A stretch of 64,000 nucleotides of DNA from Psychromonas ingrahamii 37 (lineage in GTDB: Bacteria; Pseudomonadota; Gammaproteobacteria; Enterobacterales; Psychromonadaceae). The translations under genes were made by a program, and so were the position numbers. Shown here in pieces: positions 1 through 64,000 of this stretch (its first letter is position 1; every line of letters begins with the position of its first letter). A model generated the notes under the pieces. That model did no database searches, had not been told where the DNA came from, and saw only the letters and a program-made list of their open reading frames with translations. The stretch is taken from positions 4,216,001-4,280,000 of the forward strand of contig NC_008709.1 of assembly GCF_000015285.1 (NCBI RefSeq), in the 5' to 3' direction.

Positions 1-108
1 AAAAATCATTAATAAGCCCGACATTAAGTCACTTATCAATAACCAGTCAGTTCCTTCTGTATTATTTTCATTTTCCCTATATATTACAAATGGTTGCTTT
101 AAATTCAT
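1..108 (-). CDS. ZorB-like / MotB-type proton-channel partner, N-terminal 36 codons only
   Basis: Only the first 36 codons are in the window; the gene runs off the left edge. Its ATG overlaps the stop of the preceding ZorA-like frame by one base (TAATG), so translation is probably coupled. After a polar N-terminus comes WLLISDLMSGLLMIF (residues 22-36), a start of a membrane helix carrying Asp27. That position and the following hydrophobic run match the proton-binding aspartate helix of MotB/TolR/ZorB proteins. Family knowledge: ZorB pairs with ZorA as an inner-membrane, peptidoglycan-anchored motor. The periplasmic OmpA-like domain expected for ZorB is outside the window, so the family call rests on the helix and on the neighbouring ZorA-like gene. 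Confidence 0.7.
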   Translation of the reverse strand, partial: MNLKQPFVIYRENENNTEGTDWLLISDLMSGLLMIF

Positions 109-737
109 TATTGAACCTTCCCATTATTCGAGATACTTTTGCGCTGAGTTTCTGCCGATATAAGATATTCTGCTGATTGTAGTAAGCGAGTATGAATTTT
201 CGCTGAGGCTTTATCCATGTCGTTAAAAAAATCTTCATGGCTACTATTTGCACGTTCGAAGTACTTATTTAATTCATCTGGGATTTGCTGTAACAATTCG
301 GCAAATAACTCAGAAGAGCCAGAGTATGCTTTTTCAAGTTTTGCAACTTGCAATCCGATGGTTTTTGAAGTCTGTTCAATTTGATTAATATGTGAACTTT
401 CAGATAATTGAACTGCTTGAACTAATTTGTTAATTGTCTTATTTACTTCAGACATTTTCTGTACATTTTTGGTTAAATCTTCTCCAATCTCTTTTCTACG
501 AGTGTACTCTTCTATAAAGACCTGGTTACAATCCTCTACAACTTGAGCTAAGCCATCTCTTTGTTGGCCTAATGTGTTCTCTAAAAGATTATTTTGCTCT
601 TCAAAGAAAGCATTCAAACTTTCTTGGTATGTAGTTCTAAAGTTATCCAACTGCTCTGTTACTGTTTCTTTGGTTTCAATTAATACTCTATCGACATTAG
701 ATAATGTGTCGCCTAAATTTTCACGTGCATTATCCAT
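108..737 (-). CDS. C-terminal tail of the ZorA-like protein, separated by an in-frame stop
   Basis: This 209-aa frame is almost entirely polar, Gln/Glu/Lys/Leu-rich and predicted by eye to be coiled coil, with no membrane segment. It lies in exactly the same reading frame as the ZorA-like gene upstream (804-2168): the two are separated only by the TAA at 806-804 and 22 further sense codons (803-738) that also read as coiled coil (KSNSEQASILKQVGK...). I therefore read it as the distal tail of one ancestral protein of about 686 aa, not as an independent gene. No convincing ribosome-binding site precedes the ATG at 737. It may be untranslated, restarted internally, or made by readthrough. Confidence 0.6.
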   Translation of the reverse strand: MDNARENLGDTLSNVDRVLIETKETVTEQLDNFRTTYQESLNAFFEEQNNLLENTLGQQRDGLAQVVEDCNQVFIEEYTRRKEIGEDLTKNVQKMSEVNKTINKLVQAVQLSESSHINQIEQTSKTIGLQVAKLEKAYSGSSELFAELLQQIPDELNKYFERANSSHEDFFNDMDKASAKIHTRLLQSAEYLISAETQRKSISNNGKVQ

Positions 738-803
738 CAGCTCTGTCGCAGTTTTTCCAACTTGCTTAAGGATGCTAGCTTGCTCTGAATTAGACTTTTG
801 ACT

Positions 804-2168
804 TTATAACATAATAGTGTGTACACGCTCAGCAGTCTGATCTAACATCTCTTTTTGCACTTTACCCTGAGTATCTAAAGACTGCTCTAACTCCTCTCGA
901 ATCCCACTAAAAGTAGTAGCAGCTTGGTCTGCACTTTCTTTGAATGCAACTTTCTGTTTATTCATTACATCTACACTTGATTTAACTGCCCCCTCTAATT
1001 GCTCGGCAACACCCTCCAAAATAACCTTGGTATCATTTTGAAATCCGCCCAAAATAACACGCAAATCGCTTGAAAATTCTTTTAACTCTTCAAGAGTCTC
1101 TTTCTGGAAAGTCTGAATAGTTGCCACAGCCATCGCAAGCTTTGTTGCAATTCCACCTAATTCATCATGCAACTTAGTAACAGCTGATGTTGAATCTTTT
1201 ACAAGTGATGACGTCTCTGATATTTGATTAGATAATGGTTCAATTACTTCAGCCCTTAACTCAGTCATTATGGCTTGTATTATCTTTTCACTATTATCTT
1301 CTTTTATTTCACGCAAAGATTTTAACTCTGAACTTATCTCAGTGAAAACCGGCACCATTTCAGTAGTGAATATTTTGTCTAAGCTTGTAGAAAGGTGTTG
1401 ACCAATTTTGTCAGCATCAAAATTATCAGCGGCTTTTTCCAATGAGCTTCCCATCTGCAATAATGCTTCTGAAGCCTGGGCACTTTTCTCAGCAGCTTGA
1501 AGCTGTTTTTCAACGACTTTGTCTTGAGCGCCTCCAGACATTTTTTGTAAAAAATCAGCAATGCTTTCTGCACGGAATAATTTATTAAAATCATCTCTAA
1601 TACCAAAAAAATGTCCAACATTTTTTTTATTGTAATGTCGTGATCCCCACGCCAAAAGAATTGAGAATAATAAGCCAGCTAGTGATGTAACAAATGCTGT
1701 ATCCATTCCTCCCAGCAAGGTTTTTACGCCTTCGAACATCTCTGTAGAGCTAGCATTTAATTTTTCCTGAATACCTGAAAGTCCAATAACTATTCCTAAA
1801 AATGTTCCTATTACACCTATCGTTGTTAACACACTTGCCATAAAACTGTAACCACTTGATGCTGGTTTTATTAGAAGTTTTTCTGGGTAATTAGATAATA
1901 AAGTACGTGTATCTTCTGCTTTTAACGTAGAGAAATACTGGGCTTTTATACCGCTTTCTTTCTCTGTTAAACTCTCGTTATTATTTATTTTATCCGCAAC
2001 TAATTCAAAATCTGATACAACATTACTTAAGTCTAAACTTGATTTTTTGTAATATTTATACTCTAGAAATAGAGTTCCAATAAATAATAATATGATGAGA
2101 GCGACAATGCATAAAGTTAATCTATTGTTTATTGCGTCTGAAAATATATTGATCGTTGTCTCTAGCAT
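804..2168 (-). CDS. ZorA-like MotA/TolQ/ExbB-family membrane protein, truncated by a premature TAA
   Basis: A 454-aa protein with one N-terminal membrane helix (about residues 17-35) and two further helices (about 104-133 and 153-174) in the MotA/TolQ/ExbB arrangement: GVIGTFLGIVIGL is followed by a loop with GMDTAFVTSLAGLLFSILLAW, the usual channel signature. From about residue 215 onward it is a long coiled-coil tail. This layout (channel domain plus long cytoplasmic tail, followed immediately by a MotB-like gene) is that of ZorA in Zorya anti-phage systems; ordinary ExbB/TolQ lack the tail. It starts 2 bp after the 112-aa gene, with AAAGAGGT as a strong ribosome-binding site. The frame ends at TAA 806-804 but continues in frame beyond it, so the gene is probably interrupted. 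The Zorya effector genes (zorCD or zorE) would lie outside the window. Confidence 0.65.
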   Translation of the reverse strand: MLETTINIFSDAINNRLTLCIVALIILLFIGTLFLEYKYYKKSSLDLSNVVSDFELVADKINNNESLTEKESGIKAQYFSTLKAEDTRTLLSNYPEKLLIKPASSGYSFMASVLTTIGVIGTFLGIVIGLSGIQEKLNASSTEMFEGVKTLLGGMDTAFVTSLAGLLFSILLAWGSRHYNKKNVGHFFGIRDDFNKLFRAESIADFLQKMSGGAQDKVVEKQLQAAEKSAQASEALLQMGSSLEKAADNFDADKIGQHLSTSLDKIFTTEMVPVFTEISSELKSLREIKEDNSEKIIQAIMTELRAEVIEPLSNQISETSSLVKDSTSAVTKLHDELGGIATKLAMAVATIQTFQKETLEELKEFSSDLRVILGGFQNDTKVILEGVAEQLEGAVKSSVDVMNKQKVAFKESADQAATTFSGIREELEQSLDTQGKVQKEMLDQTAERVHTIML

Positions 2169-2170
2169 TT

Positions 2171-2509
2171 TTACCTCTTTATTAATTTTATTAATTCTTG
2201 TGCTGTAAATAACTTGTCTGCAACACGTACCGGTATGTGTTCAGCATCATCCTTAAAATAAGCACCTTGCAATTTAACTTCTTGTAATAACTTAATACTG
2301 TATAGCGGCTCTTCTGATTCAGTTTCCATATCTAACACCAAATATACCCCTTCATGATCTCTTAATAATTCAGCCTGCAAACATGCTTTTTGATCCCGTA
2401 ATGCCTGACTTATATTAGATTTATCCCCAAACATATCCTTAGAGGCCTTCCAAGCATGGTTAAATCTGACGATTTTATTTATTAATATTATTTTCGGGCT
2501 TCTTTGCAT
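2171..2509 (-). CDS. Small protein of unknown function, first gene of the ZorAB-like operon
   Basis: A 112-aa soluble protein with no membrane segment or signal peptide. I do not recognise the family. It is rich in charged residues, with a central DHEGVYLVLDMETESEEPLYSI stretch that looks like beta-strands and a C-terminal helix ending AQELIKLIKR. It ends 2 bp before the ZorA-like start, so the two are almost certainly cotranscribed. Canonical Zorya operons (zorABCD or zorABE) do not begin with such a gene as far as I know. It could be an accessory subunit, a regulator or an immunity-type partner; nothing in the sequence decides this. Confidence 0.65.
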   Translation of the reverse strand: MQRSPKIILINKIVRFNHAWKASKDMFGDKSNISQALRDQKACLQAELLRDHEGVYLVLDMETESEEPLYSIKLLQEVKLQGAYFKDDAEHIPVRVADKLFTAQELIKLIKR

Positions 2510-2905
2510 AGTGAATACACCAATATAACGGTTTACTCTTCGCCAATTTATAGAGTGAAAAAAGAAAAATTTTGATTAGGCAGTCAAATTTAATACCTAT
2601 AAGTAGTAAGGCTATGATGATTTTTTAGGGCAGTTTATTTAGAGCATTACCGCTCCCTCTTAAGCTATTTGAGGCTGTTACGTAGCCGATTATTAGCACT
2701 TACCTTACAAGTAAAAGTTATTTATTTGATATATTTATAGCATATTTATTTATTATAAATAGTGGGTTCTGTTTCGTTTTCATGATTCTTTGGCTTGTTT
2801 TTACCGAAAAGTCCATGTGAGTAATTATAGAACTAGCATAATACTGATAATAACTTTTAGCATTCGGGTGAGGATTTGATATAGCAGTTGAATTAGCCTA
2901 TTCAG
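2510..2905. other. Gene-free AT-rich stretch upstream of the ZorAB-like operon
   Basis: No frame with a credible start, ribosome-binding site or recognisable product is seen on either strand. The minus-strand promoter of the ZorAB-like operon should lie within the first 100-200 bases, but no box is convincing enough to place it. Confidence 0.5.
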
Positions 2906-2982
2906 AAAAGAAACGATTAATTGACTGGACCATATTTCAAGTTCAATTAAAATAGCAGCTCTACAATTTCTTTAAACGAGAT

Positions 2983-3037
2983 AACTGATCTTCCTATAAA
3001 TATTGAAAAATTTGATATATTTATAGGAAGATCAGTT
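2983..3037. repeat. Perfect 21-bp inverted repeat with 13-base spacer
   Basis: The left arm 2983-3003 begins AACTGATCTTCC and the right arm 3017-3037 is its exact reverse complement; the loop is 3004-3016. The diverged copy at about 5496-5545 keeps only a decayed form. It is not followed by a T-tract on either strand, so a simple terminator is not indicated. It could be a small palindromic element or a recombination or regulatory site. Confidence 0.75.
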
Positions 3038-3400
3038 GTGGCAGTAAATTTACTAAGCAAAAAAAACCAATAAGTTCTGGTTGATGCTGGCATATAACTA
3101 TTTTCTTGAATATACATGCATCACATACTCACAGGATATGCACAGCAGCAGTTTATGCCACGCAACTTTATCCCGTCAAAACGCGGGCAATGAAAAAGAA
3201 ACTATAGAGACGGATAATTTTTATAGGAAGAGGCTATGTAAGTGGCTGATTGTGAAAACTAAAAATCCTGTAACATTTTACAATATTACGGGCTTTTCTA
3301 TATGTGGTCGGTGACAAATGGAGCAGCGAATAAGCGAAGCTTAATATCTGAGCAATCTTGTAAAGTGACAGCTCAGTGTACGAGTAAACTACTTATTCTG

Positions 3401-3480
3401 CTATCAAGCTGCGCTAATCACCGAAAATCTAGTTTTACATCTAGAAAAGATGGGACGAATGCCGGGGATTGAACTCGCAT
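3401..3480 (-). pseudogene. tRNA-Pro and tRNA-His fragments
   Basis: Bases 3401-3423 match the 5' part of the intact tRNA-Pro (6067-6089) with one change, and 3451-3480 match the 3' part of the intact tRNA-His (6131-6160) with a few changes. The short spacer between them resembles the real Pro-His spacer. The fragments cannot fold into tRNAs. They show that a copy of the Arg-His-Pro operon, or its edge, once lay here and was broken. Confidence 0.7.
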
Positions 3481-3544
3481 CCGTCAAAAAGGTTTGGCTG
3501 ACCTACCTTTTTCCTATTCGCTTGTGAGCTGATATTTTATCTTT

Positions 3545-3725
3545 CGTCGTTGGTTTTCCGCCTTTGACAGCGTGTCACTTTTCTTTGAACAGCCAAAGAA
3601 AAGCTGCCCAAGCCATTTTTTTATCTTGCACTGCCCAACCACTTTTTAACGCACCAGTCCAGAATGCACATCCCTGTGCATGGCATACTTAGTGGAACCA
3701 TCCAGGTTTGACTTACTAAAGCTCT
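3545..3725 (-). repeat. Structured repeat family, copy 1 (decayed, minus orientation)
   Basis: Read on the minus strand it contains, in family order, hairpin H1 (AACCTGGATGGTT core), hairpin H2 with TGCACAGGGATGTGCA, the conserved linker TGGTGCGTTAAAAAGTGG.TTGGGCAGTGCAAGAT, hairpin H3 (CTTTTCTTT paired with AAAGAAAAG) and a short GC hairpin H4. The outer stem of H2 is partly eroded. It is inverted relative to the copy at about 5130. Confidence 0.75.
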
Positions 3726-3894
3726 TTTTCACTACTATGAGTTTGTCTGACTTCTAACTCGTTATATTTATCGACTACGCTAATCAAGCTTCTCAATAAA
3801 CTGTTTATTTAACAAACAACGAGTTGGACCTCCCGAGTTCCGTGTAAAAGACATCACCGCATGCACAAGCTCTCTGACTGCGAAGAACTGATAA

Positions 3895-4119
3895 ATGACT
3901 AGCGAATACCTGATAGGTTTTGAGTCTATTTATCATATTTCCTTTTCTTTCAACCAACAAGCGGTGGCCAGTTTTTCCATGCATATAGACTCCCTGTCGC
4001 TCTACGTCGATTTAGCAATCATCTTTCACTGGCAGTCCAATGAGATAGATAAGCTCACATTAGATGAATTATTACTATTTAGAGATGAAGCCGACAAACG
4101 CAGTAAAACAGAAGAGTAA
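3895..4119 (+). pseudogene. Relic of a P2-type phage tail protein gene (GpE/E' family)
   Basis: The C-terminal half of this 74-aa frame, VDLAIIFHWQSNEIDKLTLD and on through ELLLFRDEADKRS, matches the short P2 GpE-family signature (DIA.IFHW....L..M.L.EL..WR..A..R) from memory of that family. The N-terminal half looks unrelated or degenerate; a second ATG at 3979 would give just the conserved part. Upstream at about 3829-3890 another frame reads EFRVKDITAC, reminiscent of the P2 gpE region, suggesting a collapsed E/E' pair. No other tail gene is present, so this is a prophage remnant and not a functional module. Confidence 0.5.
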
Positions 4120-4406
4120 ATAACAAAAAATAGGCTATTTAGCTCCTTTATTTTTTTCTCGCCATAGGCCTGCTTGAATACTATGGTATTAATGTTTGGC
4201 TATTTGATAATGTACTGTTGTTTGAAATTGAACGGAATTCGCTGTTAGCGTTATGGTTTGGATTGCATTCTTATGAAATAAATATCAATTTCAAGTGCTG
4301 ATGTAAGATATCATGAAGTTTGATGTTGCTGTGATTAGATTAATTATATGTTCATCTTCGTAGAGTTTAAGAAGCTTTTCATTGTCTAAGTTGATTAGGA
4401 GCAGTT

Positions 4407-5102
4407 ATGAGTATAAATAGTAAAAAAAATAGGAATAAAAAAATAAATGATAAAAAAAATAGAGCCAAAGAAAAAGAAAAAAAGTTCAGTTTGAAGAGTG
4501 GAAAGTTGATCAGTACTGCAGATGGGCAAGTTGTTAAATACCTTTATTTAACAAAAATAGAGCATGTTGATACTTGGGTCAATGGTGGTGATATTCCAAT
4601 AGCATTAGCCAGTACATATTTGAGTGATACCCGTTCTGGAATTATGACTCCAGATGAAAATTTAATACATGAATCACCAATTCCAATTCCATCATTAAAA
4701 AATATCGGAATTAGAATTGAGAATGTACGTAGCCTAACTATGACAAATTGTCGCGGAAACGGTATGAAAATACCGAACATGAAAAATGCTCATTATTATA
4801 AACAAGATGGCTTAATACTATCGTTTTGTAATTCGTTTAATAATGAAGTTGCATATAAGCTCGATAAAAAAGCATGTGTCAAAGTGAATGATATTAAGGC
4901 ACTTTGTGGGGTGATTGATAAGCAGTTGGGGAGAAAAGGAGTTATGCGTTCATGTCAGTATACTCATAGTCACAAACGAAATCACTTTTTGAAACATGTC
5001 GATGATTCTTGGCAAGATGAATTCAGGTTGTTTTGGCTTATCAAAGAAAATAAAAGCGTGACTCTTCCTAGTGGTGTATGCGAGTTCGTTTCTGAATTTT
5101 AG
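4407..5102 (+). CDS. Protein of unknown function in the tRNA-side island (231 aa)
   Basis: The ATG follows a good ribosome-binding site (TAGGAG, 6 bases away). The first ~30 residues are extremely Lys/Asn-rich (KKNRNKKINDKK...), perhaps a nucleic-acid-binding or disordered extension. The rest is globular: KYLYLTKIEHVDTWVNGG near residues 44-61, then SFCNSF, and near the C-terminus CQYTHSHKRNHFLKHVDDSW followed by QDEFRLFW. That order (a 'Y..t....v..wl..G.i' opening, a central strand, a final K...W..E.R motif) is loosely like ADP-ribosyltransferase-fold or DUF2971-type proteins, but I cannot confirm it. It is flanked by repeat copies and duplicated tRNA sequence, consistent with mobile cargo. 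Confidence 0.7.
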   Translation: MSINSKKNRNKKINDKKNRAKEKEKKFSLKSGKLISTADGQVVKYLYLTKIEHVDTWVNGGDIPIALASTYLSDTRSGIMTPDENLIHESPIPIPSLKNIGIRIENVRSLTMTNCRGNGMKIPNMKNAHYYKQDGLILSFCNSFNNEVAYKLDKKACVKVNDIKALCGVIDKQLGRKGVMRSCQYTHSHKRNHFLKHVDDSWQDEFRLFWLIKENKSVTLPSGVCEFVSEF

Positions 5103-5106
5103 CATA

Positions 5107-5126
5107 TCACCATAAGCTTATGGTGA
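5107..5126. terminator. Perfect 20-bp palindrome just after the 231-aa gene
   Basis: TCACCATAAGCTTATGGTGA begins 4 bases after the stop codon of the 231-aa gene. It would form a hairpin with a tiny loop. There is no good T-tract, so termination is possible but unproven. Confidence 0.4.
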
Positions 5127-5129
5127 ACG

Positions 5130-5390
5130 AATTCGGGGACAGCCAAATCTTTTTATAAATAAACCAAACCAATGCGGCTACGAATTCCCCGTCGATTTTT
5201 TCTGTAATGAGCATCTATTTTAGCAAGTAGAAACAGGATCGAATTGAACGCTAGTTCAGGTTTATGAACGGGATAAGCTCTGTGTTGCCCTTCTTTCCAC
5301 TAGCCTCGGTACGCACAGTGGTGAGGCGCTTGGATGGGGCGAAAGCCTCAGTTTTCTAGCCGCAAAAGTGTGCAAAGTCTCTTATAACAT
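5130..5390 (+). repeat. Structured repeat family, copy 2 (diverged, plus orientation)
   Basis: It contains the family start ACCAATGCGGCTACGAATTC, a long-armed H1 (GTAGAAA paired with TTTCcAC around an insert holding GAACgctaGTTC) and a GCCTC/GAGGC stem in the H2 position. The linker and the H3/H4 part are lost or unrecognisable. It faces copy 1 across the 3.7-5.1 kb segment. Confidence 0.6.
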
Positions 5391-5801
5391 TTACGACTTC
5401 CTCCAACGAAACAATCAACTGAATGAGCCATTTCAATATTAATATTAATCAAAATAGCAATTCTAAAATACCTTTAAAAGATCGCGCTGATCTTTCTATA
5501 AATGTTTAAAATTAGATATATTTAGAAAAAAGACCAGAGGTAGACAGTAAATTCACCGATCAAGCAAAAACCACTCAGTTCAGTCGATGCTGGCACATAA
5601 GCTTTTACTTGGATATACACGTAATAGATTAGCGTTGTTTTGCTTCACGTACTCACAGGATATGGACAGGAGCAGTTTATGGTCACAACATTTTGCTTAT
5701 GGAGAAGTGTTCAAATTATACGGTGAAGAAGTCCTTGCTAGAACAAATAATATTAATCAAAAGAAGCCGTTTGAGTTATTTATTGTGAGAAACTTAAAAG
5801 C

Positions 5802-5838
5802 AAAAAGCCCGTAACACTTTGCAGCGTTACGGGCTTTT
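5802..5838. terminator. Strong GC hairpin with A/T-rich flanks
   Basis: AAAAAGCCCGTAACAC pairs through a short loop with GCGTTACGGGCTTTT. With A5 on one side and T4 on the other it could terminate in either direction. Its decayed partner in copy A is at 3265-3299. Confidence 0.65.
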
Positions 5839-5975
5839 CTAAATGTGGTCGGTGATAAATGGAGCCCATTGAGCGACAGCTCAGTGTATGGGCAAACTAA
5901 TTATTATTCCCTCTGGTCCAACTCTTTATAAATTTAGGAAAGCACACTAATTAAAGTGCACGCTCAAACTCCAGA

Positions 5976-6004
5976 CGAAAAAAAACCGCAACAAGTGCGG
6001 TTTC
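5976..6004 (-). terminator. Rho-independent terminator of the tRNA operon
   Basis: Read on the minus strand: AAACCGCA, a short loop, TGCGGTTTTTTTTT. It lies about 10 bases downstream of the tRNA-Pro CCA end. Confidence 0.85.
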
Positions 6005-6012
6005 TTTAAATG

Positions 6013-6089
6013 TGGTCGGTGATAAAGGATTCGAACCTTTGACCCCCTGGTCCCAAACCAGGTGCGCTACCAAGCTGCGCTAATCACCG
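6013..6089 (-). tRNA. tRNA-Pro (anticodon UGG)
   Basis: A 77-nt gene with encoded CCA. The acceptor CGGTGAT pairs fully with ATCACCG, and the anticodon arm CCTGG-TTTGGGA-CCAGG places UGG at the anticodon. The T arm contains GGTTCGAATCC. It is the last gene of an Arg-His-Pro operon; the E. coli counterpart (argX-hisR-leuT-proM) has a tRNA-Leu before it that is absent here. Fragments of this gene's 3' end recur at about 3303 and 5843. Confidence 0.97.
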
Positions 6090-6128
6090 AGAACTTATTT
6101 TACATTCTTGTTTTACATCGAGAAAAGA

Positions 6129-6205
6129 TGGGGCGAATGACGGGGATTGAACCCGCGACAACCGGAATCACAATCCGGGGCTCTACCAACTGAGCTACAT
6201 CCGCC
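6129..6205 (-). tRNA. tRNA-His (anticodon GUG)
   Basis: Acceptor GCGGATG pairs with CATTCGC (one G-U pair). An extra G at position -1 faces C73, the identity pair specific to tRNA-His. The anticodon loop TTGTGAT gives GUG, and CCA is encoded. It is 39 bases from tRNA-Pro and 40 from tRNA-Arg. Confidence 0.97.
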
Positions 6206-6245
6206 ACTAAAACTTATTATACTATTTACTTACCAACCGAAAGAA

Positions 6246-6322
6246 TGGTGCACCCGACAAGATTCGAACCTGTGACCTTTGCCTCCGGAGGGCAACGCTC
6301 TATCCAGCTGAGCTACGGGTGC
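6246..6322 (-). tRNA. tRNA-Arg (anticodon CCG)
   Basis: A 77-nt gene with encoded CCA. Acceptor GCACCCG pairs with CGGGTGC, and the anticodon arm TTGCC-CTCCGGA-GGCAA gives anticodon CCG. It is the first gene of the tRNA operon, directly behind the promoter at 6345-6373. Confidence 0.97.
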
Positions 6323-6344
6323 TCGCGTCTTTAGCGTGGCGCGA

Positions 6345-6373
6345 ATACTACTGATTGCGGCACTGTCTGTCTA
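6345..6373 (-). promoter_or_regulatory. Sigma-70 promoter of the tRNA operon
   Basis: On the minus strand TAGACA and TAGTAT are separated by exactly 17 bases and followed by TCGCGCC, a GC-rich discriminator typical of stringently controlled stable-RNA promoters. The start would fall about 10-15 bases upstream of tRNA-Arg. Confidence 0.7.
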
Positions 6374-6505
6374 GTGTTTTTTGCAAGTTTTGGTTTTTTT
6401 TAGTGTTTTTTATTGTAAATAACCTCTCACGGGAACATTAATCAGACGATTTCCGTATTTTCAGATATACTTTCAATAATTTACCCACAAATAGAGTCTT
6501 CAATT

Positions 6506-9010
6506 ATGACCCAAGACCCCTTCCTAGATCGCGAAGCGCAAACTTACGAGCATCCAGTGCCAAGTCGTGAATTTATTTTAGAATATTTAGAAAAACAAGC
6601 AAAACCTATTAGCCGTGATGCCCTGTTTAACGCTTTTTCTTTAAGCGGTGAAGAGGAAGCCGAGGGGTTGCGTCGTCGTTTAAAAGCGATGGAACGTGAT
6701 GGGCAATTAGTCTGGTGCCGTAATGCGACTTATGCACTCCCGGACAAATTGAATCTAATTAAAGGTAAAGTGATTGGCCACAAAGATGGTTTTGGTTTTT
6801 TGAAAACTGAAGAAGAAGGTGCCGATCTTTTTTTACCCGCACATCAAATGCGTTTACTCTTTCACGGCGATAAAGTCCTTGTCCAACCGGTTAAAGTTGA
6901 TTCGCGAGGTCGCACCGAAGCGCGTTTTGTACGTTTATTAGAAGAACGTAAAGAACCTATTGTCGGCCGTTATTTTGTCGAAGACGGCATCGCTGTCGTG
7001 GTGCCCGATGATTCTCGCATCAATCAAGATATTCTCATCAATCAAGATAACAATCTCGGTGCCCGCCACGGACAAATAGTCGTAGTGGAAATTCTCCAGC
7101 GTCCAAAACCTCGTTTGACTGCAAAAGGTAAAATCACTGAAATACTGGGTCAAGATATGGAACCCGGTATGGAAGTTGAGGTTGCACTGCGTACTCATGA
7201 TATCCCGCATCAATGGCCTGAAGGTTTAGACAAAGAATTAGAAAACTTTACTGAAACTGTGCCTGAAGAAGCGATACAAGGGCGTGTAGATTTACGCCAA
7301 TTACCACTGGTCACAATAGATGGCGAAGATGCGCGCGATTTTGATGATGCGGTTTTCTGTAAAGCTGAAGCCGGTGGCGGCTGGCGTCTGTGGGTAGCTA
7401 TTGCAGACGTAAGCTATTACGTTCGACCCGGTACTATTTTAGATAAAGAAGCGATTAATCGTGGTAACTCGGTCTATTTCCCCGACCAGGTTGTGCCTAT
7501 GTTGCCGGAAATATTATCTAATGGATTGTGCTCGTTAAATCCGCAGGTCGATCGTTTATGTATGGTCAGTGAAATGGTTATTTCTAAAGCCGGACTGCTC
7601 ACGGATTACAAATTCTATGAAGCAGTAATGAATTCTCATGCACGCTTTACTTATACTAAAGTAGCGGCCATTTTAGAGGGTGATCAGACACTGCGCGAGC
7701 AGTACAAACCTTTAGTGCCTCATATCGAAGAGTTAGAGCACCTTTATAAAGCCTTCAAGCGCGCACGCAAGATTCGAGGTGGAATGGAGTTTGAAACCTT
7801 AGAAACGCGTTTTATTTTTGATCAAAACCGTAAAATAGAATCTATCGAGCCAATAACACGTAACGATGCGCATAAGATCATAGAAGAATGCATGATTCAG
7901 GCAAACGTTGCTTCGGCACGTTTAATTGGCAAGGCAGAAGCTGCTGCGTTATACCGCGTTCATGAAACTCCCAGTCAGGAAAAATTAGTTAACTTCCGTT
8001 CATTTTTGTCAGAGCTTGGTTTAAGCCTTGCCGGTGGAGAGAAACCGGCACCGCGTGATTATGCGGCATTAGCTGAAGAATTTGCGGGTCGTGAAGACAG
8101 TGAGCTTTTACAAACCATGTTATTACGCTCAATGAAACAAGCTGTCTATCAAGATGAAAATCTCGGACACTTTGGCTTGGCGTTAGAAGAGTACGCTCAC
8201 TTCACCTCTCCTATTCGTCGTTACCCGGATCTGATTTTACACCGTGCCATTAAATATTTAATCGAACATCAGGCAAAGGGTCAGTTGAAATCAAAATGGA
8301 CCAATACCGGCGGATATCATTATCTACATGAAGAGATGGGTGCCTTAGGCGAGCATTGTTCAATGACTGAACGCCGCGCCGATGATGCCACTCGTGATGT
8401 AGGTGACGCTTTAAAATGTGAATATATGCAGGATCATGTTGGTGATGTAATGCACGGCACTATTGCCGCTGTCACCAACTTTGGTTTCTTTGTACGCTTA
8501 ACGGGTATTCAAATCGATGGCTTGGTCCATGTGACAAGCTTACTGTCTGATTATTATATCTTTGATGCAGGCAAACAAACCCTTAAAGGTGAGCGTACGG
8601 GACGTACCTTTAGGATCGGTGATGCATTAGATGTGAAAGTGTTGTCAGTTAATTTAGATGATAAAAAAATCGATTTTGAATTAGCGGATCAAGCGGCAGC
8701 GGGACAACGAAAACGAGCTCAAAATACGGCCGCGCGTGAAAACGATCGCCCGATAGATAAACGGGCACGGTCAAAAGCGGCGGGCAAAGGTCGCGCAAAT
8801 GATAACGCTAAAAAAAGCGATCAGCCGGTTGAAAAAGAACCCGCTAAGCAAGAGCAAAAAGCCAACAAGCCCAAAAGAAAAAGAACGATAAAACAGGGCG
8901 AAAAAAACACCGCATCATCAAAAACAAAAAAAACCACGGCAACAGCTAAAAAAGTAGGTCGTGCTGATCGCCGTAATAAAATAAAACAAGCAAACAAAAT
9001 AAATAGCTAA
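6506..9010 (+). CDS. rnr: Ribonuclease R
   Basis: An 834-aa 3'-5' exoribonuclease of the RNB family, which degrades structured RNA and takes part in rRNA/tRNA quality control and cold adaptation. Domain order: N-terminal helix-turn-helix (about 20-85), two cold-shock domains ([13 protein letters not shown] near 92), catalytic RNB domain with [14 protein letters not shown] near 268-281 (the acidic metal-binding cluster), S1 domain ([15 protein letters not shown] near 650), then a ~100-residue Lys/Ala-rich basic tail. It is about 20 residues longer than the E. coli enzyme, mostly in the tail. rlmB follows after 106 bp, as in E. coli. Confidence 0.97.
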
Positions 9011-9092
9011 CAGCTAGGAGCTACGAGCGGCGAGCTAGGAGATACAAGCTTTCTAGCTTTCAGGCGTTCGAGCTGCGAGTCTTGAGCTATTA
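9011..9092. repeat. Heptamer satellite between rnr and rlmB
   Basis: Bases fall into 7-bp steps such as AGCTAGG AGCTACG AGCGGCG AGCTAGG, with occasional 8-mers. It starts immediately after the rnr stop codon. The same class of satellite occurs at seven other intergenic sites in the window. Confidence 0.7.
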
Positions 9093-9116
9093 TCAACAAA
9101 TAGAATTAGAGAAAAT

Positions 9117-9857
9117 ATGAGCAAAAGTGAATTACTTTATGGCATCCATTCAGTTGATGCCTTATTAGAGAAACAACCAGAACGTTTTATTGAAGTTTAT
9201 GCATTAAAAGGACGTGAGGACGAACGCCTTAATAATATTATTGCTAAATTAAATGAATGGGGTATTTCCGTCCAATTAATGAACCGTAAAGCCATGGATG
9301 ATAAGTCGGAAGGAGAGCAACACCAGGGTATTATCGCCCGCGTTAAAACGGCCAAGGTCTTAAACGATAATGACTTAGACAGTTTATTGGAGAGTTTAAC
9401 TGCACCGCCTTTTTTACTTATTTTAGACGGTGTAACGGATCCGCATAATCTAGGTGCATGTCTGCGTAGTGCAGATGCAGCCGGTGTGCATGCAGTGATT
9501 ATCCCTAAAGATAATTCAGCAAGCTTAACCCCCGTAGTGCGTAAAGTCGCCTGTGGAGCAGCAGAATCAGTGCCTTTAATTCATGTCACTAATCTGGCTC
9601 GAGCGATGCGTTCATTACAGGACAAAGGTGTCTGGATTTATGGTACAGCGGGAGAAGCCACACAAAGCCTCTATGACTGTAAACTAGAAGGCGGCATGGC
9701 ACTTGCGATGGGCGCGGAAGGTAAAGGATTACGCCGTTTAACACGTGAACATTGTGACCAGCTGATTAAACTGCCAATGGCGGGAGCCGTTTCCAGCTTA
9801 AATGTCTCGGTAGCAACCGGTGTCTGCTTGTTTGAAGTGGTTCGTCAGCGCGGATAA
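9117..9857 (+). CDS. rlmB: 23S rRNA (guanosine-2251-2'-O)-methyltransferase RlmB
   Basis: A 246-aa SpoU-family 2'-O-methyltransferase that modifies Gm2251 of 23S rRNA using SAM. The N-terminal substrate-binding domain ([12 protein letters not shown]) is followed by the knotted SPOUT domain with motif 1 [17 protein letters not shown], motif 2 [11 protein letters not shown] and motif 3 [17 protein letters not shown]. Length matches E. coli RlmB (243 aa). It is separated from rnr by a heptamer satellite but probably still cotranscribed. Confidence 0.97.
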
Positions 9858-9867
9858 CAAAATTTTC

Positions 9868-9938
9868 GGCTATCAGCTATCAGCTATCAGCTATCGGCTG
9901 ACGGCTGATAGCCGATAGCGGCAAGGCTTCGAGCTTTG
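9868..9938. repeat. Heptamer satellite downstream of rlmB
   Basis: The clearest example: GGCTATC AGCTATC AGCTATC AGCTATC GGCTGAC GGCTGAT AGCCGAT AGC. The later units are near reverse complements of the earlier ones, so the tract can also fold. Confidence 0.8.
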
Positions 9939-10004
9939 ACCTAGTGTCCTCTTTCAAGCAGATATAATGCTTCGCAAATATTCCCTTATTATCAAAATAA
10001 CTGC

Positions 10005-10033
10005 TTGCGCCAACAAACGCTAAACTGTACACT
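10005..10033 (+). promoter_or_regulatory. Probable promoter of rpsF-priB-rpsR-rplI
   Basis: TTGCGC and TACACT are separated by exactly 17 bases, about 100 bases upstream of rpsF. Each box matches consensus at 4 of 6 positions. The position fits a ribosomal-protein operon with an untranslated leader. Confidence 0.45.
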
Positions 10034-10130
10034 TTACCGCCTTAAATCAACCACCTTTTTTGTTCCTTGCTTCTATTGGTACGGTTGAGCCAAATCAAGA
10101 AGCTAATAACCCGTAAGGAGCGATTTTTAT

Positions 10131-10532
10131 ATGCGTCATTATGAAATCGTATTTATGGTTCACCCTGATCAGAGTGAACAAGTTAATGGTATGATTGAAC
10201 GTTACACAGCCTCTATCACAGAAGCTGGCGGTACAGTTCATCGTCTAGAAGATTGGGGCCGTCGTCAATTGGCTTACCCAATCAACAAACTACACAAAGC
10301 ACACTATGTTCTTATGAACATTGAAGCTGGACAGAACGTAATCGATGATTTGGAAAATGCTTTCCGTTTCAACGATTCAGTGATCCGTAACATGATCATG
10401 CGTACTAAAACTGCTGTGACTGAAGTTTCTGTAGTGGCAAAAGCAAGAGAAGAGCGTGTTGAACGTGCTCCTCGTGCTCCACGTCCAGAAGTGAAAGCAG
10501 AACCAGAAGCAGAAGCAACAGCTGAAGCATAA
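10131..10532 (+). CDS. rpsF: 30S ribosomal protein S6
   Basis: A 133-aa protein of the small-subunit platform, binding 16S rRNA together with S18. The S6 fold is clear from [18 protein letters not shown] at the start and [20 protein letters not shown]. The tail is a low-complexity Ala/Glu/Pro extension, like the glutamate-rich tail of E. coli S6. GTAAGGAGCG lies just upstream of the ATG. It is first of four genes (rpsF-priB-rpsR-rplI). Confidence 0.98.
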
Positions 10533-10540
10533 GCTACTTA

Positions 10541-10846
10541 GTGACTGATAACTTTTTGCGACTTTCGGGTGTAGTAACTGAAAAGCCTACATTTAAAAAA
10601 AGTCCTAGCGGTTTACAACACTGTAATTTAGTGATTGAACATCGTTCTATGCAAGAAGAGGCTGAATTACCACGCAACGTTTTTTGTTATATGCCCGTTG
10701 CAGCAAGTGGAATACTTGCCAGTCAGTTAAAAGATAAATTATCGAAAGGGATGCAAATAAGAGTAAGTGGTTTTATCACTTTTCATCAAAGCGCAAATAA
10801 GCTTGGAAAACTCGTGTTGCATGCTCAGTACATAGAACAAATTTGA
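10541..10846 (+). CDS. priB: Primosomal replication protein N (PriB)
   Basis: A 101-aa OB-fold single-stranded-DNA-binding protein, a dimer that bridges PriA and DnaT in replication restart. Features visible are the SSB-like opening NFLRLSGVVTEKPTFKKSPS and the HCNLVIEHRS strand. It begins at the GTG at 10541, 8 bases after the rpsF stop. The position between rpsF and rpsR is conserved in gammaproteobacteria. Confidence 0.95.
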   Translation: MTDNFLRLSGVVTEKPTFKKSPSGLQHCNLVIEHRSMQEEAELPRNVFCYMPVAASGILASQLKDKLSKGMQIRVSGFITFHQSANKLGKLVLHAQYIEQI

Positions 10847-11083
<237 letters not shown>

Positions 11084-11099
11084 ACAGGAGCTATAGATT

Positions 11100-11552
11100 A
11101 TGGAAATTATCCTACAAGATACAGTTGCTAACCTTGGTAAACTTGGCGATAAAGTTGTTGTTAAATCAGGTTACGCACGTAACTTTCTTTTTCCACAACA
11201 AAAAGCTGTTCCAGCAAACAAAGCAAACTTAGAAGCTTTTGAAACACGTCGTGTTGAATTAGAAGCTAAGCAAGCTGCTAACCTTGCTGCTGCAGAAAAA
11301 CGTGGCGCTGCATTAGCTGCATTAGAAGCGGTTGTTATCGCATCTAAAGCCGGCGATGTTGGTAAACTATTCGGTTCAATCGGTACGCGTGATATTGCTA
11401 CTGCAATCACTGCTGCTGGTGTACCTGTTGTTAAAAGTGAAGTTCGTCTTCCTGAAGGCGCTTTACGCAACACTGGTTTATTCGAAATTGCTGTAGTAGT
11501 ACACTCTGAAGTGTCTACTATTGTTAAAATTGAAGTTGTTCAAGCTGAATAA
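11100..11552 (+). CDS. rplI: 50S ribosomal protein L9
   Basis: A 150-aa protein of the L1-stalk base. The N-terminal domain [19 protein letters not shown] with [13 protein letters not shown] is the L9 signature, followed by a long connecting helix and the C-terminal globular domain. Length is one residue more than E. coli L9. It is the last gene of the operon; a terminator lies about 30 bases downstream. Confidence 0.98.
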
Positions 11553-11581
11553 TTCAGTTTTGATAAACTAAGATTATAAAA

Positions 11582-11609
11582 ATACCTGCTTTCGAGCGGG
11601 TATTTTTTT
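11582..11609 (+). terminator. Terminator of the rpsF-rplI operon
   Basis: ATACCTGCT pairs with AGCGGGTAT around TTCG, followed by T7. Confidence 0.9.
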
Positions 11610-11740
11610 GCCTAAAATCCCCCCTTCTCTTTTCTTTTTTTCCCTGACGGTGACTTTCTTTTCCAGATCCTTTCCTTAAAAATTACGCTGCTGACTTTTT
11701 TGTTTGTAGGCTTTCGCTTGCAGCTGATGGCTAAATTTTC

Positions 11741-11980
11741 ATTGTTGGTCTTCCGCCCTGACGGCGTGTTACTTTTTCTCAACAGCAAGAAAAGAGTAAC
11801 CAAAAAGTGCCGTTCCGAGACGTTTTTTATTCTTGCACTGCCCAACCGCTTTTTAACGCACCACCTCAGACATTACGTCCCTGTACTGGCTGAGGTTAGA
11901 GAAAACATCCATGTTTTCTCTTGCTAAAGCACTTGTTCAGCACAAGAAAAACGTACGGAAATTTTCGTAGCCACATTGGT
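11741..11980 (-). repeat. Structured repeat family, copy 3 (complete, minus orientation)
   Basis: All four hairpins are present on the minus strand: H1 at 11899-11920 (GAGAAAACAT/ATGTTTTCTC, perfect), H2 outer stem ACCTCAG/CTGAGGT (11863-11869 with 11890-11896), linker TGGTGCGTTAAAAAGCGGTT, H3 around TTGCTGTTGA, and H4 CGCCgtcaGGGCG. The unit ends with CCAATGTGGCTACGAAAATT. It faces copies 4 and 5 across the KAP ATPase gene. Confidence 0.85.
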
Positions 11981-12092
11981 TTGATTATCTGCTCAATAAT
12001 TTCATTTTCGAAATTTTTGAGATTACACCGTGTATAAACAATCAGTTATGCTATGTTGATTGAAATACTCAATACCCCCTTCGAAGGTTGCC

Positions 12093-13832
12093 ATGACCGA
12101 TATAATTAAGCGAATTGAAAACTTATTTAAAGACGACTCTATGCCACCAATGATTTTAATTGATGGCGACTGGGGTTCAGGTAAGACTTATTTTATAAAA
12201 AATAAATTAATCCCTCACTTTGAAAATAAAGACAAAAAAGTAGTTTTCTTTTCTCTTTATGGCATATCAGATTTAAATGACTTTAGAGATAAATTGCTTT
12301 CTGTTTATTCTATGAATGATAAAGATGCTTCCACTGGCTTTAAAGATTTAAGTACTATCTTCACTAAACTTGGCAGTGTATTGGGAGAAAGTAACGCAAG
12401 CAATCTTGGCGCGATAGCCAATAGCCTGACAGGTATGATCAAGCATGCTGCATTAGGACGAATTAAAGGTTTTACTTTGATACTCGATGATCTCGAGAGA
12501 GTTGCAGACGATAAATTAACAGGATTGCTACTCGGGGAGTGTATTGAGCTAGCGGAAAACAATCAGATTAAAATTATTGTTGCCGCTAATGCGAAAAAAA
12601 TAACGACTAACACTATGTTAGAAAAAGCATTTGTCGACATCATTCCCTATAAAACATCACCCGAAGAGATGGTCAATATAGCTATTGAAGGAATAGAACT
12701 ATTTGAAAAAAATAAAATCAATATTAAAAACGAAGTAATACGTTTAGATTATACAAACCTAAGAGTACTTAAGCGCGCTCTTTTTAGGCTAAAACCCGTG
12801 CTGCAAAAAATTAAAGAATCAAATGAGATCATTAAGGAACCCTCAGCGAAAATAGCTACTTCGACTATTCTAGCAATCTGCTTCGCACATTATGAAAAGC
12901 ATTATACAAAAAAAGAAATAAGTAAAAACGTGGTACGCTCCGAAATAATAAAAATACACCTTGACAATAAAGGCAAAAAAACTGACCCCCCCTCAATGAA
13001 AGAAAAGGAGTTATCGATAATATTAGGCAATGTGAATACAGTACTAAATACTCTAGACTATTGCTTTGGCGAAAAATTAAAAATAAATATAATCAATGAT
13101 TTGAATCTCCCAAAGAAAAAAGATCCATTAAACTCCATGATTACAGGGAATTATATCTACGGTACTGAAGAAGAATTTGTACTCGGAATCGCTTTACTTA
13201 AAAAATGCATTATGTCTAAAGAGACTGTTAACTTTGAGCAATGGGGAAAAGCGTGCCATATGCTGCTTTATTTTTCCCGATTTAATTATATTAATGATAC
13301 AGAAGAAGATCTCTGGGTTACGATTAATGAGTTCAAAAACATAATCGATTTCGCCCCAAATGATGGCTACACTAGCTGGATTAGCAGCATAGATAACCAA
13401 GAATTGAAGAATATATTAAGAGAAAAATCCGCCAGTGCTAGTAATAAATCTCAAAATATAGCAACAAAGGCTTTCAAAGATGTAATGGTACATTCATGGA
13501 AGAACGCCCTAGAGACTGAGATTCACAGCTCACAGTCTAATAAGGTTTTATCTTTTACCGATTCTGAGTTTCTGAATCAATGCATAGAAAACTGGGATGC
13601 TATTGATATAAAAGAATTCAATATCGCATTAGGTGAGCGATATGAAGTACTTACTAGCAATAGTTACGATCAGGAACTTATTAATTTAAAGGGTATTAAA
13701 AAAATGCTGGAGGAAAAGCTGCAGAAAATGGAAAGCAGCTTTAAAAAAGGAGAATTAACCAAATTACTCCACACTTCCGGTAAGACCCTTAAACATCTCA
13801 TAGATATTCAAGCCAAAAATTCGCGTGACTAG
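12093..13832 (+). CDS. KAP-family P-loop NTPase (579 aa)
   Basis: A KAP-type P-loop ATPase: Walker A GDWGSGKT about 20 residues after the start and Walker B FTLILDDLERV near residue 140, the usual KAP layout (STAND-related NTPases often found in bacterial defence loci). An upstream TTG at 12060 would extend it by 11 residues, but the ATG at 12093 has GAAGG at suitable spacing and I prefer it. After the NTPase domain the protein is a long alpha-helical, Lys-rich region without recognisable motifs, ending in a probable coiled coil near 535-579. No membrane helices are evident, unlike many KAP proteins. It stands alone between inverted copies of the structured repeat, has a higher A content than its neighbours and is probably acquired. 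Defence is an inference from the family only. Confidence 0.8.
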   Translation: MTDIIKRIENLFKDDSMPPMILIDGDWGSGKTYFIKNKLIPHFENKDKKVVFFSLYGISDLNDFRDKLLSVYSMNDKDASTGFKDLSTIFTKLGSVLGESNASNLGAIANSLTGMIKHAALGRIKGFTLILDDLERVADDKLTGLLLGECIELAENNQIKIIVAANAKKITTNTMLEKAFVDIIPYKTSPEEMVNIAIEGIELFEKNKINIKNEVIRLDYTNLRVLKRALFRLKPVLQKIKESNEIIKEPSAKIATSTILAICFAHYEKHYTKKEISKNVVRSEIIKIHLDNKGKKTDPPSMKEKELSIILGNVNTVLNTLDYCFGEKLKINIINDLNLPKKKDPLNSMITGNYIYGTEEEFVLGIALLKKCIMSKETVNFEQWGKACHMLLYFSRFNYINDTEEDLWVTINEFKNIIDFAPNDGYTSWISSIDNQELKNILREKSASASNKSQNIATKAFKDVMVHSWKNALETEIHSSQSNKVLSFTDSEFLNQCIENWDAIDIKEFNIALGERYEVLTSNSYDQELINLKGIKKMLEEKLQKMESSFKKGELTKLLHTSGKTLKHLIDIQAKNSRD

Positions 13833-13847
13833 CTAATCATAATGAAA

Positions 13848-13953
13848 TAAACCAATGCGGCTAGGTGATCCCCTTCCATTTTTCTTGCAATGAACAAATG
13901 CTTTAGCAACAGAAATCATGGAGCGAATTGAACGGCAGTTCAGGATTATGAGC
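13848..13953 (+). repeat. Structured repeat family, copy 4 (5' half only)
   Basis: It starts CCAATGCGGCTAGG and runs through TAGCAACAGAAATCATGGAG and the GAACggcaGTTC hairpin, then stops abruptly where copy 5 begins (GAAGATAAATTGGACACCC). Its 3' half has been lost, apparently by a copy inserting into or recombining with it. Confidence 0.8.
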
Positions 13954-14245
13954 GAAGATAAATTGGACACCCATACTTTTTTGCGAATAATCTAACCACT
14001 GCGGCTAGGCAATTTCCGTACGTTTTTCTTGTCTGAGAAATCACTTTAGCAAAGGAAATCATGGATGATTTCATTAGGCTCGGCTCTGCACATGGATGTG
14101 CTGTCCGAGCCGGTGCGTTAAGAAGTTATTGAGCAGACAAGAATAAAAAACGTCTCGGAACGGCATTCTTTTGGTTACTTTTCTTTTGCTGTTGAAAGAA
14201 AAGTAACCCGCCGTCAAAAGCGGAATACCAACAAATAACGTTAAA
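13954..14245 (+). repeat. Structured repeat family, copy 5 (complete reference copy)
   Basis: Order: GAAGATAAATTGGACACCC lead, CTGCGGCTAGG box, H1 14055-14072 (GAAATCATGGATGATTTC), H2 14077-14111 (GGCTCGG/CCGAGCC enclosing GCACATggATGTGC), linker GGTGCGTTAAGAAG, H3 14175-14206 (12-bp perfect stem TTACTTTTCTTT/AAAGAAAAGTAA), H4 14208-14223 (CCGC/GCGG), and CGGAATACCAAC tail. Contains no credible protein frame. Confidence 0.85.
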
Positions 14246-14390
14246 CCAAGCGCTTACAAGCGAAGGCCTATGACAAACCAATTCGGCTAAGCTCTGACTG
14301 TTCAGTTACTTGCTAGTGTTTACGCTAGATATCGCTTTCAAAGGAAGTCATCGGAGAGGTTTGTTGGGCTGTCATTATGAATATAAATGT

Positions 14391-14429
14391 CTCCTTCGAG
14401 AAAAAGTAACATAGCTTTAATCGAAGGAG
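14391..14429. promoter_or_regulatory. 9-bp inverted repeat covering a Shine-Dalgarno-like sequence
   Basis: CTCCTTCGA (14391-14399) is exactly complementary to TCGAAGGAG (14421-14429). The right arm is the AGGAG that precedes an ATG at 14437 opening a 16-codon frame (14437-14487), which overlaps the end of the DHH gene on the other strand. Alternatively the hairpin is simply the minus-strand terminator of the DHH gene, though it lacks a T-tract. Confidence 0.35.
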
Positions 14430-14463
14430 TTTTACGATGATTTATCGTTTAGTGTTGAAACGA

Positions 14464-15396
14464 TTAACCATCTGCATTAATAGCTGAAATTAGTTCTGCA
14501 AGACCAGCTTCACTTTGATCATGTGGAACTTGACAAGTCCCCGCTGCATTATGTCCGCCACCATTGTATTTAAGCATTAACTCGCCAACATTGGTTTTTG
14601 AACTACGGTCAAAAATAGATTTACCGGTAGCAAAAACTGTATTTTGCTTTTTAAGGCCCCACATAATATGAATTGAAATATTACATTGTGGAAATAATGC
14701 ATAAATAACAAAACGATTACCTGAGTAGATAATTTCTTCTTCTCTTAAATCAAGAATAACTAAGTTACCATGAACCGTAGCACAACGTTTAATCTGCTCT
14801 TTAAATTTTTCTTCGTGCTCAAAGTAAAGATCGGTTCGTTCTTTAACATCAGGAAGTTCTAGTATCTGGTCAATGCTGTGATCTTTCCCAAATTCAATTA
14901 GAGCCATCATGAGTTCGTAATTTGAGATACGAAAATTTCTGAAGCGACCTAAACCTGTTCGAGAATCCATAATGAAATTAAGCAGTTCCCAGCGTTTAGC
15001 ATGTAACACTTCTTCTTTATTGAATTGAGCAGAGTCAGCTTTATCTACTGCATTCATCATACTTTTCCAGCTAGCGGGGAAGGTTTTTTCTCCGCCGTAA
15101 TAATCGTAAACAACGCGAGCAGCTGAAGGAGCATCAGGATCGATAATATGATTATCTCGTTTTTCATTACGCAGTGTTTCACTATGATGGTGATCAAAGG
15201 AAAGATGAATACCGTCAACATAAGGTAAGTTGGTCGAAATATCATCTGGCCCTACTTCAATAATTCCGTCTTGCATATCTTTAGGGTGAACAAAAAGAAT
15301 GTCGTCAACTAAATTAATATTTTTGAGTAAAATAGCACACACTAAACCATCAAAATCACTACGAGTAACTAAACGATATTTTTTATTATCCGACAT
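14464..15396 (-). CDS. DHH-family phosphoesterase
   Basis: A 310-aa DHH/DHHA1 protein. Metal-binding motifs are DFDG (residues 14-17) and DHHH (68-71); the C-terminal DHHA1 signature is GGGHNAAGTCQ near 280. This arrangement is shared by nanoRNases, cyclic-dinucleotide phosphodiesterases and exopolyphosphatase-like enzymes, and the sequence alone does not fix the substrate. It is shorter than RecJ and lacks its extra domains. It stands alone, flanked on both sides by same-orientation copies of the structured repeat. Confidence 0.88.
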   Translation of the reverse strand: MSDNKKYRLVTRSDFDGLVCAILLKNINLVDDILFVHPKDMQDGIIEVGPDDISTNLPYVDGIHLSFDHHHSETLRNEKRDNHIIDPDAPSAARVVYDYYGGEKTFPASWKSMMNAVDKADSAQFNKEEVLHAKRWELLNFIMDSRTGLGRFRNFRISNYELMMALIEFGKDHSIDQILELPDVKERTDLYFEHEEKFKEQIKRCATVHGNLVILDLREEEIIYSGNRFVIYALFPQCNISIHIMWGLKKQNTVFATGKSIFDRSSKTNVGELMLKYNGGGHNAAGTCQVPHDQSEAGLAELISAINADG

Positions 15397-15473
15397 CTAT
15401 TATCTCCATTAGATATAATTTATTTTTATTATTAAACATTCGCTCTTTATTAAAACATACTAACAGATAAATT

Positions 15474-15890
15474 GAAGATAAATTGGACACCCATACCTTT
15501 TTACGAATAATCTAACCAATGCGGCTAGGAAATCCCCTTCCATTTTTCTTGCAATGAACAAACGCTTTAGCAACAGAAATCATAGAGCGAATTGAACGGC
15601 AGTTCAGGATTATGAGCGGGCTAAGCTCTGCGTGCCCTTGTTGATTTCTGTAAGTTCAGCTCTGCACATGGATGTGCTGTCCGAACTGGTGCGTTAAAAG
15701 CATTTGGGCAGTGCGAGATAAAAAGATGGCTAGGGGTGACGCTTTTGCCTACTTTTTTTCGGCATTTAGAAACATAACTTATTCGAACTGCGAAACTGCG
15801 TTTCGGTTTCTCAACGTTTACTCGCCGTCAGGGCGAAACCACCAACAACGAAAGTTAAACCAACCGCCCACAAACGAAAACCAACAAACA
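15474..15890 (+). repeat. Structured repeat family, copy 6 (long-H1 variant)
   Basis: H1 here is 15574-15650: CAGAAATCA and TGATTTCTG pair perfectly over an insert that itself contains TGAACggcaGTTCA. H2 is 15653-15687 (AGTTCAG/CCGAACT around GCACATggATGTGC). H4 reads TCGCCgtcaGGGCGA. Between H3 and H4 lies CGAAACtgCGTTTCG, also present in copy 7. Confidence 0.85.
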
Positions 15891-16203
15891 AGCCAATGCA
15901 GCTAGATGATCCCCCTCCATTTTTCTTGCAATGAACAAACGCTTTAGCAAGTGAAACCCGGACGGTTTCACCAGGTCTGGCATGCACAGGGATGTGCATT
16001 CCGGACTGGTGCGTTAAAAAGCGATTGGGCAGTGCAAGATCAAAAAATGGCTAGGGGTGGCACTCTTTTGCTGTTGAAAGAGCATGACTCCCTCGAACTG
16101 CGAAACTGCGTTTCGGTTTCTCATCATCTACCCGCCGTCAAAAGCGGAATACCAATAAATAAAGTTAAACCAAGCGCTTACAAGCGAAGGCCAACAAACA
16201 AGC
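15891..16203 (+). repeat. Structured repeat family, copy 7
   Basis: It directly follows copy 6, in tandem. H1 is 15951-15971 (GTGAAACC/GGTTTCAC), H2 15975-16006 (GTCTGG/CCGGAC around TGCACAgggaTGTGCA), linker TGGTGCGTTAAAAAGCGATT, H3 16063-16082 (CTCTTT/AAAGAG), H4 CCGC/GCGG. Open frames across it (for example 15951-16391) are by-products of the repeat and not genes. Confidence 0.85.
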
Positions 16204-16317
16204 TAAATAGTTTCACTAACATTCCCACGTGGAGCGTAAAGAAAAAAGACAAAAAAACCCCAGGGTTAAGTGAGGCTCAATATCAAAATAGCAAATTGAG
16301 GCCTAAAGCCTCAAACC

Positions 16318-16356
16318 ATTATTTTGTTTGTGGACGCATATGCGGAAATAACAATA
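16318..16356 (-). pseudogene. Duplicate of the lysS 3' end
   Basis: On the minus strand this encodes [12 protein letters not shown]-stop; the true lysS end at 21748 encodes [11 protein letters not shown]-stop. The two DNA copies differ at only three positions in 37, two of them synonymous. The 90 bp beyond it (16226-16317) also resembles the region downstream of lysS (AAAAAAGACAAAAAAA, GAGGCTC). It lies immediately beside the proW end and marks one edge of the transporter segment. Confidence 0.85.
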
Positions 16357-16361
16357 GTTCA

Positions 16362-16417
16362 GATTGGACACCCATACCTTTTTACGAATAATCCAACCAA
16401 TTCGGCTACGCAATCCC
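16362..16417 (+). repeat. Structured repeat family, copy 8 (leading 55 bp), overlapping the proW stop codon
   Basis: TTGGACACCCATACC...ACGAATAATCCAACCAATTCGGCTACGCAATCCC is the usual left end of the family. The CTA at 16406-16408 inside it is the complement of the proW stop TAG, and the next three proW codons (encoding GIA) also come from repeat sequence. Confidence 0.75.
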
Positions 16418-18466
16418 TAACACTTTCTTACGCTGCTCTGCCCAAGTATGGATCAAATGGTCTACTGCCAAGCCGATAAAGGCGACGCATAAGCCGAGCA
16501 CAATGCCTTGGCCCATAGCGTTGGCTTGAGACAAGGATTGCATGATCAGCTGACCTAAGTCGTCAGTACCGATAAAGGCGCCGATAATAACCATAAACAA
16601 AGCGAAGATAACGGTTTGGTTAATGCCCAACATGATGTGTGGGAACGCCAAAGGTAGTTCAATTTTTAATAAACGCTGCATGCGGTTAACCCCTGACATG
16701 GAGCCTGCTTCTTGCAAGGATTTAGGCACGTTACTCAACCCTTCTACGGTGTAACGTGTGGCAGGGATAGTAGCGTATACGATCACCGCAATAAGCACTG
16801 ATAAATCACTCACGCCAAACAACATGATGACGGGAATTAAGTAGACGAACGACGGGAATGTCTGGAAGGTGTCACAAACCAGCAATATAACTTTAGTTGC
16901 TCGGGGGGTTCGAGAGCACAAAATGCCAACACTGCAACCAATAGTAACAGAAATGATGACCGCGAAGGTGGTCATATAGGCTGTAATGAGGGCTTGGTCC
17001 CACCAGGGTGTTAACGCAATAAAGGCAATCAAGGCTGTCACAATAATAGCTGAGCGAATGCCTCCAACAATGTAACCGGTGCCTGCAACTAGAAAGAGGG
17101 TTGCAGCGACTGGCATCGATAGATAAGCCTCTTTCATGGGCATCAAAATTGAGGTGATCATGAAGAAGTTGAAGCTTTGCACGGCGTCGTAAGTGTTGGT
17201 GATGATCCAGTCAACGATAAAGTCCCAGAACTTTTCGGTAGTCAACCCTTGTGAATCATTGATGAAGTAGAGGTAGTTAGCCTTGTCTGGGAAAACCACC
17301 GTCACAGCGTAGGCAATAGCAGAGGTGACGATCAAAATTCCCAAGAAGGCGAGCGAATGCTTGTGACGCAAATGGAAGGGTAATTCAGCAAAGTAATCGC
17401 TCTGCTTGTTAGCCCAGGCCAGGGATAACTTATCCAAAACCACAGCAATCAATACAATAGACACACCCAGTTCGAGGGCCTGGCCTATATTGAGCATGTT
17501 CAATGACACCAGTAAGTCGTAGCCCAACCCCTTTGCACCAATAAAAGAGGCGATGACGGCCATGGCCAAACACTGCATAATAACCTGGTTAACGCCGATC
17601 AGAATGTCATGGCGTGCTGTTGGAATGAGCACCCTGAACATCAGTTGGCGTGCGTTGCAGCCACTCATCATGCCAGCCTCCAACACCTCCGGAGAGACTT
17701 TTTTAAGGCCTAAAATAGTTAAGCGGATCATTGGGGGAGTGGCGAAAATAATTGTTGAAATAGCACCCGCATGGTCACCAATGCCAAAGAATACTACCAC
17801 TGGGATTAAGTAAGAGAAGTGAGGCATGGATTGAGCCACGTTTAACAGTGGCGTCAGGATGGACTCGAAGCTTTTGTTCTTAAAGGCCAGTATACCTGAG
17901 GTTAATCCCAGGAAAACCGACACGGGCACCGCTACTAACACAAAGGAAAGGGTTTGCATGGCGGGTGTCCACTGACCAAATACAGCAATGTAAAGGGTGC
18001 TGGTGCCGGCTAAAATAGACAGGCTACGGCCCCCAAGATAGTGGCCAATTAAAAAGGCACCCGCAGCCACCGCTGGCCATGGCAGTGCTGGGATGCGAGC
18101 CCATTCGTTTGCGCTGATAAATTCCCAGCTGGTAAAAGCCACCACGGTTTTAACGCCACCTAATAGCAGTTCTCGAATCAAATTAATGCTAAAGAGAATC
18201 ACGCCAGACAGGCCGCGCGTAAACTCTTGTATCATGGTCGATTCTTCGGTGATGTCTAACTCAGGATCGTAAATCTCTACGACCCAAAAGTCATCAATAA
18301 GGAACTTAAGACCGTCGTTAACAATGTCAGGCAACAGCCAGAAACTGGTCTCTTGTAGGCGCCATAAGTTACCACCAGTGGCGGGGTCGATGACGATTAC
18401 AAGGGCAAAGAACACCGCCAATAAAGCGACAAACTGAGTCCATTTATGTCCGGTAAAATATTGCAT
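16406..18466 (-). CDS. proW: Glycine betaine/proline ABC transporter permease, duplicated (two permease units fused)
   Basis: A 686-aa inner-membrane protein with two tandem BPD_transp_1 permease units. Each carries its EAA-type loop: EAGMMSGCNARQLMFRVLIP followed by ASFIGAKGLG (about residues 260-315), and EAGSMSGVNRMQRLLKIELP followed by GAFIGTDDLG (about 585-640). E. coli ProW (354 aa) has one and dimerises, so this protein probably supplies both halves of the channel. Its ATG overlaps the proV stop (TAATG). The stop codon and last residues derive from a repeat copy. The DNA is visibly richer in G and C than the flanking core genes, suggesting transfer. Confidence 0.9.
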   Translation of the reverse strand: MQYFTGHKWTQFVALLAVFFALVIVIDPATGGNLWRLQETSFWLLPDIVNDGLKFLIDDFWVVEIYDPELDITEESTMIQEFTRGLSGVILFSINLIRELLLGGVKTVVAFTSWEFISANEWARIPALPWPAVAAGAFLIGHYLGGRSLSILAGTSTLYIAVFGQWTPAMQTLSFVLVAVPVSVFLGLTSGILAFKNKSFESILTPLLNVAQSMPHFSYLIPVVVFFGIGDHAGAISTIIFATPPMIRLTILGLKKVSPEVLEAGMMSGCNARQLMFRVLIPTARHDILIGVNQVIMQCLAMAVIASFIGAKGLGYDLLVSLNMLNIGQALELGVSIVLIAVVLDKLSLAWANKQSDYFAELPFHLRHKHSLAFLGILIVTSAIAYAVTVVFPDKANYLYFINDSQGLTTEKFWDFIVDWIITNTYDAVQSFNFFMITSILMPMKEAYLSMPVAATLFLVAGTGYIVGGIRSAIIVTALIAFIALTPWWDQALITAYMTTFAVIISVTIGCSVGILCSRTPRATKVILLVCDTFQTFPSFVYLIPVIMLFGVSDLSVLIAVIVYATIPATRYTVEGLSNVPKSLQEAGSMSGVNRMQRLLKIELPLAFPHIMLGINQTVIFALFMVIIGAFIGTDDLGQLIMQSLSQANAMGQGIVLGLCVAFIGLAVDHLIHTWAEQRKKVLGIA

Positions 18467-19536
18467 TAGGTTTGGCTCTCATCTGATGTATTCACTGGCA
18501 TGCTGTTAGCTTCATCAAACAAGACGTCCATAATGATGTTGCGGTTTAACACACCAACAATATTACCTTCTGCAGCAGTGACAGCCACTGGATGCACCTC
18601 GGTTAGCACGGGTTTTGCTACTGTGTCTATAATGGCGTGTTCAGATACAGTGATGTCACTCATCTCTACAGAGGCATCATATTCTTCCATGATGGTTTGG
18701 CAGGAGAGTACGCGCTCGCGTGGCACGCCACGGGTAAATCTGGCGACGTATTCCGTGGCGGGGTTGAGTACGATATTGCCCGGGGTATCAATTTGTTCGA
18801 TGACACCATCTTTCATAATGGCGATGCGGTCGGCAAGGCGGAGCGCTTCATCAAAGTCGTGGGTAACGAATAATATGGTCTTATGTAATACAGTCTGTAA
18901 ACGTAAGAACTCGTCTTGCATCTCCCTGCGAATAAGAGGGTCCAGAGCTGAGAAGGGCTCATCGAGGAACCAGATATCAGGTTCTACAGCCAATGAACGA
19001 GCAATGCCGACACGTTGTTGCTGGCCACCAGAGAGCTGGCGTGGGAAGTAATTCTCACGACCGGTGAGCTCGACTAAATTTACCATATCCATCGCACGGT
19101 CCATGCTGTCATTGGTGCTCATACCTTTTACTTGTAATGGTAAGGCAATATTTTCTAGCACTGTTTTGTGAGGAAGGAGAGCAAAACTTTGGAATACCAT
19201 GCCCATTTTGTTACGACGAATGTTGATAAGTTCTTTTTCATTCATGGCAAGCAGGTCTTCACCATCAATAAATATATCGCCTGCAGTAGTGTCGAACAGG
19301 CGTGAAATACAGCGCAAAAGGGTTGATTTACCAGAGCCTGATAGGCCCATGATGACGAGTATCTCACCTTTGTGCACTTCAAAAGAGGCATTGTTAACGC
19401 CGATGACACATCCGGCTTCAAGTAATGATGCTGTTTCTACTTTTCCGTCTGACTGTTCCAGTATTTTTGCAGCGTTGTCGCCAAAAATTTTATAGACAGA
19501 CTCACACTTAATGACCGGCTGAGGTGGTATTGGCAT
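18466..19536 (-). CDS. proV: Glycine betaine/proline ABC transporter ATP-binding protein
   Basis: A 356-aa ABC ATPase of the ProV/OpuAA type energising osmoprotectant uptake. Visible motifs: Walker [10 protein letters not shown] (about residue 69), Q-loop [15 protein letters not shown], signature [15 protein letters not shown], Walker [14 protein letters not shown] and the H-loop FVTHD. The ~90-residue C-terminal extension looks like a shortened CBS-type region ([17 protein letters not shown]), the part that senses ionic strength in OpuA-type transporters. It is translationally coupled to the permease; proX lies 247 bp upstream. Confidence 0.93.
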
Positions 19537-19783
19537 AATTAAATTCCTATAAAAAGAGGTGCTAAAAAATGTGTTTGTTGGCGCGGGATCAATGGGTCTG
19601 TCGGACTAACAAGCGCAATAGATTATTGTGCTACTGAGTCATCGGCTCTGCTGTCACGGTGAAAAAATAGACCCAATAAACAGCGACCTTGGCTAAATAA
19701 AGCATCAAGGTCTCTGGTCTTGTATTGAATAACGAACCACAGGCCTAACCTGAATGCCGCGCACTCAGGTCAGAGGGTTTGGC

Positions 19784-20716
19784 TTAGAGCCAGCTTTTCC
19801 ATTTTGCTTCGTTGTCAGCCAGCCATTTAGTAGCGGCTTCTTCGTGGCTCATACCATCGATGTCAACCAATGCAGCCATGTTGCCGATATCACCTTTAGT
19901 AAAGGAGATTTGGTTAAAGATTTTGTAAGCTGCTGGCCATTTTGCAGGCATTTGATAATAAGCGGCCTTCTTCAACCAACCCGCCGCTGGAGAGCCACAT
20001 TTGCCATCACCACCAGCTGAAACCTTACAGCCATCGCTATACGCGGGGAATTCAACGAAGCTGCCACCGTCACCGGCATCGGTGAAGTTAGGTGACCAGT
20101 TAAAGACCACAACCGCACGGTTGTCTTTAGCTGCCGACTCCAGTTCTGCCCAAAGTGCACCAGATGACCCGGCAAACTTAGCGGTAAAATTCATGTCAAG
20201 TGCTTCGATGCGGTCTAGGGTTTCTTGGCCATGCCAGTCCATAGGCCCATCGAGATAGCGCCCCTTGCCACCACTGCCGGCTGTTGCAAACAACTCGGAG
20301 CAATCGTTTAGTGCTTTCCAGGAAGGTAGGCCAGGGCATAGCTCGCCAACATAGGCAGGATACCACCACTCTTCCTGAGAAACAGCAGCGTGCTTGCCTA
20401 CATCAATGATGCCGCCAGCGTCTAAGGCGTTGTTGAAGGACTTACCAAAAGTAGACTGCCATATTTCGTGAGCAATAGTGACGTCACCGTTACGAATCGA
20501 TTCGTAAACCGCCTGGCTATCAGCGGGTACATAAGAAACATTGTCGCCAATGCTTTCGAAAATTCCACCGATAACGTATGCCATGGTGATTTGGCTCGTC
20601 CAGTTATGGGTAGGAATAACAATAGGTTCTTTCGAGTCTTCTGCTTGGGCTACAGTAGCGCCAAGTACTAGTGAGCTAACTGCAGCGGCAGTAGCTAGTT
20701 TTTTTAAAAATTTCAT
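19784..20716 (-). CDS. proX: Glycine betaine-type substrate-binding protein (OpuAC family)
   Basis: A 310-aa periplasmic protein with a classical signal peptide (MKFLKKLATAAAVSSLVLGA, cut after AQA). The mature part is an OpuAC-type betaine-binding domain rich in Trp (HNWTSQ, EIWQSTF, EEWWYPAY, NWSPNF), consistent with an aromatic cage for a quaternary ammonium. Four cysteines (ELCPG, NDCSE, DGCKV, GKCGS) could form two disulfides. It is the first gene of proX-proV-proW on the minus strand. The exact ligand (betaine, proline betaine, choline) cannot be told by eye. Confidence 0.92.
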   Translation of the reverse strand: MKFLKKLATAAAVSSLVLGATVAQAEDSKEPIVIPTHNWTSQITMAYVIGGIFESIGDNVSYVPADSQAVYESIRNGDVTIAHEIWQSTFGKSFNNALDAGGIIDVGKHAAVSQEEWWYPAYVGELCPGLPSWKALNDCSELFATAGSGGKGRYLDGPMDWHGQETLDRIEALDMNFTAKFAGSSGALWAELESAAKDNRAVVVFNWSPNFTDAGDGGSFVEFPAYSDGCKVSAGGDGKCGSPAAGWLKKAAYYQMPAKWPAAYKIFNQISFTKGDIGNMAALVDIDGMSHEEAATKWLADNEAKWKSWL

Positions 20717-20775
20717 ATATATTTCCAGATAGTATTGTTATCAGTAGGTAATCATTACTTTCTTTCTTTCTTCGA

Positions 20776-20961
20776 TTACAGGCGAAGTTCTGTTTCGTTA
20801 TCTTCCGCACTAAAGCCAGATCTCCTTAGGTAACTGAGATCAACTCTTGTAACCCTTTTTCTGGCTGCTCTGTCGGTGCGGTAGCGGAAGAGCCATCTTT
20901 GGGCTGCTTCAAAAGCACGTAATTGGGCAAAGCCGCTTGGGCCAGCCACTTTGAATGGCAA
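20776..20961 (-). CDS. Possible small DUF1127-like protein
   Basis: A 61-codon frame upstream of proX in the same direction, opening with TTG. The second half, RWLFRYRTDRAARKRV followed by LSYLRRSGFSAEDNETEL, resembles the DUF1127 pattern (W..r.r...L..L....L+d.G.s.ed...E). It has no strong ribosome-binding site. It may be a real small basic protein that travelled with the transporter genes, or chance. Confidence 0.35.
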   Translation of the reverse strand: MPFKVAGPSGFAQLRAFEAAQRWLFRYRTDRAARKRVTRVDLSYLRRSGFSAEDNETELRL

Positions 20962-21340
20962 TTCTAAAGCTCATAATGACGACTGTTTTACAGGCGTTGT
21001 ATCGTTAGCCAGACAAGAGCATGATGGGGCGACGATTGAATGCGGAAAAGCGCGCACTCTAACCGGTAACAGTTAAGCTATGAGGTTCCGCAATGAGACG
21101 CACTAAACTCAGGTTAACCTATGGTGCATATGATGAAGGCAGGATCTGTGTGGAGAAACAGAAGGCCGGGGGTGGGCAGACCACCGATCTGAATACGAGA
21201 CTTCGAGAAACGCAGGAGGGAAGCGCTCGAATGGCTCAAGCATAAGAAAATACTTGGTGACTCGCATGTCAGCGGGTCATATCATAACACATTTAATAAG
21301 AATAGCGGGACCACCCGAATAGCAGGACGAATAGCACAGA
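20962..21340. other. Gene-free, GC-richer stretch upstream of the transporter operon
   Basis: No credible gene. Base composition resembles the proXVW segment more than the AT-rich host intergenic DNA, so this is probably the remainder of the acquired fragment, up to the repeat copy at 21341. The proX promoter should lie within 20733-20990 but I cannot fix it. Confidence 0.5.
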
Positions 21341-21470
21341 CTGGACACCCATACTTTTTTATGAATACCCCAACCAATGCGTCTAGGTGAAAGCCGTACT
21401 GGTGCGTTAAAAAGAGGTTGGCAGTGCGAGATCAAAAATGGTAAGCGAAAGCTTACTACCAACCAAATCG
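21341..21470 (+). repeat. Structured repeat family, copy 9 (internally deleted)
   Basis: It starts CTGGACACCCATACTTTTTTATG...CCAATGCGTCTAGGTG, then jumps directly to CGTACTGGTGCGTTAAAAAGAGG and GGCAGTGCGAGATC. H1 and the left arm of H2 are deleted and H3/H4 are lost. It lies on the lysS side of the transporter segment, in the same orientation as copy 8 on the other side. Confidence 0.75.
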
Positions 21471-21659
21471 CTTATACCAAACAACTGGCACACAGCCTAA
21501 CTGGATAGGCATTCCCACGCAGAATGTGAGGAACGATGCACCTCCAATTACAATACCTATTTAGCTAAAAGTGAGGATTTTTTCCTCAGCATTTAGAAGC
21601 ATAACTTATTTGAACTACAACAACACCAACACCAACACCCGTGGAAAGCGTAAGGAAAA

Positions 21660-21695
21660 AAGACAAAAAAAAGCCCCATAAAAACGAGGCTCTTA
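21660..21695 (-). terminator. Probable lysS terminator
   Basis: On the minus strand AGCCTC and GGGGCT form a 6-bp stem, followed by T8. It lies about 60 bases past the lysS stop. Confidence 0.6.
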
Positions 21696-21747
21696 TTTTG
21701 AATTTAACTGATAGCGGACAGCTAATGACTGAAAGCTATCTTCACAG

Positions 21748-23277
21748 TTATTTTGCTTGTGGACGCATATGCGGGAACAACAATACGTCACGGATTGTAT
21801 GGCTGTCCGTAAATAACATCACCAGACGATCAATACCAATACCTTCACCCGCTGTTGGCGGCAAACCGTGCTCAAGTGCGGTAATATAATCCGCATCGTA
21901 GAACATCGCCTCATCATCACCGGATTCTTTCTGAGCAACCTGATCCATGAAACGCTCAGCTTGATCTTGAGAATCATTAAGTTCAGAGAAACCATTAGCA
22001 AGTTCACGTCCGCCCACAAAAAACTCAAAACGATCGGTCACACTCGGATCTTGATCATTACGGCGGGCAAGAGGTGAAACCTCAGCCGGATAAGCTGTTA
22101 TAAAGGTTGGTTGAAGCAGTTTATGTTCCGTTGTTTCCTCAAAAATCTCGGTTAAGACTTTGCCTTCACCCCAGTTCTCTTTAATATTCACATTGAAACG
22201 TGCGGCTAAGGCTTTAAGGCTTGCCATGCTTTCAAGTTCAGAAGCTTCAATGCCTTCATTGTATTGCAGCACGGATTCTTTCATGGTCATGCGGATAAAA
22301 GCAGCGCCAAAGTCAAACACTTGATCGCCGTAGTTGACAATGCTTGAACCTAATACATTTTCTGCAATACTGCGTAACATCTCTTCCGTCAGATTCATCA
22401 GATCGATATAATCTGCATAGGCCTGATAAAATTCGATCATGGTAAATTCAGGGTTATGGCGGGTTGAAACGCCCTCGTTACGGAAACTGCGGTTAATTTC
22501 AAATACACGTTCAAAACCACCTACTACTAAACGTTTTAGGTTTAATTCAGGGGCAATACGCAGGTACATGGGTAAAGAAAGTGCATTATGGTAAGTTTCA
22601 AAGGGTTTTGCCGCTGCGCCGCCGGGAATAGATTGCAGCATGGGTGTTTCTACTTCCATAAAGTCGCGATCATTTAAATACTGACGGATAGCATTAACGA
22701 TTTTATTACGTAACAGGAATGTCTTGCGCGAGTTGTCATTGGCAATCAAGTCCAGATAGCGCTGACGGTAACAGGCTTCTGTATCAGAAAGTCCATGGAA
22801 TTTATCGGGTAACGGACGCAGTGCTTTAGTTAGAATACGGATTTCAGAGACTTTAATGCTTAATTCATTAGTTTGGGTTTTAAACAAAACCCCTTTTGCA
22901 CCAATGATATCGCCTAAATCCCATTTTTTAAATTCAGTGTTGTAGAAACTTTCAGGGAGCTTATCACGGGTCACATAAAGTTGAATACGACCGCCCATAT
23001 CCTGAATAGTCGCAAAACTTGCTTTGCCCATAATACGGCGCATCATCATACGACCGGCAATACTGACTTCAACCGCGAGCTCTTCAAGCTCTTCTTTGGT
23101 TTTATCATCATAACGTGCATGTAAATCATCAGAGATATTTTCACGGCGGAAGTCATTCGGAAATGCTTGTCCCTTTTCACGCATGGCATCTAATTTGGCC
23201 AAGCGTTGTGCCATAATGTCATTTAACTCTTGTTGTGGTGCTTGCTTTGCTGCTTGTGTTGGATTCTGCTCTGACAT
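21748..23277 (-). CDS. lysS: Lysyl-tRNA synthetase (class II)
   Basis: A 509-aa class IIb synthetase charging tRNA-Lys. The OB-fold anticodon-binding domain spans about 60-180 ([20 protein letters not shown]). Class II motif 2 is [20 protein letters not shown] and motif 3 [19 protein letters not shown] near the C-terminus. Length is close to E. coli LysS (505). It is downstream of prfB as in E. coli, separated by 127 bp containing a heptamer satellite. Its last ~37 bp are duplicated at 16318-16356. Confidence 0.97.
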
Positions 23278-23347
23278 GATATTTCCTATTATCTTTCACT
23301 GTTAATTTGGTTTGTTGACCTGATTCTCGACCCCACGGCATAAAAAG

Positions 23348-23405
23348 CTGGAAGGCTACGAGCTTCGAACTATGAGCTTCGAGCTAGCGGCTCGCGACTC
23401 AAAGC
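23348..23405. repeat. Heptamer satellite between prfB and lysS
   Basis: Seven-base steps such as AGCTTCG AACTATG AGCTTCG AGCTAGC GGCTCGC, running right up to the prfB stop codon. Confidence 0.65.
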
Positions 23406-24503
23406 TACAGTCCTGACTTCAAACTGGCTTCGATAAATTTATCCAAGCCACCATCCAATACCGCTTGCGTATTACGACTCTCAATACCGGTTCTTAAATC
23501 TTTGATACGTGCATCATCTAAAACATATGAACGTATTTGACTGCCCCAGCCAATATCTGATTTACTGTCTTCACTGATTTGTTTTTCGGCATTTTGCTTT
23601 TGCAATTCATGTTCATACAATTTGGCTTTTAGCTGCTTCATTGCCTGATCTTTATTCTTATGTTGTGAGCGGTCATTTTGACACTGCACCACAATATTGG
23701 TGGGTACGTGGGTAATACGTACCGCAGATTCCGTTGTATTGACGTGTTGCCCGCCCGCGCCCGATGCACGGTACACATCAATGCGTAAATCCGCCGGGTT
23801 AATCTGAATATCAATATCATCTTCAATTTCAGGGTAGATAAAGGCAGATGCAAAGGAGGTATGACGGCGCCCTGATGAATCAAAGGGTGATTTTCGAACC
23901 AAGCGGTGAACACCGGTTTCGGTGCGTAACCAGCCAAAAGCATATTCGCCAGTAAAACGAATGGTGGCTCCTTTAATACCGGCAACATCCCCTGCGGAGA
24001 CTTCCATCAACTCGGTTTTATAACCGTGTGCTTCTCCCCAACGCAGGTACATACGCAGGAGTATATTTGCCCAGTCCTGAGCTTCTGTTCCGCCAGAGCC
24101 CGATTGAATATCTAAATAGCAGGAGCAAGCATCGTGATTACCGGAGAACATACGGCGAAATTCTAACACCTCTAATTTTTTTTCCAGCTCATTTACTTCT
24201 TTTTGGGCTTCATCAAAACTGTCCTGATCGTTTTCTTCTGTGGCCATCTCAACCAGCATTAGAATATCTTCGGTTCCCGCACTTAACGCATCTATAGTGT
24301 CAACAACCAACTCTAAGGCACTGCGCTCTTTACCTAATGCCTGCGCGCGTTCCGGTTCACTCCATACTTCTGGTGATTCTAATTCACGACACACTTCTTC
24401 TAAACGTTCAGCTTTGGCGTCGTAGTCAAAGATACCCCCGAAGTACTTGTGCGCGCTCAGTTAAATCTTTTACTTTATTTAAAATAGGATTTACTTCGAA
24501 CAT
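23405..24503 (-). CDS. prfB: Peptide chain release factor 2, with programmed +1 frameshift
   Basis: RF2 recognises UAA and UGA stops. The gene begins with a 25-codon frame ([20 protein letters not shown], then LRGYL) ending at UGA 24428-24426. A +1 shift at CTT-TGA-C joins it to the long frame ([17 protein letters not shown]...), giving 365 aa, the same as E. coli RF2. The long frame has the GGQ peptidyl-hydrolysis motif ([16 protein letters not shown]) and the stop-reading region around [10 protein letters not shown]. An ATG-based call starting at 24394 misses the first 36 residues. Confidence 0.96.
24425..24442 (-). promoter_or_regulatory. prfB +1 frameshift (recoding) signal
   Basis: On the minus strand CGGGGGTATCTTTGAC: an internal Shine-Dalgarno-like GGGGG, the slippery CTT, and UGA followed by C. 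This matches the autoregulatory RF2 recoding site, where low RF2 allows the shift. Confidence 0.95.
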
Positions 24504-25073
24504 TAAAAATCTCAATTAGTCTAAGGATAAAATGAGTCGAATTTTAACCAATATCAGCACAAATAAATAGAGTAGATCAAAAATAAATATCCTTTGAAAC
24601 CCCGCATTGAAACTTGCTGAACGGGTATTTAAGCGCTGTAAGAGCATTTTAATTTTTGCTCAACTGAGCATAAAGTATTCTCTTGAATGACCTCTGACGC
24701 TACCTTCTTTTTTAACATGCAAATTGCTGTTGACGCGATTTTTTAAATAAAAAGCAGTATTAAGAAAAAATCTAGCCATTAAGATAACTTACATAAGCAA
24801 ACGACTTGGAAATGCAGGCATCAGTATCTTCAAGTCATTGAGGTAACGAGGCTGTTCATCCCCTCCTTCTTGACTAATATTTTGTCGTGCTTCTAATAAA
24901 ATAAAATTAAGTTAATTTTTTTACCTTTTATTTGGTGCAATTATTTGTCATTAACGTAAAGTTAACTAGCACGAATGCAGGTCATGAATCATGGTCACAT
25001 GTAATCAAGGTTCACCCTCACCCAATACAGGTGGGAAGTGACGCAATTTACCAATTGTATAAAGGAGAAAGTT
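24504..25073. other. Intergenic region between divergent prfB and ilvI
   Basis: No credible gene on either strand. It must carry both divergent promoters. Before ilvI there is an AT-rich stretch (24890-24970) and an imperfect hairpin CACCctCACC/GGTGgg near 25012-25035. Lrp sites or an attenuator are possible, but I could not identify a leader peptide with a run of branched-chain codons. Confidence 0.5.
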
Positions 25074-26798
25074 ATGGAGATGTTATCCGGCGCCGAAATG
25101 GTTGTCCGATCACTACAAGACGAAGGTATTGAACATATTTTCGGTTACCCTGGTGGATCAGTATTAGATATTTACGATGCGATTTTTCAATCTGATAAAA
25201 TTGAACATTATTTAGTACGTCATGAGCAAGCTGCTGTACATATGGCAGATGCATACTCACGTGCAACCGGTAAAGTGGGTTGTGTACTAGTAACAGCCGG
25301 ACCCGGTGCAACAAACTGTATTACAGGTCTTGTAACAGCTTACATGGACTCTATTCCATTAGTTGTGTTATCTGGTCAAGTACCAACCAATTGGATCGGC
25401 GATGATGCTTTCCAGGAAGCAGATATGATCGGCATATCGCGTCCCGTGGTAAAACACAGTTTTTCATGCCGTACCGCTGAAGACATTCCAATTGCGATCA
25501 AAAAAGCATTTTATATCGCATCAACAGGCCGACCAGGTCCAGTGGTTATCGATCTTCCAAAAGACGTACAAAGCCCCCTTCATAAATTTCCTTATGAATA
25601 CCCTAAATCCGTTGAACTGCGTTCTTATAAACCAACGCTAAGCGGTCATAAAGGACAAATTAAACGCGCATTAGCGGCATTATTAGGCGCTAAAAAGCCC
25701 GTTTTTTATGTCGGTGGCGGTGCGATTATTGCCAATGCATCAAAACAAGTACTAGAGCTAGCTGAGAAATTAAATTTACCAGTAACTAATACCTTAATGG
25801 GTCTTGGTGCATTTCCTGGTGAACACAAACAATTTATCGGTATGTTAGGCATGCACGGTACTTATGAAGCTAACTTATCAATGCATAACGCAGATCTTAT
25901 CTTCTCTGCCGGTGCTCGTTTTGACGATCGAGTAACCAATAATGTTGATAAATTCTGCCCGAATGCAAAAATTATGCAGATAGATATCGACCCAACATCA
26001 ATTTCTAAAAACATTCATGCGGACCTGCCAATTGTAGGATCGATTGAAGTTGTACTTCAGCAGATGTTAGACCTACTTGAAGAAACTAAAGCAACGAATG
26101 ACAGTGAAAGTATTAATGCTTGGTGGGATCAAATTAATGAATGGCGTGCTAAAGACTGCCTTGCTTACCAAACATCTGAAACACACATCAAGCCACAACA
26201 AGTGATTCAATGTTTATATAAAGTAACCAAAGGCGATGCTATCGTTACTTCTGACGTTGGTCAGCATCAAATGGTTGCCGCACAATATTACCCATTTAAA
26301 GAACCTCGCCAATGGATTAACTCTGGTGGAGCGGGCACAATGGGCTTTGGTTTACCAGCTGCAATGGGTTGTAAGATAGCATTCCCAGATCGCCCTGTTG
26401 TATGTGTAACGGGTGATGGCTCTATTCAAATGAATATTCAAGAGTTATCAACCTGCATGCAATACAACATTCCTGTTGTTATCTTGCTATTAAACAACCG
26501 TTCATTAGGTATGGTAAAACAGTGGCAAAAAATGTTTTATGACGGTCGCCAATCTCACTCTTATATGGATAGCGTGCCGGATTTCGTTAAATTATCTGAA
26601 GCATATAACCATATTGGTATCAAAGTAGATAAGATTGAAGAGCTTGAGCCAGCATTAGAACGTGCATTTGAATTAAAAGATCGCGTGGTATTTATTGATG
26701 TAGCTATAGACCCTGAAGAACATGTTTACCCGATGCAAGTTAAGTTCGGCAGTATGCAAGACATGTACCTGAGTCAAACGGAGAGAACCGATGCGTAG
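25074..26798 (+). CDS. ilvI: Acetolactate synthase III large subunit
   Basis: A 574-aa ThDP-dependent enzyme condensing pyruvate into acetolactate (valine/leucine) or with 2-oxobutyrate (isoleucine). I chose the ATG at 25074, not the upstream GTG at 25038: AAAGGAGAAAG sits directly before it, and [14 protein letters not shown] matches the E. coli start and length exactly. Motifs: catalytic Glu in [21 protein letters not shown] region [14 protein letters not shown], ThDP motif [20 protein letters not shown]. It overlaps ilvH by 8 bp. Confidence 0.98.
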
Positions 26799-27291
26799 TA
26801 TTATTTCAGTATTATTAGAAAATGAACCAGGTTCGCTTGCTCGTGTTGTTGGCTTATTTGCACAACGCGCATATAACATCGAGTCATTAACCGTTTCACC
26901 AACTAACGATTTAACATTATCAAGAATGACGATTACAACTGAAGTTGATTGTAAAGCGACACTTGAGCAAATGATGAAGCAATTACACAAGTTAGTTGAC
27001 GTGTTACGTGTTTCTGAATTAACAGAAGGTCCACATGTTGAACGTGAATTACTATTAATCAAAGTACGTACTTCTAACAATGAAGATCGTGAAGAAGTAA
27101 AACGTACCTGTGATATTTACCGAGGTCAAATAGTAGACATCACTCAGCATCTTTACACCATTCAATTAACAGGGGCAGGCGTTAAGTTAGATGCGTTTCT
27201 TGATACGATTAATAATGCAAGTGAAATTGTTGAAGTTGTCCGCTCAGGCGTCTGTGGTATTGCGCGTGGTGAAAAAGCATTACGCGGTTAA
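26791..27291 (+). CDS. ilvH: Acetolactate synthase III small (regulatory) subunit
   Basis: A 166-aa regulatory subunit with an N-terminal ACT domain ([20 protein letters not shown], then [10 protein letters not shown]) that binds valine for feedback inhibition, plus a C-terminal domain ending [16 protein letters not shown]. Length is close to E. coli IlvH (163). The start overlaps the ilvI end, so the two subunits are coupled. Confidence 0.97.
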
Positions 27292-27320
27292 TTTCTGACT
27301 AAATGACCAGATGACCATCA

Positions 27321-27354
27321 ATGCAAAGTTCAGGAATCTGGCTTTGCATTTTTT
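27321..27354 (+). terminator. Terminator of ilvIH
   Basis: ATGCAAAG and CTTTGCAT form a perfect 8-bp stem, followed by T6. Confidence 0.88.
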
Positions 27355-27374
27355 CTAAATAAATAAGGCGTTTT

Positions 27375-27581
27375 ATGTTCGAGCTCGGCGCATTATTACT
27401 GTCAGCCTTAGTACTGTTTATGTTTGGACTATCGGTCATAAGCTTAATCGTCATTGTAATTATTATGATCTTAAGTTTTATTTTATTAAATACTTTATCA
27501 TTGATCTTTAAATTTGGTCTGTGGATAATATTCGCTGTCGCTATCTATTATCTTTTTTTCGCCAAAAATAAGGACTCTTAA
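27375..27581 (+). CDS. Small hydrophobic membrane protein (68 aa)
   Basis: Nearly all hydrophobic, with two or three membrane segments (FGLSVISLIVIVIIMILSFI and FGLWIIFAVAIYYLFF) and a short basic C-terminus. I do not recognise a family. AAGG precedes the ATG at good spacing, and its stop overlaps the start of the next gene (TAATG), so it is cotranscribed with the copper chaperone gene. A membrane partner role is only a guess from that coupling. Confidence 0.65.
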   Translation: MFELGALLLSALVLFMFGLSVISLIVIVIIMILSFILLNTLSLIFKFGLWIIFAVAIYYLFFAKNKDS

Positions 27582-28018
27582 TGAAAACCTTCATTTCACT
27601 ATTCGCCGCCGGACTATTACTGATAAGCTCACAACTGTTTGCCGCCACATTAACCGTTGGAGATCTTTATATTCGAGCGACACCGCCTAACAGCAAAAAC
27701 AGCGCGGCCTTTATGGTCATAAAAAATACAGATAAAAAAGACATTAAACTGATTGCAGCCGGCAGTGATATCGCAGATCGTGTCGAGTTACATGAGCATG
27801 TGATGGATAACGGTTTAATGAAAATGCGTCAGGTTAAAGAGATTATTATCAAAACTAAAAGCTCGGTTAAATTGCAACCAGGCGGTTATCATGTAATGTT
27901 TCTTAATCTAAAACAGCCTCTTAAAGAAGGCGCATCAGTGAAACTGTCTTTATTTTTTGATAATGGCCAGCAGCTGACTTTTGAAGCACCTATTAAAAAA
28001 ATTAAAATGCAAAAATAA
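27581..28018 (+). CDS. Periplasmic copper chaperone, PCu(A)C family
   Basis: A 145-aa exported protein with signal peptide MKTFISLFAAGLLLISSQLF-AA. The copper-binding motif of the family is visible: HEHVMDNGLMKM, then HVMFLNL about 30 residues later (the H...M...H.M pattern). Such proteins bind periplasmic Cu(I) and help assemble the CuA centre of cytochrome c oxidase. No oxidase genes are nearby. Confidence 0.88.
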   Translation: MKTFISLFAAGLLLISSQLFAATLTVGDLYIRATPPNSKNSAAFMVIKNTDKKDIKLIAAGSDIADRVELHEHVMDNGLMKMRQVKEIIIKTKSSVKLQPGGYHVMFLNLKQPLKEGASVKLSLFFDNGQQLTFEAPIKKIKMQK

Positions 28019-28054
28019 TACACCTAAAACCAATAACAACAATAAGGGAATATA

Positions 28055-28684
28055 ATGAAAAAACAGATCGCTACCGCTATTATCGCCAGTCTTATGTGCA
28101 TGCCGAGCATCGCCCTGATAGATATATACACGGGTATTGATTACCGCACAACGACGACTAGCCAGTCTTTTTCAGGTACGGATCAAGATCTGAAAGACAC
28201 CAACAATTTGTCTGGTTATCTTGCGATCGAACATTTCATCCCTCTGTTACCCAATGCAAAAATTAAATATTCAGACTTAAGCACTAAAAAAAGCACAGAT
28301 TCAAGCAGCACAGATGGTTCGACTAGAAATGCTATTTTGTATTATCAACTTTTTGATAACGGACTGTTTCAGTTTGATTTAGGCTTGGCATATACACGTG
28401 TGGAAGCTGATTTTCAAAATTTGACATCAGACCTAGCTCAAGCATATGGTGCAGCAAAATTATTCGTTCCCGGTACGGGCATACATGCTTTTACAGAAGT
28501 AATCAACGGCTCGCTAACAGATGATAAAGCAACTGATGCACAGTTCGGGCTGGCTTATACTTTCAACCCGGATTCAATTGTAGATATCGCGGTGCGCGCG
28601 GGTTACCGTTTTCAGGATGCAACTATAGGTGAATTCAAGCAGGAAGATAAAGGCCTCTTCGCAGGATTAGCACTGCACTTCTAA
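28055..28684 (+). CDS. Outer-membrane beta-barrel protein (TIGR04219-like)
   Basis: A 209-aa exported protein: signal peptide about 1-20 (MKKQIATAIIASLMCMPSIA), then alternating beta-strands, ending in a terminal Phe (GLFAGLALHF), the outer-membrane insertion signature. The opening IDIYTGIDYRTTTT and overall size fit the TIGR04219 family of small barrels common in marine gammaproteobacteria, as I recall it. Its function is unknown. It has its own ribosome-binding site (AAGGGA) and a terminator after it. Confidence 0.75.
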   Translation: MKKQIATAIIASLMCMPSIALIDIYTGIDYRTTTTSQSFSGTDQDLKDTNNLSGYLAIEHFIPLLPNAKIKYSDLSTKKSTDSSSTDGSTRNAILYYQLFDNGLFQFDLGLAYTRVEADFQNLTSDLAQAYGAAKLFVPGTGIHAFTEVINGSLTDDKATDAQFGLAYTFNPDSIVDIAVRAGYRFQDATIGEFKQEDKGLFAGLALHF

Positions 28685-28710
28685 GCTTAAAGAAAAAATT
28701 TAAATTAAAA

Positions 28711-28746
28711 AAAGGGATTGCAACTCAGCTTTGCAGCCCCTTTTAT
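28711..28746 (+). terminator. Terminator after the beta-barrel gene
   Basis: AAAGGGATTGCAA pairs imperfectly with TTTGCAGCCCCTTTT; a T-run closes it. Confidence 0.7.
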
Positions 28747-28918
28747 TAATAAGATACTGATAAAAAAGAGCAACAAAACAGCATTCCTGAACCCGCCCTA
28801 GAATAAGCCTCTTCCTTAAATTCTATTTTGTTATAAAAAATCAGATTTTAATCTTTCGCCATTGCCAAATAAGACCGTAGTATATCTGCATACTTAATGG
28901 AATTATGGAAATAGCAAC

Positions 28919-30721
28919 ATGGCTTTTAACAATATCTCGGCCTTAACTTCTCCTTTATCTGAGTTGCAGTTATCACATCTGCAACAGGCGACGACTGATT
29001 TAACCCCAGTGCAGACAGCCTGGATAAGCGGCTATCTCGCCGGTATAAGCCAGACCCCGGCAACCGTCGAAACCGTCGAAACGGCTGTTAGCTCGGGCCA
29101 ACACCTGACCATATTATTTGGCTCACAAACGGGCAATTGTAAAGGTGTTGCAGAGCAATTGGCGGATCAGGCAGCTGCTAAAGGTATCACGCATACTTTA
29201 ATTTCTATGGCTGATTATAAGGTTAAAAATATTAAAGATGAAAGTCATCTTATTGTTGTGGTAAGTACCAACGGTGAAGGTGAAGCACCGGATGATGCTA
29301 TTGATTTGCATGAATTTTTAGCGACTAAAAAAGCGCCAAAATTAGACAACTTAAAGTTTGCGGTATTGGCGCTTGGTGATTCAAGTTACGAATTTTTCTG
29401 TCAAACAGGGAAAGATTTTGATCAACGTTTAGCTGCGCTTGGGGCAACGGCTATTGTCGATCGCTTAGATGCCGATATCGATTACGAGCAACAGACCCCG
29501 GGGTGGTTCGAAAAAGTATTAAATAAAGTTGAACAAACACTTGAAAAAGGCGGTTTTGTAGCCCCCTCTAAAGCCACACTCGAAACCCCTTTAAGTGTCA
29601 ATAAATATGACAAGAAGAGCCCTTTTGCAGCGAGTTTGCTAACCAGTCAAAAAATTACCGGTGCCCGCTCTGCAAAAGATGTCCGCCATATTGAAATTGA
29701 TTTAGAAGGCTCAGATCTGCATTATAAAGTGGGTGATGCATTGGGGGTTTGGTTTGAAAACGATCCACAGTTGGTTGATGCATTAATCAAAAAACTTAAA
29801 CTGGATCCGCAAGAGCAAGTTAAGATAGATGATAAAAATATTTCCTTAAAACAGGCGTTAACTGAATCCTTCGAGTTAACCGCTACCCATCCGGCTTTTG
29901 TAGAAGGTTATGCCAAGTTAACCAAGAACAAAAAATTATTGACCCTAGCTGAAGATAAAAATAAATTACGTGATTTTGCTAATACGCATCAAATTATTGA
30001 TGTGCTCAGCAAAAAAGGCAGTAAAGCTGTTACTGCTGAAAAATTTGTGACTTTACTGCGCCACCTCAGTCCGCGTTTATATTCAATCGCCTCAAGCCAA
30101 GCTGAAGTCGAGCAGGAGGTACATCTTACGGTTGCTGCACTGACATTTGAGAATGAAGAGGGTGAAGTGCGCCAAGGTGGTGCTTCAGGATTCCTCGCGC
30201 ATCGTTTGCAGGAAGGTCAACAAGTAAAGGTGTTTATCGAAGATAATCATAACTTCCGTTTACCCAGCAACCCGGAAACACCTGTTATTATGGTTGGACC
30301 TGGCACCGGTATTGCACCTTTCCGCGCATTTTTGCAGGAACGTGATGCAACGGAGGCAACGGGTAAAAACTGGTTGTTTTTCGGCGAGCAAACTTTCACT
30401 GAAGATTTTTTATATCAAACAGAATGGCAAGGTTTCTTAAAATCAGGTTTATTAACAAATCTGGATTTAGCTTTCTCTCGCGACCAAGCTGAGAAAATTT
30501 ACGTTCAGGATCGCCTTAAAGAACATGCCCATGAAATTTATCAATGGTTACAGGAAGGTGCACATTTTTATGTCTGCGGTGATGCCAACCGGATGGCCAA
30601 AGATGTCCAACAAACATTAATCGAAATTATCGGCTCTCAAGGCAAGAAAAGCCTCGAAGATGCAGAGCAATATTTAACTGAATTACGTCAAGCAAAACGC
30701 TACCAAAGGGATGTCTACTAA
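28919..30721 (+). CDS. cysJ: Sulfite reductase (NADPH) flavoprotein alpha subunit
   Basis: A 600-aa diflavin reductase that passes electrons from NADPH via FAD and FMN to CysI. The flavodoxin domain is at about 60-205 ([20 protein letters not shown], then [12 protein letters not shown]), the FAD domain has [11 protein letters not shown] near 380, and the NADPH domain has [19 protein letters not shown] and ends with YQRDVY. Length matches E. coli CysJ (599). Its stop overlaps the cysI start (TAATG). Confidence 0.97.
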
Positions 30722-32409
30722 TGAGCAAGAAATTACACGATAACGAACGTATTAAAATTGAAAGTAACTTTCTTCGCGGTAAATTAGTGGAAGGACTGAA
30801 TGATAATACTACCGGTGCCTTTATACCTGATGATGTTCAGTTGGTTAAGTTTCATGGTTTATATCAACAGGATCATCGCGACTATCGCGCTGAGCGTAAA
30901 AAACAGAAATTAGAGCCTTTATACTCTTTTCTGTTGCGCGCCCGTTTACCCGGTGGGGTTGTTACTCCACAGCAGTTATTAGAGATTGACCGGATTGCCA
31001 GTGAATTAACCGATGCCGGCAGTATCCGCTTGACCACCCGTCAAACGTTCCAGTATCACGGCATCTATAAACGCAATCTAAAGTCAGTTTTTCAGGAACT
31101 TAAGTTCAAAGCGAACATTGATTCTATCTTTACGGCGGGTGATGTTAACCGTAATGTTATTTGTACCTCTAACCCAATGCAGTCTGAACTGCATGCAGAG
31201 GTATATGACTGGTCGACGAAAATAAGTGAAATGTTATTACCCCACAGTAATGCCTTTGCTGAAATTTGGTTAGACGGTGAAAAAGTGCATGAAACCGAAC
31301 AAGAACCAATTTATGGCGAAACCATGTTACCGCGTAAATTTAAAACAACCGTTGTTTTGCCTCCCTTTAACGATGTGGATGTGCACGCCAATGATCTTAA
31401 CTTTGTGGCGATCGTTGAAAACGAAAAAATAGTGGGTTTTAACGTATTAGTGGGTGGTGGTTTAGGAATAACCCACGGTGATAAAACTACTTTCCCGCGT
31501 AAAGCAGATGATTTTGGGTTTATTGCGGCAGAAGATATTTTAGAAATTGCCAAGGCAGTGGTCACCACCCAACGTGATTTAGGTGGACGTACTAGCCGTT
31601 CTCACGCACGTACAAAATACACTTTAGAAACTCATGGTGTAGAAAAATTTAAGGGTGAAGTGGAATCACGCTCTGGCATTAAATTTTTGCCATCACGCCC
31701 CTATGAATTTACCGAACGAGGCGATCGCATCGGTTGGATAAAAGGGACAGATAAGAAATGGCATTTAACAGTATTTATTGAAAATGGCCGTATTCTGGAT
31801 TACCCGGGTAAACCGCTTAAATCCGGTTTAGTTGAAATTGCAAAAGTTCATCAGGGTGATTTCCGCATGACAGCGAATCAAAACCTGATCATTGCTAGTG
31901 TACCGGAATCTGAAAAAGAAAAAATTGAAGCATTGGCGCGTAAATGCGGTCTGATCAATGATGCTCACTCTAAGCAGCGTTTTAATTCTATGGCCTGTGT
32001 AGCATTACCGACCTGCCCGCTGGCGATGGCGGAAGCTGAGCGCTACCTGCCGGGGTTAGTCACGGATGTGGAGGCATTGCTCACTAAGCATGGTATTGGC
32101 GACGACCATATTATTTTAAGGGTGACGGGTTGCCCGAATGGTTGTGCTCGTCCTCTGCTTGCTGAAGTCGGCTTAATAGGTAAAGCGCCGGGCCGTTATA
32201 ACCTTTATCTTGGCGGTAATACCAACGGTACCCGCTTGCCTAAGATGTACAAAGAAAATATTGATGAAGCAGCCATTATAATGACCATGGATGAGTTAAT
32301 TGGTCGTTGGGCAAATGAGCGTGAAAGCGGTGAATGTTTTGGTGATTTTGTTATCCGCGCTGCTATCATAGCTGAAGTTATTATCGCTTCTAAGGATTTT
32401 CATGACTAA
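30721..32409 (+). CDS. cysI: Sulfite reductase hemoprotein beta subunit
   Basis: A 562-aa siroheme/4Fe-4S enzyme that reduces sulfite to sulfide with six electrons. The cluster-siroheme cysteines are in [16 protein letters not shown] and [13 protein letters not shown]. The first ferredoxin-like repeat has [13 protein letters not shown]. Length is close to E. coli CysI (570). It sits between cysJ (1-bp overlap) and cysH (8-bp overlap). Confidence 0.97.
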
Positions 32410-33166
32410 CAGATTGAATCTAACCCAGCTACTTAGTTTAGATAAAGCGCAACAGACTGAAGCCTTACAAGAAGCCAATGACCTGCTTGAAAATAAAACC
32501 GCCCGTGAACGCGTTGAATGGGCGATTGAACACCTTGAAAGTGAATTTGTTTTATCGTCAAGTTTTGGCATTCAGGCAGCTGTCTGCCTGCATTTAATTA
32601 CTCAGGTAAAAGCGGATACGCCGATTATTTTAACAGATACGGGTTATCTGTTTCCGGAGACCTATCGGTTTATTGATGCGTTAACTGAAAAATTAAATCT
32701 GAACTTGAAAACGTATCGTGCCGAGCACAGCAGTGCCTGGCAGGAAGCACGCTATGGTAAATTATGGGAGCAGGGTGTTGATGGCTTAACTCAGTACAAC
32801 TTAATCAATAAAGTTGAACCAATGAAACGCGCGCTTAAGGATCTTAATGCAAAAACCTGGTTTTCGGGTTTACGCCGCTCGCAAGCATCCAGTCGTGGAA
32901 AACTGCCTGTATTAAGTATTCAAAATGGTTGTTTTAAGTTTTTACCTATTATTGATTGGAGTAATAAAGACGTTCATTACTATCTCAGCGATCATGGTCT
33001 TGAGTACCACCCTCTTTGGGAGCAAGGTTATGTTTCGGTGGGCGATGTGCAAACGTCTCAACCTCTGGGAGCTGGCATGAGCGAAGAAGAAACACGCTTC
33101 TTTGGTTTGAAACGCGAATGCGGACTGCATGAAGATGATGTAGAAGAGCAAGGAAGTGGGATTTAG
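32402..33166 (+). CDS. cysH: Phosphoadenosine phosphosulfate reductase
   Basis: A 254-aa enzyme reducing PAPS to sulfite with thioredoxin. The nucleotide-binding loop is [13 protein letters not shown], the family motif [13 protein letters not shown] follows, and the catalytic cysteine is in the C-terminal KRECGLH. The absence of the paired CC motifs of APS reductases supports PAPS specificity. It completes cysJIH in the E. coli order. Confidence 0.96.
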
Positions 33167-33185
33167 AAAACAGGAAGGCTTGAAG

Positions 33186-33223
33186 GCTGTCAGCTGTCAG
33201 CCGAAAGCCATCAGCTCGAAGCG
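33186..33223. repeat. Heptamer satellite after cysH
   Basis: GGCTGTC AGCTGTC AGCCGAA AGCCATC AGCTCGA, between the cysH stop and its terminator. Confidence 0.7.
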
Positions 33224-33246
33224 TTACCGCCATAACACAACATTTT

Positions 33247-33272
33247 AAAACGCCTTAACTGGCGTTTTTTTA
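33247..33272 (+). terminator. Terminator of cysJIH
   Basis: AACGCC and GGCGTT pair around TTAACT, followed by a T-run. Confidence 0.88.
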
Positions 33273-33286
33273 GCGCTGCAATAAGG

Positions 33287-33378
33287 ACAGCTATCAGTCA
33301 TCAGCAGACAGCCAATAGCCGATAGCTGAAGACCGACAGCTCGTAGCTCGACAGCTGAAAGCAGAAGACTGACAGCTT
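33287..33378. repeat. Heptamer satellite between cysH and tuf ends
   Basis: About thirteen 7-bp units (AGCTATC AGTCATC AGCAGAC AGCCAAT AGCCGAT AGCTGAA ...), the longest tract in the window, lying between two convergent terminators. Confidence 0.8.
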
Positions 33379-33398
33379 TCTCATTTTCCTTCACGCAT

Positions 33399-33424
33399 AA
33401 AAAAAGAGAGCCTAAGCTCTCTTT
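33399..33424 (-). terminator. Terminator of the rpsL-rpsG-fusA-tuf operon
   Basis: On the minus strand AGAGAGC pairs with GCTCTCT around TTAG, followed by T6. Confidence 0.92.
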
Positions 33425-33453
33425 CTTGCATTGTTCAATCTAAGGAGTAAAAA

Positions 33454-34638
33454 TTACTCGATGATTTTAGAAACAACACCAGCACCTACAGTACGGCCAC
33501 CTTCACGGATAGCAAAACGTAGACCTTCATCCATAGCAACTGGACCAATTAAGTCAACAACAAACTTAAGGTTATCACCAGGCATTACCATTTCAACACC
33601 TTCAGGAAGCTCAACAGCACCTGTGATGTCTGTTGTACGGAAGAAGAACTGTGGACGGTAACCTTTAAAGAAAGGAGTGTGACGACCACCCTCATCTTTA
33701 CTTAGGATGTACACTTCGCCTTCAAATTTAGTGTGTGGCTTGATTGAACCAGGTTTAGCAAGAACTTGACCACGTTCAACGTCATCACGTTTAGTACCAC
33801 GTAAAAGGATACCAACGTTCTCACCAGCACGACCTTCGTCAAGCAGTTTACGGAACATCTCAACACCAGTACAAGTAGTTTTAACTGTTGGACGTAGACC
33901 AATGATTTCAACTTCTTGACCAACTTTGATGATACCGCGCTCAACACGACCAGTAACAACAGTACCACGACCAGCAATTGAGAATACATCTTCAATTGGT
34001 AGGATGAATGGTTTGTCGATATCACGCTCAGGAAGCGGGATATAAGTATCAAGAGCGTCAGCAAGTTCCATAACTTTAGCTTCCCATACTGGGTCGCCTT
34101 CAAGTGCTTTAAGAGCAGAACCCTGGATAACTGGTAAGTCATCACCTGGGAAGTCATATTCAGAAAGAAGTTCACGAACTTCCATTTCTACTAGTTCAAG
34201 TAGCTCTTCATCATCAACCATGTCACATTTGTTCATGAACACGATTAAGTGAGGAACACCAACTTGACGAGAAAGTAGGATGTGCTCACGCGTTTGTGGC
34301 ATAGGACCATCAGTTGCAGCAACAACAAGGATACCAGCATCCATTTGTGCAGCACCAGTGATCATGTTTTTAACGTAATCGGCGTGTCCAGGACAGTCTA
34401 CGTGTGCATAATGACGCGTATCAGTATCGTACTCGATGTGAGAGGTATTGATTGTAATACCACGTTCGCGCTCTTCAGGTGCGTTATCGATAGATGCGAA
34501 ATCTTTAACTTCACCGCCGTGTGCTTTAGTTAAAACAGCAGAGATAGCAGCTGTTAGCGTTGTTTTACCATGATCGACGTGGCCGATTGTACCAACGTTT
34601 AGATGTGGTTTTTTACGTTCAAATTTTGCTTTAGACAC
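33454..34638 (-). CDS. tuf: Elongation factor Tu
   Basis: A 394-aa GTPase delivering aminoacyl-tRNA to the ribosome. G motifs: [11 protein letters not shown] (P-loop), [13 protein letters not shown] (switch II), NKCD. C-terminal domains 2 and 3 are intact, ending [10 protein letters not shown]. It is the last gene of the str operon, 74 bp after fusA. Only one tuf is in the window; the tufB position near secE seen in E. coli is empty here. Confidence 0.99.
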
Positions 34639-34712
34639 AGTGTGTACCTTCTTTATCAGTTAATACCTCTCCACATGCCATCACATGGAAAGATGATAGT
34701 TTAATTTATTTT

Positions 34713-36806
34713 TTATTTCGCTTCAATAATTGCGTTAGCTATTTTTTTAGGCGCGTCCGCATATTCTGAAAACTCCATTGAATAAGATGCGCGTCCCTGA
34801 GTTGCCGAGCGTAATGCGGTTGCATAACCGAACATCTCAGCAAGCGGTACTTTAGCATGCACGATTTTAACGCCGCCAAGGCCATCATCCATACCTTCAA
34901 TCATACCGCGGCGACGACTAAGGTCACCCACAACATCACCCATCCAATCTTCCGGCGTAGTTACTTCAACATTCATAACAGGCTCAAGAATAGTCGCATC
35001 AGCTTGTAATGCCCCGTTTCTAAAGCCTATCATACCTGCAATCTTAAATGCCATCTCACTTGAGTCAACTTCATGGAATGAACCATCAAATAAAGTCACT
35101 CGCACATCCAGCATTGGGTATCCAGCAAGCACACCTTGGTTCATTTGTTCTTCACAGCCTTTGCTAACGGCCGGGATATATTCCTTTGGAATAGTTTTTC
35201 CGACAATTTCGTTAACAAATTCAAAGCCAGAACCTGGTTTAAGCGGTTCAAGTTTAAGATGGACATGCCCATAATGGCTAGGTCCTTCGCCCTGACGAAT
35301 AAATTTCCCTTCCACTGAAACCGTTTTACGGATAGTTTCTCGATACGCTACTTGTGGATGACCCACGTTACAGTTCACACCAAACTCACGACGCATACGA
35401 TCCACGATAATATCCAGGTGAAGTTCACCCATACCGGAGATCAGGATCTGCCCGGATTCCTCATTCGTTTCAACACGGAAAGAGGGATCTTCAGCAGCCA
35501 GCTTCTCTAATGCGATAGTCAGTTTATCTTGGTCGGCCTTCGTTCTAGGCTCAACCGCGATTTGAATTACCGGTTCAGGAAACTCCATGCGCTCAAGAAT
35601 CACTTTATGCTCAGGAGAACAAAGCGTATCGCCCGTAGTAACATCTTTAAGGCCGATTGCAGCAGCGATATCACCGGCGCGCACCTCTTTGATCTCTTTA
35701 CGGTCATTGGCATGCATCTGAACGATACGGCCAAAACGCTCTTTCTTCATTTTCACTGAGTTATAAACATGATCCCCTGAATTAACCACCCCTGAATATA
35801 CGCGCATAAATGTTAACGTTCCCACAAAGGGATCCGTTGCAATTTTAAACGCCAATGCAGCAAAGGGAGCTTCATCAGTCGCTGGACATTCAACTTCATT
35901 CTCTTTTTCATCCATGCCTTTAATTGCGGCAACTTCCGAAGGAGAAGGAAGAAAGTCAATAACAGCATCTAACACCGACTGCACACCTTTATTTTTAAAA
36001 GCGCTGCCGCAGGTTGCCAGTACAATTTCATTGTTTAACGTACGGATACGTAAACCAGCTTTGATTTCCTCGATAGAAAGAGCACCTTCTTCAAGGTATT
36101 TTTCCGTCAGAAAGTCGTTTGCTTCAGCCGCTACTTCTACAAGTTCTTCGTGCAGTTGCTCTGCACGCTCCTGTAGATCAGCTGGAATGTCGTAATATTC
36201 AAAGGTCATTCCCTGATCTGTATCGATCCAATTAATCGCCTTCATTTTAATCAGGTCGATGACACCTTTAAACTCATCTTCTGCCCCAATATTCAAATGA
36301 ATTGGAACACAAATTGCGCCTAAACGAGCTTGGATTTGTGCAACTACAGCTTCAAAATCAGCACCTGTCCGATCCATCTTATTCACAAATACAATACGCG
36401 GAACGTGGTATTTGTTAGCTTGACGCCAAACGGTTTCTGATTGAGGTTCAACACCGGACAAGGCGCAAAACACCACAACCGCACCATCTAAGACTCGTAA
36501 TGAACGTTCAACTTCGATAGTGAAATCAACATGTCCTGGAGTATCAATAATATTGATACGGTGTTGTTCGTACTGTCCCTGCATGCCTGACCAGAATGTC
36601 GTCGTCGCGGCGGAGGTAATAGTGATACCACGCTCCTGCTCCTGCTCCATCCAGTCCATTGTTGCTGCACCATTATGTACCTCACCCATTTTGTGAGATA
36701 CACCTGTGTAGAACAATACACGCTCTGTCGTTGTTGTTTTACCCGCATCGACATGAGCAACAATGCCAATGTTTCGGTAGCGCTCGATAGGAGTTGTACG
36801 TGACAA
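34713..36806 (-). CDS. fusA: Elongation factor G
   Basis: A 697-aa translocase GTPase. P-loop [19 protein letters not shown], switch [26 protein letters not shown], and domain IV/V sequences [18 protein letters not shown] and [17 protein letters not shown] are all present. Length is close to E. coli EF-G (704). It lies 72 bp after rpsG in the str operon. Confidence 0.99.
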
Positions 36807-36878
36807 AATGATGTCCTTTTAAATATAACTAAACTTTTATCGAAACGAAAAGCACAAGCAAAAGCTTGTGCTAGATTC

Positions 36879-37349
36879 CTACCAGCGGTAGTGAGCAAAC
36901 GCTTTGTTAGCGTCAGCCATACGGTGAACGTCTTCACGTTTCTTAACCGCAGAACCTTTATTGTCAGATGCATCAACTAGCTCACCAGCTAGACGTAATG
37001 CCATTGATTTTTCACCACGCTTACGTGATGCTTCAACTAACCAACGCATTGCTAACGCATTACGACGAGAAGGACGAACTTCTACAGGAACTTGGTATGT
37101 TGAACCACCAACACGACGAGATTTAACTTCGACGCTTGGGCGTATATTTTCAAGAGCTACTTCAAAAAGATCCAGTGCAACTTTGCCGCTTTTACTTGCA
37201 GCTGCTTCTAATGCACCATATACGATTTTTTCTGCGATAGATTTTTTGCCGTCAACCATTACAACGTTAACGAATTTTGCTAAAACTTCTGATCCGAACT
37301 TAGGATCTGGAAGGATTTTACGAGTACCTACGACGCGTCTTCTTGGCAT
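36879..37349 (-). CDS. rpsG: 30S ribosomal protein S7
   Basis: A 156-aa primary 16S rRNA-binding protein that nucleates the 30S head. It opens with [20 protein letters not shown] and contains the S7 signature [19 protein letters not shown]. The short form (156 aa) ends AHYRW. In E. coli, S7 is the translational repressor of the str operon. Confidence 0.99.
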
Positions 37350-37432
37350 CTTGTTTTCTCCGTGCGCTTCAGGAATTTACCCAAAACATATTAAATAAAA
37401 TAGTGTTTGTTTGGCCTTACTTACGGAAAAGC

Positions 37433-37807
37433 TTATGCTTTAGGCCGTTTAGCACCGTACTTAGAACGACCTTTACGACGTGCAGTTACACCAGAAGTAT
37501 CCAGTGCACCACGTACTGTATGGTAACGAACACCCGGTAAATCTTTTACACGACCGCCACGGATCAAGATTACACTGTGCTCTTGCAGGTTGTGACCTTC
37601 ACCACCGATGTACGAAGTTACTTCGAAACCGTTAGTTAGACGAACACGAGCAACTTTACGCATTGCCGAGTTAGGTTTTTTTGGAGTAGTTGTATATACA
37701 CGAGTACATACGCCACGTTTTTGCGGGCAAGCTTCCAGCGCAGGAACGCTAGTTTTTTGAACTTTGTCCTTACGCGGATTGCGTACCAATTGTGAAATTG
37801 TTGCCAT
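37433..37807 (-). CDS. rpsL: 30S ribosomal protein S12
   Basis: A 124-aa decoding-centre protein. [19 protein letters not shown] and [17 protein letters not shown] are intact, with Lys at both positions classically mutated in streptomycin resistance, so no such change is present. It is the first gene of the str operon (rpsL-rpsG-fusA-tuf). Confidence 0.99.
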
Positions 37808-37938
37808 CTTTAAATAGCTCCTAAAATGTGTGTGTGTGAAAAATCAACCCTTAAATAAGGGTTGCAAGAGTTTACGCTGAATACAAAAGGGAGTCAATAA
37901 TTAAGCAATTGTGTTTTTGCTCACAAAAGGAGGAAACA

Positions 37939-38006
37939 GGCTGACAGCTGACGGCTATTGGCTGTCAGTTAAAGACTGACAGCTGACCACTGACGGCCGA
38001 TAGCTC
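37939..38006. repeat. Heptamer satellite between tusB and rpsL
   Basis: GGCTGAC AGCTGAC GGCTATT GGCTGTC AGTTAAA GACTGAC AGCTGAC CACTGAC GGCCGAT, then AGCTC, ending 6 bases from the tusB stop. Confidence 0.75.
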
Positions 38007-38011
38007 TACTT

Positions 38012-38302
38012 TTACCACGCAAGCTGGCTTTTATGCTGAATCACAAGATTGACAAATTGAACATAATCACAGCCTTGACCGATAAGATTGGTCACTCCGC
38101 GCGCATCAAGATCAGACTGCAGAACAAACAGACGATTTTGTTGCGCAAGTAATGTTAGTTGCGCAAACTGACCATGCTGAGCATGACTTGCGATAACCGC
38201 GTCTTCCATTAATAATAACGAATCTTGTTCAGACAATAGATTTAAACAATTATTAATGGCCAATGTTTGAAAGGGGGATGTTTTTACCGTATGCAATATC
38301 AT
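38012..38302 (-). CDS. tusB: tRNA 2-thiouridine synthesis protein TusB
   Basis: A 96-aa subunit of the TusBCD complex that relays sulfur from TusA to TusE for s2U34 of tRNA. MILHTVKTSPFQTLAI and LLMEDAVIAS are typical, and length fits (E. coli 95). Unlike the usual tight tusDCB arrangement, it is separated from tusC by a ~165-bp MITE-like element that supplies its whole upstream region, and there is no strong ribosome-binding site (GGATTTGG is the best). Confidence 0.92.
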   Translation of the reverse strand: MILHTVKTSPFQTLAINNCLNLLSEQDSLLLMEDAVIASHAQHGQFAQLTLLAQQNRLFVLQSDLDARGVTNLIGQGCDYVQFVNLVIQHKSQLAW

Positions 38303-38305
38303 AAT

Positions 38306-38469
38306 TATACCAAATCCATTAATTTTATATTCATTTATACTGGTTAAAATGCATGCTAGCTTCGTAATTGATTTAATAATTAGAACAACTAGTTACTTCA
38401 ATCAATACCTTGCTTTCATGCATTTTTCCGGCGTCTAAATAGACCACCTAATTAGTGGAATTGGTATTA
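38306..38469. mobile_element. MITE-like element filling the tusC-tusB gap
   Basis: Terminal inverted repeats of about 19 bp: left TATACCAAATCCATTAATT (38306-38324) and right AATTAGTGGAATTGGTATTA (38450-38469). Inside, AAAATGCATG/CATGCATTTT and AATTGATT/AATCAAT also pair, so the whole element is an imperfect palindrome. It encodes nothing. The right terminus forms the TAA stop codon of tusC (38467-38469) and the left end lies 3 bases from the tusB ATG. Confidence 0.7.
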
Positions 38470-38829
38470 GAAACTCAGCAATTGATCTTGGACGTTTAAT
38501 TGTTGTTGTAACTGTTCTTTATTGATAGCTGTTACTTCCACCACCAACATCTCAATGGAGAGTCCCCGCTCGCGAAGCGATCTGTCACAAACATAAATAT
38601 TTTCCACATCATAGAGTGCCAGCATTTTAAAAAGTGGCTGATAATGTTTCTGCAATATCGCCTCTGGAGCGTGCTTGCTAAGGAGTTGGTATACACCATC
38701 ATCAATAAAAAAAAGTGACAGTGATTCATTAAATGCCGACATGGCCAATGCCAGATCTAAGGATTCCCGTCCATTTGCCCGACCGTGTGGAGAACTACTA
38801 TTGATAACACCTACTTTTTTCTCCGCCAT
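38467..38829 (-). CDS. tusC: tRNA 2-thiouridine synthesis protein TusC
   Basis: A 120-aa DsrF-like subunit of TusBCD. Family hallmarks are the SSPHGRANGRESLDLALAMS segment and LSLFFIDDGVYQLL. Length equals that of E. coli TusC within one residue. Its stop codon coincides with the terminal repeat of the MITE-like element, so the last codon or two could be altered relative to the ancestor. Confidence 0.95.
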   Translation of the reverse strand: MAEKKVGVINSSSPHGRANGRESLDLALAMSAFNESLSLFFIDDGVYQLLSKHAPEAILQKHYQPLFKMLALYDVENIYVCDRSLRERGLSIEMLVVEVTAINKEQLQQQLNVQDQLLSF

Positions 38830-38847
38830 TTTATACCCGTTATAATC

Positions 38848-39249
38848 CTAAAACTGCACTAAACGGTCACAATTTGCACTAAGCTCGGCAAGTTGTCCCA
38901 AACCACTTAAAACAAATGGCGCTTGCAGATTAAACTGCGTAAGCCCTAATTGTACAGCCTCTTGCTGATTGATGATACCGCGCCGCAGTGCCGCAGAGAC
39001 ACACACTTCCAAAGGGAATTGATATTCGCCAGCAAGTGCTGCCCACAATGTCGGCAGGTTAATTTCATCGCTCGCCGGACTGACTAACTGACTGGCGTTT
39101 AACACCCCTTCCTGATAGAAAAACACACCAGCAATTTGATGTCCCGCCGAAATAGCAGCGGCACAAAATTGATAAGCGCTACTGCCGCTTTCTGTACCAT
39201 AGGGCGCACCAGATACAACAATTGAAAATTTAATTTTTTGTTGTTCCAT
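38848..39249 (-). CDS. tusD: Sulfurtransferase TusD
   Basis: A 133-aa DsrE-like subunit carrying the sulfur-relay cysteine (CVSAALRRGI, Cys near residue 78). SIVVSGAPYGTESGSSAYQF and VFFYQEGV are family motifs. First of tusD-C-B, 18 bp before tusC. The trio upstream of rpsL is conserved in enterobacteria and Vibrio. Confidence 0.95.
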   Translation of the reverse strand: MEQQKIKFSIVVSGAPYGTESGSSAYQFCAAAISAGHQIAGVFFYQEGVLNASQLVSPASDEINLPTLWAALAGEYQFPLEVCVSAALRRGIINQQEAVQLGLTQFNLQAPFVLSGLGQLAELSANCDRLVQF

Positions 39250-39282
39250 TTTAAAACACTCTATTAATAGGTTACAAATTAC

Positions 39283-39343
39283 GAGCTGTCAGTTATCAGC
39301 TGTCAGCTGCAAGCCCCGAGTTACGAAGTTCGCAGCTCAAAGC
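39283..39343. repeat. Heptamer satellite between ridA and tusD
   Basis: GAGCTGTC AGTTATC AGCTGTC AGCTGCA AGCCCCG AGTTACG ... AGCTCAA AGCTCAA, in 7-bp register with one 8-mer. Confidence 0.7.
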
Positions 39344-39352
39344 TCAAAATCC

Positions 39353-39742
39353 TTAAGCTTTACTAATAGCAATCGCTTCAATTTCCACTAAAACATCTTT
39401 CGGTAAACGTGCCACTTCAACACAAGCGCGTGCTGGAGAATTCTCTGGGAAGTATTCACTGTAAACAGTATTAAAAGCAGCAAAGTCATTCATATTTTTA
39501 ATATAACAAGTGGTTTTTATAACACTGCTGGCATCTGCATTTGCTTCTGCTAAAACAGCCATTAAGTTTTCCATTACCTGCTTAGTCTGCTCACTGATCC
39601 CGCCTTCCGCTATTTCCATGGTTTCAGGTATTAAAGGGATTTGGCCAGAAGTAAAGACTAACTCGCCAAATTTTACAGCTTGTGAGTATGCACCAATTGC
39701 TGCCGGTGATTTTGTTGTGCTTATTATTTGTTTCGTTGTCAT
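39353..39742 (-). CDS. ridA: Reactive intermediate/imine deaminase RidA
   Basis: A 129-aa YjgF/YER057c/UK114 protein hydrolysing 2-aminoacrylate and related imines released by PLP enzymes. Family features: SPAAIGAYSQAVKFGELVFTSGQI with the substrate-binding region, and the arginine in SPARACVEVARLPKDVLVEIEAIA. Its place between rpoC and tusD is not the E. coli arrangement. The link to IlvIH/isoleucine metabolism is functional, not positional. Confidence 0.95.
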   Translation of the reverse strand: MTTKQIISTTKSPAAIGAYSQAVKFGELVFTSGQIPLIPETMEIAEGGISEQTKQVMENLMAVLAEANADASSVIKTTCYIKNMNDFAAFNTVYSEYFPENSPARACVEVARLPKDVLVEIEAIAISKA

Positions 39743-39820
39743 CTGTCGATCATCCTTAATAGATTAATTAGTGTGTCTATATATTGGATTAAATAATGAG
39801 GAAAAACAATAGGAAAAAGC

Positions 39821-39886
39821 GATCAGCTGTCAACCAACAGCGATCAGAGGCTAACTGACAGCCGACAGCTAACGGCCGAAAGCTGT
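39821..39886. repeat. Heptamer satellite between ridA and rpoC
   Basis: AGCTGTC AACCAAC AGCGATC ... AGCCGAC AGCTAAC GGCCGAA AGCTG, just before the rpoC terminator. Confidence 0.7.
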
Positions 39887-39897
39887 ATCCCAGATAC

Positions 39898-39925
39898 AAA
39901 AAAAAGGTGCCGAAGCACCTTTTTT
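39898..39925 (-). terminator. Terminator of rpoBC
   Basis: On the minus strand AAGGTGC, TTCG loop, GCACCTT, then a T-run; about 20 bases after the rpoC stop. Confidence 0.95.
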
Positions 39926-39945
39926 ATAGACGATGAAATTAGTGA

Positions 39946-42900
39946 TTAATCACCAAAATCAACAGCATTTAGCAAGTCAGCTAAGTTTTGTTCAGCTGTA
40001 CCCGTATCTACAATTGTTTCTTCAACTTTTGGTGCCAGTTCAGCAGCTTTCGCAGCGGCCCTTGCTCTATGATGAGCGAAACCAGTACCGGCAGGAATCA
40101 GACGACCAACGATAACATTCTCTTTCAGGCCGTGTAATTGATCACACTTGCCGGCAACAGCAGCTTCCGTAAGAACCCGTGTTGTTTCTTGGAAAGATGC
40201 GGCTGAGATAAACGACTCAGTTGCCAGAGATGCTTTCGTGATACCTAATAATTGATAATCAAAAGTAGCAATTGCTTTACCTTCGGCTACCAGGCGGCGG
40301 TTTTCAATCACAACACGTGCAACTTCAGCCTGTTCGCCTACTAAGAATGCAGAATCACCATTATCAGTAATTGTACCTTTACGTAGCATTTGGTTAACGA
40401 TAACTTCAATGTGTTTATCATTAATTTTTACGCCCTGTAAGCGGTAAACTTCCTGTACTTCATTAGTGATGTAGTTAGCAACCGGGCTAATACCACGTAA
40501 ACGAAGAATATCATGTGGTGATTCAGGACCATCAGAAATAACCTCACCTTTTTCAATCTTCTCACCTTCGAAGATGTTCAGGTGACGCCATTTAGGCACC
40601 ATTTCTTCATAAGCTTCACCGTTTGCCTGGGTAATAACTAAGCGGCGTTTGCCTTTAGTCTCTTTACCAAATGCAAGCGTACCAGAAACTTCTGCAAGAA
40701 TGGCTGCATCTTTTGGCGTACGCGCTTCAAACAGATCGGCAACGCGTGGTAAACCACCCGTGATGTCACGTGTTTTTGAGCTTTCTTGAGGAATACGTGC
40801 AACCGCATCACCCACTCGTACTTTTGCACCATCTTCAAGACTAACGATGGCGTTTGCAGCAAGTGCATATTGAGCCGCAACATCTGTCCCGGGAATAAAC
40901 AAGTCATTACCCTGTGGATCGACAAGTTTAACCATCGGACGCAATTCTTTACCAGCATTAGGTCGCTGTGCCGGATCAATAATAACAGTACTTGATAAAC
41001 CGGTAAATTCATCAGCTTGTTTAGTAATGCTCAGACCTTCGATAAAGTCCAAGAACTGAACAGTACCTTCCACTTCCGTAATAATTGGATGTGTATGCGG
41101 GTCCCAGTTAGCGATGATTTCACCAGAGGTGATTTCAGCACCATCTTGTTTCTCAAGAACGGCACCGTAAGGCAGTCTATGGTTTTCTTTAGTACGGCCT
41201 AATTTATCAATAATAGTTAATTCTGTTGAACGGGAAGTAACAACTACTTTCTGCTCAGAGTTAATTACAAACTTAGCGTTATGCAGTTTGATTTTACCCG
41301 TATTCTTAACCTGAATATTGTTTTCAGAAGCGGCACGAGATGCAGCACCACCGATGTGGAAGGTACGCATTGTAAGCTGTGTTCCTGGCTCACCGATTGA
41401 TTGCGCTGCCATAACACCGATTGCTTCACCTTGACCGACCATATGGCCACGAGCAAGGTCACGGCCGTAACATTGTGCACAAGCACCAAAGTCTGTTTGA
41501 CAAGTGATAACTGAACGTACCCAAACTTGGTCAACAGATGCTTCTTCGATAAGGTCACATAGTTTTTCATCAAGCAGAACATTACGGGCAATTAGGACTT
41601 CGCCCTTGGTTCCCGGTTTAATGATGTCTTGAGCCACAACACGACCAAGCACACGCTCACGAAGTGCTTCAACAACATCACCACCCTGGATAAGCGGTGT
41701 AACTAGCAGACCATCTTCACTACCACAATCTTTTTCAGTGATAACTAGATCTTGCGCGATATCAACAAGACGACGCGTTAGATAACCCGAGTTTGCTGTT
41801 TTAAGTGCGGTATCGGCCAGACCTTTACGTGCACCGTGCGTGGAGATAAAGTACTGAAGTACGTTTAGACCTTCACGGAAGTTCGCTGTGATCGGCGTTT
41901 CGATGATTGAACCATCGGGTTTAGCCATCAAACCACGCATACCCGCTAACTGACGAATCTGTGCAGCACTACCACGTGCACCTGAGTCGGCCATCATGTA
42001 AACGCTGTTAAACGAATCTTGTTGAACTTCTTCACCTTTGCTATTAACAACAGTATCTTTAGAAAGGTTTTCCATCATCGCTTTGGCAACCTGCTCATTC
42101 GCACTTGCCCAGATATCGATAACTTTGTTGTAGCGCTCACCGGCAGTTACAAGACCTGCCTGGAACTGTTCGTGAATTTCCTGAACTTCAGCTTCAGCAG
42201 CTTCAACTAAGGTTTTCTTAGTAGTAGGAATAACCATATCGTCGATACATACCGAAGCACCTGACAAGGTTGCATATTCAAAACCGGTATACATTAATTG
42301 GTCAGCAAAAATAACCGTATGCTTAATACCCAATAGACGGTAACAGGCATTCAGTGCAGTCGATATTTGCTTTTTACCCATGGGTAAATCAACAAGCTCA
42401 AAGGGCAGACCTTCTGGCATAATTAACGATAAAATCGCACGGCCAACGGTTGTTTCGATAATATTAGTTGTTTCTGTACGGCTCTTGTCATCAGCAATAT
42501 GAACTTGTTTCATACGTACTTTAACAATAGCTTGTAAACCAACAGCACCGGCACGATACGCTTTTTCTGCTTCTTTCGCGCTTTGGAACCACATGTCTTC
42601 GCCTAATGAATTTATCTTAGAACGAGTCATGTAATAAAGGCCAAGTACAACATCTTGAGAAGGAACAATAATCGGCTCACCATTTGCTGGCGATAGGATG
42701 TTATTGGTCGACATCATCAGAGTACGAGCTTCAAGCTGTGCTTCAATAGTTAACGGTACGTGTACCGCCATTTGGTCACCATCGAAATCGGCGTTGTATG
42801 CCGCACAAACCAGCGGGTGAAGCTGAATCGCTTTACCTTCAATCAGTACGGGTTCAAATGCCTGGATACCCAATCTGTGCAGTGTGGGTGCACGGTTAAG

Positions 42901-44166
42901 CAGTACTGGATGTTCGCGAATCACGCCTTCCAGAATGTCCCAAACTTCACCACCTTCACGATCAACAAGCTTTTTAGCCGCTTTAATAGTCGTCGCAAGA
43001 CCTAATGCTTCCAGTTTTCCGTAAACAAAGGGCTTGAACAGTTCAAGTGCCATTTTCTTAGGAAGACCACACTGGTGTAAACGCAGTGTCGGTCCTACTG
43101 TAATTACAGAACGGCCGGAGTAATCTACACGCTTACCGAGTAGATTCTGACGGAAACGACCCTGTTTACCTTTGATCATATCAGCAAGTGATTTCAGAGG
43201 ACGCTTGTTAGAACCTGTAATAGCACGACCACGACGACCATTGTCTAATAATGCATCCACAGACTCTTGTAACATACGCTTTTCGTTGCGTACGATGATA
43301 TCTGGCGCCGCTAAATCTAGTAGGCGTTTTAGACGGTTATTACGGTTAATAACACGACGGTATAAGTCATTTAGATCCGATGTCGCAAAACGACCGCCAT
43401 CAAGTGGCACAAGCGGACGTAAATCCGGCGGAAGCACTGGCAATACAGTCAGGATCATCCACTCGGGTTTGTTTGAAGACTGGTGGAAAGACTCAACCAG
43501 TTTCAGACGTTTAGTTAATTTTTTACGCTTAGTCTCAGAGTTAGTAGTCCCCAACTCTTCACGCATTTCAGCAATCTCATGATCGAGATCCAGCTGTTTT
43601 AATAGCGAGAAGATAGCTTCTGCGCCCATTACAGCTTCAAACTCATCGCCCCACTGCTCAAGCATGTCTAAATATTCTTCTTCAAGAAGAATTTGACGAC
43701 GCTCAAGATCTGTCATGCCGGGTTCAACCACCACGAAAGATTCAAAATAGAGGATACGTTCAATATCACGCAGGGTCATATCAAGCATTAAGCCGATACG
43801 AGACGGTAATGATTTAAGGAACCAAATGTGAGCGACAGGGGATGCTAATTCGATATGGCCCATACGGTCACGACGAACTTTAGACTGAGTTACCTCAACA
43901 CCACATTTTTCACAAATAACACCACGATGTTTCAGGCGTTTATACTTGCCACATAAACATTCGTAATCTTTGATTGGACCAAAGATACGCGCACAGAATA
44001 AACCTTCACGTTCAGGTTTAAAGGTACGGTAGTTAATTGTTTCTGGTTTTTTAACTTCACCAAATGACCATGAGCGGACCATTTCAGGTGATGCTAAACC
44101 AATTTTAATACCATCAAATTCTTTGGTTTTATTTTGCTGCTTTAAAAACTTTAATAAGTCTTTCAC
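39946..44166 (-). CDS. rpoC: RNA polymerase beta' subunit
   Basis: A 1406-aa subunit (E. coli 1407). The N-terminal zinc finger is CLCGKY...GVICEKCG (about 70-90), the catalytic Mg motif is [14 protein letters not shown] (about 457-470), the trigger-loop region has [18 protein letters not shown], and the second zinc site is [20 protein letters not shown]. It lies 73 bp downstream of rpoB and ends the rplJL-rpoBC transcript. Confidence 0.99.
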
Positions 44167-44239
44167 GCTACTCTCCCATAGGAGTTAAAACTAGGCGCCT
44201 TAATTTTCAAGACGCCACATATTTACTACAGCTTAATGC

Positions 44240-47200
44240 TTAGTTACTTTCATCTAGTTCAATGTTGATGCTTAATGAACGGATCTCTTTCAACAATACG
44301 TTGAATGATTCAGGCATGCCCGGTTCCATTCTATGGTCGCCGTCAACGATGTTTTTATACATCTTAGTACGACCGTTAACATCATCGGATTTAACCGTCA
44401 GCATTTCTTGTAGAGTGTAAGCAGCACCATAAGCTTCTAATGCCCATACTTCCATCTCACCAAAACGTTGTCCACCGAACTGCGCTTTACCACCAAGCGG
44501 CTGCTGTGTTACTAAGCTGTAAGAGCCAGTAGAACGCGCATGCATCTTGTCATCAACCAAGTGATTCAGTTTCAGCATGTACATATAACCAACGGTCACA
44601 GGACGTTCAAACTGAATACCCGTACGGCCATCGGTCAGTTGTAATTGACCTGATTCAGGCAAATCAGCCATGCGTAACAGCTCACGGATTTCGCCTTCGT
44701 TGGCACCATCAAATGCAGGTGTTGCAACAGGTAACCCTTTGTACAGGTTCTTAGCTAAACGCATTACCGCTTCATCATCAAAATCGTTAAGATCAACATG
44801 ACATGGCGCATCACCGAAAGAGTATAGTTTCTGAACGAATTCGCGCACTTTAGTAATTTCAATGTCACGCTGGTATTTAATCATACGCTCAAGTTTTTCG
44901 CCCACACCTTTGGCAGCAAGACCTAAGTGAGTTTCCAAAACCTGACCGATGTTCATCCGTGACGGTACACCCAGCGGGTTAAGTACGATATCAACAGGAA
45001 CACCAAACTCATCATGCGGCATATCTTCTACGGGCACGATGTTTGAAATAACACCTTTGTTACCGTGACGACCCGCCATTTTATCACCAGGTTGCAGGCG
45101 ACGACGGACAGCTAGATACACTTTAACAATCTTCTGAACACCAGGTGCAAGATCATCACCTTGAGTGATTTTGCGACGTTTGATATCAAACTCTTTATCG
45201 TAATCAGCTTTGACTTCATCATATTGAGTAATGATTTGATCTAAATAAGACTGTTTAGTTTCATCATCAATCTGCACTTCTAACCACTGTGCACGAGGCA
45301 TCTGTAGCAGACGCGCTTCATCCTGACCGGCACCAACAAGAATCGCTAAGGCTTTTTCATAAATTGCGTTTTCTAAGATTTTGAACTTTTCAGTTAAATC
45401 TTTCTTCGCCGCTTTAAGCTGCATTTCTTCTATTTCAAGCGCACGTTTATCTTTTTCAACACCATCTCGAGTAAAGACTTGTACGTCAATAACCGTTGCG
45501 TAGGTTGAGGCTGCCACGCGTAAAGAACTGTCTTTAACGTCTGATGCTTTCTCACCAAAGATAGCTCGTAATAGTTTTTCTTCAGGTGTTAGCTGTGTTT
45601 CACCTTTAGGTGTCACTTTACCAACAAGTATATCGCCAGGTTTAACTTCAGCACCTACGTATACAATACCTGATTCATCAAGTTTACTTAGTGCCGCTTC
45701 GCCAACGTTCGGGATATCGGCAGAAATTTCTTCACTACCCAATTTAGTTTCACGTGCAACACATGAGAACTCTTGAATATGAATTGTAGTGAATCTGTCT
45801 TCCTGTGAAACACGCTCAGAAATAAGGATTGAATCCTCAAAGTTGTAACCATTCCAAGGCATGAAGGCAATCTTCATGTTTTGGCCTAAAGCAAGGTCGC
45901 CCATATCTGTTGACGGGCCATCGGCCAGTACATCACCACGAACAATAGGTTCGCCAGGTTCACAGGTAGGTTTTTGGTTAATACAGGTATTCTGATTTGA
46001 ACGGGTGTATTTAGTTAAATTGTAAATATCGATACCCGCTTCACCAGGAAGGAGCTCGTTATCATCAACTTTAACAACAATACGTGATGCATCGACATAA
46101 TCAATAACACCACTACGTTTAGCGATGATTGTTACACCAGAATCGATTGCAAGACGACGTTCAATACCTGTTCCTACAAGCGGTTTGTCCGCACGTAGTG
46201 TTGGAACGGCTTGACGTTGCATGTTCGAACCCATTAAGGCACGGTTAGCATCATCATGCTCTAGGAATGGAATCAATGACGCCGCAACAGAAATAATCTG
46301 CTGTGGTGATACGTCCATATAATCGATATCCGCAGGGCTCAAAAAGGTAGACTCACCTTTATGACGACAAGGGATCAATTCTTCGTCCAGCAAACCATTT
46401 TCATCAATACTGGCGCTTGCCTGTGCAATGACGAATGAACCTTCTTCAATCGCAGAAAGGTATTCAACTTGATCTGTTGGTTTACCATTTTCAACTTTAC
46501 GGTAAGGTGTTTCTAAGAAACCGTAACTGTTGGTGCGTGAGAAAGTTGCCAAAGAGTTAATCAGACCAATGTTTGGTCCCTCTGGGGTTTCGATTGGACA
46601 CAAACGACCGTAATGCGTTGGATGTACGTCACGTACTTCAAAGCCGGCACGTTCACGCGTTAGACCACCAGGCCCTAATGCTGAAATACGACGTTTATGG
46701 GTTACTTCTGAAAGCGGGTTATTTTGATCCATAAACTGTGACAGTTGTGATGAACCAAAGAACTCTTTAACAGCAGCAGAAATAGGTTTAGCATTGATTA
46801 AATCTTGTGGCATAGTCGCATCAAGATCGCCCAGAGAAAGACGTTCTCTTACGGCACGCTCAACACGGACTAAACCAACACGGAATTGGTTTTCAGCCAT
46901 TTCACCAACACAACGGATACGGCGGTTACCAAGATGGTCGATATCATCGACAATGCCATCACCATTACGGATAGCAATCAGTGTTTTCATCACACTTAAT
47001 ATATCATCCTTGGATAAAATACCAGCGCCTTCATCACCATCAATACCAACACGACGGTTGAACTTCATACGGCCAACTTTAGAAAGCTCGTAACGTTCTT
47101 CAGCAAAAAACAGGTTATGGAATAAACCTTCTGCTGCGTCTTTTGTTGGTGGCTCACCCGGACGCATCATGCGGTAGATTTCAACTAACGCTTCAAGGCG

Positions 47201-48280
47201 ATTACTTGAACTATCAACACGTAATGTATCGGAAATAAACGAACCGCAGTCCAGTTCATTAGTATAAATAATATCAAAGGATGTAATGCCTGACTGAGTC
47301 AGTTCCGCTAATATTTCAAGCGTTAATATGTCGTTGGCACTAACAATGATTTCACCGGTTTCTTTGCTGATATAATCTTTAGCAACAACCAGATCTTTCT
47401 CTGCAATGTACTCAACTGGCACGTCAAGCGTATTGATATTATCTTTTTCAAGCTGTTTAATATGGCGCGCTGTAATACGCTTGCCCTGCTCAACATAAAT
47501 CTTGCCGTTTGCTGCAATATCAAATAACGCCATCTCACCACGTAAGCGGTCAGCAATTAGCGACATTGAAATAACACCGTCTTTGATGTCAAATTTAGTT
47601 GTGTCGTAGAATATGGCCAGAATTTCTTGTGTCGAATACTCAAGCGCTCGCAACATAATAGTTGCAGGGAGTTTACGACGACGGTCAATACGAACAAAGA
47701 GGTTATCTTTAGGATCAAATTCAAAGTCTAACCAAGAACCGCGGTATGGAATTACGCGTGCATTATAAAGTACTTTACCAGAACTATGCGTTTTACCTTT
47801 ATCGTGGTCAAAGAAGACACCAGGACTACGATGTAATTGCGAAACGATAACACGCTCAGTACCATTGATTACAAAAGTACCATTTTCTGTCATGAGTGGC
47901 ATTTCACCCATGTATACTTCTTGTTCACGAATATCTTTAACCGTGCCGGCTGGTGCATCACGATCATAAATAACAAGACGTAATTTAACGCGCAATGAAG
48001 CAGAGTATGTTACTCCACGGATTTGGCATTCTTTCACATCAAATACCGGCTCACCTAAACGGTAGCTGACATATTGCAATTCTGATGTACCGGAATAACT
48101 GGCGATAGGGAAGATGCTGTTAAAAGCAGCCTCAAGACCAACTTCTCCAGTTAAATCGACTTCAATGAATCGTTTGAATGAATCTAGTTGAATCGACAAC
48201 AGGTATGGTTTTTCCATCACCTGTGGACGTTTACCAAAATCCTTACGAATACGTTTTTTCTCAGTATAAGAGTAACCCAT
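44240..48280 (-). CDS. rpoB: RNA polymerase beta subunit
   Basis: A 1346-aa subunit (E. coli 1342). The rifampicin pocket [20 protein letters not shown] with [18 protein letters not shown] has wild-type residues at the usual resistance positions. [13 protein letters not shown] and the C-terminal clamp region ending [12 protein letters not shown] are intact. It is separated from rplL by a strong hairpin, as in E. coli. Confidence 0.99.
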
Positions 48281-48450
48281 GTGGTTCCTTTGCTCGCTGA
48301 TAAGTGATCATAGCTGTCCTGGTCTATTTTTAGACCTCTATTATTAGACAACGGCGAACATTATTTTCGTGTTAATGATGCGTTCTTTAACATCACCTTA
48401 AGTGTCCGACACCGTAAAAAATAATGAGAAATTACGGTATCCTATAGCGC

Positions 48451-48484
48451 AAAAAGGCCGGTGATTAAATAATCACCAGCCAAT
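48451..48484 (-). terminator. Attenuating terminator between rplL and rpoB
   Basis: On the minus strand GGCTGGTGATT pairs with AATCACCGGCC, followed by T5. The position, about 40 bases after rplL and 170 before rpoB, matches the partial terminator that sets the ratio of ribosomal to polymerase transcripts in E. coli. Confidence 0.85.
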
Positions 48485-48519
48485 GCCATTTACATGGCTA
48501 ATAAGTTATAAAATATAGC

Positions 48520-48885
48520 TTATTTAAGTTCAACAGTTGCGCCGATTTCTTCTAACACAGCTTTAAGAGCTTCAGCATCTGCTTTAGAGATACCTTCTTT
48601 AATAGCTACTGGGCAAGATTCAACTGCGTCTTTAGCTTCTTTCAGGCCAAGACCTGTAGCAGCACGAACGGCTTTGATTGCTTTAACTTTGTTTTCGCCG
48701 AATGTTGTCATTATAACATCAAATTCAGTTTGCTCTTCAACAACTTCAGCAGGGCCAGCGGCACCAGCAACAGCAGCTGCTGCAGATACGCCGAATTTTT
48801 CTTCCATTGCTGTGATTAACTCAACAACTTCCATTACTGATAATTCAGCAACAGCATCAATGATTTGGTCTTTAGTAATAGACAT
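48520..48885 (-). CDS. rplL: 50S ribosomal protein L7/L12
   Basis: A 121-aa stalk protein. The N-terminal dimerisation domain ([20 protein letters not shown]), the Ala-rich hinge ([15 protein letters not shown]) and the C-terminal factor-binding domain (KIKAIR-type, here [20 protein letters not shown]) are all present. Length equals E. coli L7/L12. It follows rplJ by 39 bp. Confidence 0.99.
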
Positions 48886-48924
48886 GACTCAATTCCTATC
48901 TAAATATAATTAGTATGACAGCGA

Positions 48925-49428
48925 TTATGCTGCAGATTCTTCTTTCTGGTCGCGAATTGCAGCCAGAGTACGTACAAGTTTGCCAGCTGCAGCTTCTTTC
49001 ATAGTCGCCATCAGTTGCGCAATTGCTTCATCGTATGTCGGTAGTGTTGCTAGACGGTCAAGTTGAGCGGCTTCAATAAATTCACCCTCAAACGCTAGAC
49101 CCTTAATTTCAAACTGATCATTAGCTTTAGCAAAGTCTTTTAATAGACGAGCTGCTGCACCTGGATGTTCGTTTGAGAAAGCAAGGATCGTAGGACCTAT
49201 AAACAGATCTGCAAGACATGCAAAATCGGTCCCTTCAAGCGCACGACGTGCTAATGTGTTACGTACTAAACGTAAGTTAACACCTTCTGCACGTGCTTGT
49301 GCACGAAGTGCATTCATTTTACCCACTGTTACGCCACGTGAATTGGCAACAACAGCAGACAAAGCGATTTTAGCAGCTTCGTTGACTTCAGCGACAATAG
49401 CTTTTTTGTCTTCGAGTCCTAATGCCAT
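48925..49428 (-). CDS. rplJ: 50S ribosomal protein L10
   Basis: A 167-aa stalk base protein, anchoring L7/L12 dimers through its C-terminal helix. It opens with [20 protein letters not shown] and contains [20 protein letters not shown]. Two residues longer than E. coli L10. It is preceded by a structured leader (49536-49626) through which L10 represses its own translation. Confidence 0.99.
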
Positions 49429-49535
49429 TTGGTTTTACTCCTGGATTCCACCGGGTTTTACCCCAGCTAAACACCCTCATCAAGATTAAATTATTAATGA
49501 GGCACTAATTCGGTAATCGGATCCAGGTAGAATAA

Positions 49536-49626
49536 TTCTGTCTGGGGTCCGGCACCATCTACGTAGGAAATTAAGTTTAACTTAAGGCTAAACACCTACG
49601 GTCTCAGAAGGGACCTAAGGCCCTCC
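49536..49626 (-). ncRNA. L10 (rplJL) mRNA leader
   Basis: On the minus strand the region holds a GGGCCTTAGGTCCC hairpin, a long-range CCGTAGGTG/CCTACG pairing, and a GGTGCCGGACCCCAGACAG segment. This order resembles the L10 leader (r-protein binding site and start-sequestering region) upstream of rplJ in gammaproteobacteria. The call rests on position and these pairings; I have not run a covariance model. Confidence 0.7.
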
Positions 49627-49712
49627 AAAGTAAGGCGACAAATTATACAGATAATTTACCGCCTTGTATACACACATCACATTTCAATAAAAATATGCAG
49701 TGTATAAAAAAA

Positions 49713-50417
49713 TTAAGCTACCGTTGCTTTAACTGATGATGTATCGACTTTTAGACCGGCACCCATCGTTGTAGATAGACTAATTCTTTTCAAGAATTGA
49801 CCTTTAGCGCCTGAAGGTTTGCCTTTAATAAGAGCTGCCAATAGTGCTTCAAGGTTTTCTCTGATTTGTACAGGTGTGAACGTTACTTTACCGATTGTAG
49901 AATGGATAATACCATTCTTATCATTACGGTAACGGATTTGACCCGCTTTCGCGTTTTTAACAGCTGTTGCAACATCAGGTGTTACTGTGCCAACTTTAGG
50001 GTTAGGCATTAGTCCACGAGGACCTAAGATCTGACCTAATTGACCAACAACACGCATTGCATCTGGAGATGCAATTACGACGTCAAAGTTCAATTCACCG
50101 GCTTTAACTTGTGCAGCAAGATCGTCCATACCCACAATATCGGCACCAGCAGCTTTAGCAGCTTCTGCATTTGCACCCTGTGTAAATACAGCAACACGTA
50201 CAGTACGGCCTGTACCGTGTGGCAATACTGTTGCGCCACGGACATTTTGATCACTACGACGAGGATCAACACCGAGGTTTACTGATACATCAATACTTTC
50301 GGTAAATTTAGCAGTCGCTAGCTTTTGTAAAAGAACAACAGCTTCATTGATTTCATATTCTTTACTTGCGTCAACACTGTCGCGAACAAGTTTCATACGT
50401 TTTGATAATTTAGCCAT
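49713..50417 (-). CDS. rplA: 50S ribosomal protein L1
   Basis: A 234-aa L1-stalk protein and, in E. coli, translational repressor of rplKA. Signature: [20 protein letters not shown] followed by [12 protein letters not shown]. Length equals E. coli L1. It starts 4 bp after rplK, clearly one transcript. Confidence 0.99.
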
Positions 50418-50421
50418 GATA

Positions 50422-50850
50422 TTAGCCCTCTACTTCCAGACCCATTGAACGGGCCGAACCCGCTATACAACGTACCATCGCTTCATGATCGGCACCCGTT
50501 AAATCAGATTCTTTAATTGTTGCAATTTCTTCAAGTTGGACTTGTGTTACTTTGCCCACTTTATCTTTATTAGGAACTGCAGAACCAGATTTTATACCAG
50601 CTGCTTTCTTAAGTAAGAAAGATGCAGGTGGCGTTTTTGTTACGAACGTAAAAGAACGATCCGCATAAACTGTAATGACAACTGGCGTTGGAGCGCCTTT
50701 TTCCATGGCATCTGTTTTTGCATTAAATGCTTTACAAAATTCCATGATGTTAACACCGTGTTGACCAAGAGCAGGACCTACTGGTGGTGACGGATTAGCC
50801 ATACCAGCTTTAACTTGCAGCTTGATATATGCTTGTACTTTTTTAGCCAT
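50422..50850 (-). CDS. rplK: 50S ribosomal protein L11
   Basis: A 142-aa protein of the GTPase-associated centre. I start it at the ATG at 50850 ([20 protein letters not shown]), giving exactly the E. coli length; the open frame extends 11 codons further upstream without family support. The flexible Pro-rich linker ([20 protein letters not shown]) and C-terminal rRNA-binding domain are intact. Confidence 0.98.
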
Positions 50851-50910
50851 AATATTACTACCTATATTTGGGTGTAGCGCCATCTTCCGAATGAAAATAG
50901 CTTCCCGATT

Positions 50911-50948
50911 AAAAAGGGCGGCAGATTATAACTGTAATCTGCCACCCT
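50911..50948 (-). terminator. Terminator between nusG and rplK
   Basis: On the minus strand GGGTGGCAGATTA pairs with TAATCTGCCGCCC (one mismatch), followed by T5. It separates the secE-nusG and rplKA transcripts at least partly. Confidence 0.88.
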
Positions 50949-51009
50949 TCACAAGATCTTTTGCTGTTTTTTTAACCTTTAAGGCTATTTAAACCACTTT
51001 TGCTAATAA

Positions 51010-51561
51010 TTAACTGTCTTTTTCTACTTGAGAAAAGTCTAAATCAACGGGTGTTGCACGACCGAAGATAGAAACAGATACTTTCAAACGGCTCTTTTCA
51101 TAGTCAACTTTCTCAACCGTTCCGGTGAAGTCGACAAAAGGACCTTCAGTAACACGTACAATCTGACCGGCTTCAAACAATGTTCTTGGTCGTGGAGAAT
51201 CATGCGATTCTTGAAGACGATTAAGAATATTATCCACTTCTTTTTGAGAAATCGGTGCTGGACGCTCTTTACTGCCGCCGATGAATCCCATCACGCGGTC
51301 AATACTTTTCACTAAATGCCAGCTATCATCATTCATCGCCATTTCAACTAACACGTAGCCTGGAAAGAATTTACGTTCACTTTTACGTTTTTGTCCGGCG
51401 CGCATCTCAACAACTTCTTCAGTTGGGACTAGAATTTGGCCGAAGTAGTCTTCCATTTCATTTAATTTAATATATTCAAGTAATGTTTTTTGTACACGCC
51501 CTTCATAGCCTGAAAATGCTTGCACCACATACCATCTCTTTTTTTGTAGCTCTTCTGACAT
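51010..51561 (-). CDS. nusG: Transcription termination/antitermination protein NusG
   Basis: A 183-aa elongation factor (E. coli 181). The NGN domain ([20 protein letters not shown], then FPGYVLVEM) binds the RNA polymerase clamp helices. The KOW domain ([20 protein letters not shown]) contacts Rho or S10. It lies 9 bp downstream of secE. Confidence 0.98.
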
Positions 51562-51570
51562 ATTAAATCC

Positions 51571-51951
51571 TTAAATTGCGGTGGTAATAAATGCGACCAG
51601 GCGAACAAGTACGCCATCAAGACCCCATAAAATCAGACCAACAATTGCTGATACGGCAAGGATAATTAATGTTGTCTGCACTGTTTCTTGACGCGTAGGC
51701 CAAACCACTTTGCGTACTTCTAAACGAGCATCTTTAGCGAAAGCGATGAATATTTGTCCCTTTTCTGTCATAACCGCAGAAAAGACTGCAAGTGCAGCTA
51801 ACAGTAGTAAAATACCTACACGCACTAAAATATTTAGCGAGTCACCAACCATATAATTACCAACAATAATTGCCACTAGTAATAAAGTTGTAACACCCCA
51901 TTTAAGGCCGTCGAATGAACTTGTTTTGTTTTCAGTATTCATTGTACTCAT
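51571..51951 (-). CDS. secE: Preprotein translocase subunit SecE
   Basis: A 126-aa three-helix inner-membrane protein of the SecYEG channel, the size of the E. coli protein (127). Helices are near 18-35, 42-60 and 93-115. The conserved amphipathic segment EVRKVVWPTRQETVQTTLII precedes the last helix. It is the first gene of the secE-nusG transcript. Confidence 0.97.
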   Translation of the reverse strand: MSTMNTENKTSSFDGLKWGVTTLLLVAIIVGNYMVGDSLNILVRVGILLLLAALAVFSAVMTEKGQIFIAFAKDARLEVRKVVWPTRQETVQTTLIILAVSAIVGLILWGLDGVLVRLVAFITTAI

Positions 51952-52616
51952 AGCGCGTTGTACCCATTGTTAAATTAATAATCTTTTTATTCAAAAAGAC
52001 ACTGTCTAAGGCATCAAATCAACTCGTTTTGCTGTAAAACGCAGTGTAAATTCACACCTGAAATTAAAACTCGTCAGTATAAGGATTTTTATTGCCTTTG
52101 TAACGCAATAATCCTTATTTTTTAAAGAAAAAGAACTTCTTGAGCAAACTTAATCAACATATCTTCACCTTCCGGTTGCCAGTCAATTAGCTTATTAGCA
52201 CCATAAAAATAGTTTTTTATCTTCCAGTCACCACCATTAATAGCTTCATATCAAATCACTTTTGGATTCCGGAAAAATCATCACTCCCAGTTAATAATAA
52301 TTAAGTTTTGATACGCTAATTTACTTCAAGTTAAATAATAACATATTAAGAAGGCTCTCGAGCTTGTAAAAAGTTTTTTATTTTTTTTAGTATTATATGA
52401 TTATTATTCAAATCTGCCCGCCCAAAACGAGGATTCAGGTATTATTTTCAGAACTAAGCCTTTAGACTCGGCGGGTAAGATGCTTGAATGCTGGAGTGCT
52501 TCAATGCCTGAAGGCGCGGTTCCAAGTGCCCAGACAATGCACAACTGAAGCTTGTGACTTTGCCAGCCAAAAGCCGAGATTCCAAAAAACAGAGTCTACG
52601 GATAAAGATTACAGAT
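51952..52616. other. Intergenic region between secE and cydC, with one gene fragment
   Basis: No intact gene. A minus-strand frame at 52122-52250 reads like the C-terminal end of a protein (GGDWKIKNYFYGANKLIDWQ...EVLFL-stop) but is closed upstream by a stop; it is probably a remnant of a deleted gene. A hairpin (AAGGATTTTTATTGC with GCAATAATCCTT) lies at about 52081-52116. In E. coli the region upstream of secE has tRNA genes and tufB; none is seen here. Confidence 0.5.
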
Positions 52617-54395
52617 CTAATGTAACTGTTGATGCAGGCTTGCATAATAATCATCTTGTGCTAATAAATCGGAATGAGAACCCGAAACACGTAACAGACC
52701 ATCTTCCATCAAGTGAATTTCATCCATTTTTGTCATAGCGGTTAGTCGATGGCTTATCATTAACACCGTTTTATGCTTAGCAAACTCAAATAACAAAGAA
52801 AGGATCTCTCTTTCCGTGCGCTTATCTAAGCCTTCTGTGGGCTCATCCAGTAATAATAAGGGCGCATCACGTAATAACACTCTAGCAACACCAATACGTC
52901 GCTGTTCACCTCCAGAGAGTTGTCTACCGCCTTCACCTATCCATGCATCAAGAGAATTATCTCCTTCTATTAATGCTGATAGTCCAACCTTTTTAAGCAC
53001 AACAATCAGATGTTTATCATTGCTCTCTTCAGCCGCTTTTTGCTCGGCATAAGTTGTAAACTCAGACAAATTCGGTTGCGCTAAGGTCAAATTGTCTCTT
53101 AGTGTGCCAGAGAACAGATAAATACGTTGACTCACTAGGGAAAGTCCACCAGTTAAAGCCTGCTGGCTGTACTGGTCAACAGCTATCCCATCAAGTAACA
53201 AACGGCCGGAATTTGGCGCCCATTCTCGCGTAATCAATGAGAGTAAACTTGATTTACCACAACCCGTTGGTCCTAATAACGCCACCTTTTCACCCACTTT
53301 AATGGATAAATTAATTCCCTTAAGGATTTCCACACCTCCCTTTTCATATGAGAAAACGATATCTTTGAGCTGTAATGCGCCTTTCTTTACAACGGTTTGA
53401 TTTTGATTGTTAAATACAATGTCCGGTGTTTGTTCAACTAATTCATTAACGCGTTTACCCGCGTTGACACAAGAGGATAGATGCTGAAAAGCACCCGCAA
53501 TAGGCATTAACATTTCAATACAGGCCAGCACCATAAAAGTTACCATTGCTAACATAGGGCCGGGCGGCTGATGTTCGCCAATACCAGAAGCGGCAATATA
53601 AAGGATAAGCACCACAACTATGCCATGGCATAAGATCAACGCAGCCTGGCTCAATCCCGTCACATTCACCATTGCACGCTGGCTATCTAAAAGGTTTTCT
53701 TCGGATAATCTTAATTTTTCACGAAAGCGCTGATCCGCCCCAAACAGAGATATTTCAGCTAACCCCTGCACAAATTCCAATATTTGGACGCGTAATACTC
53801 GTTTGCTTTCGAGTTGTTTGATACCGGGTTTTCGACCAAGAAAATAGAAAATCCAAGGTAGAATAAGCCAAATCAACAATAAGCTACCACACAAAATCAG
53901 CGCTAATTGTACATCAATCCAGGCAACAAAAAGGTATAAACCCACAATCATTAATAATGCGCTTATCATTGGCGTAATCAATCGTAAATAAAGGTGATCT
54001 AGCGTATCGATATCAGCCACTAAGCGATTGAGTAATTCCCCTTGTCGTAACTTTTGCATATTACGCGCACTAAGCGGCAACACTTTACGCCAAGCCCATA
54101 CTCGAAGCCTCGTTAGCAGCTTAAAAGTTGCTTCATGAGTCGCTAAACGCTCACCGTATCGACTTGCTGTTCGCATAATAGAGAGAAAGCGGACGCCGCC
54201 AGCAGGCGTAAAATAATTAAACGCTTGTGTGGCGACTAAGGTTAGCCCTGCTACGGCAGATGCTGATAAAAACCAGCCTGAAAGCGATAATAAACCAATA
54301 CCCGCGAATAAAGTCGTAATACTTAAAAACAAACCGATCAACATCATTAACCATTGATGTTTAAACAATTTAAGAAAAGGCAATAAGGTTCTCAT
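52617..54395 (-). CDS. cydC: Heme/thiol ABC exporter subunit CydC
   Basis: A 592-aa half-transporter: six-helix exporter domain (about 1-310), then ATPase domain with Walker A GPTGCGKSS, signature LSGGEQRRIGVARVLL, Walker B LLLLDEPTEGLD and H-loop MISHRL. With CydD it exports cysteine/glutathione (heme also proposed) and is needed for cytochrome bd assembly. Its ATG overlaps the cydD stop (TGATG). No cydAB genes are in the window. Confidence 0.95.
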   Translation of the reverse strand: MRTLLPFLKLFKHQWLMMLIGLFLSITTLFAGIGLLSLSGWFLSASAVAGLTLVATQAFNYFTPAGGVRFLSIMRTASRYGERLATHEATFKLLTRLRVWAWRKVLPLSARNMQKLRQGELLNRLVADIDTLDHLYLRLITPMISALLMIVGLYLFVAWIDVQLALILCGSLLLIWLILPWIFYFLGRKPGIKQLESKRVLRVQILEFVQGLAEISLFGADQRFREKLRLSEENLLDSQRAMVNVTGLSQAALILCHGIVVVLILYIAASGIGEHQPPGPMLAMVTFMVLACIEMLMPIAGAFQHLSSCVNAGKRVNELVEQTPDIVFNNQNQTVVKKGALQLKDIVFSYEKGGVEILKGINLSIKVGEKVALLGPTGCGKSSLLSLITREWAPNSGRLLLDGIAVDQYSQQALTGGLSLVSQRIYLFSGTLRDNLTLAQPNLSEFTTYAEQKAAEESNDKHLIVVLKKVGLSALIEGDNSLDAWIGEGGRQLSGGEQRRIGVARVLLRDAPLLLLDEPTEGLDKRTEREILSLLFEFAKHKTVLMISHRLTAMTKMDEIHLMEDGLLRVSGSHSDLLAQDDYYASLHQQLH

Positions 54396-56206
54396 CAGTT
54401 AAGCTCCTTATTTTTTTGCTCGTCTGGATCATCTGTCTGCATCTGCTTAAATAACCCAGGTAACTTGTTTAATTGCTCAAAACTGCCTTGTTGAACAATA
54501 ATGCCTTTATCTAATACTAAAACAATATCCATTTGCTGCAACTGATCTAATCGATGGGTAACCATCAAACAGGATGAGTTTGTCATTGCATCACGCAATG
54601 CACTCAGTACAGCTTGTTCGTTATGCCTGTCCAAACCAGCCGTTGGCTCATCTAATAAAAAGAGCGCTGCTTCTTGCCCAAGCGCGCGAGCTAATGCGAT
54701 ACGCTGCGCTTGCCCTACGGAAACACCCGCCATTTGCTCACCAATAGGGTGATCTAATCCTAAGGTTTGTTGATTAACAAAATCGAGTACTTTCGCCTTC
54801 GCTAATAACGATCGAACCCTCTCATCCTCGATGTCAGCGGAGGCCATAGTCACATTATCACGCACAGTGCCATGGAAAAGCTGAGGATCTTGGCCAAGCC
54901 ATGCCAAATGAGCACGCCATTGTGATACTGGTAACTCGTTTAACTCCACACCATTAATTTTCAGCGAGCCTTGATAGGGTAAAAAACCCAATAAAGCATT
55001 TAACAGGCTGCTTTTACCCGCGCCGCTTGGACCGACAATCGCCATATGTTGGCCATTATTAAGTTGAAAACTGAGCGGCCCCGTTAAGGTAATGCCCGAA
55101 TGACTCTTCACAGTGAAATCAGATGCAATTATCTCAAGGCCAGCGTGCCAGTTTATTGTTTTAATCGTTGTGCTTTTTTCAGTCGATGATGTTGTTTGTT
55201 CAATTGTCTCTACATTATATTCTAATAATTCCATCAACTCTTCAGCTGCACCAATCGCCTGTGCTTTCGCATGATAATGGGTACCCATATCTCGTAATGG
55301 CTGGTAAAATTCAGGCGCAAGCATCAATACAAACATGCCGACAAACAGACTAAATCCCGCATCATAATCACCAAAATCAAAATGACCTAAGAAACTAAAA
55401 CCAAAATAAATAGCTAACAATGCAATAGAGATGGCGGCAAAGAACTCTAATACTGCCGAGCTTAAAAAGGCGATACGTAAGACTGACATGGTTTTTTTAC
55501 GAAATGATTCTGAAGCGGCTTCAATATCCTTCCCTTCTGCTTCACCTCGATTAAATAGCTTTAAAGTATGTAATCCTTTTAACCTGTCCATAAAATGGCC
55601 ACTTAGCTGTGCCATGGCACTGAAATTCTTACGGTTGGCATCTGCAGCCCCTTCACCCACAAAAATCATAAATATTGGAATCAATGGTGCTGTGCATAAT
55701 AAAATAAGTCCGGCAGCCCAATTTAATGGAAAGACAACAACCAAAATTGTCAGTGGAATAAAACCGGCCAGTATCATCTGTGGTAAGTATCGAGCATAAA
55801 AATCGTGTAGGTCTTCAACCTGTTCAAGCACGATACTTGCCCAACTACCCGCCGGTTTACCTTTAATGAAAGCAGGACCTAACTCGCTGATTTTATCCAG
55901 TACTGCACTGCGAATTTGTAATCGTAGCCGTTTACCAGCTTCGAAACCGCTTCGTTCACGGGCATAGGCAAGTAAGGCACGTACTGGAACTAAGGCCAAT
56001 AAGCATAAAAATTCATTGCTGAATTGAGACTTAGGAAGATTGAGAATAATAATGCCATGCAGGACAGTCGATATTAAGTAGGCTTGTACTATCAGGGAAA
56101 AGCCAGTTAACAAGCCAAATATCACTGTTAAATTAAGATAAAAACCACAAGTTTTTTTCTGTTTTTTTAACCAGGAGCTCAGTTTTTTTTCTAAGGGTTT
56201 GTCCAT
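54395..56206 (-). CDS. cydD: Heme/thiol ABC exporter subunit CydD
   Basis: A 603-aa half-transporter, partner of CydC. I start it at the ATG at 56206 (MDKPLEKKLSSWLKK), which has TAGGA upstream; the frame continues six codons to a TTG. The exporter domain is followed by Walker A GPSGAGKSS, signature VSVGQAQRIALARAL, Walker B LFLLDEPTAGLD and H-loop MVTHRLDQ. The variant signature (VSVGQ in place of LSGGQ) is usual for CydD. Confidence 0.95.
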   Translation of the reverse strand: MDKPLEKKLSSWLKKQKKTCGFYLNLTVIFGLLTGFSLIVQAYLISTVLHGIIILNLPKSQFSNEFLCLLALVPVRALLAYARERSGFEAGKRLRLQIRSAVLDKISELGPAFIKGKPAGSWASIVLEQVEDLHDFYARYLPQMILAGFIPLTILVVVFPLNWAAGLILLCTAPLIPIFMIFVGEGAADANRKNFSAMAQLSGHFMDRLKGLHTLKLFNRGEAEGKDIEAASESFRKKTMSVLRIAFLSSAVLEFFAAISIALLAIYFGFSFLGHFDFGDYDAGFSLFVGMFVLMLAPEFYQPLRDMGTHYHAKAQAIGAAEELMELLEYNVETIEQTTSSTEKSTTIKTINWHAGLEIIASDFTVKSHSGITLTGPLSFQLNNGQHMAIVGPSGAGKSSLLNALLGFLPYQGSLKINGVELNELPVSQWRAHLAWLGQDPQLFHGTVRDNVTMASADIEDERVRSLLAKAKVLDFVNQQTLGLDHPIGEQMAGVSVGQAQRIALARALGQEAALFLLDEPTAGLDRHNEQAVLSALRDAMTNSSCLMVTHRLDQLQQMDIVLVLDKGIIVQQGSFEQLNKLPGLFKQMQTDDPDEQKNKELN

Positions 56207-57036
56207 ATTGTTCCTACAGTTCAAGTTACATTATTGCAGTTAAAAAGCTAATATAACCCAGTATCACAGGCTCTAAGTCTAAATAAAACCAACAAGGGCC
56301 TAACATTTTCCATACGAACAAAGCCATCCGGTGGTGTTGCTGCTTTATGTTCGTCTGATGTTTTTAATGCTCTAATAAGTCGAAGAAATTCAGGAATTGG
56401 ATGTCCATTTAAATCATCTTTCAGTTAATAATATTTATTTCGTTAATCATAACTTTTTAAAAAAAATAGATATAGATGATTGTAAATATCAACATAATAG
56501 GAAAAAACTATTGTAATGAAATTTTAATAAGCACCCTTTATAAATCTGCCTTTCTAGGAATAGAAAATCTTAAAGAACCGTTATGGAATGACTCTTTGAC
56601 AGGTTAATACCAACATAAATAAAATCACGATTTGAATTAAAAGGTAGGGATAATAATTTATTTCTTCTGCTATAACTCATCTCTGCCAGGGGTTATATCT
56701 TATATGTAGTAGCTATGGAGAGGATGTTTAAATAAATGCTACACTCGCCAATATGTGCAAACTGGCAAATTAACATCTATATTTGAACAATGGCAGATCC
56801 CCTCTATTTTAGTCTTACTCATTTATCCTAAAGTATATTATAAAGCCAAACACATCCAAATATTTGCAGATTTTTTGGTCGCTTGATTTGAAAATAAATA
56901 AAAAAATAAATCATTAAGATAAAGAGGCGGTGTGGGTATAACGGGCGGGTAAAAATGAGCAGTGACGGCTGCAATCAGGGTTTCGATTAATGCCGGGGAT
57001 AAGGAAGTTGTTGTTGAAAATATTTGAATTATTCAC
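56207..57036. other. Gene-free region between cydD and the polysaccharide cluster
   Basis: AT-rich, with no credible frame on either strand. A motif TTAATACCAACATAAATAA at about 56606 resembles ends of small palindromic elements in marine gammaproteobacteria, but I found no matching second end. Confidence 0.45.
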
Positions 57037-57120
57037 CACCGAGAACACCGAGGCTTGAAACACGGAGGCTTCGCACACCGAGAAAAAATATTTGTTAAAT
57101 CTTTCCCGGTGCTCTCGGTG
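57037..57120. repeat. Inverted repeat of CACCGAG units
   Basis: CACCGAGAACACCGAG (57037-57052) is complementary at 14 of 16 positions to CCCGGTGCTCTCGGTG (57105-57120), with a further ACACCGAGAA at 57076-57085. No T-tract suitable for termination follows. Confidence 0.6.
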
Positions 57121-57141
57121 TAGTCTATGGTTAAACTCTAT

Positions 57142-57474
57142 TCAAAATTTGTTGAGTTTTTCCGCCCATTTAAGCGCAGATTCAGACATCATTGCATATA
57201 CGAATTCAAATGCTTCTCTGCTTTGAGGTTATATGCCTACTGACCATTCCATTGCTGAATAACATGGTTTTACCCCTTGCAGCAGGTTCAATATGCTGGG
57301 ACAAGTCAATATTTTCTTCTCTTACAACGGTGATCGAGTGTGCATCTGCAGATCTGCCGACTAAGGCGTTAATGCCAGCTAAATTAACCTCAAGGTGTGG
57401 TAAGTGTTTTTCAATAACACTTCGCCAATCAGTGAGCGAAAAACATTACCCATGTAAACCACTAAAATTTTGTT
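57142..57474 (-). pseudogene. wzb: Dead low-molecular-weight protein-tyrosine phosphatase (Wzb-like)
   Basis: Minus-strand pieces in more than one frame reconstruct a Wzb-type phosphatase: NKILVVYMGNVFRSLIGEVL at the start, then after a frameshift GINALVGRSADAHSITVV followed by REENIDLSQHI, and at the end EAFEFVYAMMSESALKWAEK followed by LNKF-stop. The catalytic CxxNxCRSP loop has both cysteines replaced (Y, F) and the Pro changed, and the acid-loop region before the C-terminus is deleted. The gene is inactive. Its location beside sugar-polymer genes fits the wza-wzb-wzc position in capsule clusters. Confidence 0.75.
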
Positions 57475-57703
57475 AAACAGAGTACTAACAATTCCATACG
57501 CGCAACTCCTCTTCCGTAATTCATTAATGTAAATAGTATAACAAGCTGATTAAATTGGTGATCTATTTTTGAAATTTAACCAACTCAAATCATTCCCGAA
57601 GTGAGTTATTCGGAAGTCTTAATGAATTAAATATACGATTTCAATTATTATTCGCTATCGGCAATAAGTGAAGATTGACCCGTTAATAAGACTGAACTGT
57701 CGT

Positions 57704-59611
57704 TCAATTTATGCCCTGTTGCTTTTTCGCCTTCCAAACCAGATCACCGATGCCATCTGTTGGGTTAAAACCAGCAGGCGTTGCCAATAAAATTTCCCGA
57801 ATGCTTTCATGATCAAACTCATGACAGGCTTGATCAAGCCGCTGCAGAATTTTTTCATACTCAGGGTAGGGTAAGAAATTTTCATTCGCAGTCATAATAC
57901 ACTGATGCGCTGTTTTTTCGACATTATCACCAATCAATAACTCTTCAAAAAGTTTCTCACCTGGACGCAGGCCAGTAAACTTAATCTCAATATCACCGTA
58001 GGGGTTTTGCGATGTTTTCACCTCTAAACCTGACAAATGGATCAGATTTTTTGCAAGATCAACAATTTTCACCGGCTCGCCCATATCCAGCACAAAGACA
58101 TCCCCCCCTTTGCCCATGGCGCCAGCCTGAATGACTAATTGCGCGGCCTCAGGAATCGTCATAAAATAACGAATAATATCAGGGTGTGTCACGGTGACAT
58201 ATTCACCTTCCGCTATTTGCCGTTTAAACAGTGGAATAACGGAGCCTGAAGAGCCCAACACATTACCAAAACGTACCATACAAAAACGCGTGTTATGTTC
58301 TTCTGCCGCTAACGACTGCAGTGTCAACTCTGCCATGCGTTTTGTTGTGCCCATTACATTAGTTGGACGAACTGCTTTATCCGTCGAAATCAAAACGAAT
58401 GACTCCACTTTTGCTGCAATGGCGGCCAATGCGGTGTAATAAGTGCCAAAAATATTATTACGCACACCTTCGACGACATTGTGTTCAACCATTGGCACAT
58501 GCTTATAAGCGGCGGCATGATAGAGCGTTTGTACTGCAAAACTTTCCAGTACTGTTTGTAAGCGATTCTTACGCTGCACTGAGCCTAACAAAGGAATAAT
58601 TTGAACGGTTAAGTTTTGCCCTGCCACTAACTCCGATAACTCTTTATCTATCTGGTATAAGCCGTACTCGGACAGCTCAAATAATATCAAAGATTTTGGT
58701 GCCTGTTGCACAATCTGCCGGCAAAGCTCAGATCCTATCGAGCCTCCCGCCCCCGTCACCATAACCACTTTATTTTTAATATTTGCGTTAAGGAGCTCTG
58801 GTTTAGCCAAAACACAATCACGCCCTAAAAGATCTTCAATCGCCACATCACAAAGCTGATCCATTGATGCTGAACCATTTATTATTTCTTCAAAAGCTGG
58901 CACACTTTTCACCTCAACACGCAACTCGGTCAAAGTGTTAATGATCGCCTTACGCTGCGATCGCTTAGCTCTTGGCATAGCTAACAAGACTTTATTGATC
59001 TGCATTCGCGATATTAAACGCTTTAAATCTTTACTGTTATAGACAGTCAAACCATTAACAACGTTTTTGAAAAGTTTTTGTTCATCATCAATAAAAGCAA
59101 CGGGGTGAAATTCATTACCATGGCGCAGTAAATTAGCTAATTGTCGCCCTGAATCACCCGCCCCATAAATAATAACCCGATCTTTCTGTTTGGTATTATG
59201 CTGAGAGACAAGCACCCGCACCAATAACCTTGAGCCTCCACTAAGTAAAACAAGATAAGCGAAATAAATAATAGGAATAGCCCGGGGCAGGAACACCTCA
59301 AAAAAATATCCCAAAACAACCAGAAAAAGAGCTGACACTGCACAGCTAAGAACAATAGTGAATAATGCATGAACACTTAAGTAGCGTAATATTGCACGGT
59401 ACAGACCGACGCGGATAAAGAAAATAAGAGTGCTGAGGACGAGCAGCATGAGTACTTGCCAATATTTGCTGCTATCAAGAAACGGAACCGATTCTAAGCG
59501 AGTATAAAAAGCTCCCACAAAAGCTGAAAAAATAAAGACGGTATCAACAAAAATACTAACGATTCGTTTATAGATACGGGGCATTGAGAAGATTTTGTTA
59601 ATAATGAACAT
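57704..59611 (-). CDS. Nucleotide-sugar 4,6-dehydratase/epimerase, WbpM/CapD/FlaA1 type
   Basis: A 635-aa membrane-attached SDR enzyme. Four N-terminal helices (about 12-120), a first Rossmann-like region (YGAGDSGRQLANLLRHG near 150), then the catalytic domain with VTGAGGSIGSELCRQI (near 287) and STDKAVRPTNVMGTTKRMAE, the Ser-Met-Lys arrangement of WbpM-like UDP-GlcNAc 4,6-dehydratases. It probably makes the 4-keto-6-deoxy precursor of QuiNAc/FucNAc-type sugars. The fused epimerase-transferase gene lies 250 bp upstream, consistent with an undecaprenyl-linked first sugar. Confidence 0.9.
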   Translation of the reverse strand: MFIINKIFSMPRIYKRIVSIFVDTVFIFSAFVGAFYTRLESVPFLDSSKYWQVLMLLVLSTLIFFIRVGLYRAILRYLSVHALFTIVLSCAVSALFLVVLGYFFEVFLPRAIPIIYFAYLVLLSGGSRLLVRVLVSQHNTKQKDRVIIYGAGDSGRQLANLLRHGNEFHPVAFIDDEQKLFKNVVNGLTVYNSKDLKRLISRMQINKVLLAMPRAKRSQRKAIINTLTELRVEVKSVPAFEEIINGSASMDQLCDVAIEDLLGRDCVLAKPELLNANIKNKVVMVTGAGGSIGSELCRQIVQQAPKSLILFELSEYGLYQIDKELSELVAGQNLTVQIIPLLGSVQRKNRLQTVLESFAVQTLYHAAAYKHVPMVEHNVVEGVRNNIFGTYYTALAAIAAKVESFVLISTDKAVRPTNVMGTTKRMAELTLQSLAAEEHNTRFCMVRFGNVLGSSGSVIPLFKRQIAEGEYVTVTHPDIIRYFMTIPEAAQLVIQAGAMGKGGDVFVLDMGEPVKIVDLAKNLIHLSGLEVKTSQNPYGDIEIKFTGLRPGEKLFEELLIGDNVEKTAHQCIMTANENFLPYPEYEKILQRLDQACHEFDHESIREILLATPAGFNPTDGIGDLVWKAKKQQGIN

Positions 59612-59861
59612 AACGTCCTAGAAAATAGAAATAAAGATTAACACCTGACCATAAAAATGTCGGACACAATCAAAAAAACACAGTATAAATGAATCTCAAA
59701 GGATGTGAATTCTATTACATGCTTGATGTTACATATGGCTTTTATTAATGGATTGATAACTATTTTTTGGCACTCATCTTTCAGGAGTTGGTTTTGCAGG
59801 AGTTGGTTTTGGACATGAGCCTTTGGGCTCAGCGGTTGAGAGAGTAGTCATCAATAAAGAA

Positions 59862-61388
59862 CTATTTCACCCGATCACCCGAACCACTGCCTGTTGCTGT
59901 TTTAATAATGTATTGGAAATAGTTTTTAAGAGTGATGGTTTGAATCATTTTTTGATCGGTTTCAGCCAATAATTGAGGCGTTGACATATCGATAGTATTC
60001 ACCTGCGCAAGGCCAGTAATACCAGGCAAAACATCGTACACGCCACGACTCTCACGCTCGATAATTAACGCTCCCTGATTAAACAAGTTAGGGCGAGGCC
60101 CGACAAAACTCATCTCCCCCTTCAGCACATTAATTAACTGTGGAATCTCATCAAATTTTGATTTACGTAAAAAAGAACCTAGCTTAGTAATTGAAGCAGT
60201 GCTTGCTAAATGGCTGGCAACCGACTTGGTATCAACCGACATAGTACGGAATTTAATTAAGTTAAATGGGCGTTTATTTTTGCCCACACGCTGCTGAATA
60301 AAAATAGGCGCACCAGTATCAAAATAACCGATAATAGTAACGATCAATAAAATGGGGAAAGTGACGAACAGGCCCAAAAAAGCCATTAAAAAATCTAATG
60401 TTCGAATGGTAAAAGAATTCATATTATTTGTGACTTGTGCAGAGGTATAAAGAAAAGCATCCGCTGTTTTTTTTAAACATTCAGGAGTGCTGTAGGGCGG
60501 CTTCCAGTTTAACAGTTCTTTAGTTTGAGATATATCAACCTGCAAAGAGCCACATAGCCGCTGTGCTGTTGCCGGTTTTCCAATTAACTTAGCTGCTAAC
60601 GTCAACCAGGAACTCGAAATAGGTAACATTCTATTGGGCACATCCAATGCGGTCGCCATACGGACAAGTAATTTAGATGTCGACATATCATCATCATCGG
60701 AGACTAAAAATGTTTGATTCGCTGCATTCGGGTGTTCAATGCAAATGATAATTAAATCAACCAAATTATCTATTGATACTAAACTGCGTCGATTATCGGT
60801 AATACCACCTAAAGGCAGAGGAACGCCTTTATTCACCCATTTCATCATTGCTGCAAAATTAGCTTTAACTCCCGGACCATAAACCAAAGTAGGACGAATA
60901 ATCACTACCTCCATGCCGGTCTGTTCTGCTATTTTGCGTAAACCCACTTCTGCCTCATATTTACTCAGCCCGTAGGGATCAGTCGGGACAAAATCAGTAT
61001 CAGGTTTGAAAGGGGCAACCGTTTCGGTAGATTCACCGTTTACTTTAATAGAGCTAATAAAAATAAAACGTTTAACCCCGGCATCCGCAGCCTGCTGAGC
61101 AAGGTTGAGTGTGCCGTGGCTATTTACTTCACGAAAATCTTCTAATGGATTAGCTGAATCATCATCCATAATATGCACACGGGCAGCGCAATGGATGACA
61201 ACATCACATTTATAAATGGCTAAATTAAACTGAGAAGCTGAATCAAGACCCTTGATATAAATATAATGAGGATTATTTTTGTTATATTCGTTACGGCCAA
61301 TTTGAATTAATTCAACAGGCTCATTTGCAAGTTTAGTTAATAACTCCTTACCAAGAAAACCTGTAGAGCCTGTTAATACTATTTTCAT
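59862..61388 (-). CDS. Fusion: NAD-dependent sugar epimerase/reductase + initiating sugar-phosphate transferase
   Basis: A 508-aa two-domain protein. Residues 1 to about 300 are an extended SDR: VLTGSTGFLGKELLTKL (NAD loop) and DPYGLSKYEAEVGLRK (Tyr-x3-Lys). Residues about 325-508 are a PglC/WcaJ-core sugar transferase: membrane re-entrant helix DFLMAFLGLFVTFPILLI, IQQRVGKNKRPFNLIKFRTM, the catalytic Asp-Glu in KFDEIPQLINVLKGEMSFVG and PRPNL. The two activities are usually separate genes (for example WbpV and a PglC-like enzyme). The pairing suggests it makes a 6-deoxy-HexNAc nucleotide sugar and hands it to undecaprenyl phosphate. It overlaps the upstream glycosyltransferase by 4 bp. Confidence 0.9.
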   Translation of the reverse strand: MKIVLTGSTGFLGKELLTKLANEPVELIQIGRNEYNKNNPHYIYIKGLDSASQFNLAIYKCDVVIHCAARVHIMDDDSANPLEDFREVNSHGTLNLAQQAADAGVKRFIFISSIKVNGESTETVAPFKPDTDFVPTDPYGLSKYEAEVGLRKIAEQTGMEVVIIRPTLVYGPGVKANFAAMMKWVNKGVPLPLGGITDNRRSLVSIDNLVDLIIICIEHPNAANQTFLVSDDDDMSTSKLLVRMATALDVPNRMLPISSSWLTLAAKLIGKPATAQRLCGSLQVDISQTKELLNWKPPYSTPECLKKTADAFLYTSAQVTNNMNSFTIRTLDFLMAFLGLFVTFPILLIVTIIGYFDTGAPIFIQQRVGKNKRPFNLIKFRTMSVDTKSVASHLASTASITKLGSFLRKSKFDEIPQLINVLKGEMSFVGPRPNLFNQGALIIERESRGVYDVLPGITGLAQVNTIDMSTPQLLAETDQKMIQTITLKNYFQYIIKTATGSGSGDRVK

Positions 61389-62155
61389 CTTTTAGTCTCG
61401 AAAGTGCTTTTAAATAGGAATCTCAGCAGGCTCGAAAAATACCATCTAAAATGTTTAGAAAATAGTTTTCTATTTTTGTATGCACCTTCATGAATCGCCT
61501 TAACATTACTTAAATAAACCACATTCTGACTATAAAATTGATTAGCTCTATAGCAAAGATCTACATCTTCAAAATACATAAAGTAGTCCTCATCGAAACC
61601 ATTTAATTTTTCATATAACTCTGCCTGAAAAACCAAAAATGAGGCCGCCGCCCAATCAACTGATGAACCATCTGCCAGATCAGTTTTATCATAAGCTTCT
61701 GTAAAAGATTTTCCTTTAAGTATATTGAAAAATGAAAAAAAAGTAGGGAATCTTCTTAATGAATGTTCCATTCTAGAAAATTTATCATCGAAAAAAAGAT
61801 TAATAGCAAAAATCTGACTTGAAAAATTAGCGAGAGAATCAGACAGTTTGTGAATCATTACAGCAGATATATCAAGATCCGGATTAAATAAAACAAACCA
61901 ATCTGTTTTACTCATTCCCAACTTGGAAGCAACTTCAAAATTAATGTTATTGTTAGCACCAAACCCTAATATGGGATCCGAAGCGTTATACTCAAAATGG
62001 TTCTCTGCACAGTATTTCTTCAATTTCTGACTTGATAAATTATCTCTGATAATGACGGTGACATTATTAAGCGAGTTTATTTCTTTTAAATTATAATTGT
62101 TAATAATATCGTCATCATTACCATGAGAAACAATAGATATATAAATGTGCGCCAA
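61385..62155 (-). CDS. Family 2 glycosyltransferase (rhamnosyltransferase-like)
   Basis: A 256-aa GT-A fold enzyme: IYISIVSHGNDDDIINNYNL opening, acceptor/donor motif DWFVLFNPDLDIS, and the late EDVDLCYRANQFY typical of WbbL-type rhamnosyltransferases. Its stop overlaps the start of the fused epimerase-transferase (ATGA). It probably adds the second sugar of the repeat unit. A basic C-terminus (HFRWYFSSLLRFLFKSTF) may hold it at the membrane. Confidence 0.88.
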   Translation of the reverse strand: MAHIYISIVSHGNDDDIINNYNLKEINSLNNVTVIIRDNLSSQKLKKYCAENHFEYNASDPILGFGANNNINFEVASKLGMSKTDWFVLFNPDLDISAVMIHKLSDSLANFSSQIFAINLFFDDKFSRMEHSLRRFPTFFSFFNILKGKSFTEAYDKTDLADGSSVDWAAASFLVFQAELYEKLNGFDEDYFMYFEDVDLCYRANQFYSQNVVYLSNVKAIHEGAYKNRKLFSKHFRWYFSSLLRFLFKSTFETKR

Positions 62156-62565
62156 CCCTTAAAACCTCAATAAAATAAATCTGTTAATGAAAATATTTAT
62201 TAAAGGATTAAATACATATTTAATCCTTTAATATTTTTTCGCCAATGAATAAAATCCAGATCTACAACATATAGGGCTAGATTTGATGGAGATTCTTCAT
62301 TGAGTTTGATTCCTTAACAAAATAATCAAACTCAATTACAACCACTCCATCAGGATCTGTTACGTGACAAGCAAATATAGAAAATCAATTTTCAAATTAA
62401 CTGTCACTAACTAGTAGCTATTATAGCAATTACTAATGTCCTACAAAGATGCTGATACTTGTAACCTAACAAAATAAAAAATTCTCCGTACATATCTTCC
62501 TAAATTGAAAACAGCACATATAGGAATATTTAATATGGGTTGGTTAAAATCACATCATGCAATTA
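62156..62565. other. Gene-free AT-rich gap between two glycosyltransferase genes
   Basis: No credible frame. An imperfect inverted repeat (AATCCTTTAAT in the 62200-62235 region) lies near the left side. A minus-strand promoter for the 62.1-57.7 kb genes may be here. Confidence 0.45.
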
Positions 62566-64000
62566 CTATTTTGCTTGAAGAAATAAATCTTTTTTCTGAT
62601 TTAATTTTTCACTACTCTGTTTTATCATTTCACTATAAGTGGAATTATTGAATCCCCATAATGTTGAATGCATCTCTTCTTTATGTCCAACTAAATACTC
62701 AGGTGTAGTAATGACTTTGCAACCATTATTTTCTATATATCGATCAATAGTATTAGTCTCTGCATCATGATTTGTATCATTCCAGCCAAGTAGTTTATCA
62801 AAAAAAGCATTTGAATAAACATTCAAGACGGTACTAGTCATCTTATCAATATAAATAAATTCTTCCTCTTTATATTCTTGAATTTTATCTACTTTAGTAT
62901 TCGAATTGAAGTCAGCAATAAGACCTGAAAACAAATCCCATGAATTATTTTCCAATCCATCCAAATAGTTCTTTATATTTTGATAACGAGATTCAAAATC
63001 TGTTTTAAATTCAACATCATCTTCACATATTGTGATTGTTTCAAAATTTTGCTCTTTAGCTTTACGAATAATAAATTTATAACTTAACCCACACCCAATC
63101 CAGCCAAGATCATGACGAAGTCCCGGAACATATTGAATACCGTACTTATTGTCACAATCAAAACCAACTTTACGTCCTGTGGACTCAGGCAAACCTAAAC
63201 AGACAAAATTCGTATCAAAATGAATATTTTTACTCGCCAATTCGTAAAACTCATCAAATGTAATACAATCTTTAGACAACATGAAACGCATAAAATAGAA
63301 TTCGAACATATCACTTATGCTTTGTAGATAGGAGATATTTTCAGTTACTTTATCTTTAATATTCTCTGTATCGCCAATCCAGTAAGAAATACGAGCTATC
63401 ATGGCTTCTATGTCATCAATATCAACAAAATCTACGCATTGCTTGATATCTTGATGTTGTTCAATATCAGAGCTTGTTTCTGAAATAACTAATTTATTTA
63501 AACTTAAAGATTCATAAATTCGTGTTGTTTCAAGTAATGCATTCTCGTAATAGTGAATATTAACAACTACTTTAGCTTTTGCTATTTCAGAATATAATTC
63601 TTCCCCAAAGAGATCTCTAATTACTTTTACATTGAAATTCCTAGACAACTCCTCTATATATTTTTTCCTACGAGCGTTATTTATATCACCATAAAAAATA
63701 ACATCGTATTGATAGTCCTCATCAATACGACTTTTTAAATCTTTATGATATCCAACAGGCATATAAAACATTTGTTGATAGTGAAGCCCGTTTTCCTGCA
63801 AAAAATTAATGTTATTTTCAGCATAATCGAAAATCGCGTAAGAATTCTCTAAAATAGAAAAATACTCAGGAGTAAACCAACGAGAACTTACTGACTGCTC
63901 TAACTGATAACTAATATATAATTCTGGGAGTTCAGTAAACATCTGAGGGCAAATAACAAAATATAACGTATCTTGATAACCAGATTTTGGTTTTTCAAAA
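62566..64000 (-). CDS. Two-domain glycosyltransferase (CgeB/YkvP-like + GT25), 5' end outside the window
   Basis: The frame is open from the right edge of the window: codons before the ATG at 63942 continue without a stop (FEKPKSGYQDTLYFVICPQM), so the true start is beyond 64000 and the ATG is internal. The first part (VIFYGDINNARRKKYIEEL, then VVNIHYYENALLETTRIYES, then LSLNKLVIS) resembles the C-terminal donor domain of CgeB/YkvP-type family-1 glycosyltransferases. The second part (ESTGRK...YVPGLRHDLGWIGCGLSYKF, then TITICEDDVEFKTDFESRY) is a GT25 LPS glycosyltransferase domain with the GC.LS and EDDV motifs. Combining both is unusual. Confidence 0.8.
   Translation of the reverse strand, partial: FEKPKSGYQDTLYFVICPQMFTELPELYISYQLEQSVSSRWFTPEYFSILENSYAIFDYAENNINFLQENGLHYQQMFYMPVGYHKDLKSRIDEDYQYDVIFYGDINNARRKKYIEELSRNFNVKVIRDLFGEELYSEIAKAKVVVNIHYYENALLETTRIYESLSLNKLVISETSSDIEQHQDIKQCVDFVDIDDIEAMIARISYWIGDTENIKDKVTENISYLQSISDMFEFYFMRFMLSKDCITFDEFYELASKNIHFDTNFVCLGLPESTGRKVGFDCDNKYGIQYVPGLRHDLGWIGCGLSYKFIIRKAKEQNFETITICEDDVEFKTDFESRYQNIKNYLDGLENNSWDLFSGLIADFNSNTKVDKIQEYKEEEFIYIDKMTSTVLNVYSNAFFDKLLGWNDTNHDAETNTIDRYIENNGCKVITTPEYLVGHKEEMHSTLWGFNNSTYSEMIKQSSEKLNQKKDLFLQAK

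What the first reader, a model, noticed from the sequence alone, without database searches (positions are those of the whole stretch)
3545..21470. Structured repeat family whose hairpin stems covary between copies
At least five copies keep H1 and H2 pairing while changing the bases. H2 outer stems are GGCTCGG/CCGAGCC (14077-14111), AGTTCAG/CCGAACT (15653-15687), GTCTGG/CCGGAC (15975-16006) and ACCTCAG/CTGAGGT (11863-11896). H1 stems are GAAATCAT/ATGATTTC, GTGAAACC/GGTTTCAC, GAGAAAACAT/ATGTTTTCTC and CAGAAATCA/TGATTTCTG, the last around a 60-base insert. H3 is TTACTTTTCTTT/AAAGAAAAGTAA or CTCTTT/AAAGAG. H4 also varies. Compensatory change in paired positions with an almost invariant single-stranded linker (GGTGCGTTAAAAAG...GGGCAGTGCAAGA) points to a selected RNA or single-stranded DNA structure, not junk. 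No copy encodes a protein. It might be a non-autonomous hairpin element or a transcribed structured RNA.
Basis: seen in the sequence. Interest (0 to 1): 0.82.

Follow-up and report, generated by a model that had tools for sequence, protein, structure and literature searches.

The report
Paired TwoAYGGAY hairpin repeats around genes
The repeated hairpins are a known but unexplained bacterial RNA family (TwoAYGGAY), and here they look like one arm of a larger mirror-image repeat whose two arms often sit on either side of changeable genes, about half of which resemble anti-phage or toxin-antitoxin systems.

Summary
The genus is Psychromonas. In a tree-aware covariation test on 121 distinct cores, the 17 best of 2,556 column pairs are all H1/H2 base pairs, 14 of them significant. 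G-U pairs outnumber A-C pairs (81 to 32). Both loops keep a CA(N)GGAYG motif that fits the published CsrA site.

New here: (1) the Rfam model is part of a longer arm with further 3' hairpins; (2) in the listed Rfam matches, inverted neighbours have their 5' ends facing in 28 of 28 pairs over four families (counting weak copies, up to 5 exceptions appear); (3) such pairs bracket variable genes, with defence or toxin-antitoxin matches in 11 of 21 brackets, and at four sites genomes differ in what lies between.

Most likely it is a non-autonomous inverted-dimer repeat whose transcript carries paired CsrA-type hairpins. Transcription, CsrA binding and transposition are not shown. RAYT/Y1 transposases do not track it well, the reverse test for defence genes is weak, and variable regions also exist without it.

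The parts
3545..3731 (-). TwoAYGGAY arm (core 3646-3720), left arm of a pair around the 231-aa ORF
   Evidence: R1 61.2 bits; inverted match 3582-3731 / 15932-16081, 83%
4407..5102 (+). bracketed ORF, 231 aa, no Pfam match at E<=0.001 and no PADLOC match
5137..5292 (+). partial right-hand arm (no R1 match)
   Evidence: blastn; the repeat finder D3/D8
11620..11990 (-). left arm of the pair around the KAP gene; RF01731 at 11804-11970, core 11853-11928; 3' end faces rplI
   Evidence: searches (73.4 bits; 90.8 bits), alignment; outer limits approximate
12060..13832 (+). bracketed gene: 590-aa KAP-family P-loop NTPase, matches PADLOC candidate defence family PDC-S49
   Evidence: PF07693 E 4.5e-5; E 2.1e-22
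13841..13954 (+). fragment of an arm (5' part with the H1-loop insert)
   Evidence: the repeat finder D2 (13850-13954, 96% to 15514-15618) and D3
13990..14280 (+). right arm of the pair around the KAP gene; RF01731 at 14002-14171, core 14045-14121, H3 14175-14206
   Evidence: searches (73.9 bits; 93.3 bits), RNA fold of 14000-14280 z -4.5
15474..15885 (+). further arm; core 15566-15697 with an insert in the H1 loop
   Evidence: (71.4 bits)
15585..15640 (+). insert of about 55 nt in the H1 loop; a separate short repeat seen at the same loop position in other copies
15886..16210 (+). further arm; RF01731 at 15903-16066, core 15943-16017
   Evidence: 52.2 bits; 81.3 bits
21332..21437 (+). fragment of an arm beside lysS
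   Evidence: the repeat finder D1/D5, blastn

Best explanation
Each repeat is a TwoAYGGAY RNA unit (RF01731) and is one arm of a larger inverted-dimer repeat. An arm runs P1 - [H1, H2] - P1' - H3 - H3' and ends in a short GGCGAAAC-like sequence. The basic unit is two arms with 5' ends inward and 3' ends outward; variable DNA, often one gene or one small operon, lies between them. Arms spread through the genome without a transposase of their own (inferred), settle mainly between convergent genes, and also form tandem arrays. Because paired arms have the same polarity and similar sequence, homologous recombination between arms could exchange the bracketed genes (inferred; that content differs at the same site is shown). 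At the RNA level, H1 and H2 are paired hairpins with GGA loops of the CsrA type about 30 nt apart, so a transcript reading through an arm would bind or titrate CsrA (fit of the motif is shown, binding is not).
For: RF01731 above cut-off: 3 in window, 11 in genome. Tree-aware covariation; G-U 81 against A-C 32 over 19 helix pairs. CA-N(0-2)-GGA-N-G in H1 of 106, H2 of 116 and both of 104 of 121 unique cores, while the stems vary; the published CsrA consensus is RUACARGGAUGU with ACA and GGA 100% conserved and GGA in hairpin loops (PMC4347634, passage), and an earlier motif study proposed CsrA binding for this family (PMC4333381, passage). Dispersal: 20 of 24 Psychromonas genomes, up to 37 matches (at most 38 candidates scored per genome); 22 of 99 genera sampled in the order. 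Polarity in the listed RF01731 matches: 18 of 18 inverted neighbour pairs within 15 kb in Psychromonas and 10 of 10 in three other families have 5' ends facing; with R1 copies of 40 bits or more in the fetched Psychromonas loci, 21 of 21. In ten such dimers outside the genus both arms end in an H3 hairpin, a CGCC/GGCG-type hairpin and a GAAAC- or GGAAC-like stretch; the inverted repeat reaches 262 and 279 nt at 78% and 81% in two of ten and 38-243 nt in the other eight. Different content at four sites.
Against: No transcript, CsrA binding or transposition was observed; no target-site duplication and no autonomous partner was found. With weak copies counted the polarity rule has exceptions: 2 of 25 inverted pairs, 4 of 28 when the five weakest R1 rows that I had dropped (17.7-20.5 bits) are put back, and one strong pair outside the genus with 3' ends facing, 7.2 kb apart (L142). 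The lists behind searches were capped, and some of the 18 pairs are orthologous sites, leaving about 14 independent ones. Many fetched loci were chosen because they held pairs. Several copies carry an insert that destroys the H1 loop, so they cannot hold both GGA sites. The rplI-lysS interval is also variable in genomes with no R1 match there (19 regions, 15 with both genes in view, 0 matches), so the repeats are not needed for variability. The reverse test is weak: 4 of 19 PF03235 loci have an R1 match nearby, two of them only partial matches at the edge of the piece, against 3 of 30 RAYT control loci.
Confidence: 0.48

Rival explanations
1. A stand-alone CsrA-binding decoy RNA: each copy is an sRNA gene or 3'UTR element kept for titrating CsrA, and the pairing and bracketing of genes are side effects of high copy number.
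For: Loops fit the CsrA site in both hairpins, with stems free to vary; proposed for this family in PMC4333381 (passage); plus-strand bias of wobble pairs. The Rsm/Csr pathway is reported to control CRISPR-Cas in Serratia (PMC8450108, abstract and outline only).
Against: Does not explain 28 of 28 listed pairs with one polarity, a conserved arm end outside the RNA core, or match numbers from 0 to 37 among genomes of one genus. CsrA itself was not searched for here.
Confidence: 0.25
2. A single-stranded-DNA mobile repeat of REPIN/IS200-IS605 type: the hairpins are the DNA substrate of a Y1 (RAYT-like) transposase acting in trans, and inverted pairs are the minimal mobile unit.
For: Oppositely oriented pairs of fixed polarity resemble REP doublets (PMC3390384, passage); hairpin-rich arms; RAYT-like matches in 19 of 24 genomes of the genus, some next to TwoAYGGAY copies; weak positive trend of copy numbers (Spearman 0.40, p 0.054).
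Against: 12 RAYT matches with 0 TwoAYGGAY in G022 and 0 with 10 in G009. The RAYT gene lies in its own repeat of about 1.28 kb. Only 3 of 30 RAYT loci have an R1 match nearby.
Confidence: 0.13
3. No active element: old repeats that persist between convergent genes as bidirectional terminators or neutral spacers. Variable genes accumulate there because such intervals tolerate insertions.
For: 3'-side gene convergent in 55 of 77 arrays with ORFs of at least 120 aa, 47 of 71 with at least 180 aa; antisense-facing terminator-like hairpins in the 3' flank of 23 of 84 copies against 5-7 of 84 elsewhere, about nine of the 23 lying inside the arm itself; a 'tail-repeat-tail' bias is published for other repeats (PMC2718517, passages); rplI-lysS is variable without the repeats.
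Against: Does not explain conserved GGA loops with compensating stems, or the polarity of listed pairs.
Confidence: 0.14

Closest known systems
TwoAYGGAY RNA (Rfam RF01731, Cis-reg, clan CL00106)
   Same: Matches the full 168-position model above its gathering score; two hairpins with AYGGAY loops inside an outer stem.
   Different: Here the model is part of a longer arm with further 3' hairpins; arms pair 5'-to-5' around variable genes; position does not look cis-regulatory (the 2010 discovery table also marks cis-reg as 'n', PMC2864571, passage); up to 37 matches per genome.
CsrB/RsmZ-type CsrA-binding sRNAs (recalled)
   Same: Hairpins with GGA in the loop and CA...YG around it.
   Different: Only two such hairpins per unit, many dispersed copies, no known promoter or control; binding untested.
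REPINs / BIMEs with RAYT transposases
   Same: Inverted doublets of structured extragenic repeats with one prevailing polarity, enriched between convergent genes.
   Different: Arms of a few hundred nt instead of 20-40 nt palindromes (PMC3733652, start of abstract in a search listing), gaps from about 100 nt to several kb with genes inside, poor match with RAYT numbers.
MITEs and mobile insertion cassettes (recalled)
   Same: Non-autonomous, inverted terminal regions, central space that may hold a gene.
   Different: No target-site duplication or related transposase found; ends are structured RNA-like units.
Pseudomonas fluorescens intergenic repeat families R178/R200 (PMC2718517, passages)
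   Same: Intergenic, dispersed; the paper reports a tail-repeat-tail bias for its repeats.
   Different: Sequences were not compared here, so identity with TwoAYGGAY is unknown.

Membership tests
TwoAYGGAY (RF01731) | Score at or above the gathering score (43 bits) of the covariance model | tested here: met
   73.9, 73.4 and 52.2 bits in the window; 11 in the genome. Two further R1 copies in the window (3646, 15566) did not reach it
TwoAYGGAY (RF01731) | Two adjacent hairpins with AYGGAY-type loops within an outer stem | tested here: met
TwoAYGGAY (RF01731) | Rfam type Cis-reg (consistent place relative to a regulated gene) | tested here: not met
   5'-side gene orientation even (43 divergent, 39 same strand); 3'-side gene convergent in 55 of 77 arrays. 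This counts against the label, not the membership
CsrA-binding sponge RNA | GGA in hairpin loops with flanking ACA...UGU | tested here: met
   CA-N(0-2)-GGA-N-G in H1 106, H2 116, both 104 of 121; the stricter ACA-N(0-1)-GGA in H1 59 and H2 86 of 121; 6 of 6 ACANGGAYGT in the window are in these loops, 0.61 expected (the copies are related, so not six independent cases)
CsrA-binding sponge RNA | Expressed RNA that binds CsrA | not testable with these tools
   needs RNA-seq and binding assays
REPIN/RAYT system | Inverted doublet of the repeat with fixed polarity | tested here: met
   18 of 18, 10 of 10 in listed Rfam matches; up to 5 exceptions when weak R1 copies and one search are counted
REPIN/RAYT system | Cognate RAYT whose presence tracks the repeats | tested here: not met
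REPIN/RAYT system | GTAG or CGTC tetranucleotide at the foot of a short palindrome | not tested
MITE | Terminal inverted repeats of one unit | tested here: met
   both arms end in similar hairpins in 10 dimers compared; blastn inverted match 262 and 279 nt in two, 38-243 nt in eight
MITE | Target-site duplication and transposase with the same ends | tested here: inconclusive
   no duplication was evident by eye in the flanks printed and no clean empty site was isolated; no transposase with these ends was met

The most novel reading that the evidence does not exclude
TwoAYGGAY dimers are the ends of an undescribed class of gene cassette: an element without its own enzyme that recognises or recombines its structured arms, carries single defence systems between them, swaps them at fixed chromosomal sites, and through its CsrA-type hairpins ties the carried genes to the host's Csr network.
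Probability: 0.14. Interest if true: 0.85.

Novelty: new variant of a known kind. Interest (0 to 1): 0.57.

Why it matters
TwoAYGGAY was described in a 2010 screen (whose table marks it as probably an RNA and probably not cis-regulatory, PMC2864571, passage) and is typed Cis-reg in Rfam; no function is given in the passages I saw. Seeing it as one arm of an inverted dimer that brackets changeable genes gives it a physical context, and offers a handle for finding single-system defence loci and for testing the CsrA idea with a mutated loop. If exchange through the arms is real, it is a route by which defence genes turn over without a recognisable transposon or integrase.

Tried and rejected
RAYT/Y1 transposase as the mover: not supported as tested, though a weak trend remains. 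Spread on plasmids or phages: one 291-base arm gave no blastn match at E 1e-5 in either collection; other arms were not tried. A protein product: none seen; the ORFs over the repeats look like chance frames. Left and right arms as two fixed subtypes (like left and right transposon ends): looked at by eye, not supported. Insertion always antisense to a terminator: enriched, but many cases are simply convergent intervals, so kept only as a rival. 'The pair causes the variability': weakened by the rplI-lysS census, no R1 match in the 19 regions fetched; 15 of them show both rplI and lysS, three (L190, L194, L208) show no lysS within 10 kb and one (L193) is only 976 bases; G023 and G001 could not be used. 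Literature: the paper searches listed nothing whose title or abstract start describes paired TwoAYGGAY copies or bracketed genes; only open-licence PMC full texts were searched, and of the papers opened I saw passages, or for one the abstract and outline.
Full report
What is there. Rfam identifies the repeats as TwoAYGGAY, RF01731, with three matches over the gathering score in the window, 14002-14171 (+), 11804-11970 (-) and 15903-16066 (+), and 11 in the whole genome. A model of the inner core built here (R1, 31 copies) finds 25 places in the genome at E<=1, of which 23 have E below 1e-4. The genome has 4,559,598 bases. All six pattern matches in named records are Psychromonas, and the nearest relative used, G021, has a contig of the same length as one of Psychromonas sp. 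MB-3u-54. That the window is from P. ingrahamii 37 is my recollection of its genome size.

Is the structure selected? On 31 copies 92.5% of cells are paired, 19 of 28 pairs change on both sides, and 168 cells do so against 43.8 in shuffles. For phylogeny I aligned 121 unique cores by sequence, built a tree, and reshuffled substitutions on it 40 times. The 17 best of 2,556 column pairs are all H1 or H2 pairs and 14 have E<0.05. The cores had been found with structure-aware models, which leans towards pairing. At 19 helix pairs there are 81 G-U and 32 A-C cells (p 5e-6), as expected if the strand with the GGA loops is the one that folds. A 281-nt arm folds with z -4.5.

The loops. CA-N(0-2)-GGA-N-G is present in H1 of 106, in H2 of 116 and in both of 104 of 121 cores; the stricter ACA-N(0-1)-GGA in H1 of 59 and H2 of 86. 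In the window all 6 matches of ACANGGAYGT lie in these loops, with 0.61 expected, though the copies are related. A review gives the CsrA consensus as RUACARGGAUGU, ACA and GGA 100% conserved, GGA in a hairpin loop (PMC4347634, passage), and a motif study proposed CsrA binding for this family (PMC4333381, passage). The loop is the part that stays while the stems change. I did not search for the csrA gene, and binding is untested.

The arm is longer than the Rfam model. Aligning 19 copies of two genomes shows a 5' hairpin-like stretch and, 3' of the model, H3 (TTACTTTTC...GAAAAGTAA), H3' (CGCC...GGCG) and often more; one copy (G021 C122:19201) lacks the 3' part and several carry inserts there. 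In ten inverted pairs from three other families both arms end in an H3-like hairpin, a CGCC/GGCG-type hairpin and a GAAAC- or GGAAC-like stretch, most divergent in the two pairs of G115. The inverted repeat found by blastn reaches 262 nt (78%) and 279 nt (81%) in two of the ten and 38-243 nt in the other eight.

Polarity of pairs. Among the 200 copies listed and tallied, neighbours within 15 kb are in the same direction in 41 pairs and inverted in 18. All 18 inverted pairs, all in Psychromonas, have their 5' ends facing. Three sites appear in more than one genome, so about 14 are independent. Among 150 copies outside Psychromonas there are 10 inverted pairs, again all 5'-facing, in three families (seven in f30, two in f18, one in f33). 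The lists were capped. With R1 on the fetched Psychromonas loci, many of them chosen because they held pairs, copies of 40 bits or more give 21 to 0; the tally (123 rows) gives 23 to 2; with the five weakest rows put back (128 rows) it is 24 to 4. In the loci, outside the genus, one pair of strong copies 7.2 kb apart has its 3' ends facing (L142). So the rule is strong for good copies close together and not absolute.

What lies between. In Psychromonas I examined 21 brackets (three of them closed on one side by a partial arm only). Pfam was run on nearly all ORFs of 90 aa or more in them, at least two small ones excepted. Eleven brackets hold a gene with a defence or toxin-antitoxin match: KAP NTPase/PDC-S49, GmrSD-like with a SIR2-like gene, CAP12-TIR (in a 10-kb bracket with unrelated genes), SocA/Panacea (Pfam only), SLATT, AbiJ-like with HEPN and GmrSD, PDC-S20, PDC-S31 twice, a PtuA-like ATPase with PDC-M01B, and a retron RT with ATPase-Toprim. 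A twelfth holds a 62%-identical relative of one of these. Nine have no such match. The ten proteins had been picked because Pfam suggested defence, 8 of 10 matched PADLOC; of the other ten, 2 matched. Of ten flanking genes as controls, three matched PADLOC models by E-value: two orthologous methyltransferases (mad2, E about 1e-17 and 1e-19; Pfam for one of them) and a sensor gene (about 1e-5); I do not count these as defence genes. Two MntA/HepT pairs sit in a direct array (L021) and are not counted. The reverse test is weaker: of 19 PF03235 loci in the genus, 4 have an R1 match within about 1.5 kb, two of these cut at the edge of the piece and two already among the brackets, against 3 of 30 RAYT loci. 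In family f30 one 590-nt gap holds a NIPSNAP gene.

Different content at the same site. (1) Between rplI and lysS, both flanks shared: KAP gene here; a SocA/Panacea pair in G021; in G015 the two RF01731 matches are 363 nt apart and the gap holds an 86-residue remnant, 64% identical to the end of the KAP gene. (2) Beside a pseudouridine synthase and, on that side, isocitrate dehydrogenase: 258+231 aa here against four other genes in G021, both flanks shared. (3) Beside a methyltransferase gene: PtuA-like system in G019, retron in G011; only the right flank was shown to be shared. (4) Beside ribB: 313+167 aa in G020; PDC-S31 gene in G003 and a 62%-identical relative of it with another gene in G014; both flanks shared for G020 and G003, right flank only for G014. 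KAP relatives in G020 and G011 also have one copy beside them at other sites. On the other side, rplI-lysS was fetched from 19 more genomes with no R1 match in any; in the 15 with both genes in view other ORFs lie between, so the interval is variable in itself.

Where copies sit. The gene at the 3' side is convergent in 55 of 77 arrays (47 of 71 with longer ORFs), while the 5' side is even, 43 to 39. Outside the genus 10 of 17 arrays with a gene on each side lie between convergent genes, by my reading. A tail-to-tail bias is published for other Pseudomonas repeats (PMC2718517, passages).

What moves it. A Y1/RAYT-like gene has matches in 19 of 24 Psychromonas genomes, but its numbers follow those of the repeat only weakly (Spearman 0.40, p 0.054), and it has its own repeat unit. 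One arm gave no match in the plasmid or phage collections. I found no autonomous partner and no target-site duplication.

Reading. Shown: the Rfam membership, the selected fold, the conserved CsrA-type loops, the longer arm, the prevailing polarity, and different genes between arms at the same site. Inferred: that a transcript exists and binds CsrA; that the dimer is the unit that spreads; that recombination between arms swaps content. Novelty lies in the dimer and its contents, not in the RNA core.

Noticed in passing
window 15585-15640; L090 8636-8692 and 8780-8841: A short repeat of about 55 nt with two small hairpins is inserted repeatedly into the H1 loop right after ATGGA, and in other copies into the P1' side; it looks like a second small element that targets loops.
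   Followed up: partly
window 16233-16361 and 21647-21790: Two short stretches at the end of lysS (46 nt at 76%, 43 nt at 88%) recur on the far side of a glycine-betaine-type ABC operon (16406-20716) that is absent from the same place in G021.
   Followed up: partly
window 3400-3478 and 6066-6156: Sequence of the tRNA cluster (6016-6322) is partly repeated near 3400.
   Followed up: no
L126 2902-5258: A retron of type I-B (RT plus ATPase-Toprim) lies between TwoAYGGAY arms in G011.
   Followed up: partly
L021 5595-8817: Two different MntA/HepT pairs lie between direct TwoAYGGAY arrays.
   Followed up: no
L048, L049, L052, L053: Four copies of a 326-aa RAYT-like Y1 gene (one with stops) in a repeat of about 1.28 kb, with extra partial copies of parts of it.
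   Followed up: partly
L231 2720-3028: A NIPSNAP gene between two inverted TwoAYGGAY arms in a genome of another family.
   Followed up: partly
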